A DNA stretch of 41,768 bases from Candidatus Goldiibacteriota bacterium (GTDB lineage: Bacteria; Oederibacteriota; PGYV01; DYJU01): contig CALHNI010000013.1 in the NCBI GenBank assembly GCA_938034975.1, positions 1-41,768 of the forward strand, in the 5' to 3' direction. The translations under genes were made by a program, and so were the position numbers. This document shows positions 1-41,768 of the stretch, one piece after another (positions within the stretch are counted from its first letter, which is position 1; every line of letters begins with the position of its first letter). The notes beneath the pieces are model-generated. The model did no database searches and had not been told where the DNA came from. It saw nothing but the letters and a program-made list of their open reading frames with translations.

Positions 1-120
1 CTTTTTTGTTTAATAATTTTTTATTTTTATAGCACATTACTTTAATTCACCTGTTTTTTAATTTTAAAAATAAATACACTTTTAAAATTCTTATTTGTTT
101 ATAAACCTTTTTTTATATTT
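1..120 (-). repeat. Dispersed hairpin-capped repeat, copy 1 (inverted, possibly cut by the window edge)
   Basis: Read on the minus strand, this stretch carries the family core: an A/T-rich block, then GGTGAATTAAAGTAATG and CTATAAAAATAA, matching copies at 131-275 and 39463-39644. The 3' hairpin end is not seen because the window starts here. It lies head to head with copy 2 and appears to share the hairpin at 131-158. Confidence 0.7.
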
Positions 121-130
121 TCTCTTTTCC

Positions 131-275
131 CCTGAAAAACGCTAATGCGTTTTTCAGGATAATATATATTATTTTAGAAATAAAATATTTAAAACAACAC
201 TTGATTTTTATTTTAAATAAAAAAAGTGAATAAAAGTAATGCATTATAAAAATAATAAAAAATTTTAATGACCGC
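131..275 (+). repeat. Dispersed hairpin-capped repeat, copy 2
   Basis: It opens with the perfect hairpin CCTGAAAAACGC-TAAT-GCGTTTTTCAGG (131-158, 12-bp stem, 4-nt loop). The family core follows: AAAATATTTAAAACAACACT, then GTGAATAAAAGTAATGCATT and ATAAAAATAA. The distal hairpin seen in other copies is not recognisable. The rest of the stretch before the first gene (276-331) holds only a ribosome binding site. Confidence 0.8.
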
Positions 276-331
276 AACTAATAAAATATTTAAATGTCTA
301 ATAAATTGGTGATGGAGAAAAGGAATGCCTT

Positions 332-1750
332 ATGCGTTTTATATTTTATTGTTTATTATTTTTTTTATTATATATAAACAGTTTAACAGAAAATAATTTT
401 TATCCTACTCCGAATTCTATGGTTATACCAGAGCAGGGTATAGCTGTCTTTCCTGAAAGTGAAAAGCCATTAAATTTTATTGTTTTAGGCAATGATACAA
501 GAAATTTCATTTCATTAAAAAATAATTCCTTAAAAAATAATAAAAATTATACCGATATTCAAAAAGAATTATGGATGTTATGTTTTGAATTTTTGCATGG
601 CAGAATAATAAATTCCCTGCCTCCATATACAAAGATATATCTTGCTATCACAGAAAACAAAGAGAAAATTTTTTTTACTGAGTATTTAATAAAAAGATGT
701 GGTTTTAAAAAAGAAGATATAAAAAAACGGGTAATTTTTTTTAATATTCCTTCGCCGTGCTTGTGGACACAGGATAGCGGTGAAATATCAGGTCGTTTAG
801 AAGATAATATTTATATAATAAATAATTCTGATGATTCTTATGGTTATGTATTAACAGATCTGGTCAGGCAATATTCAAAAATTTTTAAAATTAAAACAAG
901 TTCTTTATTAAGCATAGAAGGTGGTGATATAGAAATTGCATGGAATGTAAACAGAAAAGGAATCTCTGTTTTTATTGGCAGACATAGAATTATTGAATAT
1001 TTAAGAAGAAAAGAAGGAATTGATTATTCTGATAAATCTGTTTTACCGGAAAAGATAAATAACATAAAAAATTTATATAAAGAAATCTTTTTTAATTTGC
1101 CTGTTGAAGTTATTCCGGAAGAAATGCTTTTGCAACCCTCAAAGGCTGAAAACGAACTTTTTCATCTTGATATGGTTTTAACTTTTCTTACCAATGAAAA
1201 TAGAATATTTGCATTTATTCCAATTTATGAAAAAGAAGATGGAAATTTTGATATTGTTTTGAAAAAACCCCTTGATGTTTCTTTTGTAAAAAGATTAAAT
1301 ACAGAATATAATGCCGTTGCAGAACAGGTAAGAAAATTAAATTATGAGGTTGTAAGAATACCAATTTTTGATCATCCTGTAAGAAGTCCGGTAAATATAA
1401 TAAAATTTATTGATAAAGAAAGTGGCAAACAAAAGATCCTTTTTGGTAAATATCCATATTGCAATTCAAAGATGGATTTTACTGATCTACCTTATACAAG
1501 GATAGATAATGTATTTTATCTTTTAGAAAAACAATTGCGTAGATGGGAAGAAAACCCTGATTTTATAAATTATGAAAAATTTTTAACAGCTGTAAATTAT
1601 GTCTGGCAAACATTTGCTTCAGAATATTCATCTAAAAATCCGAATTTTGAAAAACAAAAGGAAATTTATGAAAAAAACGGGATTGAAGTAATAGAAGTCC
1701 CGATTTTGGATTCGGGGAGTGGAGGTTTGCATTGCACATCGCTATATTAA
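332..1750 (+). CDS. Exported peptidylarginine/agmatine deiminase-like protein
   Basis: This looks like a guanidino-group-modifying enzyme of the bacterial peptidylarginine deiminase/agmatine deiminase fold, which hydrolyses or transfers guanidino groups using a catalytic Cys. Visible landmarks are WTQDSG (145-150), SIEGGDIEI (194-202), FHLDM (277-281) and the C-terminal GGLHCTS with His467 and Cys468. These match the family's Asp/Glu, His-x-Asp and terminal Cys positions. Residues 2-18 are strongly hydrophobic, consistent with a signal peptide or membrane anchor, so it probably acts outside the cytoplasm; cytoplasmic agmatine deiminases lack this. The start is supported by GGAGAAAAGG at 314-323. 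It is monocistronic and flanked by repeats. The family is well supported; the substrate is unknown. Confidence 0.75.
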   Translation: MRFIFYCLLFFLLYINSLTENNFYPTPNSMVIPEQGIAVFPESEKPLNFIVLGNDTRNFISLKNNSLKNNKNYTDIQKELWMLCFEFLHGRIINSLPPYTKIYLAITENKEKIFFTEYLIKRCGFKKEDIKKRVIFFNIPSPCLWTQDSGEISGRLEDNIYIINNSDDSYGYVLTDLVRQYSKIFKIKTSSLLSIEGGDIEIAWNVNRKGISVFIGRHRIIEYLRRKEGIDYSDKSVLPEKINNIKNLYKEIFFNLPVEVIPEEMLLQPSKAENELFHLDMVLTFLTNENRIFAFIPIYEKEDGNFDIVLKKPLDVSFVKRLNTEYNAVAEQVRKLNYEVVRIPIFDHPVRSPVNIIKFIDKESGKQKILFGKYPYCNSKMDFTDLPYTRIDNVFYLLEKQLRRWEENPDFINYEKFLTAVNYVWQTFASEYSSKNPNFEKQKEIYEKNGIEVIEVPILDSGSGGLHCTSLY

Positions 1751-1765
1751 ACTATTAATATATAA

Positions 1766-1951
1766 CCTGAAAATCACAATAATAGAAAATTGCGATTTTC
1801 AAGATAAAAAAATATTATTAAACAAATTAAATTTTCAAAATAACATATATTTTATTTTAAATTAAAAACCGGATGAATAAAAGCAATGAAATAAAAACTA
1901 TAAAAAAATTTTGTTTTTTGTAAAAACGTGTTTTTGAGCGTGTTTTGACGG
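1766..1951 (+). repeat. Dispersed hairpin-capped repeat, copy 3
   Basis: The 5' hairpin runs from CCTGAAAATCACAAT to ATTGCGATTTTCAAG (1766-1802). The core GGATGAATAAAAGCAATG lies near 1870-1890, and the 3' hairpin GTAAAAACG...CGTGTTTTGACGG ends at 1951. It fills most of the 339-bp gap between convergent genes and could act as a bidirectional terminator. The remainder, about 1960-2060, is slightly GC-richer and unassigned. Confidence 0.8.
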
Positions 1952-2089
1952 TAATATTTAACAAAGTAGTTTTCCTGCTGCGTTAGTTAGGGCCTAAGAC
2001 ACCAAAAAGTCCGCCTTTTTTTATTGAAAGCGAAACTGCACATTTAAAGCATTTGTTTTATGTATATTAAAAAACCTTTTATATAAGTT

Positions 2090-3016
2090 TTATAAAGTTT
2101 TTTTATTTTGATTTATAAGCCCGATGTTATATTTTTTTATTAATTTAAAGGGATGATATGAAAGTTTTGCACGTCTTAATCCTTCATCACCGGTATCCTG
2201 TTGTCTATTTATATATTTATATTCAATTAAAAATTTTTCTGCAAATAAATTATTTATAGCCTGATATATACCGGTATATTCAGGATTTGCTTTTTCTACA
2301 ATAATTTCTACGGTTTGCTTGTTTAATTCAGAAGCAATTGTATATGCTTCTATTTTTTTATTTATTTTAATTACAGCGCCGAAAGCCGGGAGATGAGAAA
2401 AATTTTTTAAAATTTCAAGGACAGCGCTATTTTCATTTGTCAATGATAAATCATTATTACAATTCCTTATCTCGCACCATTTTTTTTGAAATTCAATGCA
2501 TTCTGATACAGAATCAAAAGTCAATTCTGAAAATTCAAAGTTGTAGTTTTTAATAAATTTTTTTAATTGGTTTCTTTTGCTATCATATTTTCTGCCAGCG
2601 AGTTTTACTAAATCATTGCAAAGATAAAGATAATCATAGTTATCCCGATCGTCTTCTAAAAAAAGTTCATCAGTTATATTTTTTATTAAATCAAGTTTTT
2701 CATCAGGAAAAGCATTTACTTTTATGCTTTCAATATTGGATTTAAAATAATACAAAATTTCTTTTACTATTTTTTCTGTTTCTTTGCCAAAAGGCGGATA
2801 AAAATATTTTTGCCCTTTTTTTTCTAAAAAAAAGATTAAATTGTTTTTATAATTAGATATTGAAATTTTTCTCAGGTTTCTCCAGGCAAACATTTCAACG
2901 AAGTTTAATTCGGAAATACATGGTTGAATTTTTTTAAGATAATCAAGAATTAAATCCTTATGTTTTAAATCAATAATTTCTGTTTCGGGAAACTGAGGAA
3001 TTTTTATATAATTCAT
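2090..3016 (-). CDS. DUF2156 / LPG-synthase C-terminal-domain protein
   Basis: A soluble 308-residue protein of the DUF2156 family (GNAT-like fold related to the C-terminal aminoacyl-transfer domain of phosphatidylglycerol lysyltransferase). Characteristic pieces are LAGRKYDSKRNQLKKF (about 139-154) and the C-terminal NRQQDTGDEGLRRAKLSYHP (about 269-288). It lacks the membrane part of MprF, so it matches the stand-alone cytosolic form whose substrate is generally not known. A good promoter lies so close to the ATG that the message seems leaderless, and no Shine-Dalgarno precedes the start. It is transcribed alone, divergently from aroQ. Confidence 0.8.
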   Translation of the reverse strand: MNYIKIPQFPETEIIDLKHKDLILDYLKKIQPCISELNFVEMFAWRNLRKISISNYKNNLIFFLEKKGQKYFYPPFGKETEKIVKEILYYFKSNIESIKVNAFPDEKLDLIKNITDELFLEDDRDNYDYLYLCNDLVKLAGRKYDSKRNQLKKFIKNYNFEFSELTFDSVSECIEFQKKWCEIRNCNNDLSLTNENSAVLEILKNFSHLPAFGAVIKINKKIEAYTIASELNKQTVEIIVEKANPEYTGIYQAINNLFAEKFLIEYKYINRQQDTGDEGLRRAKLSYHPFKLIKKYNIGLINQNKKTL

Positions 3017-3025
3017 AGTTCTTTG

Positions 3026-3053
3026 ATTATAATAAAAGGATAAAAAAAGTCAA
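3026..3053 (-). promoter_or_regulatory. Promoter of the DUF2156 gene
   Basis: On the minus strand: TTGACT (3053-3048), 16-bp spacer, TATAAT (3031-3026). The expected transcription start is near 3019, about 3 nt before the ATG at 3016, implying a leaderless mRNA. Confidence 0.7.
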
Positions 3054-3116
3054 CGAAAACTAAACAACCTTAAAAATGCATTTTCCAATGCTTTTTTTCA
3101 CGGGACATAAATTATA

Positions 3117-3144
3117 TTGAAAAGATAAGAGTTTTTGATATACT
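3117..3144 (+). promoter_or_regulatory. Promoter of the aroQ operon
   Basis: TTGAAA (3117-3122), 16-bp spacer, TATACT (3139-3144). The leader is about 36 nt and ends in a strong GGAAGGAG site at 3171-3178, 8 nt before the aroQ ATG. Confidence 0.65.
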
Positions 3145-3186
3145 TTTGAATAAAACCTTTTTATTTATAAGGAAGGAGTTTTTGTT

Positions 3187-3621
3187 ATGAAAAAAATACT
3201 TATCATACATGGACCTAATCTTAACCTTTTAGGGCAAAGAGAACCAGGCATTTATGGGAATGCAGATCTTAAGGAGATAAATGATAATTTACAGGCAATG
3301 GCAAAAACTTTGGGAGTTGAAATAAAGATTGTGCAGAGCAATCACGAAGGTGAAATAGTTGAAGTTATACAACAGGCAATGAGCTGGGCTGAATGCATAA
3401 TTATAAATCCAGCAGCTTATACACATACTTCTGTAGCAATCCGAGATGCTATAGCAGCAGTTAAAATACCCACCATAGAAGTTCATTTAAGTAATATTTA
3501 CAGCAGAGAAGATTTCAGACAGAAATCTTTTATTGCTCCTGTTTCAGTAGGAAGTATCAATGGTTTCGGAGAGTTGAGTTATTATCTGGCATTAGAAGCT
3601 GCAGCTAAAATGAAAAAATGA
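3187..3621 (+). CDS. aroQ: Type II 3-dehydroquinate dehydratase
   Basis: This enzyme catalyses the third step of the shikimate pathway, dehydrating 3-dehydroquinate to 3-dehydroshikimate in the cytoplasm. At 144 residues it has the usual type II length. The N-terminal [17 protein letters not shown] (8-24) contains the catalytic Tyr23 and the lid Arg18. Asn75 and His80 (NPAAYTH), the IEVHLSN segment with Glu98 and His100, and Arg111 are all in place. It is the first gene of an operon whose other members are surface-polysaccharide membrane proteins, and its stop overlaps the next start as ATGA. In Bacillus the equivalent gene (yqhS) sits beside the pepP-efp block, which here lies 26 kb away. 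Confidence 0.95.
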
Positions 3622-6600
3622 CAGAAAAGCTTTTAAAGGCAACTAATTTTTTTATTCTTTCAGGAATTTTCTTTTTAATGTCTGTCCCATTTTTTATCCC
3701 AGGTTATCTTTATAAGGATATGGTTATATTATACAAAGGAATTATTGTTTTATTAGGTTTTATTTTTATTATGGAAAATAAACTATTGAAAAGGGAAATA
3801 AGAATTGAAACCCCTGTTGATGCTTATATTTTTTTAATTTTTTTGTGGTATATAATATCTGTTTTTTATTCTAAATTTCCATTTTTATCATTAAATTCAG
3901 CTGTTGATTTTTTTATTTATCTTTTATTTTTTTATGTTGTCTATATCTACTCAATAAAATTTTTTAGAAATTTCATTTTTTTTATAATTTTTATAGCAAC
4001 GCTGTTAAGCCTTTATGGTATTTATCAATATTTTTTTGGATTTGACCTGACTTTAAAATATTTATCAAAAATAAATATTGATTATTCTGAAGTTATAAAA
4101 GAAAGGTTGCTTTCAAAAAGAATTTTTTCAACTTTTATTTACCCAAACACTTTTGCAGGATTTTTAATTTTAATCTTACCTGTAACACTTGGTTTTTTTA
4201 AAATTGAAAAAAGAAGCCGTTTTTTGCTTTTTCCTTGCATTGTCATAATGATACTATCATTAATTTTTACCAAATCAATAGGTGCATTTTTATCACTTAT
4301 AATTGCAATTTTTATTACTTTGATTTTTATTACTGATAAAAAACTAAAAAATTTTAAAATTCTTTTTACAATTTTTTTAATTTCAATAATTTTATTATTT
4401 TTAATTATTATAAATCTGCGTGGAATTAATAATATTTTTCCCAATTTAATTGGGAAAGTGGAAAGTTATTTTAAAATGACTGAGATAGTTTCAAAGAAAT
4501 TTATAACCGGTAGCGGTCCGGGAAGTTTTGAGATAGTATATAACAGCGGTGAATTTGGAAATTTGTCTTATTTAAAATATGCACACAATCTGTTTTTCCA
4601 GATATTCATTGAAACCGGATTTATTGGCGTTGTTCTTTTTTTACTTTTGGTCTTCTTTGGTTATAAAACAATTTTGGAAAATTTTTTCTTTTTACGAACT
4701 CCATATAAAAAAATACTAATTTTTACTCTTTTAACAGGCATAACTGCTTTTTTAATACACAATATGATAGATTTTGATATTAATAATTTTGAGATTGTCA
4801 TTGTTTTTATTTTATTTACTTCAATTATATTTTCACAGACAAATATTTATATGCTATATATAAAAAAAATAAAATTAAATTATATGATAGGAATAATACC
4901 AGTGAAAAGGCGTGGATTGATTTTTGTTATAATTTTACTGGTTCTTATTTTGTCAACAATAACAGCAGGACATAACGCTATTATATTTTCCATTCTTTGT
5001 TTGCTTATTGCAACAGGATTTTCAATCTGGGCAGTAAGCAAGGAAGATATAAAACATACAAGCATTGACAAAATTGTAGTTTTATTGATATTGTGGCTTA
5101 TTTTTTCTTTATTAAACTCCAGGTTTATTTATAGTGGTATGGAATATTTTAAAATAATAATTTCATCTTTTTTATTATTTTATATAACCATACATTTCCT
5201 TGACAGGATTTTTTATAAAATATTTTTATCCAATTTTATAATAACCCTTGGTGTTATTCTTGGCATAATAAATCTTTTACAACATTTTTATAATTTAATT
5301 TTTAATAAAAGCATAATGACTTCTTCTTTTTTTCCCAATACAAATTTATATGCAAGTTATATGCTTATTCCTTTTTCTTTTTTATTAAATAAAGTTTTTA
5401 TTCAAAATAAACAAAAATTTTTTATAAAGAAAATATTTTTATTATTATTATTTTTGATATTCATATCATTTTCAGGTTCCAAAGGCGGGATGTTTTCAAT
5501 GATATTTACTTATTGTCTTTTTTATTTTTATTATAAAAAAAATGAAAATTATATTAAAGATATTCCCCAAATAAAAGAATTAAAAGAAAGGATTTTAAAA
5601 ATATTTTTTGTATTAATATTGATTATGAGTTTTACGCCTTTGACGCCTTCAGGGAGCAAAATAGTAAATTATGCGAGTGATCCTTTTTATTTTAACAGAA
5701 TAAATATTTATAAAGCAGCGCTAAAAATGTCTTTTGATAAATTCTGGACAGGGTGGGGGCTTGGAAGTTTTGAAAAAGTATTTTTACAATACAATTTTCC
5801 TGTTGAAAGACCTGCACGATACCAGATGGAAGCAAAGTTTGCCCATAATGAATTTTTACATTTTTTTGCAGAGACAGGCATTATTGGTTTAATTCTTATG
5901 TTGGCAATATTATTTTTTATACTAAAAAGCATTCCGGTTTATGAAGGACATACAAAACTATGGGGTTGTAAAACTGGCGCATATTTTGCATTTGCCGGAG
6001 TAATATTTCATTCCTTTTTTGATTTTAATTTACATGTTCCTGGCATTATTTTTACCCTTGCAATAATTGCCGCTTTTATAGTAAAAGAAAAAAGTATAAT
6101 TAAAACAGTTCCCCCCGAAGCACTTATTTTTACAAAAGTTTATTATTTCCCTGCTTTGATATTATTTGTCATATTAATAAGTATTGCAGTAAGACCAGGG
6201 ATATCTGACTTGCTTTATAAAAAATTTAATGAGACAAAAGAGTCATCTTTACTTATAAATGCAAGTTCTGTTGAACCATTTAATTCAAAATATTTGTTTG
6301 AACTAGGTAAAATTCATGAAAGTATCAATAATCCAATAATCGCTTTATATTATATAAAAAAAGCATTAGATTATGATAAATTAAATTTTATCTATGCTTT
6401 ACATATAGCGCGAATAAACAGGTCATTGAATAAAAAAGATGAAGCAGAAAAGTTTTACAATTTATCTTTAAAATTTAATCCTTTCAGAGCTTTTACATAT
6501 TCAGAAATCGGGGATTTTTACTTAAATGATGGAAATTTTGAAAAAGCAAAAAGTTATTATCAAAAAGCAATTTTTATAGAACCATATTTTTTTACTTCAA

Positions 6601-6902
6601 GAAATAATTTGGCATTACTACTTAAAAAAGAAAAGAATTATGATCTTGCCCTGAAAGAATTTGATTTTATAGAAAATTTTATTGACACATTATTGCCTGT
6701 TACAGAATATGAAAAAGAAATAACGTTTTTCAAAAAAGAAATTCTTTACATAAACAAGGCAACCTTATTTGAAGATATAAAAAAGTATGACAAGGTATGT
6801 TTTTATTATAAAAAATTGCTTGAATTACAGAAAAATAAAATTATAGAGAAAAAACTTGCTGATTTATGCAAAAAGGAAAAAACAGATGAATGCTGTAGAT
6901 AA
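3618..6902 (+). CDS. Tandem O-antigen-ligase/polymerase-like membrane protein with C-terminal TPRs
   Basis: A 1094-residue polytopic membrane protein containing two copies of the Wzy/WaaL-type (O-antigen ligase) module in one chain. The hallmark loop occurs twice: GSGPGSFE (about 297) followed by [16 protein letters not shown] (about 322), and GWGLGSFE (about 711) followed by [17 protein letters not shown] (about 742). The modules are offset by roughly 420 residues, each surrounded by many hydrophobic helices. Residues from about 890 on form tetratricopeptide repeats, probably periplasmic. Single-module relatives are usually 400-800 residues. The enzymes join or polymerise lipid-linked glycans at the outer face of the inner membrane. 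The gene overlaps aroQ by 4 nt and the next gene by 17 nt. The exact glycan is unknown. Confidence 0.85.
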
Positions 6903-9186
6903 AAATTTAACGGGGAAAAAAGATTTAATTTATTTATTTATAATATTTTTATTTATTATAATTTTTTTTAATAAAATAATTTTTACTGATAATAATTATT
7001 TTATTGGAGATATATATTCACAATTTTTTCCATGGAAGGAATTTGCTAAAAATTCAATACAATCCGGAGTATTACCATTTTGGGATCCTTTTACTTTTTC
7101 TGGGTTCCCTTTTCTTGCTGATATACAGAAAGGAGTTTTTTACCCGCCAGGTATAATTTTTCTTATTTTTGATTTTTCTTTTGCATTAAAAATTTTCATA
7201 CTAATACATTTTATAATAATGGGCTGGTCTGTATTTTTATTTTTAAAAACTTTTAATTTTTCAAAGTTTTCCTGTGTATTCGGGGCATTTATTTATATGT
7301 TTAATACTTTTACCGTTTCAAAAATTGTATTTTTCAGCGCGATAGGGATTCTTGCTTTTTTACCTATTTCGTTGTTATTAATCTATAAATTTATATATGA
7401 AAGAAAAATCCATGATTTTGTTTTACTTATAATGATTTTATGTGTTGAATTTCTTTCAGGGCATCCGCCTATATTTTTTTATTGTTCAATTTTTTCTTTT
7501 ATTTTTTTTGTTTATACTATTTTAAACAAAGATGAAACCGTTTTTTTTGTAAAGAAAATTTTTATTTATTTATTTTATTTAATAATAATTTTATCTTTGT
7601 TAGTATTGATAACACTTCCACAATCAGGATTATTTTTTGATTTAATAAAAAATTCAACAAGAATTGATGGAATATCATATAATGATGCAACTGTTGACTC
7701 GCTGTCTTTTTCTTCCCTACTTTCTTTTTTGATGCCGGGGGCATTAAACGGTATAAATATTGAACCTTATAAAGATTGGTTATTTTTTTCACTCGGAATT
7801 TTTAATTTTTTTTCAGTAACATTTATTTTTTTGTTTTTTGTTTCTTTTTTCTTTGAAGGCAAAAAATTAATTTATTTTAGTTATATAATAATAATAATTT
7901 CTATTTTATTAGCCCTTGGAAAAAACACGCCGGTTTATTCATGTTTTTTTTCATTTGTTCCTGGTTTTTCATTTTTAAGGCATCCTGGACTTGCAATTTC
8001 TCTTGCATTAGTTCCATTTTCAATAATTTTTACATTTTCAATAGATAAGCTTTTAACAACATCAACAACGCATGTATCACTTTTTCATTTTTCAAAAGAA
8101 TCAGTAAAAGCAGAAAACCATATTGAAACTAAAATTTCACGAAAACTATTTTTTATCTATATTTCTTTTTTAATAATATTCTTTTTAATTATATTAAATT
8201 ATGGAAATGTTTTGAAAATATATAATCTAAAAATTTCTGATTTTAAAAATTTTATTTCAGGTTTTATTTTTTTTCTTACTTTGTTTGGCTTTCAGGTTTT
8301 ATTTTTATTTTTAAAAGAAAAATTGTTAATTTCAAGACATTTTTATTTTGTTCTTTTATTTGGTATTTTTGTTTTTGAACTTTTTTATTTTTCAGGTAAA
8401 GTAAATCCTGTAATTGACTCTTCAATATATAATATAGAAAAAGATATTCCGGAAACAGTTAATTTAATTAAAAGTTCAAGTTTTAAATTTATCCATACGG
8501 ATTATGTTCAAAAGATGAGAATAATGAAAGGAAATTCAATTTATGATGCACAAAAAAACTATTTACTTTCTATTCCATCCAATACTGGTTCATTATATAA
8601 ATTATATGATGCCTGGGGTTACAATCCTGTTATTTTAAAAGATTATTATAAATTTTGTTCCGATATTTTTAAAGGAGATGAAATTTTAAATAAAGAAAAA
8701 ATAAATTTATTAAATGTAAAATACATATTTTCATTTAAAAAAGAAATGGCAGATTACGAAAAAATTTATGATGGTGTTATAAAAATTTATAAAAACCAAA
8801 ATGCTGTTCCTGTATTTTTTTTAACAGAAGATAAAAATAATTTAATACCTGTTATTATCCAGACAGCATGGGGCAGAAAAAAAGAGAATGATTTTAATTT
8901 TCACAAGATAGATTTAAAGACATCAAAGTCAGGATATTTTGTTTTTTCAAATAATTATTATCCGGGATGGAAGGCATTTGTTAATAATCAAAGTGTAAAT
9001 ATTGAAAAATGCTTTAATATTTACATGGGAATAAAAATAAATCCGGGAGAACAAACGATAATTTTTAAGTTTTATCCTGAAAATTTTTATATTTACACGA
9101 TAATTTTTTATTTTGTTTCATTGATTCTTATATGTTTGGCCTTTTTCTATTATAGATACAAAGTTAAAAAATTTAATTTTATTTAA
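6886..9186 (+). CDS. YfhO-family polytopic membrane protein
   Basis: A protein of about 766 residues with a dozen or more hydrophobic helices, belonging to the YfhO/GT-C-like membrane protein family linked to glycosylation of cell-surface polymers. Typical features are the luminal segment FWDPFTFSGFPFLADIQKG after the first helix and the C-terminal beta-rich domain with YYPGWKAFVNN before the last helix. I place the start at the ATG at 6886, preceded by AAAAGGAAA. An in-frame TTG at 6856 lacks such a site. It overlaps the O-antigen-ligase gene by 17 nt and the convergent cupin gene by 8 nt. A role in the same glycan pathway is inferred from position and family. Confidence 0.8.
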   Translation: MNAVDKNLTGKKDLIYLFIIFLFIIIFFNKIIFTDNNYFIGDIYSQFFPWKEFAKNSIQSGVLPFWDPFTFSGFPFLADIQKGVFYPPGIIFLIFDFSFALKIFILIHFIIMGWSVFLFLKTFNFSKFSCVFGAFIYMFNTFTVSKIVFFSAIGILAFLPISLLLIYKFIYERKIHDFVLLIMILCVEFLSGHPPIFFYCSIFSFIFFVYTILNKDETVFFVKKIFIYLFYLIIILSLLVLITLPQSGLFFDLIKNSTRIDGISYNDATVDSLSFSSLLSFLMPGALNGINIEPYKDWLFFSLGIFNFFSVTFIFLFFVSFFFEGKKLIYFSYIIIIISILLALGKNTPVYSCFFSFVPGFSFLRHPGLAISLALVPFSIIFTFSIDKLLTTSTTHVSLFHFSKESVKAENHIETKISRKLFFIYISFLIIFFLIILNYGNVLKIYNLKISDFKNFISGFIFFLTLFGFQVLFLFLKEKLLISRHFYFVLLFGIFVFELFYFSGKVNPVIDSSIYNIEKDIPETVNLIKSSSFKFIHTDYVQKMRIMKGNSIYDAQKNYLLSIPSNTGSLYKLYDAWGYNPVILKDYYKFCSDIFKGDEILNKEKINLLNVKYIFSFKKEMADYEKIYDGVIKIYKNQNAVPVFFLTEDKNNLIPVIIQTAWGRKKENDFNFHKIDLKTSKSGYFVFSNNYYPGWKAFVNNQSVNIEKCFNIYMGIKINPGEQTIIFKFYPENFYIYTIIFYFVSLILICLAFFYYRYKVKKFNFI

Positions 9187-9493
9187 TTTTTATTTTTAAA
9201 AAAGATATTTTAATTGTTTCATCTGTGTTATTTTTTATACCATGTTTTTCTTCTGGGAAGACCAGGATTCCATCTCCTTCTTCTACTTTGATAACTTCGT
9301 TATTTATTAAAAATTGCGGTGTGCCTTTAATAAAGTAAAAAACTTCTGCTTCATCAACATGCACATGTTCTTTTATTTCATCACTGGGATTTAAATATGC
9401 AACACCGCCAGAAAACTTTTCTTCGTTAAAAAGATATTTAGGACCTGATTTTTCATACTTAAAAGGAACATTTTTTTCATTTATTCTTTTCAT
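9179..9493 (-). CDS. Small single-domain cupin protein
   Basis: About 104 residues from the ATG at 9493, which has GGTGA 7 nt upstream; an in-frame ATG 48 nt earlier has no such site. The cupin core is visible as PSDEIKEHVHVDEAEVFYFIKG (motif 1, with the two His and a Glu of the metal site) and GDGILVFPEEKHGIKN (motif 2, with the third His). Such proteins bind a metal and a small sugar, acid or ligand; the specific activity cannot be read from sequence. It overlaps the end of the upstream GT39 gene by 17 nt and closes a four-gene minus-strand operon. Its end also overlaps the convergent YfhO gene by 8 nt. Confidence 0.8.
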   Translation of the reverse strand: MKRINEKNVPFKYEKSGPKYLFNEEKFSGGVAYLNPSDEIKEHVHVDEAEVFYFIKGTPQFLINNEVIKVEEGDGILVFPEEKHGIKNNTDETIKISFLKIKIK

Positions 9494-10922
9494 TTTTATC
9501 ACCTTTACTTTCGTATAAAATAAGATTTTTAAATTCCACAACTTTTTTAAAATTTTTTTCTAGGAAGACTTTATATTCATTATCAGAAATAAGATCTACA
9601 ATTAAAAAATCTAAAATAAATTCATCATTTAGTTCGTTTAGTTTATAACTAGCAGGATAATTATAAATATATTTAAAAGGTGATTGGGTATGAGTATAAA
9701 AATAAATTTCAGGTTCATTTGCAAAAACCAAAATGTTCTGCTTTTCTTTTTTATTTAAATTTATAATTTCAGCTATTGCTTTTGCTTCATAGTAAATATC
9801 CTTTGTTTTATAGTTGCTTTTTATAAAATTTAAAAAATTATTTATTTTAATAAAATACAAGGAATAAATCACAACAGCAATAATAGCAAGAGATACTGCA
9901 ATTTTTTTATTATTTGTTTTTTTACATAAAAAAAGATAAAATTCATTTATAAAAATTGCACTTAATATAGACAAAAACGGAATTAAAACAAGATAATATA
10001 ATGGATAATAATTAGGGGAAAAAGAAATGTAAATAAAAAATAAAAGAGATGATAATAAAGATAAAAAAATAATTTTAATTTTTTTGTTTTTAAAAAATAA
10101 ATATAAACCATATAAAAAACCGACAAATAATATTAAATTTGTTTTAATAAATATCCATCCGTTTTTTATTAATATAAAAAAAGTATTTTTAAGGTCAAAG
10201 CGAAGCAGATTATTAAAATTATAAAAAAAGGTGTATTCAATGAATTCTTTGAGCATATTATTTTTTATGCACCACAGAAATAACAGGATAACAAGCGTAA
10301 TAAAACCTGAAAAAAGCCACAGAATATATTTAATTTTATTTTTTTTAAAATATTTTAAAATATAAATCAGTGCGACAAACAAAATAAAAGCAGCAATTAA
10401 TTTTATAAAAGTAGCTATCCCAATAAAAAATCCTGTTAAAAATAAATTTATATGAAAATATTTATCAACTGTGCTACATAAAAAAATATAAGCGACAAAT
10501 ACTGGTAAAAAAATAAAAATTTCTGTATTTGAATTTAAACCATGTATATTATGATTATTAAGATGCATAATAAAAAAAAATAAAATAAGTAAACTTAGCC
10601 ATTTATTAAAAAATTCTCTTATAAAAGAATAAAAAACAAGTAACATAACTAAAATATAAAAATTAGTAAAGATTCTAATTGCTTCATAGGATGTCCCTAA
10701 AAATTTAAAAGCTGTTTTATAAATATAAAATATAAATGGTTGCTTATTAACAAAAATATCTTTATAGGGTAATTCACCTTTTTCAATTCTTTCTGCAATG
10801 TAAGCGTATGTTCCTTCTTCTCTGTCAAGAGGCATATATATAAAAAACATTCTATAAATTATAGATAAAATAAGTAAAATAAAAATAAAATATAATTCAG
10901 ATTTGTAAATTTTATTTTCCAT
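9477..10922 (-). CDS. GT39/ArnT-like membrane glycosyltransferase
   Basis: A 481-residue membrane protein of the GT-C superfamily (dolichyl-phosphate-mannose-protein mannosyltransferase/ArnT type), which uses a lipid-linked sugar at the outer face of the inner membrane. After the first helix comes the diagnostic loop LDREEGTYAYIAERIEKGELP (about 32-52), with acidic residues at the usual catalytic place, followed by PYKDIFVNKQPF. Ten or more helices follow, then a short soluble tail. It starts 6 nt after the alcohol dehydrogenase stop, within the same minus-strand operon. The acceptor is unknown. Confidence 0.8.
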   Translation of the reverse strand: MENKIYKSELYFIFILLILSIIYRMFFIYMPLDREEGTYAYIAERIEKGELPYKDIFVNKQPFIFYIYKTAFKFLGTSYEAIRIFTNFYILVMLLVFYSFIREFFNKWLSLLILFFFIMHLNNHNIHGLNSNTEIFIFLPVFVAYIFLCSTVDKYFHINLFLTGFFIGIATFIKLIAAFILFVALIYILKYFKKNKIKYILWLFSGFITLVILLFLWCIKNNMLKEFIEYTFFYNFNNLLRFDLKNTFFILIKNGWIFIKTNLILFVGFLYGLYLFFKNKKIKIIFLSLLSSLLFFIYISFSPNYYPLYYLVLIPFLSILSAIFINEFYLFLCKKTNNKKIAVSLAIIAVVIYSLYFIKINNFLNFIKSNYKTKDIYYEAKAIAEIINLNKKEKQNILVFANEPEIYFYTHTQSPFKYIYNYPASYKLNELNDEFILDFLIVDLISDNEYKVFLEKNFKKVVEFKNLILYESKGDKNEKNK

Positions 10923-10928
10923 AGAAAT

Positions 10929-12041
10929 TTAAAAAATCCTGTATAAAATTTTTCTTACTTTATATTCATCCATTTTAATCGGATTATATGACATTGAACC
11001 TGTTTTAAACTCCATTTTTGAGATTATATAATCAATTTTTTCTTTTGAAACATTATATAATTTAAAATTTTCGGGAATTTTTAATTTTTTATTTAAGTTT
11101 TTTATATTTTGAATTAAAGAACAATTTAAGTTACTTTCCAGAATTTTAAGATCTTTTTTTATTGCTTTTTTATTAAAATCCAGTACGAATGGTAATAAAA
11201 TTGCATTAACAAGCCCATGCTGTAAATTTAAAACAGCACCTATTGGATGAGAAATACCATGAACAGCACCCAACCCTGCATTTGCAAAAGAAATGCCGGC
11301 AAGCAAACTTGCGTATAGCATATTATATCTGGCTATTATGTTTTTACCGTTTTTATATGCTATATAGAGATTATCAAAAATTAGTTTAATGGCGTTTTTA
11401 GCTAAAATCTGTGTAAAAGAATTTGCACTAATTGAAAAATATGATTCAACGGCATGACATAAAGCGTCCATACCTGTATAAGCAGTTATATCAGGTGGCA
11501 TTGTTAATGTTAGTTCGGGGTCAGCAATAACAATTTTGGGGATTAATTTTTCTGAACGTAAACTTATTTTAATATTTTTTTCTGTATATTTAAGAACTGC
11601 ATTTTTTGTAACTTCTGAACCGGTTCCTGCTGTTGTTGGTATTGCAATAAAAAATAAAGGTTCTTTATTTATTTTGACTTTATTATCAAGATAATCTTTT
11701 ACACTATATTTTTCTTTATAAATGCCTGCAACAGATTTTGCACAATCAAGAGCACTCCCGCCACCCAATCCAATTACAAAATCAATATTTTCCTGTCTGG
11801 CAAAACTGGCTGCTTTATCTACTGTTTCTACAGAAACTTCTGGTTCAACTTCATTGAACAGAACAATTTTTTTATCAGAGAGAATATATTTTATTTTTTT
11901 TATAAGCCCTGTTTTGATTGCAAAATTTTTCCCTGTAATTAATATTCCTTTATAACCGGGAATTTGAATATTTTTTAAATCATTTAATTTTTTTATACCA
12001 AAAAAAATTTTTTCAGGAAAAAAAAGAGTAAAATTTTTCAT
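10929..12041 (-). CDS. Iron-containing alcohol dehydrogenase family protein
   Basis: A 370-residue group III (iron-dependent) alcohol dehydrogenase-like enzyme that would oxidise or reduce an alcohol/aldehyde with NAD(P). The nucleotide-binding GLGGGSALDCAK (91-102) and PTTAGTGSEVT (135-145) are intact. The four metal ligands of the family are present: Asp192 and His196 in MDALCHAVES, His261 in GAVHGISHP, and His275 in LQHGLVNA. The length matches the family. It overlaps the MEMO gene by 4 nt (ATGA) and is followed by a membrane glycosyltransferase. The substrate cannot be inferred; maleylacetate reductase, butanol dehydrogenase and glycerol dehydrogenase-like enzymes share these motifs. Confidence 0.85.
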   Translation of the reverse strand: MKNFTLFFPEKIFFGIKKLNDLKNIQIPGYKGILITGKNFAIKTGLIKKIKYILSDKKIVLFNEVEPEVSVETVDKAASFARQENIDFVIGLGGGSALDCAKSVAGIYKEKYSVKDYLDNKVKINKEPLFFIAIPTTAGTGSEVTKNAVLKYTEKNIKISLRSEKLIPKIVIADPELTLTMPPDITAYTGMDALCHAVESYFSISANSFTQILAKNAIKLIFDNLYIAYKNGKNIIARYNMLYASLLAGISFANAGLGAVHGISHPIGAVLNLQHGLVNAILLPFVLDFNKKAIKKDLKILESNLNCSLIQNIKNLNKKLKIPENFKLYNVSKEKIDYIISKMEFKTGSMSYNPIKMDEYKVRKILYRIF

Positions 12042-12835
12042 ATAATAACAGCACCACCATATCCAACAACCTGTTCATAATCACCAGTTGCTTCACCGGA
12101 ATTTGTATAACTTATTATTTTACCTTCTTTAGCTCCTAAAAGTTTAGAAGCTGTTAAAAGAACATAGACAGGCATCCAACCACACATTGAAATATCATAT
12201 TCATATAAATATTTTACCATTTTTTCTGGATTAAGTTCTTTTATTGAATCTAAAATAAGTTTGTCTTTTTTTTCTGCTGCTTTTGCTTCTTCGTAATGTG
12301 TAAGATCGGTTGATGCAACAAGTAAAACTTCTTTATCTTTAATAACATCTGCAATTGATATTGCAAGATTTGATAATTTATTAAGGTCTGGTTCTGAAAG
12401 GCAAATTGGGACAAAAGAAAATCCTTGTTTTAAAAATTGTAAGAATGGTAACTCAACTTCTATGGAATGTTCTTTTAAATGTGCGTAAATGTCTTTTGCG
12501 GCAAATTTGCAATTTTTAATAATTTCATTTGCCATTGGTTCATTTATTTTACAATCGCCAAGCGGTGTTCGCCAAATACCTTCTGCCATCACAGAAATTG
12601 ATTTTCCAAGTCCTGTATGGTTAGGTCCCAAAATTATAACAAGATCAGGAATTTCAATTGAAGAAAAAACTGCACCTGCGGTTTTCCCTGAATAAATATA
12701 ACCTGCATGCGGAACAACAACACCTTTTGTTTTATATTTATTTTCAACCTTTATTATATATCTGCTGATATGTTTTTTTAAAGCAGGAGCATCCCTTTCA
12801 TAAAACATACCAGCAACTTGTGCTTCTCTTAACAT
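12038..12835 (-). CDS. MEMO1 family / AmmeMemoRadiSam system protein B
   Basis: A 265-residue protein of the MEMO family, structurally related to extradiol dioxygenases. Conserved blocks are VVPHAGYIYSGKTAG (40-54), LGPNHTG (69-75), EHSIEVELPFLQ (122-133), STDLTHY and the C-terminal SGEATGDYEQVVGYGG. Bacterial members usually sit next to AMMECR1 and a radical SAM protein; neither is visible in this window. Here it leads an operon with an iron alcohol dehydrogenase, a membrane glycosyltransferase and a cupin. AGGAG lies 6-10 nt before the ATG. The biochemical role in bacteria is not firmly known. Confidence 0.85.
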   Translation of the reverse strand: MLREAQVAGMFYERDAPALKKHISRYIIKVENKYKTKGVVVPHAGYIYSGKTAGAVFSSIEIPDLVIILGPNHTGLGKSISVMAEGIWRTPLGDCKINEPMANEIIKNCKFAAKDIYAHLKEHSIEVELPFLQFLKQGFSFVPICLSEPDLNKLSNLAISIADVIKDKEVLLVASTDLTHYEEAKAAEKKDKLILDSIKELNPEKMVKYLYEYDISMCGWMPVYVLLTASKLLGAKEGKIISYTNSGEATGDYEQVVGYGGAVII

Positions 12836-12879
12836 ATTTCTCTCCTAAAAAATCATAAATGGTCCCAAACTCACAATAA

Positions 12880-13000
12880 AAATATTTTTTAACAACTTAA
12901 ATTTAAAAAAACATTTATGTTTTATTTTTTCAAATAAACAGGCGAACAAAAGTAATAAATTTTAAAAATTTTTTCTTAAAACACGTTTTTAACCCGTTTT
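12880..13000 (+). repeat. Dispersed hairpin-capped repeat, copy 4 (degenerate)
   Basis: A decayed copy. The A/T block is followed by CAGGCGAACAAAAGTAATAA, matching the family core, and then by AAAACACG...CCCGTTTT, a remnant of the 3' hairpin. The 5' CCTGAAAA hairpin is missing. It occupies the gap between the divergent MEMO and queH genes. Confidence 0.55.
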
Positions 13001-13050
13001 ACTTTAATTTAATTTTAATATATTTTATTATAAAATCAAATAAAATTTTA

Positions 13051-13059
13051 TGGTAGAAT
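13051..13059 (+). promoter_or_regulatory. Possible extended -10 promoter of queH
   Basis: TGG followed by TAGAAT (13054-13059) resembles an extended -10 element about 35 nt before the queH ATG. No convincing -35 is seen. Confidence 0.35.
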
Positions 13060-13093
13060 AATTTAAAAATTAATTATTAAAAAAGGAATATTT

Positions 13094-13639
13094 ATGAACA
13101 GAAAAATTTTGTTACATTGTTGTTGTGCTCCAGATGCAACACATAGTATAAATGTATTAAAAGAACAGAATTTTAATATTGTAACATATTTTTATAATCC
13201 AAATATTCATCCGGAAGAAGAATATAAAAAGAGATATAAAGAAATGGAAAAAGTAATAAAAAATATGGAAGTAGAATGCGTAAATAATGTAAATTACGAT
13301 ATTGATACATGGCATAAAATATGTGATAGATTTGCTAATGAAAAAGAAGGTGGAAAACGTTGTGAATTATGTTTTCGGTTGCGTCTTGAAGAAACCGCAA
13401 AAAAAGCAAAAGAAATAAATATAGATTTTATTGCAACAACGCTTACAATAAGTCCTCACAAGGATGCTGATATTATAAATAAAATTGGTGATGAAGCAGC
13501 AAAAAAATATTCAGTAAATTATTTATATACCAATTTTAAAAAGAAAGATGGTTTTAAAAAGTCCATTGAACTTTCAAAAAAATTTAATCTTTACAGGCAA
13601 AATTATTGTGGTTGTATTTATTCTTTAAATAAAAAATAA
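13094..13639 (+). CDS. queH: Epoxyqueuosine reductase QueH
   Basis: QueH (DUF208) reduces epoxyqueuosine to queuosine in the wobble position of certain tRNAs. It is the non-homologous alternative to cobalamin-dependent QueG and is frequent in anaerobes. The 181-residue protein has the family cysteines: CCC at 9-11, CELC at 90-93 and YCGC at 171-174, which hold the iron-sulfur and iron centre. Also typical are FYNPNIHPEEEY (33-44) and TTLTISPHKD (115-124). AAAAAGGAA precedes the start. It is followed 22 nt later by the protease gene, so the two may be co-transcribed. Confidence 0.93.
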   Translation: MNRKILLHCCCAPDATHSINVLKEQNFNIVTYFYNPNIHPEEEYKKRYKEMEKVIKNMEVECVNNVNYDIDTWHKICDRFANEKEGGKRCELCFRLRLEETAKKAKEINIDFIATTLTISPHKDADIINKIGDEAAKKYSVNYLYTNFKKKDGFKKSIELSKKFNLYRQNYCGCIYSLNKK

Positions 13640-13661
13640 CATAAAAAAGGAGATTGATATT

Positions 13662-15104
13662 ATGAAAAAAAAGTTGATTTGTTTAATTTTTTTAATTTTT
13701 TTTGCATTTATCTATGCACAGACAAATTTTGAAAGTTCAATTGTAAAAATAATCACAATAACAAATGCACCTGATTACAGTCAACCCTGGCAAATGCTTG
13801 GACAATCCAGTATCAGTGGGACAGGTAGTATTATTTCAGGAAACAGGATACTTACAAATGCGCATATAGTAAGCAATAATACATTTATACATGTAAATAA
13901 GGCAGGAGAAACTAAAAAATATGTTGCAGAAGTTCTAGCAATAGACCATGAATGTGATCTTGCTTTATTAAAAGTTCAAGATACAGATTTTTTCAAAAAT
14001 ACAACACCACTGCAAATCGGTGAAATGCCGGATATTGGAGATACTGTTAAAGTATTTGGTTTTCCTATAGGTGGTGAAAAGTTATCTGTTACAAAAGGTA
14101 TTGTTTCCCGTATAGAAATAACACAGTATTCCCATAGTTTACGAAATTTTGTTTCAATACAAATAGATGCTGCAATAAATCCCGGGAATAGCGGAGGGCC
14201 TGTTATTATAGATAATAAAATAGTTGGGGTTGCCTTTCAATCTTTTGATAAGGCACAAAATATAGGATTTGCAATTCCCAGCGTTATAATACATCATTTT
14301 TTGGATGACTTAAAGGACGGTAAATACACAGGTTTCCCTTCCCTGGGGTTATACACTCAAAACCTTGAAAATGATTCTTTTAGAAAAAAGTTTGGAATGA
14401 AAAAGGGGCAAACAGGGGTAATTGTTCAGGAAGTTGAATATGGATCAAGTTGCTATGGAATAATAAAAAAGAATGATATAATTTTGTCAATTGATAATAT
14501 AAAAGTAGAAAATGACGGAACTATTCCATATAAAAAATCAAGCAGGTTAGATTATTCATATATAATAGATTTGAAATCGGTAGGTGATAAAGTCATACTC
14601 GGAATTTTAAGAGATAAAAAAGAATTAAAAATACCTGTTAAATTAAAAAATTATATACCAGTTGTCCCAAGAACAGAATATGACACAAAACCAACTTATT
14701 ATATTTTTGGAGGGTTAGTATTTGTTCCTATAACTGTAAATTACATTTATAGTTTATGGAATTCAACAGGCAACAGGCCATCTTTGCTTGACAGAATTGT
14801 TTATGAATTTGCAACAGAAGAAAAGCAGCAGATTATAATATTGCAACAGGTCCTTGCTGATGAAACTAACAAAGGCTATCATGATTTTTCAAATTTAATT
14901 GTTAAAAAAGTAAATGGTGAAACTGTTAAGGATATAAAACATTTGATTCAAATAATAGAAAATTTAAAAGAAGAGTATTTAATAATTGACTTGGAAAATT
15001 TAAACCAGATAATTTTAGAAAAAAAAGAATCAGAAAAAGCAACAGAAGCAATATTAAAAAAATATGGAATTAATTTTGACAGATCTGAAAATCTCAGACA
15101 ATAA
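13662..15104 (+). CDS. Exported Deg-type serine protease (Deg9/Deg10-like)
   Basis: A 480-residue secreted protease with a signal peptide (1-19, ending before QTN). The trypsin-like triad is His68 (LTNAHIV), Asp99 (HECDLALLKV) and Ser177 (NPGNSGGPV). A PDZ-like domain follows (about 240-320: GVIVQEVEYGSSCYGIIKKND), then a longer C-terminal region with PTYYIFGGLVFVPIT and QVLADETNKGYHDFSNLIV. That last region resembles the second PDZ-like part of Deg9/Deg10-type proteases rather than E. coli DegP. It would degrade or handle misfolded exported proteins. AAAGGAG lies just before the ATG. The protease assignment is firm; the Deg9/10 subclass is my recollection of the family. Confidence 0.9.
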   Translation: MKKKLICLIFLIFFAFIYAQTNFESSIVKIITITNAPDYSQPWQMLGQSSISGTGSIISGNRILTNAHIVSNNTFIHVNKAGETKKYVAEVLAIDHECDLALLKVQDTDFFKNTTPLQIGEMPDIGDTVKVFGFPIGGEKLSVTKGIVSRIEITQYSHSLRNFVSIQIDAAINPGNSGGPVIIDNKIVGVAFQSFDKAQNIGFAIPSVIIHHFLDDLKDGKYTGFPSLGLYTQNLENDSFRKKFGMKKGQTGVIVQEVEYGSSCYGIIKKNDIILSIDNIKVENDGTIPYKKSSRLDYSYIIDLKSVGDKVILGILRDKKELKIPVKLKNYIPVVPRTEYDTKPTYYIFGGLVFVPITVNYIYSLWNSTGNRPSLLDRIVYEFATEEKQQIIILQQVLADETNKGYHDFSNLIVKKVNGETVKDIKHLIQIIENLKEEYLIIDLENLNQIILEKKESEKATEAILKKYGINFDRSENLRQ

Positions 15105-15106
15105 TT

Positions 15107-15140
15107 TTTTAGGTAATATTATATTATACCTATTGAAAAA
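15107..15140. terminator. Possible bidirectional terminator
   Basis: A short hairpin TAGGTA...TACCTA with an A/T loop lies between a run of T on one side and a run of A on the other, between the convergent protease and recF genes. The stem is only 6 bp, so this is a weak call. Confidence 0.35.
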
Positions 15141-15186
15141 AAACAAATATTTTGTTGATCGGAAAAAATGCGATTATAAATGGAAA

Positions 15187-16284
15187 TTATTTCTCTACTA
15201 AAATCCCATTTTCTATAAAGAAGCTTTTTTTCACACTTAAATTTTTTATATTATTTAAAGAAGTGGTTGTAATAAGAATTTGATGTATATTTTTTAATAA
15301 ATCCCCTATTATTTTCCTGTTATTTTCATCTAATTCAGAAGAAAAATCATCAAGAAGTAAAACTGGTTCAGTATCTTTTTTTAATTTCAACAACTTCGCC
15401 TGGACAAATTTTAATATAAGTGCAATTATTCTATGCTGTCCTTCTGATGCATATAATTTGGCTAGTTTGTTTTCATAATAAATATCAATATCATCTTTAT
15501 GTGGGCCAAATAGCGTTATTCCCCTTACAATCTCTTCTTTCATTAATAATCCTAAAAGAGTTTTATATGTTTTAATAATTTCATCTTTGTTAAAAATATT
15601 AAAATGTTTTGAGTTATAGGATAAATTTATTTTATAAAAGAATTCAGGAAAATAAGATGAAATTATCTTGTTCATTTCATTAATCATATTAACTCTTTTA
15701 AGAATAACTTCGGTTCCAAAATTGATCATTTGTTCATTCCATATTTCAAGCGAATTGCTATTTTGTTTGCCTTCTTTTATTTTCTTTAGAATATAATTTC
15801 TATGAGAAATTATTTTTTGATATTTTAACAATAATTCATAATATGAATTGTCAGTGATATATAAAAATTCATCAATAAAATCTCTTCTTAGTTGTGGATC
15901 TGCTTTTATTATTTGAATGGTTTCAGGAGAAAATAAAATTATTGGAATTTCACCTATAATTTTTGATAATTTAGGCAATTTATTATTATTGATTTTAGCT
16001 ATTTTTTTTCTTTGTTCTTTGGAAAATTCCAAGCTAAATAATTTTGTTAGACCATCATGATATGACTCAATTTCAACAAACATTTTATCACTATTCTCAT
16101 TCACAAGTGCGACATCATTTAAAGTTCTAAATGAGTGCGTATATGCTACATAGTAAATTGATTCCAGTATATTGGTTTTACCGGAGCCATTGCTTCCCCA
16201 AAAAACATTTATACCTTCCTGCAAAATAATTTCTGTTTTTTTATAATTTCTAAAATTATAAAGGTTTATTTTTTTGATTATCAT
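15187..16284 (-). CDS. recF: DNA replication and repair protein RecF
   Basis: RecF is an SMC-like ATPase that helps load RecA at gapped DNA. The 365-residue protein starts with the RecF signature LYNFRNYKKTEI and Walker A GSNGSGKTN (30-38). It ends with LLLDDFSSELDENNR, combining Walker B and the D-loop. TLFGPHKDD and SEGQHR, typical of RecF, are also present. AAAGGATTG lies upstream of the ATG. In many bacteria recF is in the dnaA-dnaN-recF-gyrB block; here its upstream neighbour is rsmG, separated by two parS-like sites. Confidence 0.95.
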   Translation of the reverse strand: MIIKKINLYNFRNYKKTEIILQEGINVFWGSNGSGKTNILESIYYVAYTHSFRTLNDVALVNENSDKMFVEIESYHDGLTKLFSLEFSKEQRKKIAKINNNKLPKLSKIIGEIPIILFSPETIQIIKADPQLRRDFIDEFLYITDNSYYELLLKYQKIISHRNYILKKIKEGKQNSNSLEIWNEQMINFGTEVILKRVNMINEMNKIISSYFPEFFYKINLSYNSKHFNIFNKDEIIKTYKTLLGLLMKEEIVRGITLFGPHKDDIDIYYENKLAKLYASEGQHRIIALILKFVQAKLLKLKKDTEPVLLLDDFSSELDENNRKIIGDLLKNIHQILITTTSLNNIKNLSVKKSFFIENGILVEK

Positions 16285-16298
16285 AACAATCCTTTTTT

Positions 16299-16314
16299 TG
16301 TTCCACGTGGAACA
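16299..16314. promoter_or_regulatory. parS-like centromere site 1
   Basis: TGTTCCACGTGGAACA is a perfect 16-bp palindrome, a member of the ParB-binding parS class (consensus close to TGTTTCACGTGAAACA). It lies in the 158-bp gap between rsmG and recF, near the recF start. Confidence 0.85.
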
Positions 16315-16400
16315 ATTTAATTTTCATGAAAAATTTGATAATACTGTATAGGTTATTATCATTTAAAATAATTTTGTGCTTTATAATAATATTAATATAA

Positions 16401-16416
16401 TGTTCTACGTGGAACA
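16401..16416. promoter_or_regulatory. parS-like centromere site 2
   Basis: TGTTCTACGTGGAACA is identical to site 1 except for one base, 102 bp away. Two near-identical sites in one short gap make a chance match unlikely. Confidence 0.8.
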
Positions 16417-16418
16417 TT

Positions 16419-16427
16419 TTATTCACA
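16419..16427 (+). promoter_or_regulatory. DnaA-box match
   Basis: TTATTCACA is an exact match to TTATNCACA and lies 3 nt from parS-like site 2. One-mismatch relatives TTTTCCACA (16496-16504) and TTTTTCACA (16507-16515) lie inside the end of rsmG. In AT-rich DNA such matches also arise by chance, so the functional call is tentative. Confidence 0.4.
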
Positions 16428-16442
16428 AAAAATATAAATAAC

Positions 16443-17165
16443 TTATAATGGTTTTTGTATAATATTTTTATATGCTCTTGGATAAACATCATTTGTTTTC
16501 CACATCTTTTTCACAATTATTAAACTTCTTTTACCTGTGTTTTCTGGTAATTCATATCTATAAATATCTAATATTTTAAATCCAAGAATTTGTTGTATAC
16601 TTTTATTCTTTAATATTATTTTTTCCTGATTTGGGCTTGCATAATATACACAATAACCACCAATTCTTATTAATGGAATTATAATTTCCATGGATATATT
16701 AAATGGGTTAAAGGCTTTTACCAAAGAACAATCAAATTTTTCTCTGTATTCAATTTTTTTTGATAATGATTCAGCTCTTGCATTGATTATTTCTATGTTA
16801 TCTAGTTTTAAAATATTTTTTATATTTATTAAAAATTGACATTTTTTTTTAATTGAATCAACAAGAAAAAATTTTTTATTAGTTAAATAAATTGCGTTTG
16901 GTATTCCTGGAAAACCAGCACCAGAACCAATATCTAATATTGTTTCGCATTGTGAAATAATGTTTGTCTTAATAAAATATAAAGAATCAATAAAAAGTTT
17001 AATTATAATGTCTTTATCAAATTTTAAACCAATTAAGTTGAATTTCTGATTCCAGCGTTTTAATTCAATAAAAAAATTATAAAATTTAGAAACATAAATT
17101 TCATCCAAAATATTTTTACAATCCAAATACTGTAAATATTTTAAAAATAAATTTTTAATTTCCAT
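16443..17165 (-). CDS. rsmG: 16S rRNA (guanine-527-N7)-methyltransferase
   Basis: RsmG (GidB) methylates G527 of 16S rRNA using S-adenosylmethionine. The 240-residue protein has LKRWNQKFNLIG (35-46), the SAM site ILDIGSGAGFPGIP (76-89), a VDS motif at the end of the next strand, and NARAE. It ends with the typical YPRAYKNIIQKPL tail. AAGG precedes the ATG at 17165. It is upstream of recF on the same strand; the pair brackets the parS-like sites. Origin-proximal location of gidB and parS is common in bacteria. Confidence 0.93.
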   Translation of the reverse strand: MEIKNLFLKYLQYLDCKNILDEIYVSKFYNFFIELKRWNQKFNLIGLKFDKDIIIKLFIDSLYFIKTNIISQCETILDIGSGAGFPGIPNAIYLTNKKFFLVDSIKKKCQFLINIKNILKLDNIEIINARAESLSKKIEYREKFDCSLVKAFNPFNISMEIIIPLIRIGGYCVYYASPNQEKIILKNKSIQQILGFKILDIYRYELPENTGKRSLIIVKKMWKTNDVYPRAYKNIIQKPL

Positions 17166-17241
17166 TCCATTCCTTAATTATAAAATTTCAGGTTTTAAAA
17201 TTATAATTGATATGATAAAATAAATCAAATAAAATATATTA

Positions 17242-17444
17242 CCTGAAGATCAATAAAAAAATGCAATTATCAGGAGTAATAATAAAAGAAAAATATTATT
17301 AAAGAAATAAAATACTTAAAACAATACTTGACCTTTATTTCAAATTAAAAAATGGGTGAGCCAAAGTGATGCATTATAAAAATAAAAATTTATTGAATAA
17401 AAAAACAAAAAATTTCGTTTTTCCGTAAAAATACATTTTTACGG
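17242..17444 (+). repeat. Dispersed hairpin-capped repeat, copy 5
   Basis: A full-length copy of about 203 bp. The 5' hairpin runs CCTGAAGATCAAT...ATGCAATTATCAGG. The core is GGTGAGCCAAAGTGATGCAT followed by TATAAAAATAA. The 3' hairpin CCGTAAAAAT-AC-ATTTTTACGG (17423-17444) has a perfect 10-bp inverted repeat. It occupies part of the 580-bp gap between rsmG and the lipoprotein gene. Confidence 0.85.
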
Positions 17445-17467
17445 TATTAAATAAATAAAATAGATAA

Positions 17468-17717
17468 TGTGAAAAGTTCTATGAGAAAGAAAGAAGGCAG
17501 AGATTAAAATATATACTAAAAGATTGAAAATAATATACATTTTCCCCTCTTTAATAAAGAGGGGTTAGGGGAGATTTTAAATTAAAAGAGGTTGAGAAAA
17601 AGAAAATGGATGGAAGCAAATCCCCCTAAATCCCCCTTTGATAAAGAAGGAACAAAAAGTAACAGAAGTATATGAATAAAAGTATTTTTAAGTGAAAAGG
17701 ATAAAAAACTTTTTACA
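17468..17717 (+). mobile_element. MITE-like element with TGTGAAAAGTT inverted ends, copy 1 (short form)
   Basis: A 250-bp element from TGTGAAAAGTT (17468-17478) to AACTTTTTACA (17707-17717, one mismatch in the inverted end). Inside are CCCCTCTTTAATAAAGAGGGG, a palindrome followed by TTAGGGGAGATTTT, and a C-rich block AATCCCCCTAAATCCCCC. It lacks the middle segment of the 418-bp copies. No transposase is encoded and no clear target duplication is visible. It ends 28 nt before the lipoprotein ATG. Confidence 0.7.
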
Positions 17718-17745
17718 ATACTATAAAATAATCAAGGAGAATAAT

Positions 17746-18432
17746 ATGAAATTCAAAAATTTTTTATTACTTCTCTGTTGCATTTTGTTTTTAATTTTTT
17801 CCTGTATATCAAAACAAAAAGAAATTATTTTGCCAATACCAGATGACTTAATTGTATTTTTGGATTATCATTCTGTTGAAAATGAAAAAGATTTTGGAAC
17901 TGTTGTTGCTGTATCAAGAAATATAAAAGGTAAATTAGAATTAATTTATAAAAAATTAAAAGAAGAACAGGAAATAAAACCAGGTGAAATAATAAGGTTT
18001 ACAAGTAAAATAAAACTTGTAAAAGGGGAAAAAATAAAAATTAAATTTAAAAATATTGTTAAAGAACTTGAAATCAAATATGAAAAATATCAGGCATTGC
18101 CACTTGGCGGCATAGAAACAAAATCCGCAATGTTCACAGATAATACATATTTTTATTCAACTAAATCAAAACAAAATTTTATAACAATGTACCACATAGC
18201 CAAAACAAAAGAAGCAAGTTTTGGCTTTCCTGGAAAAGATACTGTCTGGTTTGCTATTGCGTTTAAAAATAAAATAAAAATTTCGGATACAGAAGGAATT
18301 GTAACTTTAAAAAAATTTTCAGGGAAAAATAAAGAAATTTACTATGTTACAACTTACTATTACGATGAAAATTATAATTTTGTAGGTGGATTTCCCGGAT
18401 GGGAAGCACGTTATATACAGATTACAAAATAA
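17746..18432 (+). CDS. Predicted lipoprotein of unknown function
   Basis: A 228-residue protein from the ATG at 17746, which follows AAGGAGA; an in-frame start 54 nt upstream would lie inside the repeat and spoil the signal peptide. Residues 1-20 form a lipoprotein signal peptide ending in LIFSC, so the mature protein should be lipid-anchored. The body is Lys-rich and probably mostly beta strand, with GKDTVWFAIAFKNK and YYYDENYNFVGGFPGWEARY near the end. I do not recognise a family. It stands alone before the thi operon, which has its own promoter. Confidence 0.7.
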   Translation: MKFKNFLLLLCCILFLIFSCISKQKEIILPIPDDLIVFLDYHSVENEKDFGTVVAVSRNIKGKLELIYKKLKEEQEIKPGEIIRFTSKIKLVKGEKIKIKFKNIVKELEIKYEKYQALPLGGIETKSAMFTDNTYFYSTKSKQNFITMYHIAKTKEASFGFPGKDTVWFAIAFKNKIKISDTEGIVTLKKFSGKNKEIYYVTTYYYDENYNFVGGFPGWEARYIQITK

Positions 18433-18495
18433 AAAATTTTTTTGTTAATAAAATTTATTAGATAAGTATTTAATTTAAATAATTTCCAAAACCTA

Positions 18496-18523
18496 TTTAC
18501 AAAATTTATTCTTATATTATAAT
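18496..18523 (+). promoter_or_regulatory. Promoter of the thiSGHFE operon
   Basis: TTTACA (18496-18501), 16-bp spacer, TATAAT (18518-18523). The transcription start should be near 18530 and the thiS ATG is at 18542, so the leader is about 12 nt. That leaves room for AAGGAG but not for a TPP riboswitch. Confidence 0.75.
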
Positions 18524-18541
18524 TTATAAAAAGGAGATTTT

Positions 18542-18733
18542 ATGATATTTGTAAATGGAAAAAAAGAAAAAAATTATGATAATTTAGAAGAACTTATAAA
18601 TGCATTCAATTATAATAAAAAAAATATAGCAGTTTTAGTAAATGATAAAATTGTTAAAAAAGAAGACTGGAAGGATTTTAAAATAAATGATAACGATAGA
18701 ATTGAAATTGTGGGTTTTGTAGGTGGCGGATAA
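18542..18733 (+). CDS. thiS: Sulfur carrier protein ThiS
   Basis: A 63-residue ubiquitin-like sulfur carrier for the thiazole moiety of thiamine. It ends in the essential Gly-Gly (FVGGG), which is adenylated by ThiF and converted to a thiocarboxylate. It starts with MIFVNGKKEK and has the IAVLVNDKIVKKEDW middle strand typical of ThiS. AAAGGAG lies just before the ATG. It is the first gene of the five-gene thi operon. Confidence 0.93.
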   Translation: MIFVNGKKEKNYDNLEELINAFNYNKKNIAVLVNDKIVKKEDWKDFKINDNDRIEIVGFVGGG

Positions 18734-18781
18734 TAAAAGGACAGATTTTATAAAATTATTATATAAAATGGAGAATAAATT

Positions 18782-19543
18782 ATGGAATTTGAAATTGCGG
18801 GGAAAAAACTAAAATCAAGATTATTTATTGGCACAGGCAAATTGCCAACTTACAAAGTAATCCCTGAGATTATAAAAAAAACAGGAGTTGAAGTATTAAC
18901 AGTTGCTGTTCGTAGAATAAATCCTGAGGCAAAAATAGAAAATATACTTGACTATATCCCTGATAATATAACAATCATGGTGAATACTTCCGGGGCAAGA
19001 AATGCAGAAGAAGCAATAAAAATTGCAAAAGCAGGAAGTGAAATCATCGGGACCAAATGGATAAAAATTGAAATTGAAGCAGATACAAGATATTTAGCCC
19101 CTGATAATGAAGAAACAGTAAAAGCAACAGAAATTCTTGTAAAACAAGGGTTTTTTGTTTTTCCTTATATAACTCCGGATTTAATTACAGCAAAAAAACT
19201 TGAAAAATCTGGTGCAGCAGCAGTTATGCCACTTGGCTCTTTTATTGGGACAAACAAAGGAATAACATGTAAGACATTGTTAAGACCAATTATTGAAGAA
19301 GTAAATATACCGGTTATAATTGATGCTGGCATAGGGAGACCTTCTCATGCCGCAGAAGCAATGGAATTAGGAGCAGATGCAGTTTTAGTAAATACAGCAA
19401 TAGCAATCGCAAAAAACCCTGTTAACATGGCTATTGCAATTGATATGGCAGTTAAAGCAGGAAGATTGGCTTTTGAAAATGGTATTTTAGCAGAAAGAGA
19501 ATATGCAGAACCATCATCACCACTTACTGATTTTTTAAAATAG
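18782..19543 (+). CDS. thiG: Thiazole synthase ThiG
   Basis: ThiG condenses deoxyxylulose 5-phosphate, dehydroglycine and ThiS-bound sulfur into the thiazole phosphate. The 253-residue TIM-barrel protein shows SRLFIGTGKLP (12-22), the Schiff-base lysine in TKWIKIEIE (Lys95), AAAVMPLGSFIG and the phosphate-binding VIIDAGIGRPSHAAEAMELGAD segment. AATGGAG precedes the ATG. It sits 48 nt after thiS. Confidence 0.95.
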   Translation: MEFEIAGKKLKSRLFIGTGKLPTYKVIPEIIKKTGVEVLTVAVRRINPEAKIENILDYIPDNITIMVNTSGARNAEEAIKIAKAGSEIIGTKWIKIEIEADTRYLAPDNEETVKATEILVKQGFFVFPYITPDLITAKKLEKSGAAAVMPLGSFIGTNKGITCKTLLRPIIEEVNIPVIIDAGIGRPSHAAEAMELGADAVLVNTAIAIAKNPVNMAIAIDMAVKAGRLAFENGILAEREYAEPSSPLTDFLK

Positions 19544-19552
19544 GCTCAATAA

Positions 19553-20650
19553 ATGTTCAAAGAAATACTTCAAAAAGAAAAAGAGTTTTTTTTAAATTTT
19601 AAAAATTATGATAATCACATTAATGATATTTTTATAAAAGAAAAAATTACAAAACAAGACTTTTTAAAATTGCTATTTAATGAAGATGATTTGATTCTTG
19701 AAAAAATGGCATTAGAGTCAAAAATAATCACAGATAAATTTTTTGGAAAGACAATTTTACTTTACGCACCGCTTTATATATCAAATTACTGTGAAAATGA
19801 ATGTGTGTATTGTGGGTTTTCAGCTTTGAACAGGGAACTAAAAAGGAAAAAACTTAAACTTGAAGAAATTGAAAAGGAAATGATTATTTTAAAAGAAAAA
19901 AGTTTTAATACAATTTTACTTTTAACAGGAGATGACAGGATAAACTCTGATATTGATTATATAGCTGAAGCCATAAAAATTGCAAAAAAATATTTTTCAG
20001 AAATTTTAATAGAAATTTATGCTTTAACTTATGAAGAATATAAATATTTGGTTGAATTAGGACTTACAGGGCTTACAATTTATCAGGAAACGTACGATGA
20101 AAAATTATATGATAAACTTCATTTAGCAGGACCTAAAAAAAATTTTAATTTCAGGTTAGAAGCCCCTGATAGAGCAGCTAAAGCAGGAATAAAGGAAATA
20201 AATATTGGATGCCTTTTGGGACTTAATAAAAATGCGGTATTTGATGTTTACTTAACGGCAATTCATGCTGATTATTTACTGAGAAAATATCCTGATATTG
20301 AAATTTCTATATCATATCCAAGAATTCAACCAGCAGAAGCAAAAATAAAAATAGAAAATTTTGTAAGTGACAGAAATTTTTTGCGTTATATAACTGCAAC
20401 ACGAATTTTTTTACAAAGGGTTGGACTTAATGTATCAACAAGGGAAAAAGAGATCATACGCGATAATTTAATAGGATTGGGTATTACAAAAATGTCTGCC
20501 GGTTCAAAAACTACGGTGGGTGGTTATCATTTAAATACAAAAGATAAAGGACAATTTGAAATCAGCGATAAAAGAAGCGTTGAAGAAATAATTGAAGTTA
20601 TAATAAAAAAAGGTTACAGACCAGAATTTACAAACTGGGTTAAAATATGA
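19553..20650 (+). CDS. thiH: Tyrosine lyase ThiH (2-iminoacetate synthase)
   Basis: A radical SAM enzyme that cleaves tyrosine to give dehydroglycine for ThiG, the anaerobic route (aerobes use ThiO). The 365-residue protein has the cluster motif YCENECVYCGF with Cys80, Cys84 and Cys87 (CX3CX2C). Also seen are GLTIYQETYDEKLYDKLH and the C-terminal GGYHLNTKDKGQFEISDKRS typical of ThiH. It begins 9 nt after thiG and overlaps thiF by 4 nt (ATGA). Its presence fits an anaerobic or low-oxygen lifestyle. Confidence 0.93.
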   Translation: MFKEILQKEKEFFLNFKNYDNHINDIFIKEKITKQDFLKLLFNEDDLILEKMALESKIITDKFFGKTILLYAPLYISNYCENECVYCGFSALNRELKRKKLKLEEIEKEMIILKEKSFNTILLLTGDDRINSDIDYIAEAIKIAKKYFSEILIEIYALTYEEYKYLVELGLTGLTIYQETYDEKLYDKLHLAGPKKNFNFRLEAPDRAAKAGIKEINIGCLLGLNKNAVFDVYLTAIHADYLLRKYPDIEISISYPRIQPAEAKIKIENFVSDRNFLRYITATRIFLQRVGLNVSTREKEIIRDNLIGLGITKMSAGSKTTVGGYHLNTKDKGQFEISDKRSVEEIIEVIIKKGYRPEFTNWVKI

Positions 20651-21258
20651 AAAAATTTAAAAAAATGCTTTTAAGTTATTTTAATAAAAATCAATTAAGT
20701 AAAATAAAAAACACAAATTTATTAATAATAGGTTGTGGTGGACTTGGGTCAAACGTTGCAAATAATCTTATAAGATGTGGTTTTGAAAAATTTATTCTTA
20801 TAGATTATGACAGGGTTTCTTTTAAAAATTTAAACAGACAGTTTTTTTTTCAACACCAGTGTGGTGAAAGAAAAACTACGGCTTTAAAAAAAAATATGTT
20901 AAAAATAAATCCTGATATTAAAATAAAGATAATAAATGATAAAATTGATGAATATAAATTGGAAAAAATATTAAATAACGAAAAGATAGATATAATTATA
21001 GAAGCAGTTGATTGTGAGAAAACAAAAAAAATGATTTTTGAAAAATGCTTATATTTAAATAAAAAAATAGTATGCGCATCAGGTATTGCAGGCACAGGAG
21101 ATTGTGAAAATATAAAAATAAAAAGGGGCAAAAATTTTTCAATTGTTGGAGATATGAAAAAATCAATAAAAAAATACAAGCCTCTTGCTCCAAAAGTTTC
21201 TGCTGTTGCAAGTTTTCAGGCAGACGAAGTATTAAGGATGGTTTTAAAAAATGCATAA
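20647..21258 (+). CDS. thiF: ThiS adenylyltransferase ThiF (short family-2 form)
   Basis: An E1-like enzyme that adenylates the C terminus of ThiS. The nucleotide-binding IIGCGGLGSNVA (27-38) and IDYDRVSFKNLNRQFFF (52-68) with Asp53/Asp55, Asn63, Arg64 and Gln65 are intact. At 203 residues it is about 50 shorter than E. coli ThiF and lacks the CXXC zinc-binding pairs. That matches the short ThiF family 2 common beside thiH in anaerobes. It overlaps thiH by 4 nt and thiE by 8 nt. Confidence 0.9.
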   Translation: MKKFKKMLLSYFNKNQLSKIKNTNLLIIGCGGLGSNVANNLIRCGFEKFILIDYDRVSFKNLNRQFFFQHQCGERKTTALKKNMLKINPDIKIKIINDKIDEYKLEKILNNEKIDIIIEAVDCEKTKKMIFEKCLYLNKKIVCASGIAGTGDCENIKIKRGKNFSIVGDMKKSIKKYKPLAPKVSAVASFQADEVLRMVLKNA

Positions 21259-21901
21259 AAAAATAATGCTGAAAGAATTTAATAAAAAAAATATTTATTG
21301 CATTACTGCTGAAAAATTTTCAAAAGGTAGAAGTAATATAGAAGTAGTAAAAAAAATGCTTTCAGCAGGTATTAAAATTATTCAATATCGTGAAAAAAAT
21401 AAAAGTTTTAAAGAAAAATTAAAAGAATGTTCAATCATAAGAAAATTAACACAAAAGAAAAGAGCAATCTTTATTATAAATGATCATCCGGATTTGTGTT
21501 TAATGGTTAAAGCTGATGGGGTACATTTGGGTCAGGATGATTATCCTATTCAGGCAGTAAGAAAAATAATTGGTAGGAGATATATTATTGGAATATCAAC
21601 ACATTCGCCTGAGCAGTATAAAAAAGCAGTAAAAGATGGAGCAGATTATGCAGGGGTCGGTCCTTTATTTGAGACACATACAAAAGATGATGTTATGGCA
21701 CCTGTTGGGCTTTCTTATTTAAAGTGGGTAGTAAAAAATGAAATAATACCATTTGTAGCAATAGGCGGGATAAAAGAAAATAACATTGATAAAGTAATAA
21801 AAGCAGGGGCAAAATGCATTTGTCTTGTTACTGAAATCACAGGAGCAGATGATATAAAAAAGAAAATAGAAAATTTAAGAAAAAAAATCTTATCCGAATA
21901 A
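21251..21901 (+). CDS. thiE: Thiamine-phosphate synthase ThiE
   Basis: ThiE joins HMP-PP and thiazole phosphate into thiamine monophosphate. The 216-residue TIM barrel has YCITAEKFS at the start, IQYREKNKSFKEK (44-56), INDHPDLCLMVKADGVHLGQDD (77-98), YAGVGPLFETHTKDD and the C-terminal VAIGGI phosphate-binding loop. The first ATG overlaps thiF; a second in-frame ATG at 21266 is also possible. It ends 5 bp from the convergent TolB-OmpA gene, so the two transcripts must terminate in or across each other. Confidence 0.93.
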   Translation: MHKKIMLKEFNKKNIYCITAEKFSKGRSNIEVVKKMLSAGIKIIQYREKNKSFKEKLKECSIIRKLTQKKRAIFIINDHPDLCLMVKADGVHLGQDDYPIQAVRKIIGRRYIIGISTHSPEQYKKAVKDGADYAGVGPLFETHTKDDVMAPVGLSYLKWVVKNEIIPFVAIGGIKENNIDKVIKAGAKCICLVTEITGADDIKKKIENLRKKILSE

Positions 21902-21906
21902 AAAAA

Positions 21907-23556
21907 CTACCAAGATTTTGTTTTTTTCGGCTTTTGACCAGATTTAAAAATTTTCTGGAAAAAATTTAATTTGGGAGTTGGAGTTGGTGTTGGTGTAAAA
22001 GTTGGTTCTGCTGTTGGTGTTTCTGTCGGTGTCAAAGTTGGTTGTTCTATTTTTATATTTAACTCTGATTTATCAAGAATAATAATTATTTCGGCACGCC
22101 TGTTTTTATATTTATTTTCTTCAGAATCATTGGGAACTATAGGTTTTGTTTCGGCATAACCTTTTGTTAAAATTCTATTAGTGGCAATGCCATGTTTTTT
22201 ATGTAAATATTTTTTTACTTCTTTTGCCCTAGCAATTGATAGTTCAAGGTTTGAAGGGAACTGTTTGGTTTTTATCGGGTCATTATCAGTGTGTCCTTCT
22301 ATTTTTATAGATGATTTTTTGAATTTTTTTATAATTTTTACCATATCGTCAAGCACAGGATAAAATTCAGGTTTTATATCAGCATAAGCACTGTCAAAAT
22401 GAATAACTGGATAAAAAAGCAGTATGTTATCTTTTCTTATAACAGATACTTTTAATTCTTCATAAGAAGGTTTTATAACTTCTGTAATTTGGGGAACAGG
22501 TGTCTCATAAACAGGAGGAGTTAAATCATAAGGCAAAGTTGGTTGTTCAACAGCGCTTTCTTCCAAATCTATTATTTTATCCAGGGCTTCTTCTTTTTTT
22601 ACGGGTTTTTCTATGACCGGGGTTGATGTTGGTAAAGGTTCTGCGAGTATTCTTGAAAGGAAAGAAGGGCATACACCGCCTGATGTTGTGATTTTTACTT
22701 TTTCACTGCCATCTAAATTCATAATCCATATTTCGGGCTGAAATTTATCTGTTACAGAACTTGTAAAAAGTATTTTTCTGTCATCATAGGCAAAACAAGG
22801 AGAAAAACTTTTTCCATCATAGGTTAATTGTTTTTCGGATTTTGTATTTAAATCATAAAGATGTATATTAACATTTCCTTCTTCAATTACTGTATAAAGT
22901 ATTTTTTTCCCGTCTTTTGAAAAGCAACAACTGCCGGATTTTTTATTTATATAATTTGTAATTTTTATGTCCTGTTTGTCAAAAAGGGTTCGCATATAAA
23001 TGTTATAGGTAGATTCGTTTTCTATTTTGGCATATACAAATTTATTTTCAAAAGATAAAGAAGGTGCAAAACTATCATTATCTTCAGTAAGGGCAATCTG
23101 ATTATATCCATCAATATCAATTTTCCAGATATTTTTAAATCTGGAGTAAATTATAAATTTTAATTCTTTATCCCATGAAGGAGCATTGCCTATATTAAAA
23201 TTATTCACATCAGCATCAATGGGCGCTTTATCATAGGTTATCTGATTTGTTTTGTTATATTTAAGGTCTCCAATCCATAAATTATATTCATTTCCGGAAT
23301 TTACCCAGTAAGCGATATACCAGCCATCAGGTGATGCAGAAGGAAACCATTTGCTTTGGTTATCAGCAAATAATTCCTGTTTGCCAGTGCCATCTGAGTT
23401 GATCCAGTAAAGATGGCCATTGAATGTATAAACAATTTTTTCAAACTTTGGGACAGGAGTGCTGGTAGGAGTAGGTGTTGGTTTAGGGGGTTCGGCTTTT
23501 TTTGCGCAATTTATTATTAATAATAAAACCAGAAAAAATAGATTAATTTTTTTCAT
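21907..23556 (-). CDS. TolB-like beta-propeller lipoprotein with C-terminal OmpA domain
   Basis: A 549-residue envelope protein. A hydrophobic signal ends in LIINC, a lipobox-like site with an unusual Asn before the Cys. A Pro/Thr-rich linker (PTPTPTSTPVP) follows, then a TolB-like propeller (about 35-300) built from repeats such as ADNQSKWFPSASPDGWYIAYW. Next is a second linker and an OmpA/Pal-type peptidoglycan-binding domain (about 385-500) with IEGHTDNDPI, SIARAKEVKKYL and KNRRAEIII. It ends in another Thr/Pro-rich tail (TPTPTPTPK). It resembles TolB and Pal joined in one chain. It overlaps the upstream propeller gene by 14 nt. The domain calls are firm; the role in envelope integrity is inferred. 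Confidence 0.87.
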   Translation of the reverse strand: MKKINLFFLVLLLIINCAKKAEPPKPTPTPTSTPVPKFEKIVYTFNGHLYWINSDGTGKQELFADNQSKWFPSASPDGWYIAYWVNSGNEYNLWIGDLKYNKTNQITYDKAPIDADVNNFNIGNAPSWDKELKFIIYSRFKNIWKIDIDGYNQIALTEDNDSFAPSLSFENKFVYAKIENESTYNIYMRTLFDKQDIKITNYINKKSGSCCFSKDGKKILYTVIEEGNVNIHLYDLNTKSEKQLTYDGKSFSPCFAYDDRKILFTSSVTDKFQPEIWIMNLDGSEKVKITTSGGVCPSFLSRILAEPLPTSTPVIEKPVKKEEALDKIIDLEESAVEQPTLPYDLTPPVYETPVPQITEVIKPSYEELKVSVIRKDNILLFYPVIHFDSAYADIKPEFYPVLDDMVKIIKKFKKSSIKIEGHTDNDPIKTKQFPSNLELSIARAKEVKKYLHKKHGIATNRILTKGYAETKPIVPNDSEENKYKNRRAEIIIILDKSELNIKIEQPTLTPTETPTAEPTFTPTPTPTPKLNFFQKIFKSGQKPKKTKSW

Positions 23557-24610
23557 CTACTTCACCGGTCTTTTTATTCTTTGCTGGATTTTTTATTTTA
23601 ATTTCAGCGCATAAAGGAAAATATGCCTTAAAATGATAGGTCAACTGCTTTTTTTCCTGGGTCTGTATGTTTAATTTATATATATCATTATTTTCAACAA
23701 AAAAGATTGTGTTTAAATCCTTATACCAGAAAGGACTGTTTCCTTTTGTTTTTGTGATTTGTTTTAAATTATTACCATTTTGATCAGCGATAAATATATT
23801 AGGGCCATCTTTTTCATCTGATATAAAAGCAACGAATCCATTTATATTGCCAGGCGAACTCCAAGATATATCATTAAAAGGATAGTAAGTTTGTTTAATT
23901 TTTTTTCTATCGGTTCCGTTAAAAAAGCAGGAAATTATATCAGTATTGTTAAATAAAACTATCCTGTCATTTGTTATCCAGTCAAAAGCAGGGTATATAA
24001 TTAAACTTTTTTCAATCTGAACAGGATTTCTTCCATCATATAACATAATCCATAAGCCATTATGATTTTTTGTTTTTTCTCTTGAATACAAAATTTTTGA
24101 TTTATCAGGGGATAGTTTAAACATGGTGATATCATGAGTTGAAGTTAAGGCAAAAGGGTTATTGCCTTCCAGATCTGTCTGCCATATATCATCATTTAAA
24201 ATAAATAATAAATAATCGCCGTCTTTTAGCCATCCTATTTTTCCGCGGTTATACAGGTCTATTTTATTTTTGGGATTTTCTTCAAAAGTAAGTTGTTTTA
24301 AATTTCTTCCTTCTGGATCCATAACCCAAAGGTTTGCAGCGCCGCTTCTGTCAGAGAAAAAAGCAATTAAATCACCTTTTGGTGATACAGAGGGACACCA
24401 GTTGTTTCCTTCTTTTGTTAAGATTAATTTATTTTCCCCGTTTAAGTCCATTGAAGCAATCTGAAAGAAATTTCTACTATCTTCAAAAACATAAAAAATT
24501 TTCTCTTTATAAATAAAATCATCATCTGATTGATTTTGTGCAGATACATTTAAAAGAATAAAATATAAAATTATTAAGAAAAAACATAGTTTTCTTATAA
24601 TTATTGACAT
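23543..24610 (-). CDS. Exported TolB-like beta-propeller protein
   Basis: A 355-residue protein with a signal peptide (about 1-24, ending at VSA-QNQ) and a WD40-like (PD40) propeller. Its blades contain typical strings such as CPSVSPKGDLIAFFSDRSG, NLWVMDPEGRNLKQLTF, MFKLSPDKSKILYSRE and NIFIADQNGNNLKQIT. It lacks the OmpA domain of the next gene, with which it overlaps by 14 nt. The pair looks like a duplicated propeller in one operon. A periplasmic role akin to TolB is inferred; no tolA, tolQ or tolR is visible here. Confidence 0.83.
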   Translation of the reverse strand: MSIIIRKLCFFLIILYFILLNVSAQNQSDDDFIYKEKIFYVFEDSRNFFQIASMDLNGENKLILTKEGNNWCPSVSPKGDLIAFFSDRSGAANLWVMDPEGRNLKQLTFEENPKNKIDLYNRGKIGWLKDGDYLLFILNDDIWQTDLEGNNPFALTSTHDITMFKLSPDKSKILYSREKTKNHNGLWIMLYDGRNPVQIEKSLIIYPAFDWITNDRIVLFNNTDIISCFFNGTDRKKIKQTYYPFNDISWSSPGNINGFVAFISDEKDGPNIFIADQNGNNLKQITKTKGNSPFWYKDLNTIFFVENNDIYKLNIQTQEKKQLTYHFKAYFPLCAEIKIKNPAKNKKTGEVDEKN

Positions 24611-24637
24611 TTTTACCTCTATTTAATAATTTACTTT

Positions 24638-24666
24638 ATAATATAAGGTTTTTTTATTAAAGTCAA
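24638..24666 (-). promoter_or_regulatory. Promoter of the two TolB-like genes
   Basis: On the minus strand: TTGACT (24666-24661), 17-bp spacer, TATTAT (24643-24638). It lies about 28 nt before the ATG at 24610, with AGAGGT just upstream of the start. Confidence 0.65.
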
Positions 24667-24681
24667 GATTAAAAGTTTTGA

Positions 24682-24857
24682 CCTGAAAATTGCAATAAAA
24701 ATTGCAATTATTAAAATAAAAAATATGAAAAAAATATTATTAAAAAAACTTATATTTAAGAACTGGTAAACAAAATAATGCATCATAAAATAAATAATAT
24801 GAATAAAAATATTTTATTTTTCCACAAAAACGTGCCTACTAATAATGCGTTTTTATG
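24682..24857 (+). repeat. Dispersed hairpin-capped repeat, copy 6
   Basis: The 5' hairpin is CCTGAAAATTGCAAT...ATTGCAATT. A weaker core has CAAAATAATGCATCATAAAATAA. A 3' hairpin CACAAAAACG...CGTTTTTATG ends near 24857. It lies between the TolB-like operon promoter and tRNA-Gln. The remaining 60 bp up to the tRNA show nothing further. Confidence 0.75.
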
Positions 24858-24915
24858 AATAAGATTAAAAAGACAAAAAAATAATATTTTTAGGAGATAA
24901 AAAAATAAAAATTTC

Positions 24916-24992
24916 TGGCTGGGCGGGGTGGACTCGAACCACCATAATGTCAGGACCAAAACCTGATGCCTTGCCAGTTTGGCGACCGCCCA
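24916..24992 (-). tRNA. tRNA-Gln (anticodon TTG)
   Basis: On the minus strand the acceptor stem TGGGCGG (24992-24986) pairs with CCGCCCA, followed by G73 and an encoded CCA (24918-24916). The anticodon arm is TCAGG-TTTTGGT-CCTGA, giving anticodon TTG, which reads CAA. The T arm contains GGTTCGAGTCC. D-arm bases GCCAAACTGGCAAGGC match the usual glutamine tRNA pattern. Confidence 0.93.
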
Positions 24993-25006
24993 AGTATTTT
25001 GACAAA

Positions 25007-25034
25007 ATTATATCAAAATATTAAAGTTTGTAAA
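25007..25034 (-). promoter_or_regulatory. Promoter of tRNA-Gln
   Basis: On the minus strand: TTTACA (25034-25029), 16-bp spacer, TATAAT (25012-25007), about 15 nt before the mature 5' end. The tRNA therefore need not depend on read-through from the GT9 gene that ends 19 bp upstream. Confidence 0.65.
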
Positions 25035-25052
25035 ATATTTTTTTATAAAAAT

Positions 25053-26081
25053 TTATTTAATTATTTCAAGCAACACATTAAAAACAATGTCAGGTTTTAT
25101 TTCTTTCATACAAATAATATTTTGACATTTGGTTTTATCGCATGGTCTGCATTTTACATCAGCGAATAATATTTTATTATTTTCATCTCCAAATGCCCAG
25201 CCATTTTCATTTGTGGGACCAAACAAACCTATTGTTTTAATATCAAATGAAGTTGCTATGTGCCTGACTCCATTATCATTTGAAATCAAAATATTACCAT
25301 GATAAATTATGGAAGCAAGAGTTCTTAAATCAACCTGTGGTATAATAAAGACAGGCAGGTTATCAAAAAAATTCAAAATATTTTCATCACCTGGCCCCCA
25401 CAGAAGGATCATTTTGGCATTTTTGATTTTCTTGTTAATTAAATTAATAAGTTCAATCCAGTTTTCAACAGGCCATCTTTTTGTTTTCCATGTTCCTGAA
25501 ACAGATAATAAAATTTTTTTATCATTATATTTTATTTTATATTTTTTATAAAAAAAATTTCCTGTTTTAATTTCTTCGGGTGTTAATCTTAATATTGGTT
25601 TTTCATTTGTTTTAATAAATTTAAAACCGAGTAAAGAAGCAAGATAAATATATTTATTTACAACATATGAATTTTTTTCTTTGTAATCAATCCTTTTGTT
25701 GTAAAGATAATTTAAAAGATATCTTCTTGCATCTTTTATTTTAAATCCAATTTTTTGTTTTGCTTTAATATAATATGATATATAAGCAGAATAATAACTA
25801 CTTTCAAAATCAAGAAAATAGTCATAAGTTATATGTGAAAACCTATCCTTGAACCATTTTTTCATTGCAACAATTTTTAAAAATTTTGAAAGTTTTGGGT
25901 ATTTTTCTTCAAAAATAATAATTTTATCTATGAAAGGATTATTTTTTAAAATTGCAGATGCTTTGGGACCGACAAAATAATGAATTTCGCTTTCCGGGAA
26001 GTTTTCTTTTATTTTTTTTATTGATGGTGTAGTAAGTAAAACATCGCCAATAGCACCTATTTTAAATATCAGAATTTTCAT
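25053..26081 (-). CDS. Glycosyltransferase family 9 (heptosyltransferase-like)
   Basis: A 342-residue GT-B enzyme of family GT9, which in diderms adds heptose or related sugars to the lipopolysaccharide core. It begins with the signature ILIFKIGAIGDVLLTTPSI (3-21). Other features are NPFIDKII, LLSVSGTWKTKRWPVENW in the nucleotide-sugar half, and the C-terminal ISNDNGVRHIATSFDIKTIGLFGPTNE. A Cys-rich piece CRPCDKTKCQNIICM near the end is also typical of this family. It follows a LolA-like gene by 12 nt on the same strand. The sugar specificity cannot be told. Confidence 0.9.
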   Translation of the reverse strand: MKILIFKIGAIGDVLLTTPSIKKIKENFPESEIHYFVGPKASAILKNNPFIDKIIIFEEKYPKLSKFLKIVAMKKWFKDRFSHITYDYFLDFESSYYSAYISYYIKAKQKIGFKIKDARRYLLNYLYNKRIDYKEKNSYVVNKYIYLASLLGFKFIKTNEKPILRLTPEEIKTGNFFYKKYKIKYNDKKILLSVSGTWKTKRWPVENWIELINLINKKIKNAKMILLWGPGDENILNFFDNLPVFIIPQVDLRTLASIIYHGNILISNDNGVRHIATSFDIKTIGLFGPTNENGWAFGDENNKILFADVKCRPCDKTKCQNIICMKEIKPDIVFNVLLEIIK

Positions 26082-26093
26082 TAGAATAAAAAA

Positions 26094-26783
26094 TTATTTG
26101 CCTGATTCCATCATTTTTTTTATCGTTTTTTTAATCATTTTTTCATCAGGCATATTGTTTTTTTTTGATGAATTTTCTCCAAAAATTTTTTTCATATCAG
26201 TAAATCTGATATTTTTATCAGGGGAAAATTTATCATCAGAAATTTTTACATCCTTTTTTAATTCAAGAATTTCTGTGATAGTTGATATACCTTCAACATT
26301 TGTTATGGACTTAATAATAAAATTATCCTTTTTACTTTTCCATTCTTTTATAGAAAATTTAATACCGTCAATTGTGCAGTCAAACTCAATTATCTCACAT
26401 TCATTATTGTTTATTGTTTCTGTTCCGGATTTTTTGACATTTTTTCTGCATTTTTCAAGTTCTAAATTATTTTTTTCCGGATTTTGTTTGCTTTCAAACG
26501 GGTATTTAATTCCTTGTTTTTGATCAGGGTTTATTACATAAACATAATTTTTATCAATAATTGTGATAAACTGGTTACCTGATGCATCTTTACCTTCTAT
26601 GCGCATTTTTCCTGATTTATAAAATGTTTTTTGGTTTAAAATTTGTTTTCCGGCAGGACTTTCCATGGTAATTTTAGAAGTCCATTCCGCGCTTTTAAAA
26701 GGTATGTGGGAAAATAATTCTTCTTTTGCGTAAACAGAAAAAACTAAAACAAAAATAAAAAAAATCAAAAAATATTTTTTCAT
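26094..26783 (-). CDS. Periplasmic LolA/DUF4412-like protein
   Basis: A 229-residue exported protein with a signal peptide (1-19, FSVYA-KEE). The mature part is a run of beta strands, for example WTSKITMESPAGKQILNQKTFYKSGKMRIEG, QFITIIDKNYVYVINPDQKQGIKYPF and IEFDCTIDGIKFSIKEWKS. This is the pattern of the outer-membrane lipoprotein carrier (LolA/LolB) fold and of DUF4412. The tail is Lys/Met-rich. AAAGGAGGC lies before the ATG. Placement just upstream of a GT9 gene fits envelope biogenesis. The fold call rests on pattern only. Confidence 0.55.
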   Translation of the reverse strand: MKKYFLIFFIFVLVFSVYAKEELFSHIPFKSAEWTSKITMESPAGKQILNQKTFYKSGKMRIEGKDASGNQFITIIDKNYVYVINPDQKQGIKYPFESKQNPEKNNLELEKCRKNVKKSGTETINNNECEIIEFDCTIDGIKFSIKEWKSKKDNFIIKSITNVEGISTITEILELKKDVKISDDKFSPDKNIRFTDMKKIFGENSSKKNNMPDEKMIKKTIKKMMESGK

Positions 26784-26909
26784 AAAGCCTCCTTTTATTT
26801 TATTGAAACATAATTATTAATTTATGTCAATTTTATTAAAAATAAATTTTACTCTTTTAGTAGATTTATGATAATATTATAACGCAATATAAATAAAGGA
26901 AAAAAATAT

Positions 26910-27087
26910 CCTGAAAATCGCAAAGAAAAATACGATTTTCATTAGAAAAAAGTAAAAATAAATTTTAAAACAATACTTATTTTTTATTAAAAAACCAGTG
27001 GATAAAAGTAAAGTATTATAATAATAAATAAAAAGGCAAAAAAATTTTTATTTTTCCGTAAAAACGAATTTCCTGATGTTTTTACGG
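26910..27087 (+). repeat. Dispersed hairpin-capped repeat, copy 7
   Basis: The 5' hairpin is CCTGAAAATCGCAAA...TACGATTTTCA (26910-26941). The core GTGGATAAAAGTAAAGTATT is followed by ATAATAATAA. A clear 3' hairpin CCGTAAAAACG...GTTTTTACGG lies at 27056-27087. It ends 23 bp before the GT2 start and fills most of this 327-bp gap. Any promoter for the long downstream operon must lie within or beside it. Confidence 0.85.
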
Positions 27088-27110
27088 TAATAAAAAAGAA
27101 GGAAAACAAT

Positions 27111-27887
27111 ATGGTTTCTATTATAATTCCGGTTCACAACCAGATTGAATATACAAAAATGTGTATAGACAGTATTAGAAAAAACACGCAAAGGAATGAT
27201 TATGAGATCATTATCATAGATAATGCATCTGATGACGGGACATTTGAATTTTTTAAAAATCAAAATATTAAATATATATATAATAATGAAAATAAGGGTG
27301 TAGCAAAAGCATGGAATCAGGGCATTGAAAAGGCAAAAGGAGAATATATTTGTATTATAAACAACGATATTATTGTATGCAAAAACTGGCTTACCGGATT
27401 TTTAATGGTTTATGAATCAATAAAGAATGCAGGTATTTTAAGTCCAGGGACAAAAGAAGGAAAGTTAAATTATGATTTTGAAAGTTATTCTGAAAATTTT
27501 ACAAAAAGAATGAAAAACATAAAAGAAAAAGGATTTACAGGCTGGTGTATGTTTATAAAAAAAGCCAGATTTGAAGAAACCGGATTTTTCAGTGAAGAAT
27601 TTAATATAGGGATTGGCGAAGATACTGATTTTTATTTTAGGTTAAAAGAAAAAGGATATGAAAGTTATATAACAGGTGCTGTTTTTGTCCATCATTTCGG
27701 GAGCAAAACTTTAAATGATATAAAAGCAAAAACAGGGGATAAATTTGAAAAATCAAATATTGAAAAATTAAAAAAAAAGTGGAATATAAAAGAAAATTAT
27801 CTTAAAAGAAAAACTGAAAATTTAAAAAGATTTTTAAAAAATTTTTTAATTAAACTTTTTTTTGGCTATAAATTAATTGAAAAATAA
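27111..27887 (+). CDS. Glycosyltransferase family 2
   Basis: A 258-residue soluble GT-A enzyme transferring a sugar from a nucleotide donor. The N-terminal MVSIIIPVHNQIEYTKMC, the IIDNASDDGTFEF strand (about 36-48), the ICIINNDIIV segment that replaces the DXD metal site, the acceptor-side TGWCMFIKKARFEETGFF and GIGEDTDFYFRLKEKGY are all standard. The C-terminal 50 residues are Lys-rich. It is the first gene of an eleven-gene run, 47 nt before purC. The acceptor is unknown; a surface-glycan role is likely given the other transferases in the window. Confidence 0.88.
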   Translation: MVSIIIPVHNQIEYTKMCIDSIRKNTQRNDYEIIIIDNASDDGTFEFFKNQNIKYIYNNENKGVAKAWNQGIEKAKGEYICIINNDIIVCKNWLTGFLMVYESIKNAGILSPGTKEGKLNYDFESYSENFTKRMKNIKEKGFTGWCMFIKKARFEETGFFSEEFNIGIGEDTDFYFRLKEKGYESYITGAVFVHHFGSKTLNDIKAKTGDKFEKSNIEKLKKKWNIKENYLKRKTENLKRFLKNFLIKLFFGYKLIEK

Positions 27888-27934
27888 AAAAAATGGGTTA
27901 TAATAAAAAAAATTTAATAAAAAAAGGAGAAAAC

Positions 27935-28963
27935 ATGGGTAGTGTAAAAGATTTAAAAATTTTTAAAAATGCAGAACTTTTTAATGAAGGTGAAGGAGAA
28001 TTCATTTTTTCTGACAGATATTCTGTGTTTGACTGGGGAGAAATGCCGGATCATATAGATAATAAGGGAGCATCTTTATGTATGCTATCTGCCTATTTTT
28101 TTAATTTGATTTCAAAAAAAGGCATAAAAACACATTTTTCAGGGCTTGTAGAAAACGGTGTAGTTAAAAGTTATGATGAAACAAAAAATCCAGTGAATGT
28201 AATGCGTGTTAAAATGGTAAGGGTTTTAAAACCAGTATATAATAAGGAAAAAAACACCTATGATTATTCTGAATACAAAGAAGGGATTAAAAATTATTTA
28301 ATACCGCTTGAAATTATTTATAGAAATAAACTGCCTGAAGGTTCAAGCGTTTTTAAAAGATTAAAAACAGGGCAGATAACATATAAAGATTTAGGGCTTG
28401 ATCATGAACCAACCCCTGATGAAGTCTTAAAAAAACCAATATTAGATGTATCTACCAAATTAGAACATTTTGACAGATATCTGTCATGGGATGAAGCGTT
28501 TAAAATATCGGGTCTTACAAAAAAAAGTTTTGAAAAATTAAAGGAATATATTTTAGTTATAAATGATATTATCACAGAAGAATGTAAAAAGGTTAATATA
28601 GAAAATGTGGATGGCAAATTTGAATTTGCAATTGACAAAGATGGCGATTTGATGCTTGTTGATGTTCTTGGAACGCCTGATGAATGCAGGTTTTTATATA
28701 ATGATTTTCATATAAGCAAAGAATTTGCAAGAAGATGGTACAGGAAAACAAAATGGTTTTTAGAAGTTGAAGAAGCAAAGAAAAAATATGGCGATTTATG
28801 GAAAGAAAACGTAAAGGAAAAACCAGAAAAACTACCGGAAGAATTTAAAATACTTTTGGCCCAGATGTATATGGCTGTCACAAATGCAATTACAGGTAAA
28901 AAATTTTTTAATGTGCCTGAATTAAATGATATTATAAAAAATTTGAAAAAGTATGATATGTGA
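27935..28963 (+). CDS. purC: SAICAR synthase PurC
   Basis: PurC joins CAIR and aspartate using ATP in purine biosynthesis. I start it at the ATG at 27935, preceded by AAAGGAGA; an in-frame ATG 42 nt upstream has no such site. The 342-residue protein shows FNEGEGEFIFSDRYSVFDWG, the IPLEIIYRNKLPEGSS stretch (the PLE-V-RN motif), DLGLDHEPTP and EFAIDKDGDLMLVDVLGTPDE. It is longer than the about 240-residue E. coli enzyme, matching the long subclass. It is separated from other pur genes and lies before a methyltransferase. Confidence 0.92.
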   Translation: MGSVKDLKIFKNAELFNEGEGEFIFSDRYSVFDWGEMPDHIDNKGASLCMLSAYFFNLISKKGIKTHFSGLVENGVVKSYDETKNPVNVMRVKMVRVLKPVYNKEKNTYDYSEYKEGIKNYLIPLEIIYRNKLPEGSSVFKRLKTGQITYKDLGLDHEPTPDEVLKKPILDVSTKLEHFDRYLSWDEAFKISGLTKKSFEKLKEYILVINDIITEECKKVNIENVDGKFEFAIDKDGDLMLVDVLGTPDECRFLYNDFHISKEFARRWYRKTKWFLEVEEAKKKYGDLWKENVKEKPEKLPEEFKILLAQMYMAVTNAITGKKFFNVPELNDIIKNLKKYDM

Positions 28964-28969
28964 AATTTG

Positions 28970-29581
28970 ATGAAAGAAAATGAGTTAAGTTATAGAAAAA
29001 GAGTAATAGAAAAAATAAAACCGTATTTTGCAGGTAAAACCTTGCTTGATGCCGGTTGTGGAGATGGTTCAGATTCATATCTTTTAAAGGATTACTTTGA
29101 AAAAATAGAAGCGTTTGATATTCAGGAAAATGAAAAATGGAAAAAATACTCATCCGCTGGAATAAATTTTATTCAGGCAGATGTTGAAAAACTTCCTTAT
29201 TCTGATAATTCATTTGATGTTGTAATTGAAAAAGATATGCTGCATCATACAAAAGACCCGTTTTTTGCAATAAAAGAACTTATCAGGGTTGCCAGAAAAA
29301 GAATTATCCTCATTGAGGCAAACAGATACAATCCGATATTCTTTTTACATTTGACTTTGATGAAAGGACATCAGCATTTTACACAGGAAAAATTCAGGGA
29401 TATTATAAAATCAGCCAATATGAATTTTGAAATTAAAAATTTTTCAGCCAGGGTATGTCCTTTTAATAATAAATTTTTAATTTCTGTTGTAAATTTATTT
29501 TCTGATATTGCTGAATTTTTAAAACCATTTTATTTTTTCATAGAGTATAATCTCGGTATAATATTTAAAAATGGAAAATAA
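28970..29581 (+). CDS. Class I SAM-dependent methyltransferase
   Basis: A 203-residue methyltransferase of the Methyltransf_11 type. Motif I is LLDAGCGDGSDSYLL (about 25-39). Later landmarks are FIQADVEKLPYSDNSFDVVIEKDMLHH (motifs II/III) and the VARKRIILIEA strand. The C-terminal part carries hydrophobic stretches (FLKPFYFFIEYNLGIIF). I prefer the ATG at 28970 to the TTG just before it. It starts 6 nt after purC and overlaps pepP by 11 nt. The substrate is unknown. Confidence 0.85.
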   Translation: MKENELSYRKRVIEKIKPYFAGKTLLDAGCGDGSDSYLLKDYFEKIEAFDIQENEKWKKYSSAGINFIQADVEKLPYSDNSFDVVIEKDMLHHTKDPFFAIKELIRVARKRIILIEANRYNPIFFLHLTLMKGHQHFTQEKFRDIIKSANMNFEIKNFSARVCPFNNKFLISVVNLFSDIAEFLKPFYFFIEYNLGIIFKNGK

Positions 29582-30620
29582 AATTAATAAAATTTCAGAA
29601 ATTTTGGATAAAAGATCAGTTTTTTATGTTTCTAATCCTTCAGATATTTTTTACCTAACTTGTTTTTCTGGAACATTTGCTAAGATATTGATAACAAAAG
29701 AAAAAGTGTATTTCATTACAGATAAAAGATATGAAGGGGAAATAAAAGATTTGCATCTGCCATTTTATTTTGATGTTTTAATTACAAAAGATTTTAAAAA
29801 AGATCTGAAATTGATTATTAAGGGAAAAAATAAAATATTTATGAGTAAAAAAACAGCGCTTAAAGATTATTTAATATTTAAAAATAAAAAAGTAAATTTT
29901 AATGAAAGAATAATGGAATTGCGAATGATAAAAACAAAAGAAGAAATTGAAAATATAAAAAATGCAGTAAAAATAACAGAAAAAGGGATAAAGTATATTG
30001 CGAAATTTTTAAAAAAAGGAATCACAGAAAAAGAAATAGCAATTGAATTTGAATATTTTATTAAAAAAAATGGTGCAGATGGGTTATCATTTGAACCAAT
30101 AATTGCATTTGATAAAAATTCGGCGGTTCCGCATCATAAAACAGGGGCGGAAAAATTAAAAGAAAATTCAATTGTTTTGGTTGATGTGGGAGTTAAATAC
30201 AGGGGCTATTGTTCTGACTTGACAAGAGTTATTTGCTTTAATATAATAAAATCTCGTCTTGGTAGAATAAAAAAATACCATGATATTTTAATAAACACAA
30301 GAGATTTTTGTTTTAAGTTTATGATGCATGGTATTTCATGTTCAAAAACAGATAAAAAAGCCAGAGAATACTTAAAAAAATATAAAATTGATAAGTTATT
30401 TTTACATTCGCTTGGGCATGGTATAGGAGTTGATATTCATGAGCCGCCTTTTTTAAATAAAAATGAAAAAATAAAATTTAAAAAAGGAATGGTTGTAACC
30501 TGTGAACCAGGAGTTTATTTTAAAGAAGATTTTGGTTTAAGAATAGAAGATGATTATTTAATCACAGATAATTTGCCAGAAAAGATTTCAGAAATAGATG
30601 AAAATTTAATTATAATTTAA
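29571..30620 (+). CDS. M24-family aminopeptidase (Xaa-Pro dipeptidase type)
   Basis: A 349-residue metallopeptidase that removes N-terminal residues next to proline. The creatinase-like N-terminal domain (1-115) is followed by the pita-bread catalytic domain. All five metal ligands are present: Asp205 (VDVG), Asp216 (SDLTR), His283 (GHGIG), Glu312 (CEPG) and Glu326 (RIEDD). It overlaps the methyltransferase by 11 nt and lies directly before efp. In Bacillus the homologous yqhT also precedes efp, so this neighbourhood is conserved. Confidence 0.92.
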   Translation: MENKINKISEILDKRSVFYVSNPSDIFYLTCFSGTFAKILITKEKVYFITDKRYEGEIKDLHLPFYFDVLITKDFKKDLKLIIKGKNKIFMSKKTALKDYLIFKNKKVNFNERIMELRMIKTKEEIENIKNAVKITEKGIKYIAKFLKKGITEKEIAIEFEYFIKKNGADGLSFEPIIAFDKNSAVPHHKTGAEKLKENSIVLVDVGVKYRGYCSDLTRVICFNIIKSRLGRIKKYHDILINTRDFCFKFMMHGISCSKTDKKAREYLKKYKIDKLFLHSLGHGIGVDIHEPPFLNKNEKIKFKKGMVVTCEPGVYFKEDFGLRIEDDYLITDNLPEKISEIDENLIII

Positions 30621-30637
30621 AAGGAGGAGTTTTATTT

Positions 30638-31201
30638 ATGATAGCCGCAATTGATTTCAGGCCAGGTGTAACATTTATCATGGATAATATTATTTATGAA
30701 GTTGTTATGTATCAACATGTTCAAAGACCACGTCTTGCTCCACTTGTAAGGGCAAAGATAAGAAACCTAAAAGCAGGAACAGTTATTGAAAGAACATTCA
30801 GCCCTGATGATAAATTTGAAGAAGCAAATATAGAAATGCGAGAACTCCATTTTTCATATAAATCCGGAGAAAATTATGTTTTTGTTGATTCAGAAACATA
30901 CGAGCAATTTGAGTTTGAAGAAGAAAAAATTAAAGATAGTAAACAGTTTTTAAAAGAAGATATGGTAATTAATATGCTGCTTTACAACGGAGAAATTATT
31001 GGGATAAAACTTCCGCCAAAAGTTGATTTAAAAGTTATTCAGGCACCGCCTGGAATAAAAGGTGATTCGGCAGGTGGAGTTACAAAACCAGTAACTTTGG
31101 AGACAGGTGCTGTTGTTGATGTCCCTTTGTTTATTAAAGAAAATGATATAATAAGAATTGACACAAGAACAGGCGAATATGTGGAGAGAGTGCGTGAATA
31201 A
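30638..31201 (+). CDS. efp: Elongation factor P with an atypical tip loop
   Basis: EF-P rescues ribosomes stalled on polyproline. The 187-residue protein has all three domains, including the C-terminal LKVIQAPPGIKGDSAG and the final IRIDTRTGEYVERV. The loop that reaches the peptidyl-transferase centre reads HVQRPRLAPLVR (27-38). Arg32 therefore aligns with the Lys34 that E. coli modifies, and the usual PGKG turn is absent. No EF-P modification gene is visible here. AAAGGAGGAG lies 9 nt before the ATG. It precedes accB and accC, as in many bacteria. Confidence 0.95.
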   Translation: MIAAIDFRPGVTFIMDNIIYEVVMYQHVQRPRLAPLVRAKIRNLKAGTVIERTFSPDDKFEEANIEMRELHFSYKSGENYVFVDSETYEQFEFEEEKIKDSKQFLKEDMVINMLLYNGEIIGIKLPPKVDLKVIQAPPGIKGDSAGGVTKPVTLETGAVVDVPLFIKENDIIRIDTRTGEYVERVRE

Positions 31202-31228
31202 AAATTTTAATTCAAGGTGGTGATAATA

Positions 31229-31720
31229 ATGGGGAGAAAAGAAAAAGGGAAAAGTAAAAGTAAATCACAGAAAATTGATCTGGAATTTGTAAAACAGGCA
31301 ATTAAACTAATGGAGGAAAACGGACTTACAGAGTTTATTTATGAAGTAAAAGATATAAAGATTGGCCTTAAAAAGGCAGTTGCATCATCTTTTGTCCAGC
31401 CACAGATTGTAAATGTGCCTGAACAGGTGGTTACAACTGCTAAAGCAGTATCTGAAAGTAAAAAACCGGAAAATGAAAATCTTTTTACAGTAAAATCGCC
31501 TATGGTTGGCACTTTTTACAGGGCGTCTTCGCCTGATTCGCCGCCTTTTGTAAATATTGGTGATGTTGTAGAACCTGGCAAAACTTTATGCATAATTGAA
31601 GCAATGAAAATAATGAATGAAATTAAATCAGAAGTAAAAGGTGTGGTAAAAGAAATACTTGTGGAAAATGCCCAGGCAGTTGAATTTAATCAGCCGATAA
31701 TTATAATTGAAAAAAAATAA
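31229..31720 (+). CDS. accB: Biotin carboxyl carrier protein of acetyl-CoA carboxylase
   Basis: AccB carries biotin for the first committed step of fatty acid synthesis. I place the start at the ATG at 31229, preceded by AAGGTGGTGA; an upstream GTG would fall inside that site. In the 163-residue product an N-terminal helix region and a flexible linker are followed by the biotinyl domain. This has VKSPMVGTFYRASSPDSPPF and the biotinylation motif EAMKIMNEI (Lys127). It ends 23 nt before accC. Confidence 0.95.
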   Translation: MGRKEKGKSKSKSQKIDLEFVKQAIKLMEENGLTEFIYEVKDIKIGLKKAVASSFVQPQIVNVPEQVVTTAKAVSESKKPENENLFTVKSPMVGTFYRASSPDSPPFVNIGDVVEPGKTLCIIEAMKIMNEIKSEVKGVVKEILVENAQAVEFNQPIIIIEKK

Positions 31721-31743
31721 AATTCATAAAAGGGAAATAAAAT

Positions 31744-33087
31744 ATGTTTAAGAGAATTTTGGTTGCCAACAGGGGTGAAATTGCATTAAGGGTTATAAGA
31801 GCTTGTAAAGAACTTGGCATAGAAACTGTTGCTGTTTTTTCAGAAGCAGATGAGGGTTCATTACATGTGAGATATGCAGATCATTCTATATGCATAGGTC
31901 CTGCTGCTCCAAAGGATAGTTATTTAAACATACCTGCCATAATTTCAGCAGCAGAAGTTACAGATTCAGAAGCAATTCACCCTGGTTATGGGTTTTTGGC
32001 AGAAAATGCACATTTTGCAGAAATATGCGAACAATGTAATATTAAATTCATAGGTCCTTCACCATATTCAATAAAAATGATGGGTGATAAAGCAAAAGCA
32101 ATTGAGACAGCAATATCGCGGGGTGTTCCAACTGTTCCGGGAAGTAAAAGAATACTAAAAGATGAAAACGATGCAGTAGAATTTGCAAAAAAAATAGGAT
32201 ATCCTGTAATATTAAAAGCCACAGCAGGTGGTGGCGGTCGTGGAATGAGAATCGCTCATACTGAACTTTCTTTGAGAAATTCTTTTAAAACAGCAAGACA
32301 GGAAGCCCAAACAGCATTTGGAGATCCTTCGCTTTATCTTGAAAAATATATAGAAGAGCCAAGGCATATTGAAATACAGATAATGGCAGATTCATACGGG
32401 AATTATGTTGCTTTGGGAGAAAGAGATTGCACTATACAGAGACGGCATCAGAAACTTTTGGAAGAATCACCTTCTCCTATGTTAAATGAAAAGTTAAGAC
32501 ATGAGATGTGTTCTATGGCAATAAGAGTTGCAAAAGCAGTAAAATATGAAGGAGCAGGAACAATAGAGTTTATAATGGATAAAGATAAAAATTATTATTT
32601 CATGGAAATGAATACAAGAATTCAGGTAGAGCATCCTGTAACAGAAGAAGTCACCGGGTTTGACCTTATAAAAGAACAGTTATTTGTTGCAGCTGGTGAA
32701 AAACTGTCAATACCTGTGAACAAAGATATAAAGTTACGTGGTCATGCAATAGAATGCAGGATAAATGCAGAAGACCCTGATAATAATTTTATTCCATCAC
32801 CAGGACTTATAACTGAATATAATGTTCCTGGTGGGCATGGGATAAGAGTTGATACGCATGTTTATAAAGGTTATAAAATACCACCATATTATGACTCAAT
32901 GGTTGCCAAAATAATTGCCCATGGCAAAGACCGGGAAGAAGCAATAAATAAAATGAAAAGAGCGCTTGATGAATTTGTTATAGAAGGTATAAAGACAACC
33001 ATACCTTTGCATAAAAAAATACTTGATAATGAGAATTTTTTAAATAATAATTATTCTACGAGTTTTATTGAAAAAATGGAAAAATAA
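31744..33087 (+). CDS. accC: Biotin carboxylase of acetyl-CoA carboxylase
   Basis: AccC carboxylates the biotin on AccB using ATP and bicarbonate. At 447 residues it matches the E. coli protein (449). It starts with [19 protein letters not shown], has the glycine-rich ATP loop [14 protein letters not shown], and the catalytic [18 protein letters not shown]. The C-terminal domain is complete. accA and accD are not in the window. It is followed 14 nt later by the asp23-family gene. Confidence 0.96.
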
Positions 33088-33101
33088 TTAAGAGGTGTAA
33101 A

Positions 33102-33449
33102 ATGCCTGATGAAAAAACCGATATAGGGAATATAAAAATATCAGATGAAGCAATTGCATCAATTGCTTCTATTGCTGCAAAAACAGTAGAGGGTGTTTTG
33201 GACATGGATGGTGGTCCTGTAACGAGTTTTGCAGAAACCCTTGGGGTTAAAAATGCAACCAAAGGCATAAAAGTAGACATAAACAAAGAAAATGTTTCAA
33301 TTGAAATTAATCTCATTGTTGCTTTTGGCAAAGATATATCAGAAATCGCATCCCATGTTCAGGAAAAAATAAAAGAAGCAATAGAAAATATGACAGGACT
33401 TAATGTTGAAAAAATAAATGTGAACATAAACAGAGTAAAGTTGCCATAA
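33102..33449 (+). CDS. Asp23/Gls24 family protein
   Basis: A 115-residue protein of the Asp23 (DUF322) family, cytosolic proteins that in Firmicutes are tied to the membrane through AmaP and affect envelope stress. The family pattern is visible in ISDEAIASIASIAAKTVEGV (8-27) and the beta strands GIKVDINKENVSIEINLIVAFG, then IASHVQEKIKEAIENMTGL and VNVNINRV. AAGAGGTG precedes the ATG. In Bacillus the corresponding yqhY also follows accC. Here it leads a cassette with AmaP-like and DUF2273 genes. Confidence 0.9.
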   Translation: MPDEKTDIGNIKISDEAIASIASIAAKTVEGVLDMDGGPVTSFAETLGVKNATKGIKVDINKENVSIEINLIVAFGKDISEIASHVQEKIKEAIENMTGLNVEKINVNINRVKLP

Positions 33450-33470
33450 AAATTTTAAAGGAGGAAAAAA

Positions 33471-34031
33471 ATGCGTATTTTTAATACAATAATAATTATA
33501 ATCAATACACTTTTATTCCTTTTAGCAGGAGCCATAGGAATCTGTCTTTTTTTCTGTCCAAATTTGGTAGGACAGATAGGTAGCGAAATAAAAAAATTTG
33601 TAGAAAGTTCATACATAGCAGTAAGGATAACAATATTAATTTTTAGTTTATTTTTGATATTGACCGCAATGATGACAATAATCGGTAATATTGAAAAAAG
33701 GAGAATAGAGCGAAAGGTGGTGCTTGAATCGCCAATGGGAGATATTATGGTATCTTTATCAGCGATTGAGGATTTTTCAAAAATAGTAAAGAACCAGGTA
33801 GAAGGTGTTAAGGATATAAAAGGCAAAGTTTATTCTAAAAAAAACGGATTAAAGGTTATTGCAAAGGTTACGCTTTTTTCAGACAGGGCAGTATCTGATG
33901 TGACTCAGGAGATTCAGGAAGCAATAATAAAATATATACAATATACACTTGGCATTACAGCAGAAATAAAGCCTACGGTTATTGTAAGCAAAGTTGTTTA
34001 CAAAGAAGAAAAAGGTGAAGAAAATGAATGA
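33471..34031 (+). CDS. AmaP-like alkaline-shock membrane anchor protein
   Basis: A 186-residue membrane protein with two N-terminal transmembrane helices (about 5-30 and 50-68). A cytosolic domain follows, resembling Asp23 itself: GDIMVSLSAIEDFSKIVKNQVEGVKDIKGKV, then LKVIAKVTLFSDRAVSDV and VTQEIQEAIIKYIQYTLGI. This is the layout of AmaP, which holds Asp23 at the membrane in Staphylococcus. AAAGGAGG precedes the ATG. It lies 21 nt after the Asp23-family gene and overlaps the DUF2273 gene by 8 nt. Confidence 0.87.
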   Translation: MRIFNTIIIIINTLLFLLAGAIGICLFFCPNLVGQIGSEIKKFVESSYIAVRITILIFSLFLILTAMMTIIGNIEKRRIERKVVLESPMGDIMVSLSAIEDFSKIVKNQVEGVKDIKGKVYSKKNGLKVIAKVTLFSDRAVSDVTQEIQEAIIKYIQYTLGITAEIKPTVIVSKVVYKEEKGEENE

Positions 34032-34254
34032 AATTTTAAGATTCATATTTTTAAATATAGGGAAAGTTGTTGGAGTAATACTTGGATTACTTATTGCATT
34101 TTTTCTTTTGGTATTTGGATTGCTTAAAACACTTTTTATAGCAGCATTTATTATTCTTGGTTTTATTCTTGGAAAATGGCATGATGAAGGTATTTCATTA
34201 AAAAAATTAGTGAGAGAATTTTTAAATGCCCTGAAAATAGAAAAATGGCAATAA
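34024..34254 (+). CDS. DUF2273 small membrane protein
   Basis: A 76-residue protein with two hydrophobic helices, starting from the ATG at 34024 after AAAGGTGAAG; a longer in-frame start lies within amaP. The pattern IGKVVGVILGLLIAFFLLVFGLLKTLFIAAFIILGFILGKWHDEG is that of DUF2273, usually encoded beside asp23 and amaP. It overlaps amaP by 8 nt and thiD2 by 10 nt. The function is unknown, but the genomic partnership suggests one complex with AmaP and Asp23. Confidence 0.87.
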   Translation: MNEILRFIFLNIGKVVGVILGLLIAFFLLVFGLLKTLFIAAFIILGFILGKWHDEGISLKKLVREFLNALKIEKWQ

Positions 34255-34664
34255 AATTTGAAAAAGTTTTTTTCAGGATATTAGATGCCAATGCCAACAG
34301 ATTAAAAGAAGGTTTAAGGGTTATAGAAGATATAGCAAGGTTTATTAAAGAAAGTAAAAAGTTAACAGGGGAAATAAAAAAAGCAAGGCATGATGTTACA
34401 TTTTATATAAGTCAACTTTCACCGGATTATAAAAAGCAACTCAAATCAAGGGAAAGTAAAAATGATATTGGAAGAAAAACATATTCAAAAAGTGAATATG
34501 AAAGAAAAGATTTACAGGAAATTTTAATATCCAATTTTAAAAGAGTTCAGGAATCTTTGCGTGTATTAGAAGAAATTTCAAAAATAAAAAATACAAAAGT
34601 TGCAAAAAGTTTTAAAAATTTAAGGTTTAAAATATACGATCTGGAAAAAAAATTTATTATATAG
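34245..34664 (+). CDS. thiD2: ThiD2-type HMP-phosphate kinase
   Basis: A 139-residue helical protein matching the ThiD2 domain, a phosphomethylpyrimidine kinase unrelated to ThiD that is sometimes fused to ThiE. The characteristic pattern is RILDANANRLKEGLRVIEDI (11-30), then KKARHDV, SRESKNDIGRKTYSKSEYER, and a second similar helix NFKRVQESLRVLEEISKI. It ends with LRFKIYDLEKKF. It would convert HMP-P to HMP-PP, the step between ThiC and ThiE, and lies 309 bp upstream of thiC. It is the last gene of the efp-acc run and overlaps DUF2273 by 10 nt. No classical ThiD is visible. Confidence 0.85.
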   Translation: MAIKFEKVFFRILDANANRLKEGLRVIEDIARFIKESKKLTGEIKKARHDVTFYISQLSPDYKKQLKSRESKNDIGRKTYSKSEYERKDLQEILISNFKRVQESLRVLEEISKIKNTKVAKSFKNLRFKIYDLEKKFII

Positions 34665-34699
34665 CCTTAAAAAATAAAATAAATATTTTTTTACACCTT

Positions 34700-34904
34700 C
34701 TGTAAAAGCGCGTTAAAACAAGCGTTTTTACGGAAAAACAAAATTTTTTTATTATTTTTATAATACATTTCTTTTATTCTCTCATTTTTTAATTTAAAAT
34801 ATAGATCAAGTTTTTGTTAAACATTTTATTTATTTTTTTAAATAATATATTATTTTTGTGTTTTTTTCTTCTGAAAATCGCAATTTTATATTATGATTTT
34901 CAGG
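34700..34904 (-). repeat. Dispersed hairpin-capped repeat, copy 8 (inverted)
   Basis: A full-length copy of about 205 bp on the minus strand. The 5' hairpin (34904-34871) has a near-perfect CCTGAAAATC...GATTTTCAG stem. The core reads ATGAGAGAATAAAAGAAATG followed by TATTATAAAAATAA. The 3' hairpin CCGTAAAAACGC...GCGCTTTTACAG is at 34733-34700. It fills the 308-bp gap between thiD2 and thiC and may separate their transcripts. Confidence 0.85.
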
Positions 34905-34917
34905 ATGTTTTTACGGG

Positions 34918-34946
34918 TTGAAATCCTGCTTAAAAAAAAGTATAAT
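34918..34946 (+). promoter_or_regulatory. Promoter of thiC
   Basis: TTGAAA (34918-34923), 17-bp spacer, TATAAT (34941-34946). With a start near 34953 and the ATG at 34973 the leader is about 20 nt, holding only GAGGAG (34961-34966). There is no space for a TPP riboswitch. Confidence 0.75.
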
Positions 34947-34972
34947 GTTTAAAAATGTGCGAGGAGAAAAAA

Positions 34973-36259
34973 ATGACACAACTTGAAGCAGCTAAAAAAG
35001 GCATAATTACAGATGAAATGAAAATTGCTGCAAAAGAAGAAAATCTGACAGTAAAGGAATTATCAGAACTTATTGCAAGGGGAGAAGTTATAATTATAAA
35101 AAATAAAATACACAACAATATAAAAATAATAGCAATTGGGAAAAAAACAAGAACCAAAATAAATGCAAATATAGGTAGCTCAGAAGATATATGCGATATA
35201 GATCTTGAATTACAAAAATTAAAAATCTGTGTTGATTTCGGTGCTGATGCAGTTATGGATTTATCAACAGGCGGGGATATAAAAAAAATAAGGCAAATGA
35301 TTTTAAAGAATTCACCAATACCGGTCGGGACTGTGCCTGTATATGAAACTATGGTAAATACATTAAAAAATAAACGCCCAATTGATGAATTAACAAGTGA
35401 TGATTTTTTTAACATTATCAAGGAACATGCAGAACAAGGGGTTGATTTTGTTACGGTTCATTGTGGAGTAAATAAAAAAGCAGTGGAAACTTTAATTGCA
35501 CAAGGCAGAATATTAGATGTTGTAAGCAGAGGCGGTGCTTTTTTGACTTCATATATAATTAAAACAAATAAAGAAAATCCATTGTTTAAAGATTTTGACA
35601 GGTTATTAGAAATTGCTTATGAATATGATATTACTTTATCATTAGGTGATGGAATGCGGCCTGGTTGTATTGCTGATGCAACAGATAAACCACAGATACA
35701 GGAACTCATAACATTAGGCGAACTTGCCAAACGTGCTTATGAAAAAAATGTGCAGGTAATGATAGAAGGTCCTGGTCATATTCCCATAAATCAGATTGAA
35801 ACAAATATTAAAATGCAAAAACAACTCTGTAATAATGCCCCTTTTTATGTTTTGGGTCCGATTGTTACTGACATAGCCCCAGGTTATGATCATATAACTT
35901 CGGCAATAGGAGGAGCACTAGCAGGTTATTATGGGGCTGATTTTTTATGTTATGTAACCCCTGCAGAACACTTAAAATTACCAGACCTAAATGAAGTAAA
36001 AGAAGGCATAATTGCTGCCAAAATTGCTGCTCATTCAGCAGATATTGCAAAAGGAATTCCATTTGCAGTTAACCTTGATAATGAAATGGCAAAAGCAAGG
36101 AAAAATTTAGATTGGGAAAAGCAGATAAACTTGGCAATTGATAAAGAAAAAGCAAGGATTATGAGGGAAAAAGCCAGTCCATCCAACAAGGATGTTTGCA
36201 CCATGTGTGGAGAATTTTGTTCAATTAAAGAATTAAAAGATATTTTAAAAAAGATGTGA
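34973..36259 (+). CDS. thiC: Phosphomethylpyrimidine synthase ThiC
   Basis: ThiC is a non-canonical radical SAM enzyme that rearranges aminoimidazole ribotide to HMP-P. I use the ATG at 34973, 6 nt after GAGGAG; an in-frame ATG 18 nt upstream lacks a site. The 428-residue protein is of the short type without the N-terminal domain of E. coli ThiC. It has GADAVMDLSTGGDI, FVTVHCGV, SRGGAF, LGDGMRPG and IEGPGHIP. The C-terminal cluster motif is CTMCGEFCS, spaced CX2CX3C instead of the CX2CX4C of E. coli. Its TGA stop lies within the terminal repeat of the adjacent element. Confidence 0.95.
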   Translation: MTQLEAAKKGIITDEMKIAAKEENLTVKELSELIARGEVIIIKNKIHNNIKIIAIGKKTRTKINANIGSSEDICDIDLELQKLKICVDFGADAVMDLSTGGDIKKIRQMILKNSPIPVGTVPVYETMVNTLKNKRPIDELTSDDFFNIIKEHAEQGVDFVTVHCGVNKKAVETLIAQGRILDVVSRGGAFLTSYIIKTNKENPLFKDFDRLLEIAYEYDITLSLGDGMRPGCIADATDKPQIQELITLGELAKRAYEKNVQVMIEGPGHIPINQIETNIKMQKQLCNNAPFYVLGPIVTDIAPGYDHITSAIGGALAGYYGADFLCYVTPAEHLKLPDLNEVKEGIIAAKIAAHSADIAKGIPFAVNLDNEMAKARKNLDWEKQINLAIDKEKARIMREKASPSNKDVCTMCGEFCSIKELKDILKKM

Positions 36260-36672
36260 AAAGTTCTATGAAAAAAAAAGAAGGCAGAGATTAAAATATA
36301 TACTAAAAGTATAGAAAATAATATACATTTCCCCTATTTTAAAAAAGGGCAGGGGAGATTTAAAAATAATGAACCAAATCCCCCAGAAATCTCCTTTTTA
36401 CAAATGGGTAGAAAAAAAGAAAGAGGAGGAAAATCGTTCTTAGTCCTCCTTTTGCAAAGGGGGAGAAAAAAATAAGAATAAGAATAAGAATAAGAATAAA
36501 AAATTCCACTCTTTAATAAAGAGTGGTTAGGTGAGATTTTAAAAGAAAGCGAGAAAAAGAGAATGAATGTATGTAAATCCGCCTAAATCCCCTTTGATAA
36601 AGGGGGAACAAAAGGCAAAAAAAGTATATGAATAAAAAAATTTTTAAGTGAAGAGCGTTAAAACTTTTCACA
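36255..36672 (+). mobile_element. MITE-like element with TGTGAAAAGTT inverted ends, copy 2 (418 bp)
   Basis: It runs from TGTGAAAAGTT (36255-36265) to AACTTTTCACA (36662-36672), an 11-bp perfect terminal inverted repeat. Inside are two related C/G-rich palindromic units and a short (AAGAAT)n tract near 36474-36500. There is no ORF for a transposase. Its left end supplies the thiC stop codon and its right end lies 29 nt before the next ATG. It fills the 442-bp gap. Confidence 0.8.
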
Positions 36673-36701
36673 ATACTTTAAAAAAGTAAAGGAGGTATGT
36701 C

Positions 36702-37115
36702 ATGGATAAAATTTTAAAAATAATCCTTTCAGGAGTTGTTGCGGGATTTATTTTGTTTTTTGTTGCAAGTATTTCATATAATTTTACCAAAGAGATAACA
36801 GACCCATCACTTAAATACATTTTTAAGAAATCAATTCATATGCAGTGGTTTTATAAACTTTTAATAATAAACGCAGGAACAGGTATTATCATGGCTATAT
36901 TTTATGCTTTAATGCGTTCAGGATTACCCGGAAATGATTTTATAAAAGGAGCGACATGGGGAATGGTAGTATGGATTTTTATGATAAATCAGCCGCTTAT
37001 AACAGCAATTGTTATTGGTGATTTTGCTCCAAATTTACTTTTATCATGGCTTGCCCAGGGATTTGCAAGTTATGTAGCGGCCGGAGCAAGCATTGGGCTT
37101 ATTTACAAGGACTGA
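36702..37115 (+). CDS. Four-helix membrane protein of unknown function
   Basis: A 137-residue, very hydrophobic protein with about four transmembrane helices (roughly 5-25, 50-70, 83-100 and 112-133). Between helices 2 and 3 is a small loop RSGLPGNDFIKGATWGMVVW, reminiscent of small integral membrane proteins of the DUF1761/DUF1440 sort, though I do not claim either. AAAGGAGG precedes the ATG. It begins 29 nt after the right end of a MITE-like element and overlaps the UbiA-like gene by 23 nt, so translation is probably coupled. Confidence 0.7.
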   Translation: MDKILKIILSGVVAGFILFFVASISYNFTKEITDPSLKYIFKKSIHMQWFYKLLIINAGTGIIMAIFYALMRSGLPGNDFIKGATWGMVVWIFMINQPLITAIVIGDFAPNLLLSWLAQGFASYVAAGASIGLIYKD

Positions 37116-37938
37116 AGTTTTAACTTTAATCAGAACCTTACGTTTTTCCCGTCATTTGCACTATACAGTTGTTTTTTTATTTGGATATTATTTAGGATTA
37201 GAAAAACTTAAAAACAATTTTGATATTTTTTATTTTTGGGCAGGTATAATTTGGATAAACATACTTTTTTTCCTTTCTATTATTTTAAATAACATTTATG
37301 ATAAAAAAATAGACCTGATAAACAAAAAGGTGAATCCGTTAAACAACGGAATAAAGATAAAAAAATATTTTTATCTTTATGTTTTTTTGCTTTTTTTCTC
37401 TTTGATTTTATCATTTTTTTTGAGTAAAAAAATTTTTTATCTTACGGTTTTCATAAATTTAATAAGTTATTTTTATTCAGTGCCGCCTTTCAGACTTAAA
37501 AAGTTTTTTCCTTTGAATATAATCATTATAAGTTTTTGCACAACAATTACAATTTTTTCAGGTTATTTGTTTTCAACACATGGAAAAAGTTATAGTGAGT
37601 TCCCTTTTGATTTTGCTTTATCATTGTTTTTTATTTTATCTTTTGCTTTTAATGTAAAAGATATAAATGATTTTAAAGGTGATAAAAAACAAAAAATAAT
37701 GACTATAATGACAATTTTTGGAGAAAAAAAAGGGAAAATGATTATAAACTTTCTTATGCTTTTTTCGTATATTTTTTTTCCTTTTTTAATTGGTCAGCCT
37801 TTGCTTTTTTTGCCTGCGGTTTTTTGCGGTGTTATAACATTTTTAATAATTCATAAGTCGCACAGGATAAATGAAATTCCGGTTTTTTTAATATTTTTTT
37901 CTTTTCTTTTTTTATATATACTGATACAAAAAATTTAA
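37093..37938 (+). CDS. UbiA-superfamily prenyltransferase
   Basis: A 281-residue integral membrane enzyme that attaches a polyprenyl chain to an aromatic or other acceptor. The two aspartate motifs are visible: NNIYDKKID (66-74, Asp70 and Asp74) and KDINDFKGD (189-197, Asp190, Asp193, Asp197). YSVPPFRLKK (128-137) after the middle helices is typical. The start is a TTG with GGAG at 37083-37086; it overlaps the upstream gene by 23 nt. The acceptor is unclear: quinone, heme or lipid acceptors are all possible, and no quinone genes are nearby. Confidence 0.85.
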   Translation: MGLFTRTEVLTLIRTLRFSRHLHYTVVFLFGYYLGLEKLKNNFDIFYFWAGIIWINILFFLSIILNNIYDKKIDLINKKVNPLNNGIKIKKYFYLYVFLLFFSLILSFFLSKKIFYLTVFINLISYFYSVPPFRLKKFFPLNIIIISFCTTITIFSGYLFSTHGKSYSEFPFDFALSLFFILSFAFNVKDINDFKGDKKQKIMTIMTIFGEKKGKMIINFLMLFSYIFFPFLIGQPLLFLPAVFCGVITFLIIHKSHRINEIPVFLIFFSFLFLYILIQKI

Positions 37939-37942
37939 AAAT

Positions 37943-38311
37943 ATGAAAATAAAAAATATTCTTTTTATTATAGGAGGGCATATTTTTTTGGTAATTGGAA
38001 TAGCAGGTATTTTTTTGCCTGTGCTTCCCGGAACAATTTTTTTAATTTTATCCGCAGCTTGTTATTTTCGCGGTTCAGAAAAATTTTATAACTGGCTTTT
38101 AAACCATAAATTTTTAGGCAAATATGTAAAACCATACAGAGAAGGCAAGGGAGTCCCTTTTAAATTAAAAATTTCTTCACTTGGTATATTATGGGTGGGG
38201 ATAAGTATTTCTGCATACTTATTTAAAGAAAATATTATAATTTTAATCATCCTTGGTGTAATTTTAATTGTAAGCACGGTTTATTTGATAAAATTAAAAA
38301 CACTAAAATAA
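37943..38311 (+). CDS. DUF454 (YbaN-like) inner membrane protein
   Basis: A 122-residue membrane protein of the DUF454 family, of unknown function. Typical are GIAGIFLPVLPGTIFLILSAACYFRGSEKFYNWLL (about 19-53) and HKFLGKYVKPYREGKGVPFKLK, followed by two more helices. It starts 4 nt after the UbiA-like gene and is the last gene of the three-gene block bounded by two 418-bp repeats. Confidence 0.87.
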   Translation: MKIKNILFIIGGHIFLVIGIAGIFLPVLPGTIFLILSAACYFRGSEKFYNWLLNHKFLGKYVKPYREGKGVPFKLKISSLGILWVGISISAYLFKENIIILIILGVILIVSTVYLIKLKTLK

Positions 38312-38406
38312 AAAATTAAGTAAAAAAATATTAAATAAAATAAACAAAAAATTAATAAAAAATAAATTTATATCTAATAATATTCTTTTAAATTTTATAA
38401 TGGTAA

Positions 38407-38824
38407 TGTGAAAAGTTCTATGAAAAAAAAAGAAGGCAGAGATTAAAATATATACTAAAAGTATAGAAAATAATATACATTTCTCCTCTTTTAAAAAAAG
38501 GGGCAGAGGCGATTTAAAAATAATGAATCAAATCCCCTGTAAATCCCATTTTTACAAATGGGTAGAAAAAAAGAAAGAGGAGGAAAATCGCCCTTAGTCT
38601 CCCTTTTGCAAAGGGGGAGAAAAAAAATAAGAATAAGAATAAAAAATTCCTCTCTTTAATAAAGAAGGGTTAGGGGAGATTAAAAAAAAAAGCGAGAAAA
38701 AGAGAATGGATGTATGTAAATCCGCCTAAATCCCCTTTTGATAAAGGGGGAATAAAAGGCAACATAAGTACATAAGCATATGAATAAAAGGATTTTTAAG
38801 TAAAAAGCGTTAAAACTTTTCACA
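38407..38824 (+). mobile_element. MITE-like element with TGTGAAAAGTT inverted ends, copy 3 (418 bp)
   Basis: Same length, orientation and internal order as copy 2: TGTGAAAAGTT (38407-38417) to AACTTTTCACA (38814-38824), with closely similar sequence throughout. The AAGAAT tract is shorter. The right end is 29 nt before the response-regulator ATG, with TATAAT at 38832-38837. The rest of this 542-bp gap (38312-38406) is featureless A/T. Confidence 0.8.
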
Positions 38825-38831
38825 CTGCCTT

Positions 38832-38837
38832 TATAAT
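38832..38837 (+). promoter_or_regulatory. Possible -10 element next to MITE copy 3
   Basis: TATAAT 7 bp beyond the element, with TTAAAA (38810-38815, inside the element) at 16-bp spacing as a poor -35. If real, the element contributes the -35 of the response-regulator promoter. Confidence 0.4.
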
Positions 38838-38853
38838 AGAAAGGAGGAATGAT

Positions 38854-39240
38854 ATGTCTAAAATTATATTTTTTGTAGATGATGAAAAAGATGTAAGAGA
38901 ATTAATAGAAGTTAATTTGAAAAATTATGGGTTTAAGGCATATGGGTTTGAAAATTCACTAAAAATGTTAGAAATGTTATCAAAAACAAAACCGGATTTA
39001 ATAATTCTTGACGTGATGATGCCAAAAATGGATGGTTTGGAAACCAGTAGAATATTAAAAAATAATCCAGAAACAAAAGATATTCCTATATTGCTTTTAA
39101 CGGTAAAAGGAAGTATAGATGATATAGAAAGTGGATTTAAGGCAGGAGTTAATTCGTATATGATAAAACCATTTTCACCTTCAAGATTGATTGAAAAAGT
39201 AAAAGAGTTAATAAACAAAAAAACTAAAAATAAAATCTGA
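38854..39240 (+). CDS. Single-domain CheY-like response regulator
   Basis: A 128-residue receiver domain with no output domain. The acidic pocket is Asp9, Asp10 and Glu11, the phospho-acceptor is Asp53 (LIILDVMMPKMDG), the switch Thr is Thr83 and the conserved Lys is Lys105 (MIKPF). Such proteins pass phosphate or act by protein contact. No histidine kinase adjoins it; a membrane sensor begins at 41496, beyond uvrC. GAAAGGAGG precedes the ATG. Confidence 0.92.
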   Translation: MSKIIFFVDDEKDVRELIEVNLKNYGFKAYGFENSLKMLEMLSKTKPDLIILDVMMPKMDGLETSRILKNNPETKDIPILLLTVKGSIDDIESGFKAGVNSYMIKPFSPSRLIEKVKELINKKTKNKI

Positions 39241-39462
39241 TTGTAAAATAAGAATAATTTGCAAAATTTTTATATTAAAAGTAAAAGATTTAATAATTTA
39301 TAACAATATAATTCGTCCATACTATTTAAGTAGAAATCTTTTCTTAAAAAATCTGATTGCATGTTAAAAATTTTAAAAATTATCTGAAACATCCAGTCCA
39401 TTTTTGTTCATCAGTTTGTTTAAAAATTATGACTTAAAAATTGCAGAATTTTTATATTTATT

Positions 39463-39644
39463 CCTGAAAATCGTATTAAAAGATTGCGACTTTCAGGAGA
39501 AAAAACACAAAAATAATATATTATTAAAAAAAAATAAAATATTTAAAACAACACTTGATCTTTATTTTAAATTAAAAAGACTGATGAATAAAAGTAATGT
39601 ATTATAAAAATAAAATTTATCACATTTAAAACGAGTTTTAACGG
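39463..39644 (+). repeat. Dispersed hairpin-capped repeat, copy 9
   Basis: The 5' hairpin is CCTGAAAATCG...CGACTTTCAGG (39463-39497). It is followed by AAAATATTTAAAACAACACT, the same 20 bases as in copy 2, and the core CTGATGAATAAAAGTAATG plus TATTATAAAAATAA. The 3' hairpin is degenerate (AAAACGAGTTTTAACGG). The rest of this 480-bp gap, 39241-39462, shows no gene or clear structure. Confidence 0.85.
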
Positions 39645-39657
39645 TTATTTTTATGGT

Positions 39658-39686
39658 TTGACATAAAATAAATACTAAAATATAAT
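39658..39686 (+). promoter_or_regulatory. Promoter of uvrC
   Basis: TTGACA (39658-39663), 17-bp spacer, TATAAT (39681-39686): an exact match to the sigma-70 consensus. The leader is about 28 nt with AAAGGAG before the ATG at 39721. Confidence 0.85.
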
Positions 39687-39720
39687 TAAGATATGCAATT
39701 GATTTTAAAGGAGTAAATTA

Positions 39721-41499
39721 ATGATTACTGAAAAAATAAAAAAATTACCCACATTGCCGGGGGTTTATCTGCTTAAAAACAAAGAAAACAAGATTATATA
39801 TATAGGAAAGGCAAAAGTTTTAAAAAATCGTCTAAGTTCTTATTTTCAGAACAGTAAAAAGGATCTGAAAACAAAGATTATGTCAGAAAGTATAGCGGAT
39901 TTTGATTATATTATTACAAAAAATGAATTTGAAGCTTTTTTGCTTGAAAACACTCTTATTAAACAGCATAAACCTAAATATAATATACTTTTAAAAGATG
40001 ATAAATCCTTCCCTTATTTAAAATTAACAGTAAAAGACAAATATCCTGGCTTATATTTAGTCCGTGAGACAAAAAGTAAAAGTGCAATTTATTTTGGACC
40101 TTATTTTGCCAAAGATGCAAAAAAATTCCTGGAAATTATTTATAAAAATTTCAAAATACGGCAATGCAAAATTGATTTAAAAAAGCCGCTTTCAAGACCA
40201 TGTATTTATTATAATACTGGTATGTGTTCTGCACCTTGTGTTAGGTTTATAAGCGATAGCGCTTATATCGAATCAGTTAAAAATGTAATTAAATTTTTAA
40301 AAGGTGCTTATAAAGAAATAATTGAAATTTTTAAAAATAAAATGAATAAATATTCCGAAAGACAGGAATATGAAAAAGCAGCACAGATGAGAGATTACAT
40401 AAAAACCATAGAAACAATTATGAATGAGCAAAAAGTAATTTTAAATAAAGAAAAAGATATTGATGTGGTAAATTATTTATTTTCAGACAATAGTTACTAT
40501 TTTTGTGTTTTAAAGATAAGAAGCGGAAGATTGATAAACAAAGAAATTCTAGTATTTAAAAATGTCCCTGAAAGCGAAAGTATATTTGAGAATTTTTTAA
40601 TGCAGTATTATGCAAGAAATATAGATGTGCCCGAAGAGATACTTTTGCCTTATAATGCCCACACTCCACAATCAAATTTTATAATAAAGTTTTTTAAAAA
40701 ATATGATATTAGGGTTATATATAAAAAAAATAACTCTCTTTTTCAAATTGCAATGGAAAATATTCTTGACAGGCAAAAACAGGAAACCGAATCAGAAAAA
40801 AAAGAGCAAAAATTTAAAAAGCAGATTATTGAATTGCAAAAATCGCTTAATTTAAATAAAAAGCCGGAAATAATAGACTGTATAGATATTTCACATTTAG
40901 GTGGTTCTAATATGGTTGGTTCTTGTGTTGTTTTTGAAAATGGGCTTCCTGCAAAGGCACTGTATAGAAGGTATAAAATAAAACAAACGAGATTGGCAGA
41001 TGATTATTCAGCAGTAAGGGAAGTTGTATCAAGGAGGTACTCTAAAATAAAAAAAGAAGGGCAAAAATTGCCTGATTTTATTTTAATTGACGGTGGTATA
41101 GGACAGGTAAACATCGCAAATGAAGAGTTAAAAAAACTTAATCTTAATATCCCGGTTTTTGGTATTGCAAAAAAAGAAGAACTCATTTTTAGTCCTTATA
41201 ATAATGAACCGGTTTTTATAAGTGAAGATGCTTTACTTTTATTAAGAAGAATAAGGGACGAAGCGCACAGATTCGCGCTTTCTTATCATACAAAATTAAA
41301 TCTAAAAAATTTGAAAAAATCAATTCTTGATAATTTACCATTTATTGGTGAAAAGACAAAATACAAAATTTATAATGAGTTTAAAAATATAGATGATTTT
41401 TTAAATGCAATAAAAAATAATAAAAAAGAAGTATCATTTTTAACACGAAAACAAAAGGACATTTTTATTGATATTATTAAAAAAATGGAAAATAAATGA
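39721..41499 (+). CDS. uvrC: Excinuclease ABC subunit C
   Basis: UvrC makes both incisions in nucleotide excision repair. The 592-residue protein has the GIY-YIG nuclease domain at the N terminus (LPGVYLLKNKENKIIYIGKAKVLKNRLSSYF, about 13-43). Next come the Cys-containing RPCIYYNTGMCSAPC segment, a UVR motif (RQEYEKAAQMRDYIKTIE, about 214-231), and the RNase H-like nuclease half (IIDCIDISHLGGSNMVGSCVVF and LILIDGGIGQV-type strands). It ends in a helix-hairpin-helix region (LDNLPFIGEKTKYKIYNEF). The length is close to that of E. coli (610). It overlaps the next gene by 4 nt (ATGA). Confidence 0.96.
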   Translation: MITEKIKKLPTLPGVYLLKNKENKIIYIGKAKVLKNRLSSYFQNSKKDLKTKIMSESIADFDYIITKNEFEAFLLENTLIKQHKPKYNILLKDDKSFPYLKLTVKDKYPGLYLVRETKSKSAIYFGPYFAKDAKKFLEIIYKNFKIRQCKIDLKKPLSRPCIYYNTGMCSAPCVRFISDSAYIESVKNVIKFLKGAYKEIIEIFKNKMNKYSERQEYEKAAQMRDYIKTIETIMNEQKVILNKEKDIDVVNYLFSDNSYYFCVLKIRSGRLINKEILVFKNVPESESIFENFLMQYYARNIDVPEEILLPYNAHTPQSNFIIKFFKKYDIRVIYKKNNSLFQIAMENILDRQKQETESEKKEQKFKKQIIELQKSLNLNKKPEIIDCIDISHLGGSNMVGSCVVFENGLPAKALYRRYKIKQTRLADDYSAVREVVSRRYSKIKKEGQKLPDFILIDGGIGQVNIANEELKKLNLNIPVFGIAKKEELIFSPYNNEPVFISEDALLLLRRIRDEAHRFALSYHTKLNLKNLKKSILDNLPFIGEKTKYKIYNEFKNIDDFLNAIKNNKKEVSFLTRKQKDIFIDIIKKMENK

Positions 41500-41768
41500 A
41501 GATAAGCATAAAAAATAAAATTCTTTTCTATTTTTTTATCTCTTCAGTAATAATTATTTTTTTCTATGGAACAATAATTTATTTAAGTGTTAAAAAAGAT
41601 ATAGAAAATGAAATTGAAAAAAGATTGACAATGGCAGGGGAAATAATAAAAAGGGAAATAAGGTTTGAAGATATACAAGTTTTAAAATTAGAGGGAAAAG
41701 TCTATAAAAGATATTTGGATGAAATGAACAAACTAAAAAAAATAATGAATGTAAATGATGTTTTTATC
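41496..41768 (+). CDS. N-terminal part of a membrane-anchored sensor-like protein (cut by the window end)
   Basis: The first 91 codons are visible. The sequence begins MKISIKNKILFYFFISSVII, a positively charged start followed by one transmembrane helix. A charged, probably coiled-coil extracytoplasmic stretch follows (VKKDIENEIEKRLTMAGEII). This is the usual opening of a sensor histidine kinase, chemoreceptor-like or cyclase protein, but no diagnostic domain lies inside the window. It overlaps uvrC by 4 nt. A kinase partner for the upstream CheY-like protein is possible but unproven. Confidence 0.65.
   Translation, partial: MKISIKNKILFYFFISSVIIIFFYGTIIYLSVKKDIENEIEKRLTMAGEIIKREIRFEDIQVLKLEGKVYKRYLDEMNKLKKIMNVNDVFI

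Follow-up and report, generated by a model that had tools for sequence, protein, structure and literature searches.

A short repeat at a fixed distance upstream of predicted promoters in a Goldiibacteriota genome, probably an IS1380-type MITE

Repeat copies and neighbouring promoters in the window

The window is the whole stretch of DNA that was analysed, 41,768 nucleotides long. Intergenic copies of one repeat occur in it at the places given below, some of them next to predicted promoters. The copies were scored with the family profile, while the promoters, here and throughout, are unmapped sequence predictions.

1..158, minus strand: B-subfamily copy, 3' part lost at the contig start (E 4.9e-28); B-type spacer GGTTTATAAACAAATAAG; 5' terminal hairpin at 131-158
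159..270, plus strand: A-subfamily remainder without the 3' hairpin, apparently interrupted by the B copy (E 1.1e-21)
1766..1951, plus strand: full copy (E 4.2e-29), 15 nt past the stop codon of ORF 332-1750
12873..13000, plus strand: decayed part of a copy, its 5' hairpin missing (E 1.4e-9, profile 55-224)
17200..17228, minus strand: predicted gidB/rsmG promoter TTGATT-17-TATAAT (minus-strand gene 16443-17165), lying 13 nt beyond the 5' end of the 17242-17444 copy
17242..17444, plus strand: full copy (E 5.2e-34); target duplication (TSD) TATTA at 17237-17241 and 17445-17449
24638..24666, minus strand: predicted promoter TTGACT-17-TATTAT of a TolB/PD40-like minus-strand gene (23543-24610), lying 15 nt beyond the 5' end of the 24682-24858 copy
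24682..24858, plus strand: full, decayed copy (E 5.7e-15)
26910..27087, plus strand: full copy (E 2.5e-26), with only a weak promoter match on its 5' side
34699..34904, minus strand: full copy, 5' end toward thiC (E 8.6e-35)
34918..34946, plus strand: predicted thiC promoter TTGAAA-17-TATAAT (thiC 34955-36259), lying 13 nt beyond the 5' end of the 34699-34904 copy
39463..39644, plus strand: full copy (E 6.8e-33); TSD TTATT at 39458-39462 and 39645-39649
39658..39686, plus strand: predicted uvrC promoter TTGACA-17-TATAAT (uvrC 39721-41499), lying 13 nt beyond the 3' end of the 39463-39644 copy

All nine places named in the original prediction were matched by the family profile (9/9, E range 1.4e-9 to 8.6e-35). 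The layout that it had ascribed to all of them, with a hairpin near each end, is complete in the six full copies; the copy at 12873-13000 lacks the 5' hairpin, that at 159-270 lacks the 3' hairpin, and that at 1-158 is cut at the contig start. The first two copies had been placed at 1-120 and 131-275, but the hairpin at 131-158 belongs to the minus-strand B copy and the plus-strand A remainder covers 159-270, its A-type spacer beginning immediately past the B hairpin and its left part lying off the contig. Because this hairpin is that of a B copy apparently inserted in an A copy, the stem AAAAACGC/GCGTTTTT, once read as a compensatory change in the second copy, is no such change. Four genes of the window have a repeat at the fixed promoter distance described below, namely thiC, uvrC, gidB and the TolB-like gene; no promoter adjoins the copy at 1766-1951.

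Family size, ends and relation to IS1380

The supposed nine-copy family is far larger when searched for genome-wide. In 1.66 of the 1.93 Mb of its own genome (G000; 86% of the genome), 239 non-redundant matches were found, 131 of them full, and the family takes up 18% of the non-coding DNA in the part read; we put the genome-wide number at about 280 copies. The element is about 200 bp long, contains no gene, is present in both orientations and falls into two subfamilies, A and B, with different spacers. Its boundaries are exactly the outer ends of both hairpins, and these ends are sharp (CC...GG). The hairpins are terminal rather than subterminal as had been described, and the terminal inverted repeats said to be missing exist in imperfect form (CCnnAAAAnCGCATTAGAA), each end being itself a palindrome; in the inward direction they read CCTGAAAA(T/A)CGCATTAGAA and CCGTAAAAACGCATTAGAAA. 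The suggestion that the stems are kept paired by selection for structure did not hold either. Pairing at the outer eight positions is little or not at all above column shuffles (n = 170 and 178 copies), and only inner pairs exceed them (pairs 9-12 of the 5' stem and 10-12 of the 3' stem), most strongly at positions distinguishing subfamilies A and B.

On the other hand, the view of the repeat as a small non-autonomous mobile element was borne out by target duplications and nested copies. The duplications are of 5-6 bp: an exact 5-mer was found in 27 of 117 full copies compared with 1.4 expected, and an exact 6-mer in 14 of the 117 compared with 0.5 expected. Nested copies carry the duplications TTCAA, TCGCA and TAAAA. 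In the sister species G001, the family is absent in 488 kb and the orthologous promoters are retained, and this empty site together with the nested insertions gives a direct view of insertion; here the promoter-by-promoter comparison was informative, as intergenic lengths alone gave too few sites.

These results bear on two other readings that had been put forward. If the repeat were a structured cis-regulatory RNA or a bidirectional terminator/insulator selected upstream of promoters, the stem-loop and A/T tracts at either end, the intergenic siting and the presence of a copy at 29 of the 108 strongest promoters would be accounted for. However, the nested insertions and TSDs indicate mobility, the outer stem pairs are at shuffle level without covariation, no Rfam match was found in the window, G001 has the same promoters without the element, and the repeat is found in both orientations. 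We regard this reading as very unlikely, though the repeat may have a secondary effect on transcription. The class favoured originally, a non-autonomous IS200/IS605 (TnpA Y1) element, can practically be discounted. IS200/IS605 and REP/RAYT elements are moved by Y1 transposases and have hairpins at their ends, subterminal in position, with no target duplications. The repeat is like them in its hairpin at each end and its intergenic copies, but its hairpins are terminal, its duplications are 5-6 bp, no tetranucleotide is fixed in its flanks, and the search of its own genome for a TnpA-Y1 gene gave 0 matches to PF01797.

Family searches led us to reject a mobilising enzyme from Y1_Tnp, rve or UPF0236. 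The single Transposase_mut (PF00872) IS in G000 has ends GGGTAATGT/ACATTACC, unlike those of the repeat. No convincing autonomous version was found among paired half-copies flanking a gene. The terminal hairpin pattern gave 5 unrelated chance matches in all GTDB species genomes other than those of its own species and none in IMG/VR.

G000 contains a decayed near-full IS1380 pseudogene and C-terminal fragments. These relics were detected only with a close protein query, the Pfam DDE_Tnp_1 search giving just a 57-aa relic, and were classed via an intact relative in G001 (NF033539, 2.9e-85). The 84%-complete G000 assembly yielded no intact IS1380 transposase, and so we infer the mobilising enzyme from the decayed copies and the similarity of the ends. 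IS and MITE ends are similar, not identical. With the IS right-end probe (at most 4 mismatches), 24 of 30 genome-wide matches begin exactly at repeat termini; over the end probes the proportions are 24/30, 76/105 and 35/91, and shuffled probes gave 0. A chimera at G000 C5:32886-33206 joins the MITE 5' end to the IS1380 left end between TATTAA flanks. The matching ends argue that an IS1380-type transposase mobilises the MITE in trans, and, judged from sequence, the MITE arose from, or became adapted to, an insertion sequence of the IS1380 family. Relatives of this IS1380 subgroup were not found in IMG/VR, and phages had none above about 25% identity.

Spacing to predicted promoters

In 56% of the full copies, a -35 box lies 13-15 nt past an element end with the -10 at +36, against a flat background; in about 44% no promoter can be recognised at this spacing, owing to loss, weakness or nesting. 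TTGACA (at least 5/6) occurs 13-16 nt from 52 of 178 3' ends and 24 of 170 5' ends, other positions having 0-3 ends each. The -10 follows the targeted -35 at a spacing of 16-17, and the next gene is co-directional in 66/73. A perfect TATAAT is found at 36±1 nt in 40 of 348 ends (1-10 at control positions). As a control, a G001 MITE unrelated to the repeat was examined, and its 133 ends gave no promoter peak. A TSD of 5 pairs with a -35 at 13 and a TSD of 6 with a -35 at 14 (Fisher 0.005), which places the cut on the promoter side at a constant 8 bp from the -35. So often does the repeat stand at one fixed distance before promoters that its transposition machinery seems to locate insertion sites by promoter recognition.

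IS1380 elements share the promoter placement in three genomes of the phylum. Their ends lie 13-14 nt from promoters at C65, C64 and C55 of G000, C24 and C14 of G001 and C142 of G018, and the G000 ends C36, C64b and C49 have no clear promoter. The right end at C55 is 14 nt from TTGACG in apparent coding sequence, without a good -10. This case, along with the steadier position of the -35 than of the -10 in the joint table, is what would be expected if the transposase of the same IS1380-type MITE read the -35 sequence (TTGAC) as DNA and not the polymerase-bound promoter. Nevertheless, a -10 is present at 39 of 49 targeted TTGAC sites compared with 66 of 151 other intergenic TTGAC (Fisher 1.3e-5), which argues that the whole promoter is the target; TATAAT also stands at its fixed position despite a weak -35 (18 ends vs 0-7), and the orientation of downstream genes agrees with promoters. 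We consider the reading of the -35 alone possible but rather unlikely.

We therefore prefer, at a probability of about 0.86, to regard the repeats as a putative IS1380-type MITE that is moved in trans and inserts at a fixed distance upstream of promoters. In the mechanism proposed, an IS1380-type DDE transposase would bind the palindromic CCnnAAAAnCGCATTAG ends, and the integration complex would be held at the upstream edge of the RNA polymerase holoenzyme or would read the promoter DNA directly. The cut would fall at about -48 to -44 and leave the promoter intact, permitting repeated landing in a safe, open site beside genes, and the unequal ends would turn the 3' end preferentially toward the promoter. 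Guidance of insertion by RNA polymerase is something that we infer from the sequence patterns.

Comparison with known systems

The IS1380 family (ISEcp1, ISSsu5, IS1678, IS1247) likewise has a CC(T) end start and short inverted repeats. The duplications that we measured in known members are of 5-6 bp and mostly AT-rich (TTATGA, TTATAT, GATAG, TTGGA, TATAA), matching the TSDs of the repeat, and the direct repeat of IS1247 is 5 bp (PMC3281130). Unlike these insertion sequences, the repeat is 200 bp long, has no transposase, and each of its inverted repeats is a palindrome. It also differs in its promoter-upstream targeting, which was not seen in the plasmid-borne IS1380s examined. ISEcp1, which moves resistance genes, showed none in the few cases examined, and Firmicute and enterobacterial IS1380s showed none at 16 loci, which represent fewer independent sites; the trait thus belongs to a subgroup at most.

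The Mutator-like p-MULT transposons (TnGBS/ISLre2/ISKra4) insert upstream of sigma-A promoters at a set distance, with an orientation bias and unequal inverted repeats (PMC3942029). The repeat shares the insertion upstream of (predicted) promoters, the orientation bias and the terminal C, and could be imagined as a MITE of such an element. However, p-MULT elements use a different kind of transposase, duplicate 8-9 bp of the target and insert 15-17 bp from the -35 (PMC3942029), compared with 5-6 bp and 13-15 here; G000 has no UPF0236 (PF06782), and the repeat ends match IS1380. This origin is highly improbable. The distance from duplication centre to -35 is roughly 10.5-12 bp and about equal in p-MULT and this MITE.

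In the literature searched there is no report of promoter-directed integration for IS1380, nor of IS1380-derived MITEs, and as far as we found, such integration in bacteria was previously published only for the Mutator-like transposons. A second, unrelated lineage with near-identical geometry, its cut centred about 11 bp before the -35, suggests a common solution, in which the RNA polymerase edge is a safe landing site. Yeast Ty3 uses the Pol III machinery as a safe landing site. On balance, we lean slightly towards the view that an IS1380 subgroup, unrelated to the Mutator-like elements, independently evolved to integrate against the upstream side of promoter-bound RNA polymerase, and that its MITE, at about 280 sites in a single host, marks roughly one in four of the strongest promoters, records promoter use on an evolutionary time scale and may tune or insulate them. 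With more than 200 natural insertions located at single-base precision, the rule is quantitative and testable; it could help promoter prediction in a phylum without cultured members and has a bearing on the biology of IS1380 generally.

Among other short repeats, those called bcr1 in the Bacillus cereus group are folded and mobile and have 5-bp duplications like this MITE; we know of no promoter spacing for them. Correia elements of Neisseria and other bacterial MITEs are likewise short and non-autonomous and occur near gene starts in numerous intergenic copies (PMC10969869). Correia elements carry their own promoters, whereas this MITE lands beside existing ones.

Repeat family, ends and mobility

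The assembly of the genome (G000) of which the window is contig C13 comprises 1.93 Mb in 66 contigs and is 84% complete, the window having a G+C content of 26%; the phylum was represented by 45 genomes. A repeat profile was built from seven window copies and iterated once. The first round gave 71 matches within the first 442 kb, and the iterated profile gave 239 non-redundant matches in 1.66 Mb, of which 131 are full length; extrapolated to the whole genome, the total is about 280 copies. The family occupies 18% of the non-coding DNA. Almost all full copies lie between genes, 10 of 117 sharing over 60 nt with a predicted ORF. The original prediction that nine places in the window form one family held for membership, as all nine belong to it, but two of them seem to be nested one in the other and a third is only a remnant. 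There are two subfamilies, A (5' hairpin CCTGAAAATCGC...GCGATTTTCAGG) and B (CCTGAAAAACGCATTAGCGTTTTTCAGG), and A copies host B copies nested within them.

Strong conservation of base composition starts at the CC of the 5' hairpin and stops at the GG of the 3' one, with values near background beyond. Among the 117 full copies, identical 5-mers flank 27 (1.4 expected) and identical 6-mers 14 (0.5 expected); lengths of 2, 3, 4, 7 and 8 nt show no excess of this kind. Three nested insertions carry duplications:

C18:4400-4800, B within A, duplication TTCAA
C31:19480-19910, B within an A hairpin, duplication TCGCA
C15:16030-16530, B within an A core, duplication TAAAA

At C14:18180 the element sits between TAAAA repeats, and the orthologous site in the sister species G001 (median protein identity 74%) reads AATTTAAAAAATAAAACAATG, unbroken; no copy of the family was found in 488 kb of G001. 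Judged from these sequences, the family is mobile and its ends are precisely defined. The suggested IS200/IS605 affinity was rejected because the Y1 transposase is absent, the hairpins are terminal and target duplications are present.

Tandem or head-to-head runs of copies occur at C16:5201-7028, C10:2-512 and C5:30416-30721, where some copies have one palindromic end in common; such runs may have arisen when an element inserted at, or next to, a copy already there. A repeat copy has in turn been the target of an IS256-family element (L155, C5:33366-34700), whose transposase looks intact and whose ends are GGGTAATGT/ACATTACC.

Ends similar to those of IS1380 elements

The repeat ends are inverted repeats of IS1380 type and, read inward, run CCTGAAAATCGCATTAGAAG and CCGTAAAAACGCATTAGAAA. 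In G001, the ORF at 1075-2391 of locus L139 is an IS1380-family transposase (NF033539, 2.9e-85). When G000 was searched with this protein, a decayed near-complete copy (51% identity) was found on C55 and C-terminal fragments on C36, C51, C53, C64 and C65, some keeping the right end. The G000 IS1380 ends are CCTTAACTCCGCAATAGAAAG (left) and CCTAAAATCGCGATAGAAAC (right). With up to 4 mismatches in 1.66 Mb, 24 of the 30 matches of a right-end probe lie exactly at repeat termini, pointing inward, while shuffled probes matched 0-7 places and no repeat terminus. At six mismatches, a further 46 matches of the G001 element's left end fall on repeat termini, and a chimera at C5:32886-33206, with TATTAA on either flank, starts with the 5' end of the repeat and finishes with an IS1380 left end. 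CC ends are likewise a feature of known IS1380 elements, as are 5-6 bp duplications (5 bp in IS1247; PMC3281130). From this likeness of ends and duplications, the family is therefore a MITE, potentially mobilised by an IS1380-type transposase. No intact IS1380 transposase is present in the G000 assembly (84% complete). Multi-copy insertion sequences are commonly missing from such assemblies, and several G000 contigs terminate within repeat copies.

Spacing between elements and predicted promoters

Matches to TTGACA (at least 5/6, start counted outward from the element end) occur at 13, 14, 15 and 16 nt from 29, 16, 5 and 2 of 178 3' ends, and at 0-3 ends for every other position to 39 nt; on the other strand, the counts for 170 5' ends are 12, 7, 4 and 1. 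These boxes are followed by TATAAT after a spacer of 16-17; in 66 of 73 cases the next gene points the same way as the predicted promoter. Taken alone, TATAAT (5/6) has its maximum at +36 (62 of 348 ends; mostly 5-25 at other positions). It is perfect at 36±1 for 40 ends, including 18 with a weak -35, a combination seen in 0-7 cases at control positions. A -10 box accompanies 39 of 49 element-adjoining TTGAC motifs versus 66 of 151 other intergenic ones (Fisher 1.3e-5). The -35 lies mostly at 13 nt with a 5-bp duplication and at 14 nt with a 6-bp one (Fisher 0.005), so on the promoter side the cut keeps a constant distance of 8 bp from the -35.

A promoter of at least 9/12 adjoins an end in 65 of 117 full copies; in 40 of these only the 3' end faces it, and in 18 only the 5' end does (p 0.005). 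Among 108 genes with near-consensus promoters (11/12), 29 show an element at the fixed distance. In the window, elements sit at this spacing from the predicted promoters of uvrC, thiC, gidB and a TolB-like gene (23543-24610, minus). The thiamin genes thiG, thiD2 and thiC are dispersed there (18782-19543, 34245-34664, 34955-36259), thiC having a repeat copy at its promoter.

The G001 orthologues of the promoters at C5:94145, C17:28881, C19:10386 and C1:60469, among others, and of the tRNA-Leu promoter (C9:2980) are kept without the element, so the promoters predate the insertions and were not brought by them; two such G001 promoters have their own repeat or IS end upstream. AT-rich intergenic DNA and purging of harmful insertions were both considered as causes of the spacing. 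G001 has an abundant, unrelated 340-bp MITE (GTAATAGTTTAGCCACTGG..., e.g. L176:10616-10954), whose 133 ends give no promoter-distance peak, and hence neither cause yields the pattern.

The IS1380 elements themselves show this spacing. Both G001 left ends have it, with 14 nt followed by TTGACA-17-TATAAT in one and by TTGACT-17-TATAAT, the orthologue of the C17:28881 promoter, in the other. Three G000 IS1380 ends have the following, the remaining ends examined being without such a promoter:

C65, 14 nt + TTGACA-16-TATAAT
C64, 14 nt + TTGAAA, ahead of a gatC-like gene
C55, 13 nt + TTGACA

In G018, from another family of the phylum, an IS1380 with an intact transposase (50% identical) and duplication TAAGA lies 13 nt from TTGAAA-17-TATAAT. 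No such spacing was found for IS1380 elements of Enterococcus, Carnobacterium, Tetragenococcus, Ligilactobacillus, Listeria, Vagococcus and enterobacterial plasmids, several copies of which have an insertion site in common. Promoter targeting, judged from these sequences, thus marks at most a subgroup of IS1380.

The Mutator-like elements TnGBS, ISLre2 and ISKra4 insert upstream of promoters with 8-9 bp duplications, TnGBS at 15-17 bp from the -35 (PMC3942029). We found no other published promoter-upstream targeting by bacterial transposons, and nothing pertinent on promoter targeting or MITEs of IS1380 in the literature searched, which lay mostly outside subscription journals. As far as we could find, the habit of this IS1380-type MITE family is new for the IS1380 family.

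Possible mechanism and a second repeat family

In the usual numbering, the first base past the element is at about -48 and the duplication covers -48 to -44, where the polymerase-sigma complex has its upstream boundary. The integration complex might read the promoter DNA itself; we prefer that it would dock on promoter-bound RNA polymerase, given the separate contribution of the -10. The orientation bias may stem from the asymmetry of the ends, as was proposed for TnGBS and ISLre2 (PMC3942029). The outer stem pairs show no upkeep by selection after insertion, and the palindromic form of each end is therefore likelier to be of use to the transposase than to an RNA.

An unrelated family of about 430 bp, with CCCCTCTTTAATAAAGAGGGG-type palindromes and about 20 genome copies, also occurs in the window:

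17465-17712, directly upstream of the ORF at 17692
36252-36716, directly upstream of the ORF at 36702
38404-38868, directly upstream of the ORF at 38854

Follow-up and report, generated by a model that had tools for sequence, protein, structure and literature searches.

A conserved arginine-tip loop in elongation factor P of an uncultured bacterial order

An arginine-tip loop of elongation factor P (EF-P), read initially in one sequence, recurs in all 14 genomes sampled from an uncultured bacterial order. The sequence lies in a window of 41,768 nucleotides, the whole stretch of DNA analysed here, from Candidatus Goldiibacteriota bacterium. The fold and the job of this EF-P look ordinary, and its tip would appear to be a new variant. 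We found no paper on this loop or on EF-P of FCPU426 in a literature search whose coverage of subscription papers and supplementary tables was limited.

Judged from its sequence, the efp gene of the window (Table 1) is a complete EF-P and the cell's EF-P. The open reading frame starts with ATG, all three EF-P domains lie above the Pfam cut-off in one protein, and the protein reaches 223.8 bits against TIGR00038 of NCBIfam (cut-off 185.8). The predicted model (mean pLDDT 86.5, pTM 0.63) has the EF-P fold; its 21 best Foldseek matches are EF-P or EfpL chains, headed by E-value by Thermus EF-P (1ueb_A, E 4.6e-22, TM 0.65). It is the sole EF-P match at E 0.001 in the window's genome, which is 84% complete, and each of the 14 order genomes likewise gave one EF-P match, so this EF-P must serve. 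The PPP motif of ValS is present in 14/14 order genomes; a likely EF-P substrate thus persists and the need for EF-P probably remains in the order. Homologs of ThiD2 and ThiC, the latter a name we assigned by reading and take as presumptive, follow the efp-accB-accC block. Among the other order loci ThiD2 occurs in 12/13 and ThiC in 9/13, and both occur in 6/7 phylum loci, several loci ending at contig edges.

Table 1. The efp locus and its surroundings, in positions of the window
Feature	Positions	Strand	Remarks
Methyltransf_11 protein	28967..29581	+	upstream of M24 peptidase
M24 peptidase (Xaa-Pro peptidase type)	29571..30620	+	5' of efp in 13/13 other order genomes examined
AGGAGG, likely ribosome-binding site of efp	30622..30627	+	read from sequence
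efp, elongation factor P	30638..31201	+	187 aa; KOW-like domain, OB domain, C-terminal domain
Tip loop QRPRLAP, residues 29-35, between strands 3 and 4	30722..30742	+	same in 14/14 order genomes
Arg32 codon, tip residue at place of E. coli Lys34	30731..30733	+	sequence and alignment
accB	31217..31720	+	3' of efp in 20/20 loci examined (13 order, 7 other phylum)
accC	31744..33087	+	3' of efp in 20/20 loci examined (13 order, 7 other phylum)
ThiD2 homolog	34245..34664		
ThiC homolog	34955..36259		

The loop codons CAA AGA CCA CGT CTT GCT CCA encode Q29, R30, P31, R32, L33, A34 and P35, and L36, V37 and R38 come next. In the predicted model strands span residues 18-28 and 36-43, hence a seven-residue loop, 29-35, of canonical length. 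The sequence-only reading had given a nine-letter loop, QRPRLAPLV; its first seven letters stand as the loop, and the last two residues belong to strand 4. Since phmmer alignments with solved EF-Ps (four shown) are gap-free across the tip region, R32 occupies the position of E. coli K34. Set against the E. coli loop KPGKGQA (letters from excerpts of PMC11611912), the window loop changes K to Q, P to R, G to P, K to R, G to L, Q to A and A to P. This agrees with the sequence-only reading, which had described an EF-P with Arg at the place of Lys34, the PGKG turn lost and the Pro residues shifted: the protein belongs to EF-P by its TIGR00038 score, the gap-free alignments place the Arg, and Pro has moved from -2 to -1 and +3. 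The loop contains neither Lys nor Gly. It lacks the Lys tip, Pro at -2 and Gly at -1 of the lysine type, and with R32 at the tip and R30 rather than Pro at -2 it falls in the arginine type. The Gly at -1 of the EarP type is absent, Pro31 standing there in 14/14 order genomes. QRPRLAP is therefore, as had also been proposed, of neither the EpmA lysine type nor the SGRN (EarP) type.

The order was sampled in 14 genomes, six of which lie outside the set with completeness of 90% or more and contamination of 5% or less. The string QRPRLAPL is unchanged in all 14; outside the loop, pairs of order EF-Ps share 63% identity on average and 53% at minimum. Residues 29-36 form the longest invariant run, and column shuffling yields a run of at least eight in 1.1% of cases. 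The loop codons differ at silent sites among the order genomes, with up to five codons per residue. Thirteen positions are constant in at least 13/14 order members yet rare in the phylum, and seven of them fall within residues 29-36.

In the rest of the phylum, PGKG is present in the loop of all 28 main-type EF-Ps compared, a count that leaves out three second paralogs (without PGKG) and one fragment; in three of 59 relatives EF-P was not matched. When a 39-residue tip profile was run against 384 genomes, the 14 order genomes reached 88.6-97.8 bits, whereas none of the other 370 exceeded 46.8 or held anything close to the order loop; 233 of the 384 genomes were without a match at E 0.001. In a second search by tip profile, centred on another genome and covering 386 genomes that mostly overlap the first set, only two order members exceeded 41.1 bits. 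Unusual EF-P tips are not rare, as 22 of 80 further tips read by alignment are without Lys (58 Lys, 15 Arg, 4 Gln and 3 Asn), in a sample that came from profile matches and leans to similar tips. Pro precedes the tip residue in none of these 80 profile-matched tips, and occupies the -1 column in none of the 59 lettered rows among 60 other EF-P rows aligned. Pro directly before an Arg tip was found nowhere else among the sequences sampled here. The sequence-only reading had allowed that the loop might prove common, and already established as unmodified in some described clade; no such case occurred among the sampled sequences.

Tips in 1166 EF-P sequences are given as 81.11% Lys and 14.75% Arg in the part of PMC6544042 drawn on here. 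Gln-tip loops, for example KMQQRAP and KMAQRSP, occur in other lineages (L183, L224, L202, L212, L035, L037), with Arg after the tip in most and Pro at +3, like the window loop, in some. Some phylum members (L059, L060, L062, L069) have a PGKGP loop, which we take to be the unmodified actinobacterial type. In three genomes of family f8, in the same phylum, the KPGKG main copy is accompanied by another EF-P, whose Arg-type loop is near GVAAGRVGA (L065/G032, L068/G026, L070/G035); these second copies form a separate group on a long branch.

A maximum-likelihood tree of 77 rows, from which the loop columns were excluded (quick search, SH-aLRT only), places the order in one clade (support 99, starred). 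The mapping of tip loops on an EF-P tree, which had been suggested from the sequence, puts QRPRLAPL on 14/14 members of that clade. A wider group of moderate support (90, SH-aLRT only, not starred) joins this clade to 26 of the 31 phylum rows and leaves out five, the three second paralogs among them. Because the order is one clade within the phylum and the main EF-Ps of the phylum carry PGKG, a single replacement of the lysine tip on the order's stem is the simplest history. No intermediate between the lysine tip and QRPRLAP appears among the sequences compared. Two other origins were considered. Horizontal gain of a foreign EF-P is not favoured, given the unstarred grouping with the 26 phylum rows at support 90. 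A compensated frameshift was rejected, as neither shifted frame of the ancestral AAR-CCN-GGN-AAR-GGN-GGN-GCN, worked by hand, yields QRPRLAP.

Several known systems resemble the window EF-P in part. The EarP-dependent arginine-type EF-Ps of Pseudomonas and Neisseria share the seven-residue loop, the Arg tip and the lack of Pro at -2; however, their -1 Gly is Pro in the window EF-P, which adds Pro at +3 and for which no EarP gene was found. EfpL/YeiP also has an Arg tip, and R33 of EfpL was unmodified by mass spectrometry according to excerpts of PMC11611912, but two more residues and a Pro at -3 set the EfpL loop apart from the window loop, which has canonical length and Gln at -3. Against the EfpL/YeiP models the window EF-P scores 130.3 and 118.4 bits, below the cut-offs of 216 and 264.05. 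Thermus EF-P, the best fold match by E-value, has an Arg tip on a loop of canonical length (KLGRGGA in the alignment), and the Thermus control genome gave no EarP match; a Gly flanks its Arg on either side, whereas the window EF-P has none there. Work by Pinheiro in 2020 reportedly describes an actinobacterial PGKGP EF-P that needs no modification, as Pro near the tip would stiffen the loop. In that protein a Lys tip sits between glycines, whereas in the window EF-P an Arg tip directly follows Pro.

The sequence-only reading had proposed genome searches for the enzymes that modify EF-P, and these returned no EarP in the 14 order genomes and neither EpmA nor EpmB over cut-off in 45 phylum genomes. 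EarP was also absent from the 14 control genomes of that search; a wider search, in which matches in 5/384 genomes served as positive control, found none in the phylum. EpmA exceeded the cut-off in 2/14 control genomes. At 369-589 aa, with the shortest truncated where its contig stops, the frames of the full-length EpmA matches have the lengths that LysRS would give. Weaker EpmB/KamA-like matches, below cut-off, occur in 16/45 genomes, six of them in the order and none the window's genome. DHS over cut-off was found in 0/14 order genomes and in 1/45 overall, outside the order, against 7/14 control genomes; genome G005 has a 24.2-bit partial DHS match with one stop. YmfI, which acts on Lys, is encoded by a gene for a generic short-chain dehydrogenase, and the Lys tip of the 5-aminopentanol type is absent from the window loop. 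The loop holds no Lys, which leaves beta-lysylation, aminopentanolylation and hypusine-like chemistry without a target. On this loop the known tip modifications all seem impossible.

The tail of bL27 lies near the peptidyl transferase centre. It starts with MAHTK in 10 of 11 readable order members (L275, L277, L279, L282, L283, L285, L286, L289, L293, L294) and in none of 17 readable phylum tails, which start with MAHKK, MGQHK-like letters or MAGSK; in these counts one order and one phylum row were misread by the pattern, and ten further phylum matches lie outside them. Two order genomes gave no bL27 match. Co-change of bL27 with the loop was rejected, as G005 has the loop yet MAHKK.

We lean slightly towards an arginine-type EF-P that acts without modification, its loop being stiffened by prolines. 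P31 (-1) and P35 (+3) flank the tip and would stiffen the loop. A stiffened loop may remove the need for enzymatic side-chain extension, as may the stiffer or longer loops of other EF-Ps and EfpL, and the tip residue would thus probably be unmodified; tip contact, loop stiffness and absence of modification are all three what we infer. Part of PMC11611912 gives a stiffer or longer loop as one route by which EF-P can do without modification. The single EF-P per genome, the kept ValS PPP motif, the invariance of the loop, its lack of Lys and the negative searches for EarP (0/14) and EpmA (0/45) argue for action without modification. The order genomes are, however, partly incomplete, and 6/14 have the EpmB/KamA-like matches below cut-off. 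Excerpts of PMC6544042 report that at -1 Ala or Ser is not tolerated in place of Gly in E. coli and that this Gly is crucial in P. putida. With Pro instead of the -1 Gly the tip probably departs from the known geometry, which also counts against an unmodified tip. In the same excerpts, the activity of E. coli EF-P is about 20% with K34R, versus 50% for the unmodified protein, a further point against.

The main rival, which we regard as possible though not probable, is that an undescribed enzyme of the order modifies the tip Arg (or Arg30 or Gln29), the loop being unlike the known modified types. Constancy of the loop across the order fits this as well. The invariance of the eight residues could equally be compatible with recognition by a modifying enzyme, and invariance alone cannot separate the two readings because PGKG in the lysine tips of the phylum is just as constant (28/28). 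Arginine-type EF-Ps are activated by a glycosyltransferase (PMC6544042, in part), but EarP, the known Arg modifier, was not found in the 14 order genomes. A methyltransferase gene does lie just upstream of the peptidase-efp pair, in the window and in 12/13 other order genomes examined. In G005, which has the loop, it has weak matches only (best 34% identity, E 2.5e-10), and eight stronger relatives (L164-L171), in lysine-tip phylum members, have no efp within the fetched flanks of about 1.5 kb at most. Beside five of these eight (L164, L166, L167, L168, L171) the family 2 glycosyltransferase of the window was matched, so the methyltransferase resembles a glycan gene; we judged it unlikely as tip modifier and set it aside. 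A changed job, in which the factor acts on other arrests and ABCF proteins and YebC2 (other factors known here from paper titles) handle prolines, strikes us as improbable. The -1 Gly needed by both EF-Ps tested in the cited part of PMC6544042 is absent here, as a changed job might lead one to expect, whereas the locus between peptidase and accB-accC, the single copy, the conserved domains and the ValS PPP motif fit the ordinary job. A sequencing or assembly error or a decayed gene is scarcely credible when 14/14 genomes agree, synonymous variation is present and the frame is open; chance or error is very unlikely as the source of the loop.

According to the part of PMC6544042 used here, known EF-P modifying enzymes are missing from the genomes of over half of bacteria, and how EF-P works in these is open. 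The loop of this order, with neither the -1 Gly nor a Lys, would offer a clean test of whether plain Arg on a rigid loop suffices. If instead an enzyme of the order modifies the tip, the order would have a further way of arming EF-P.
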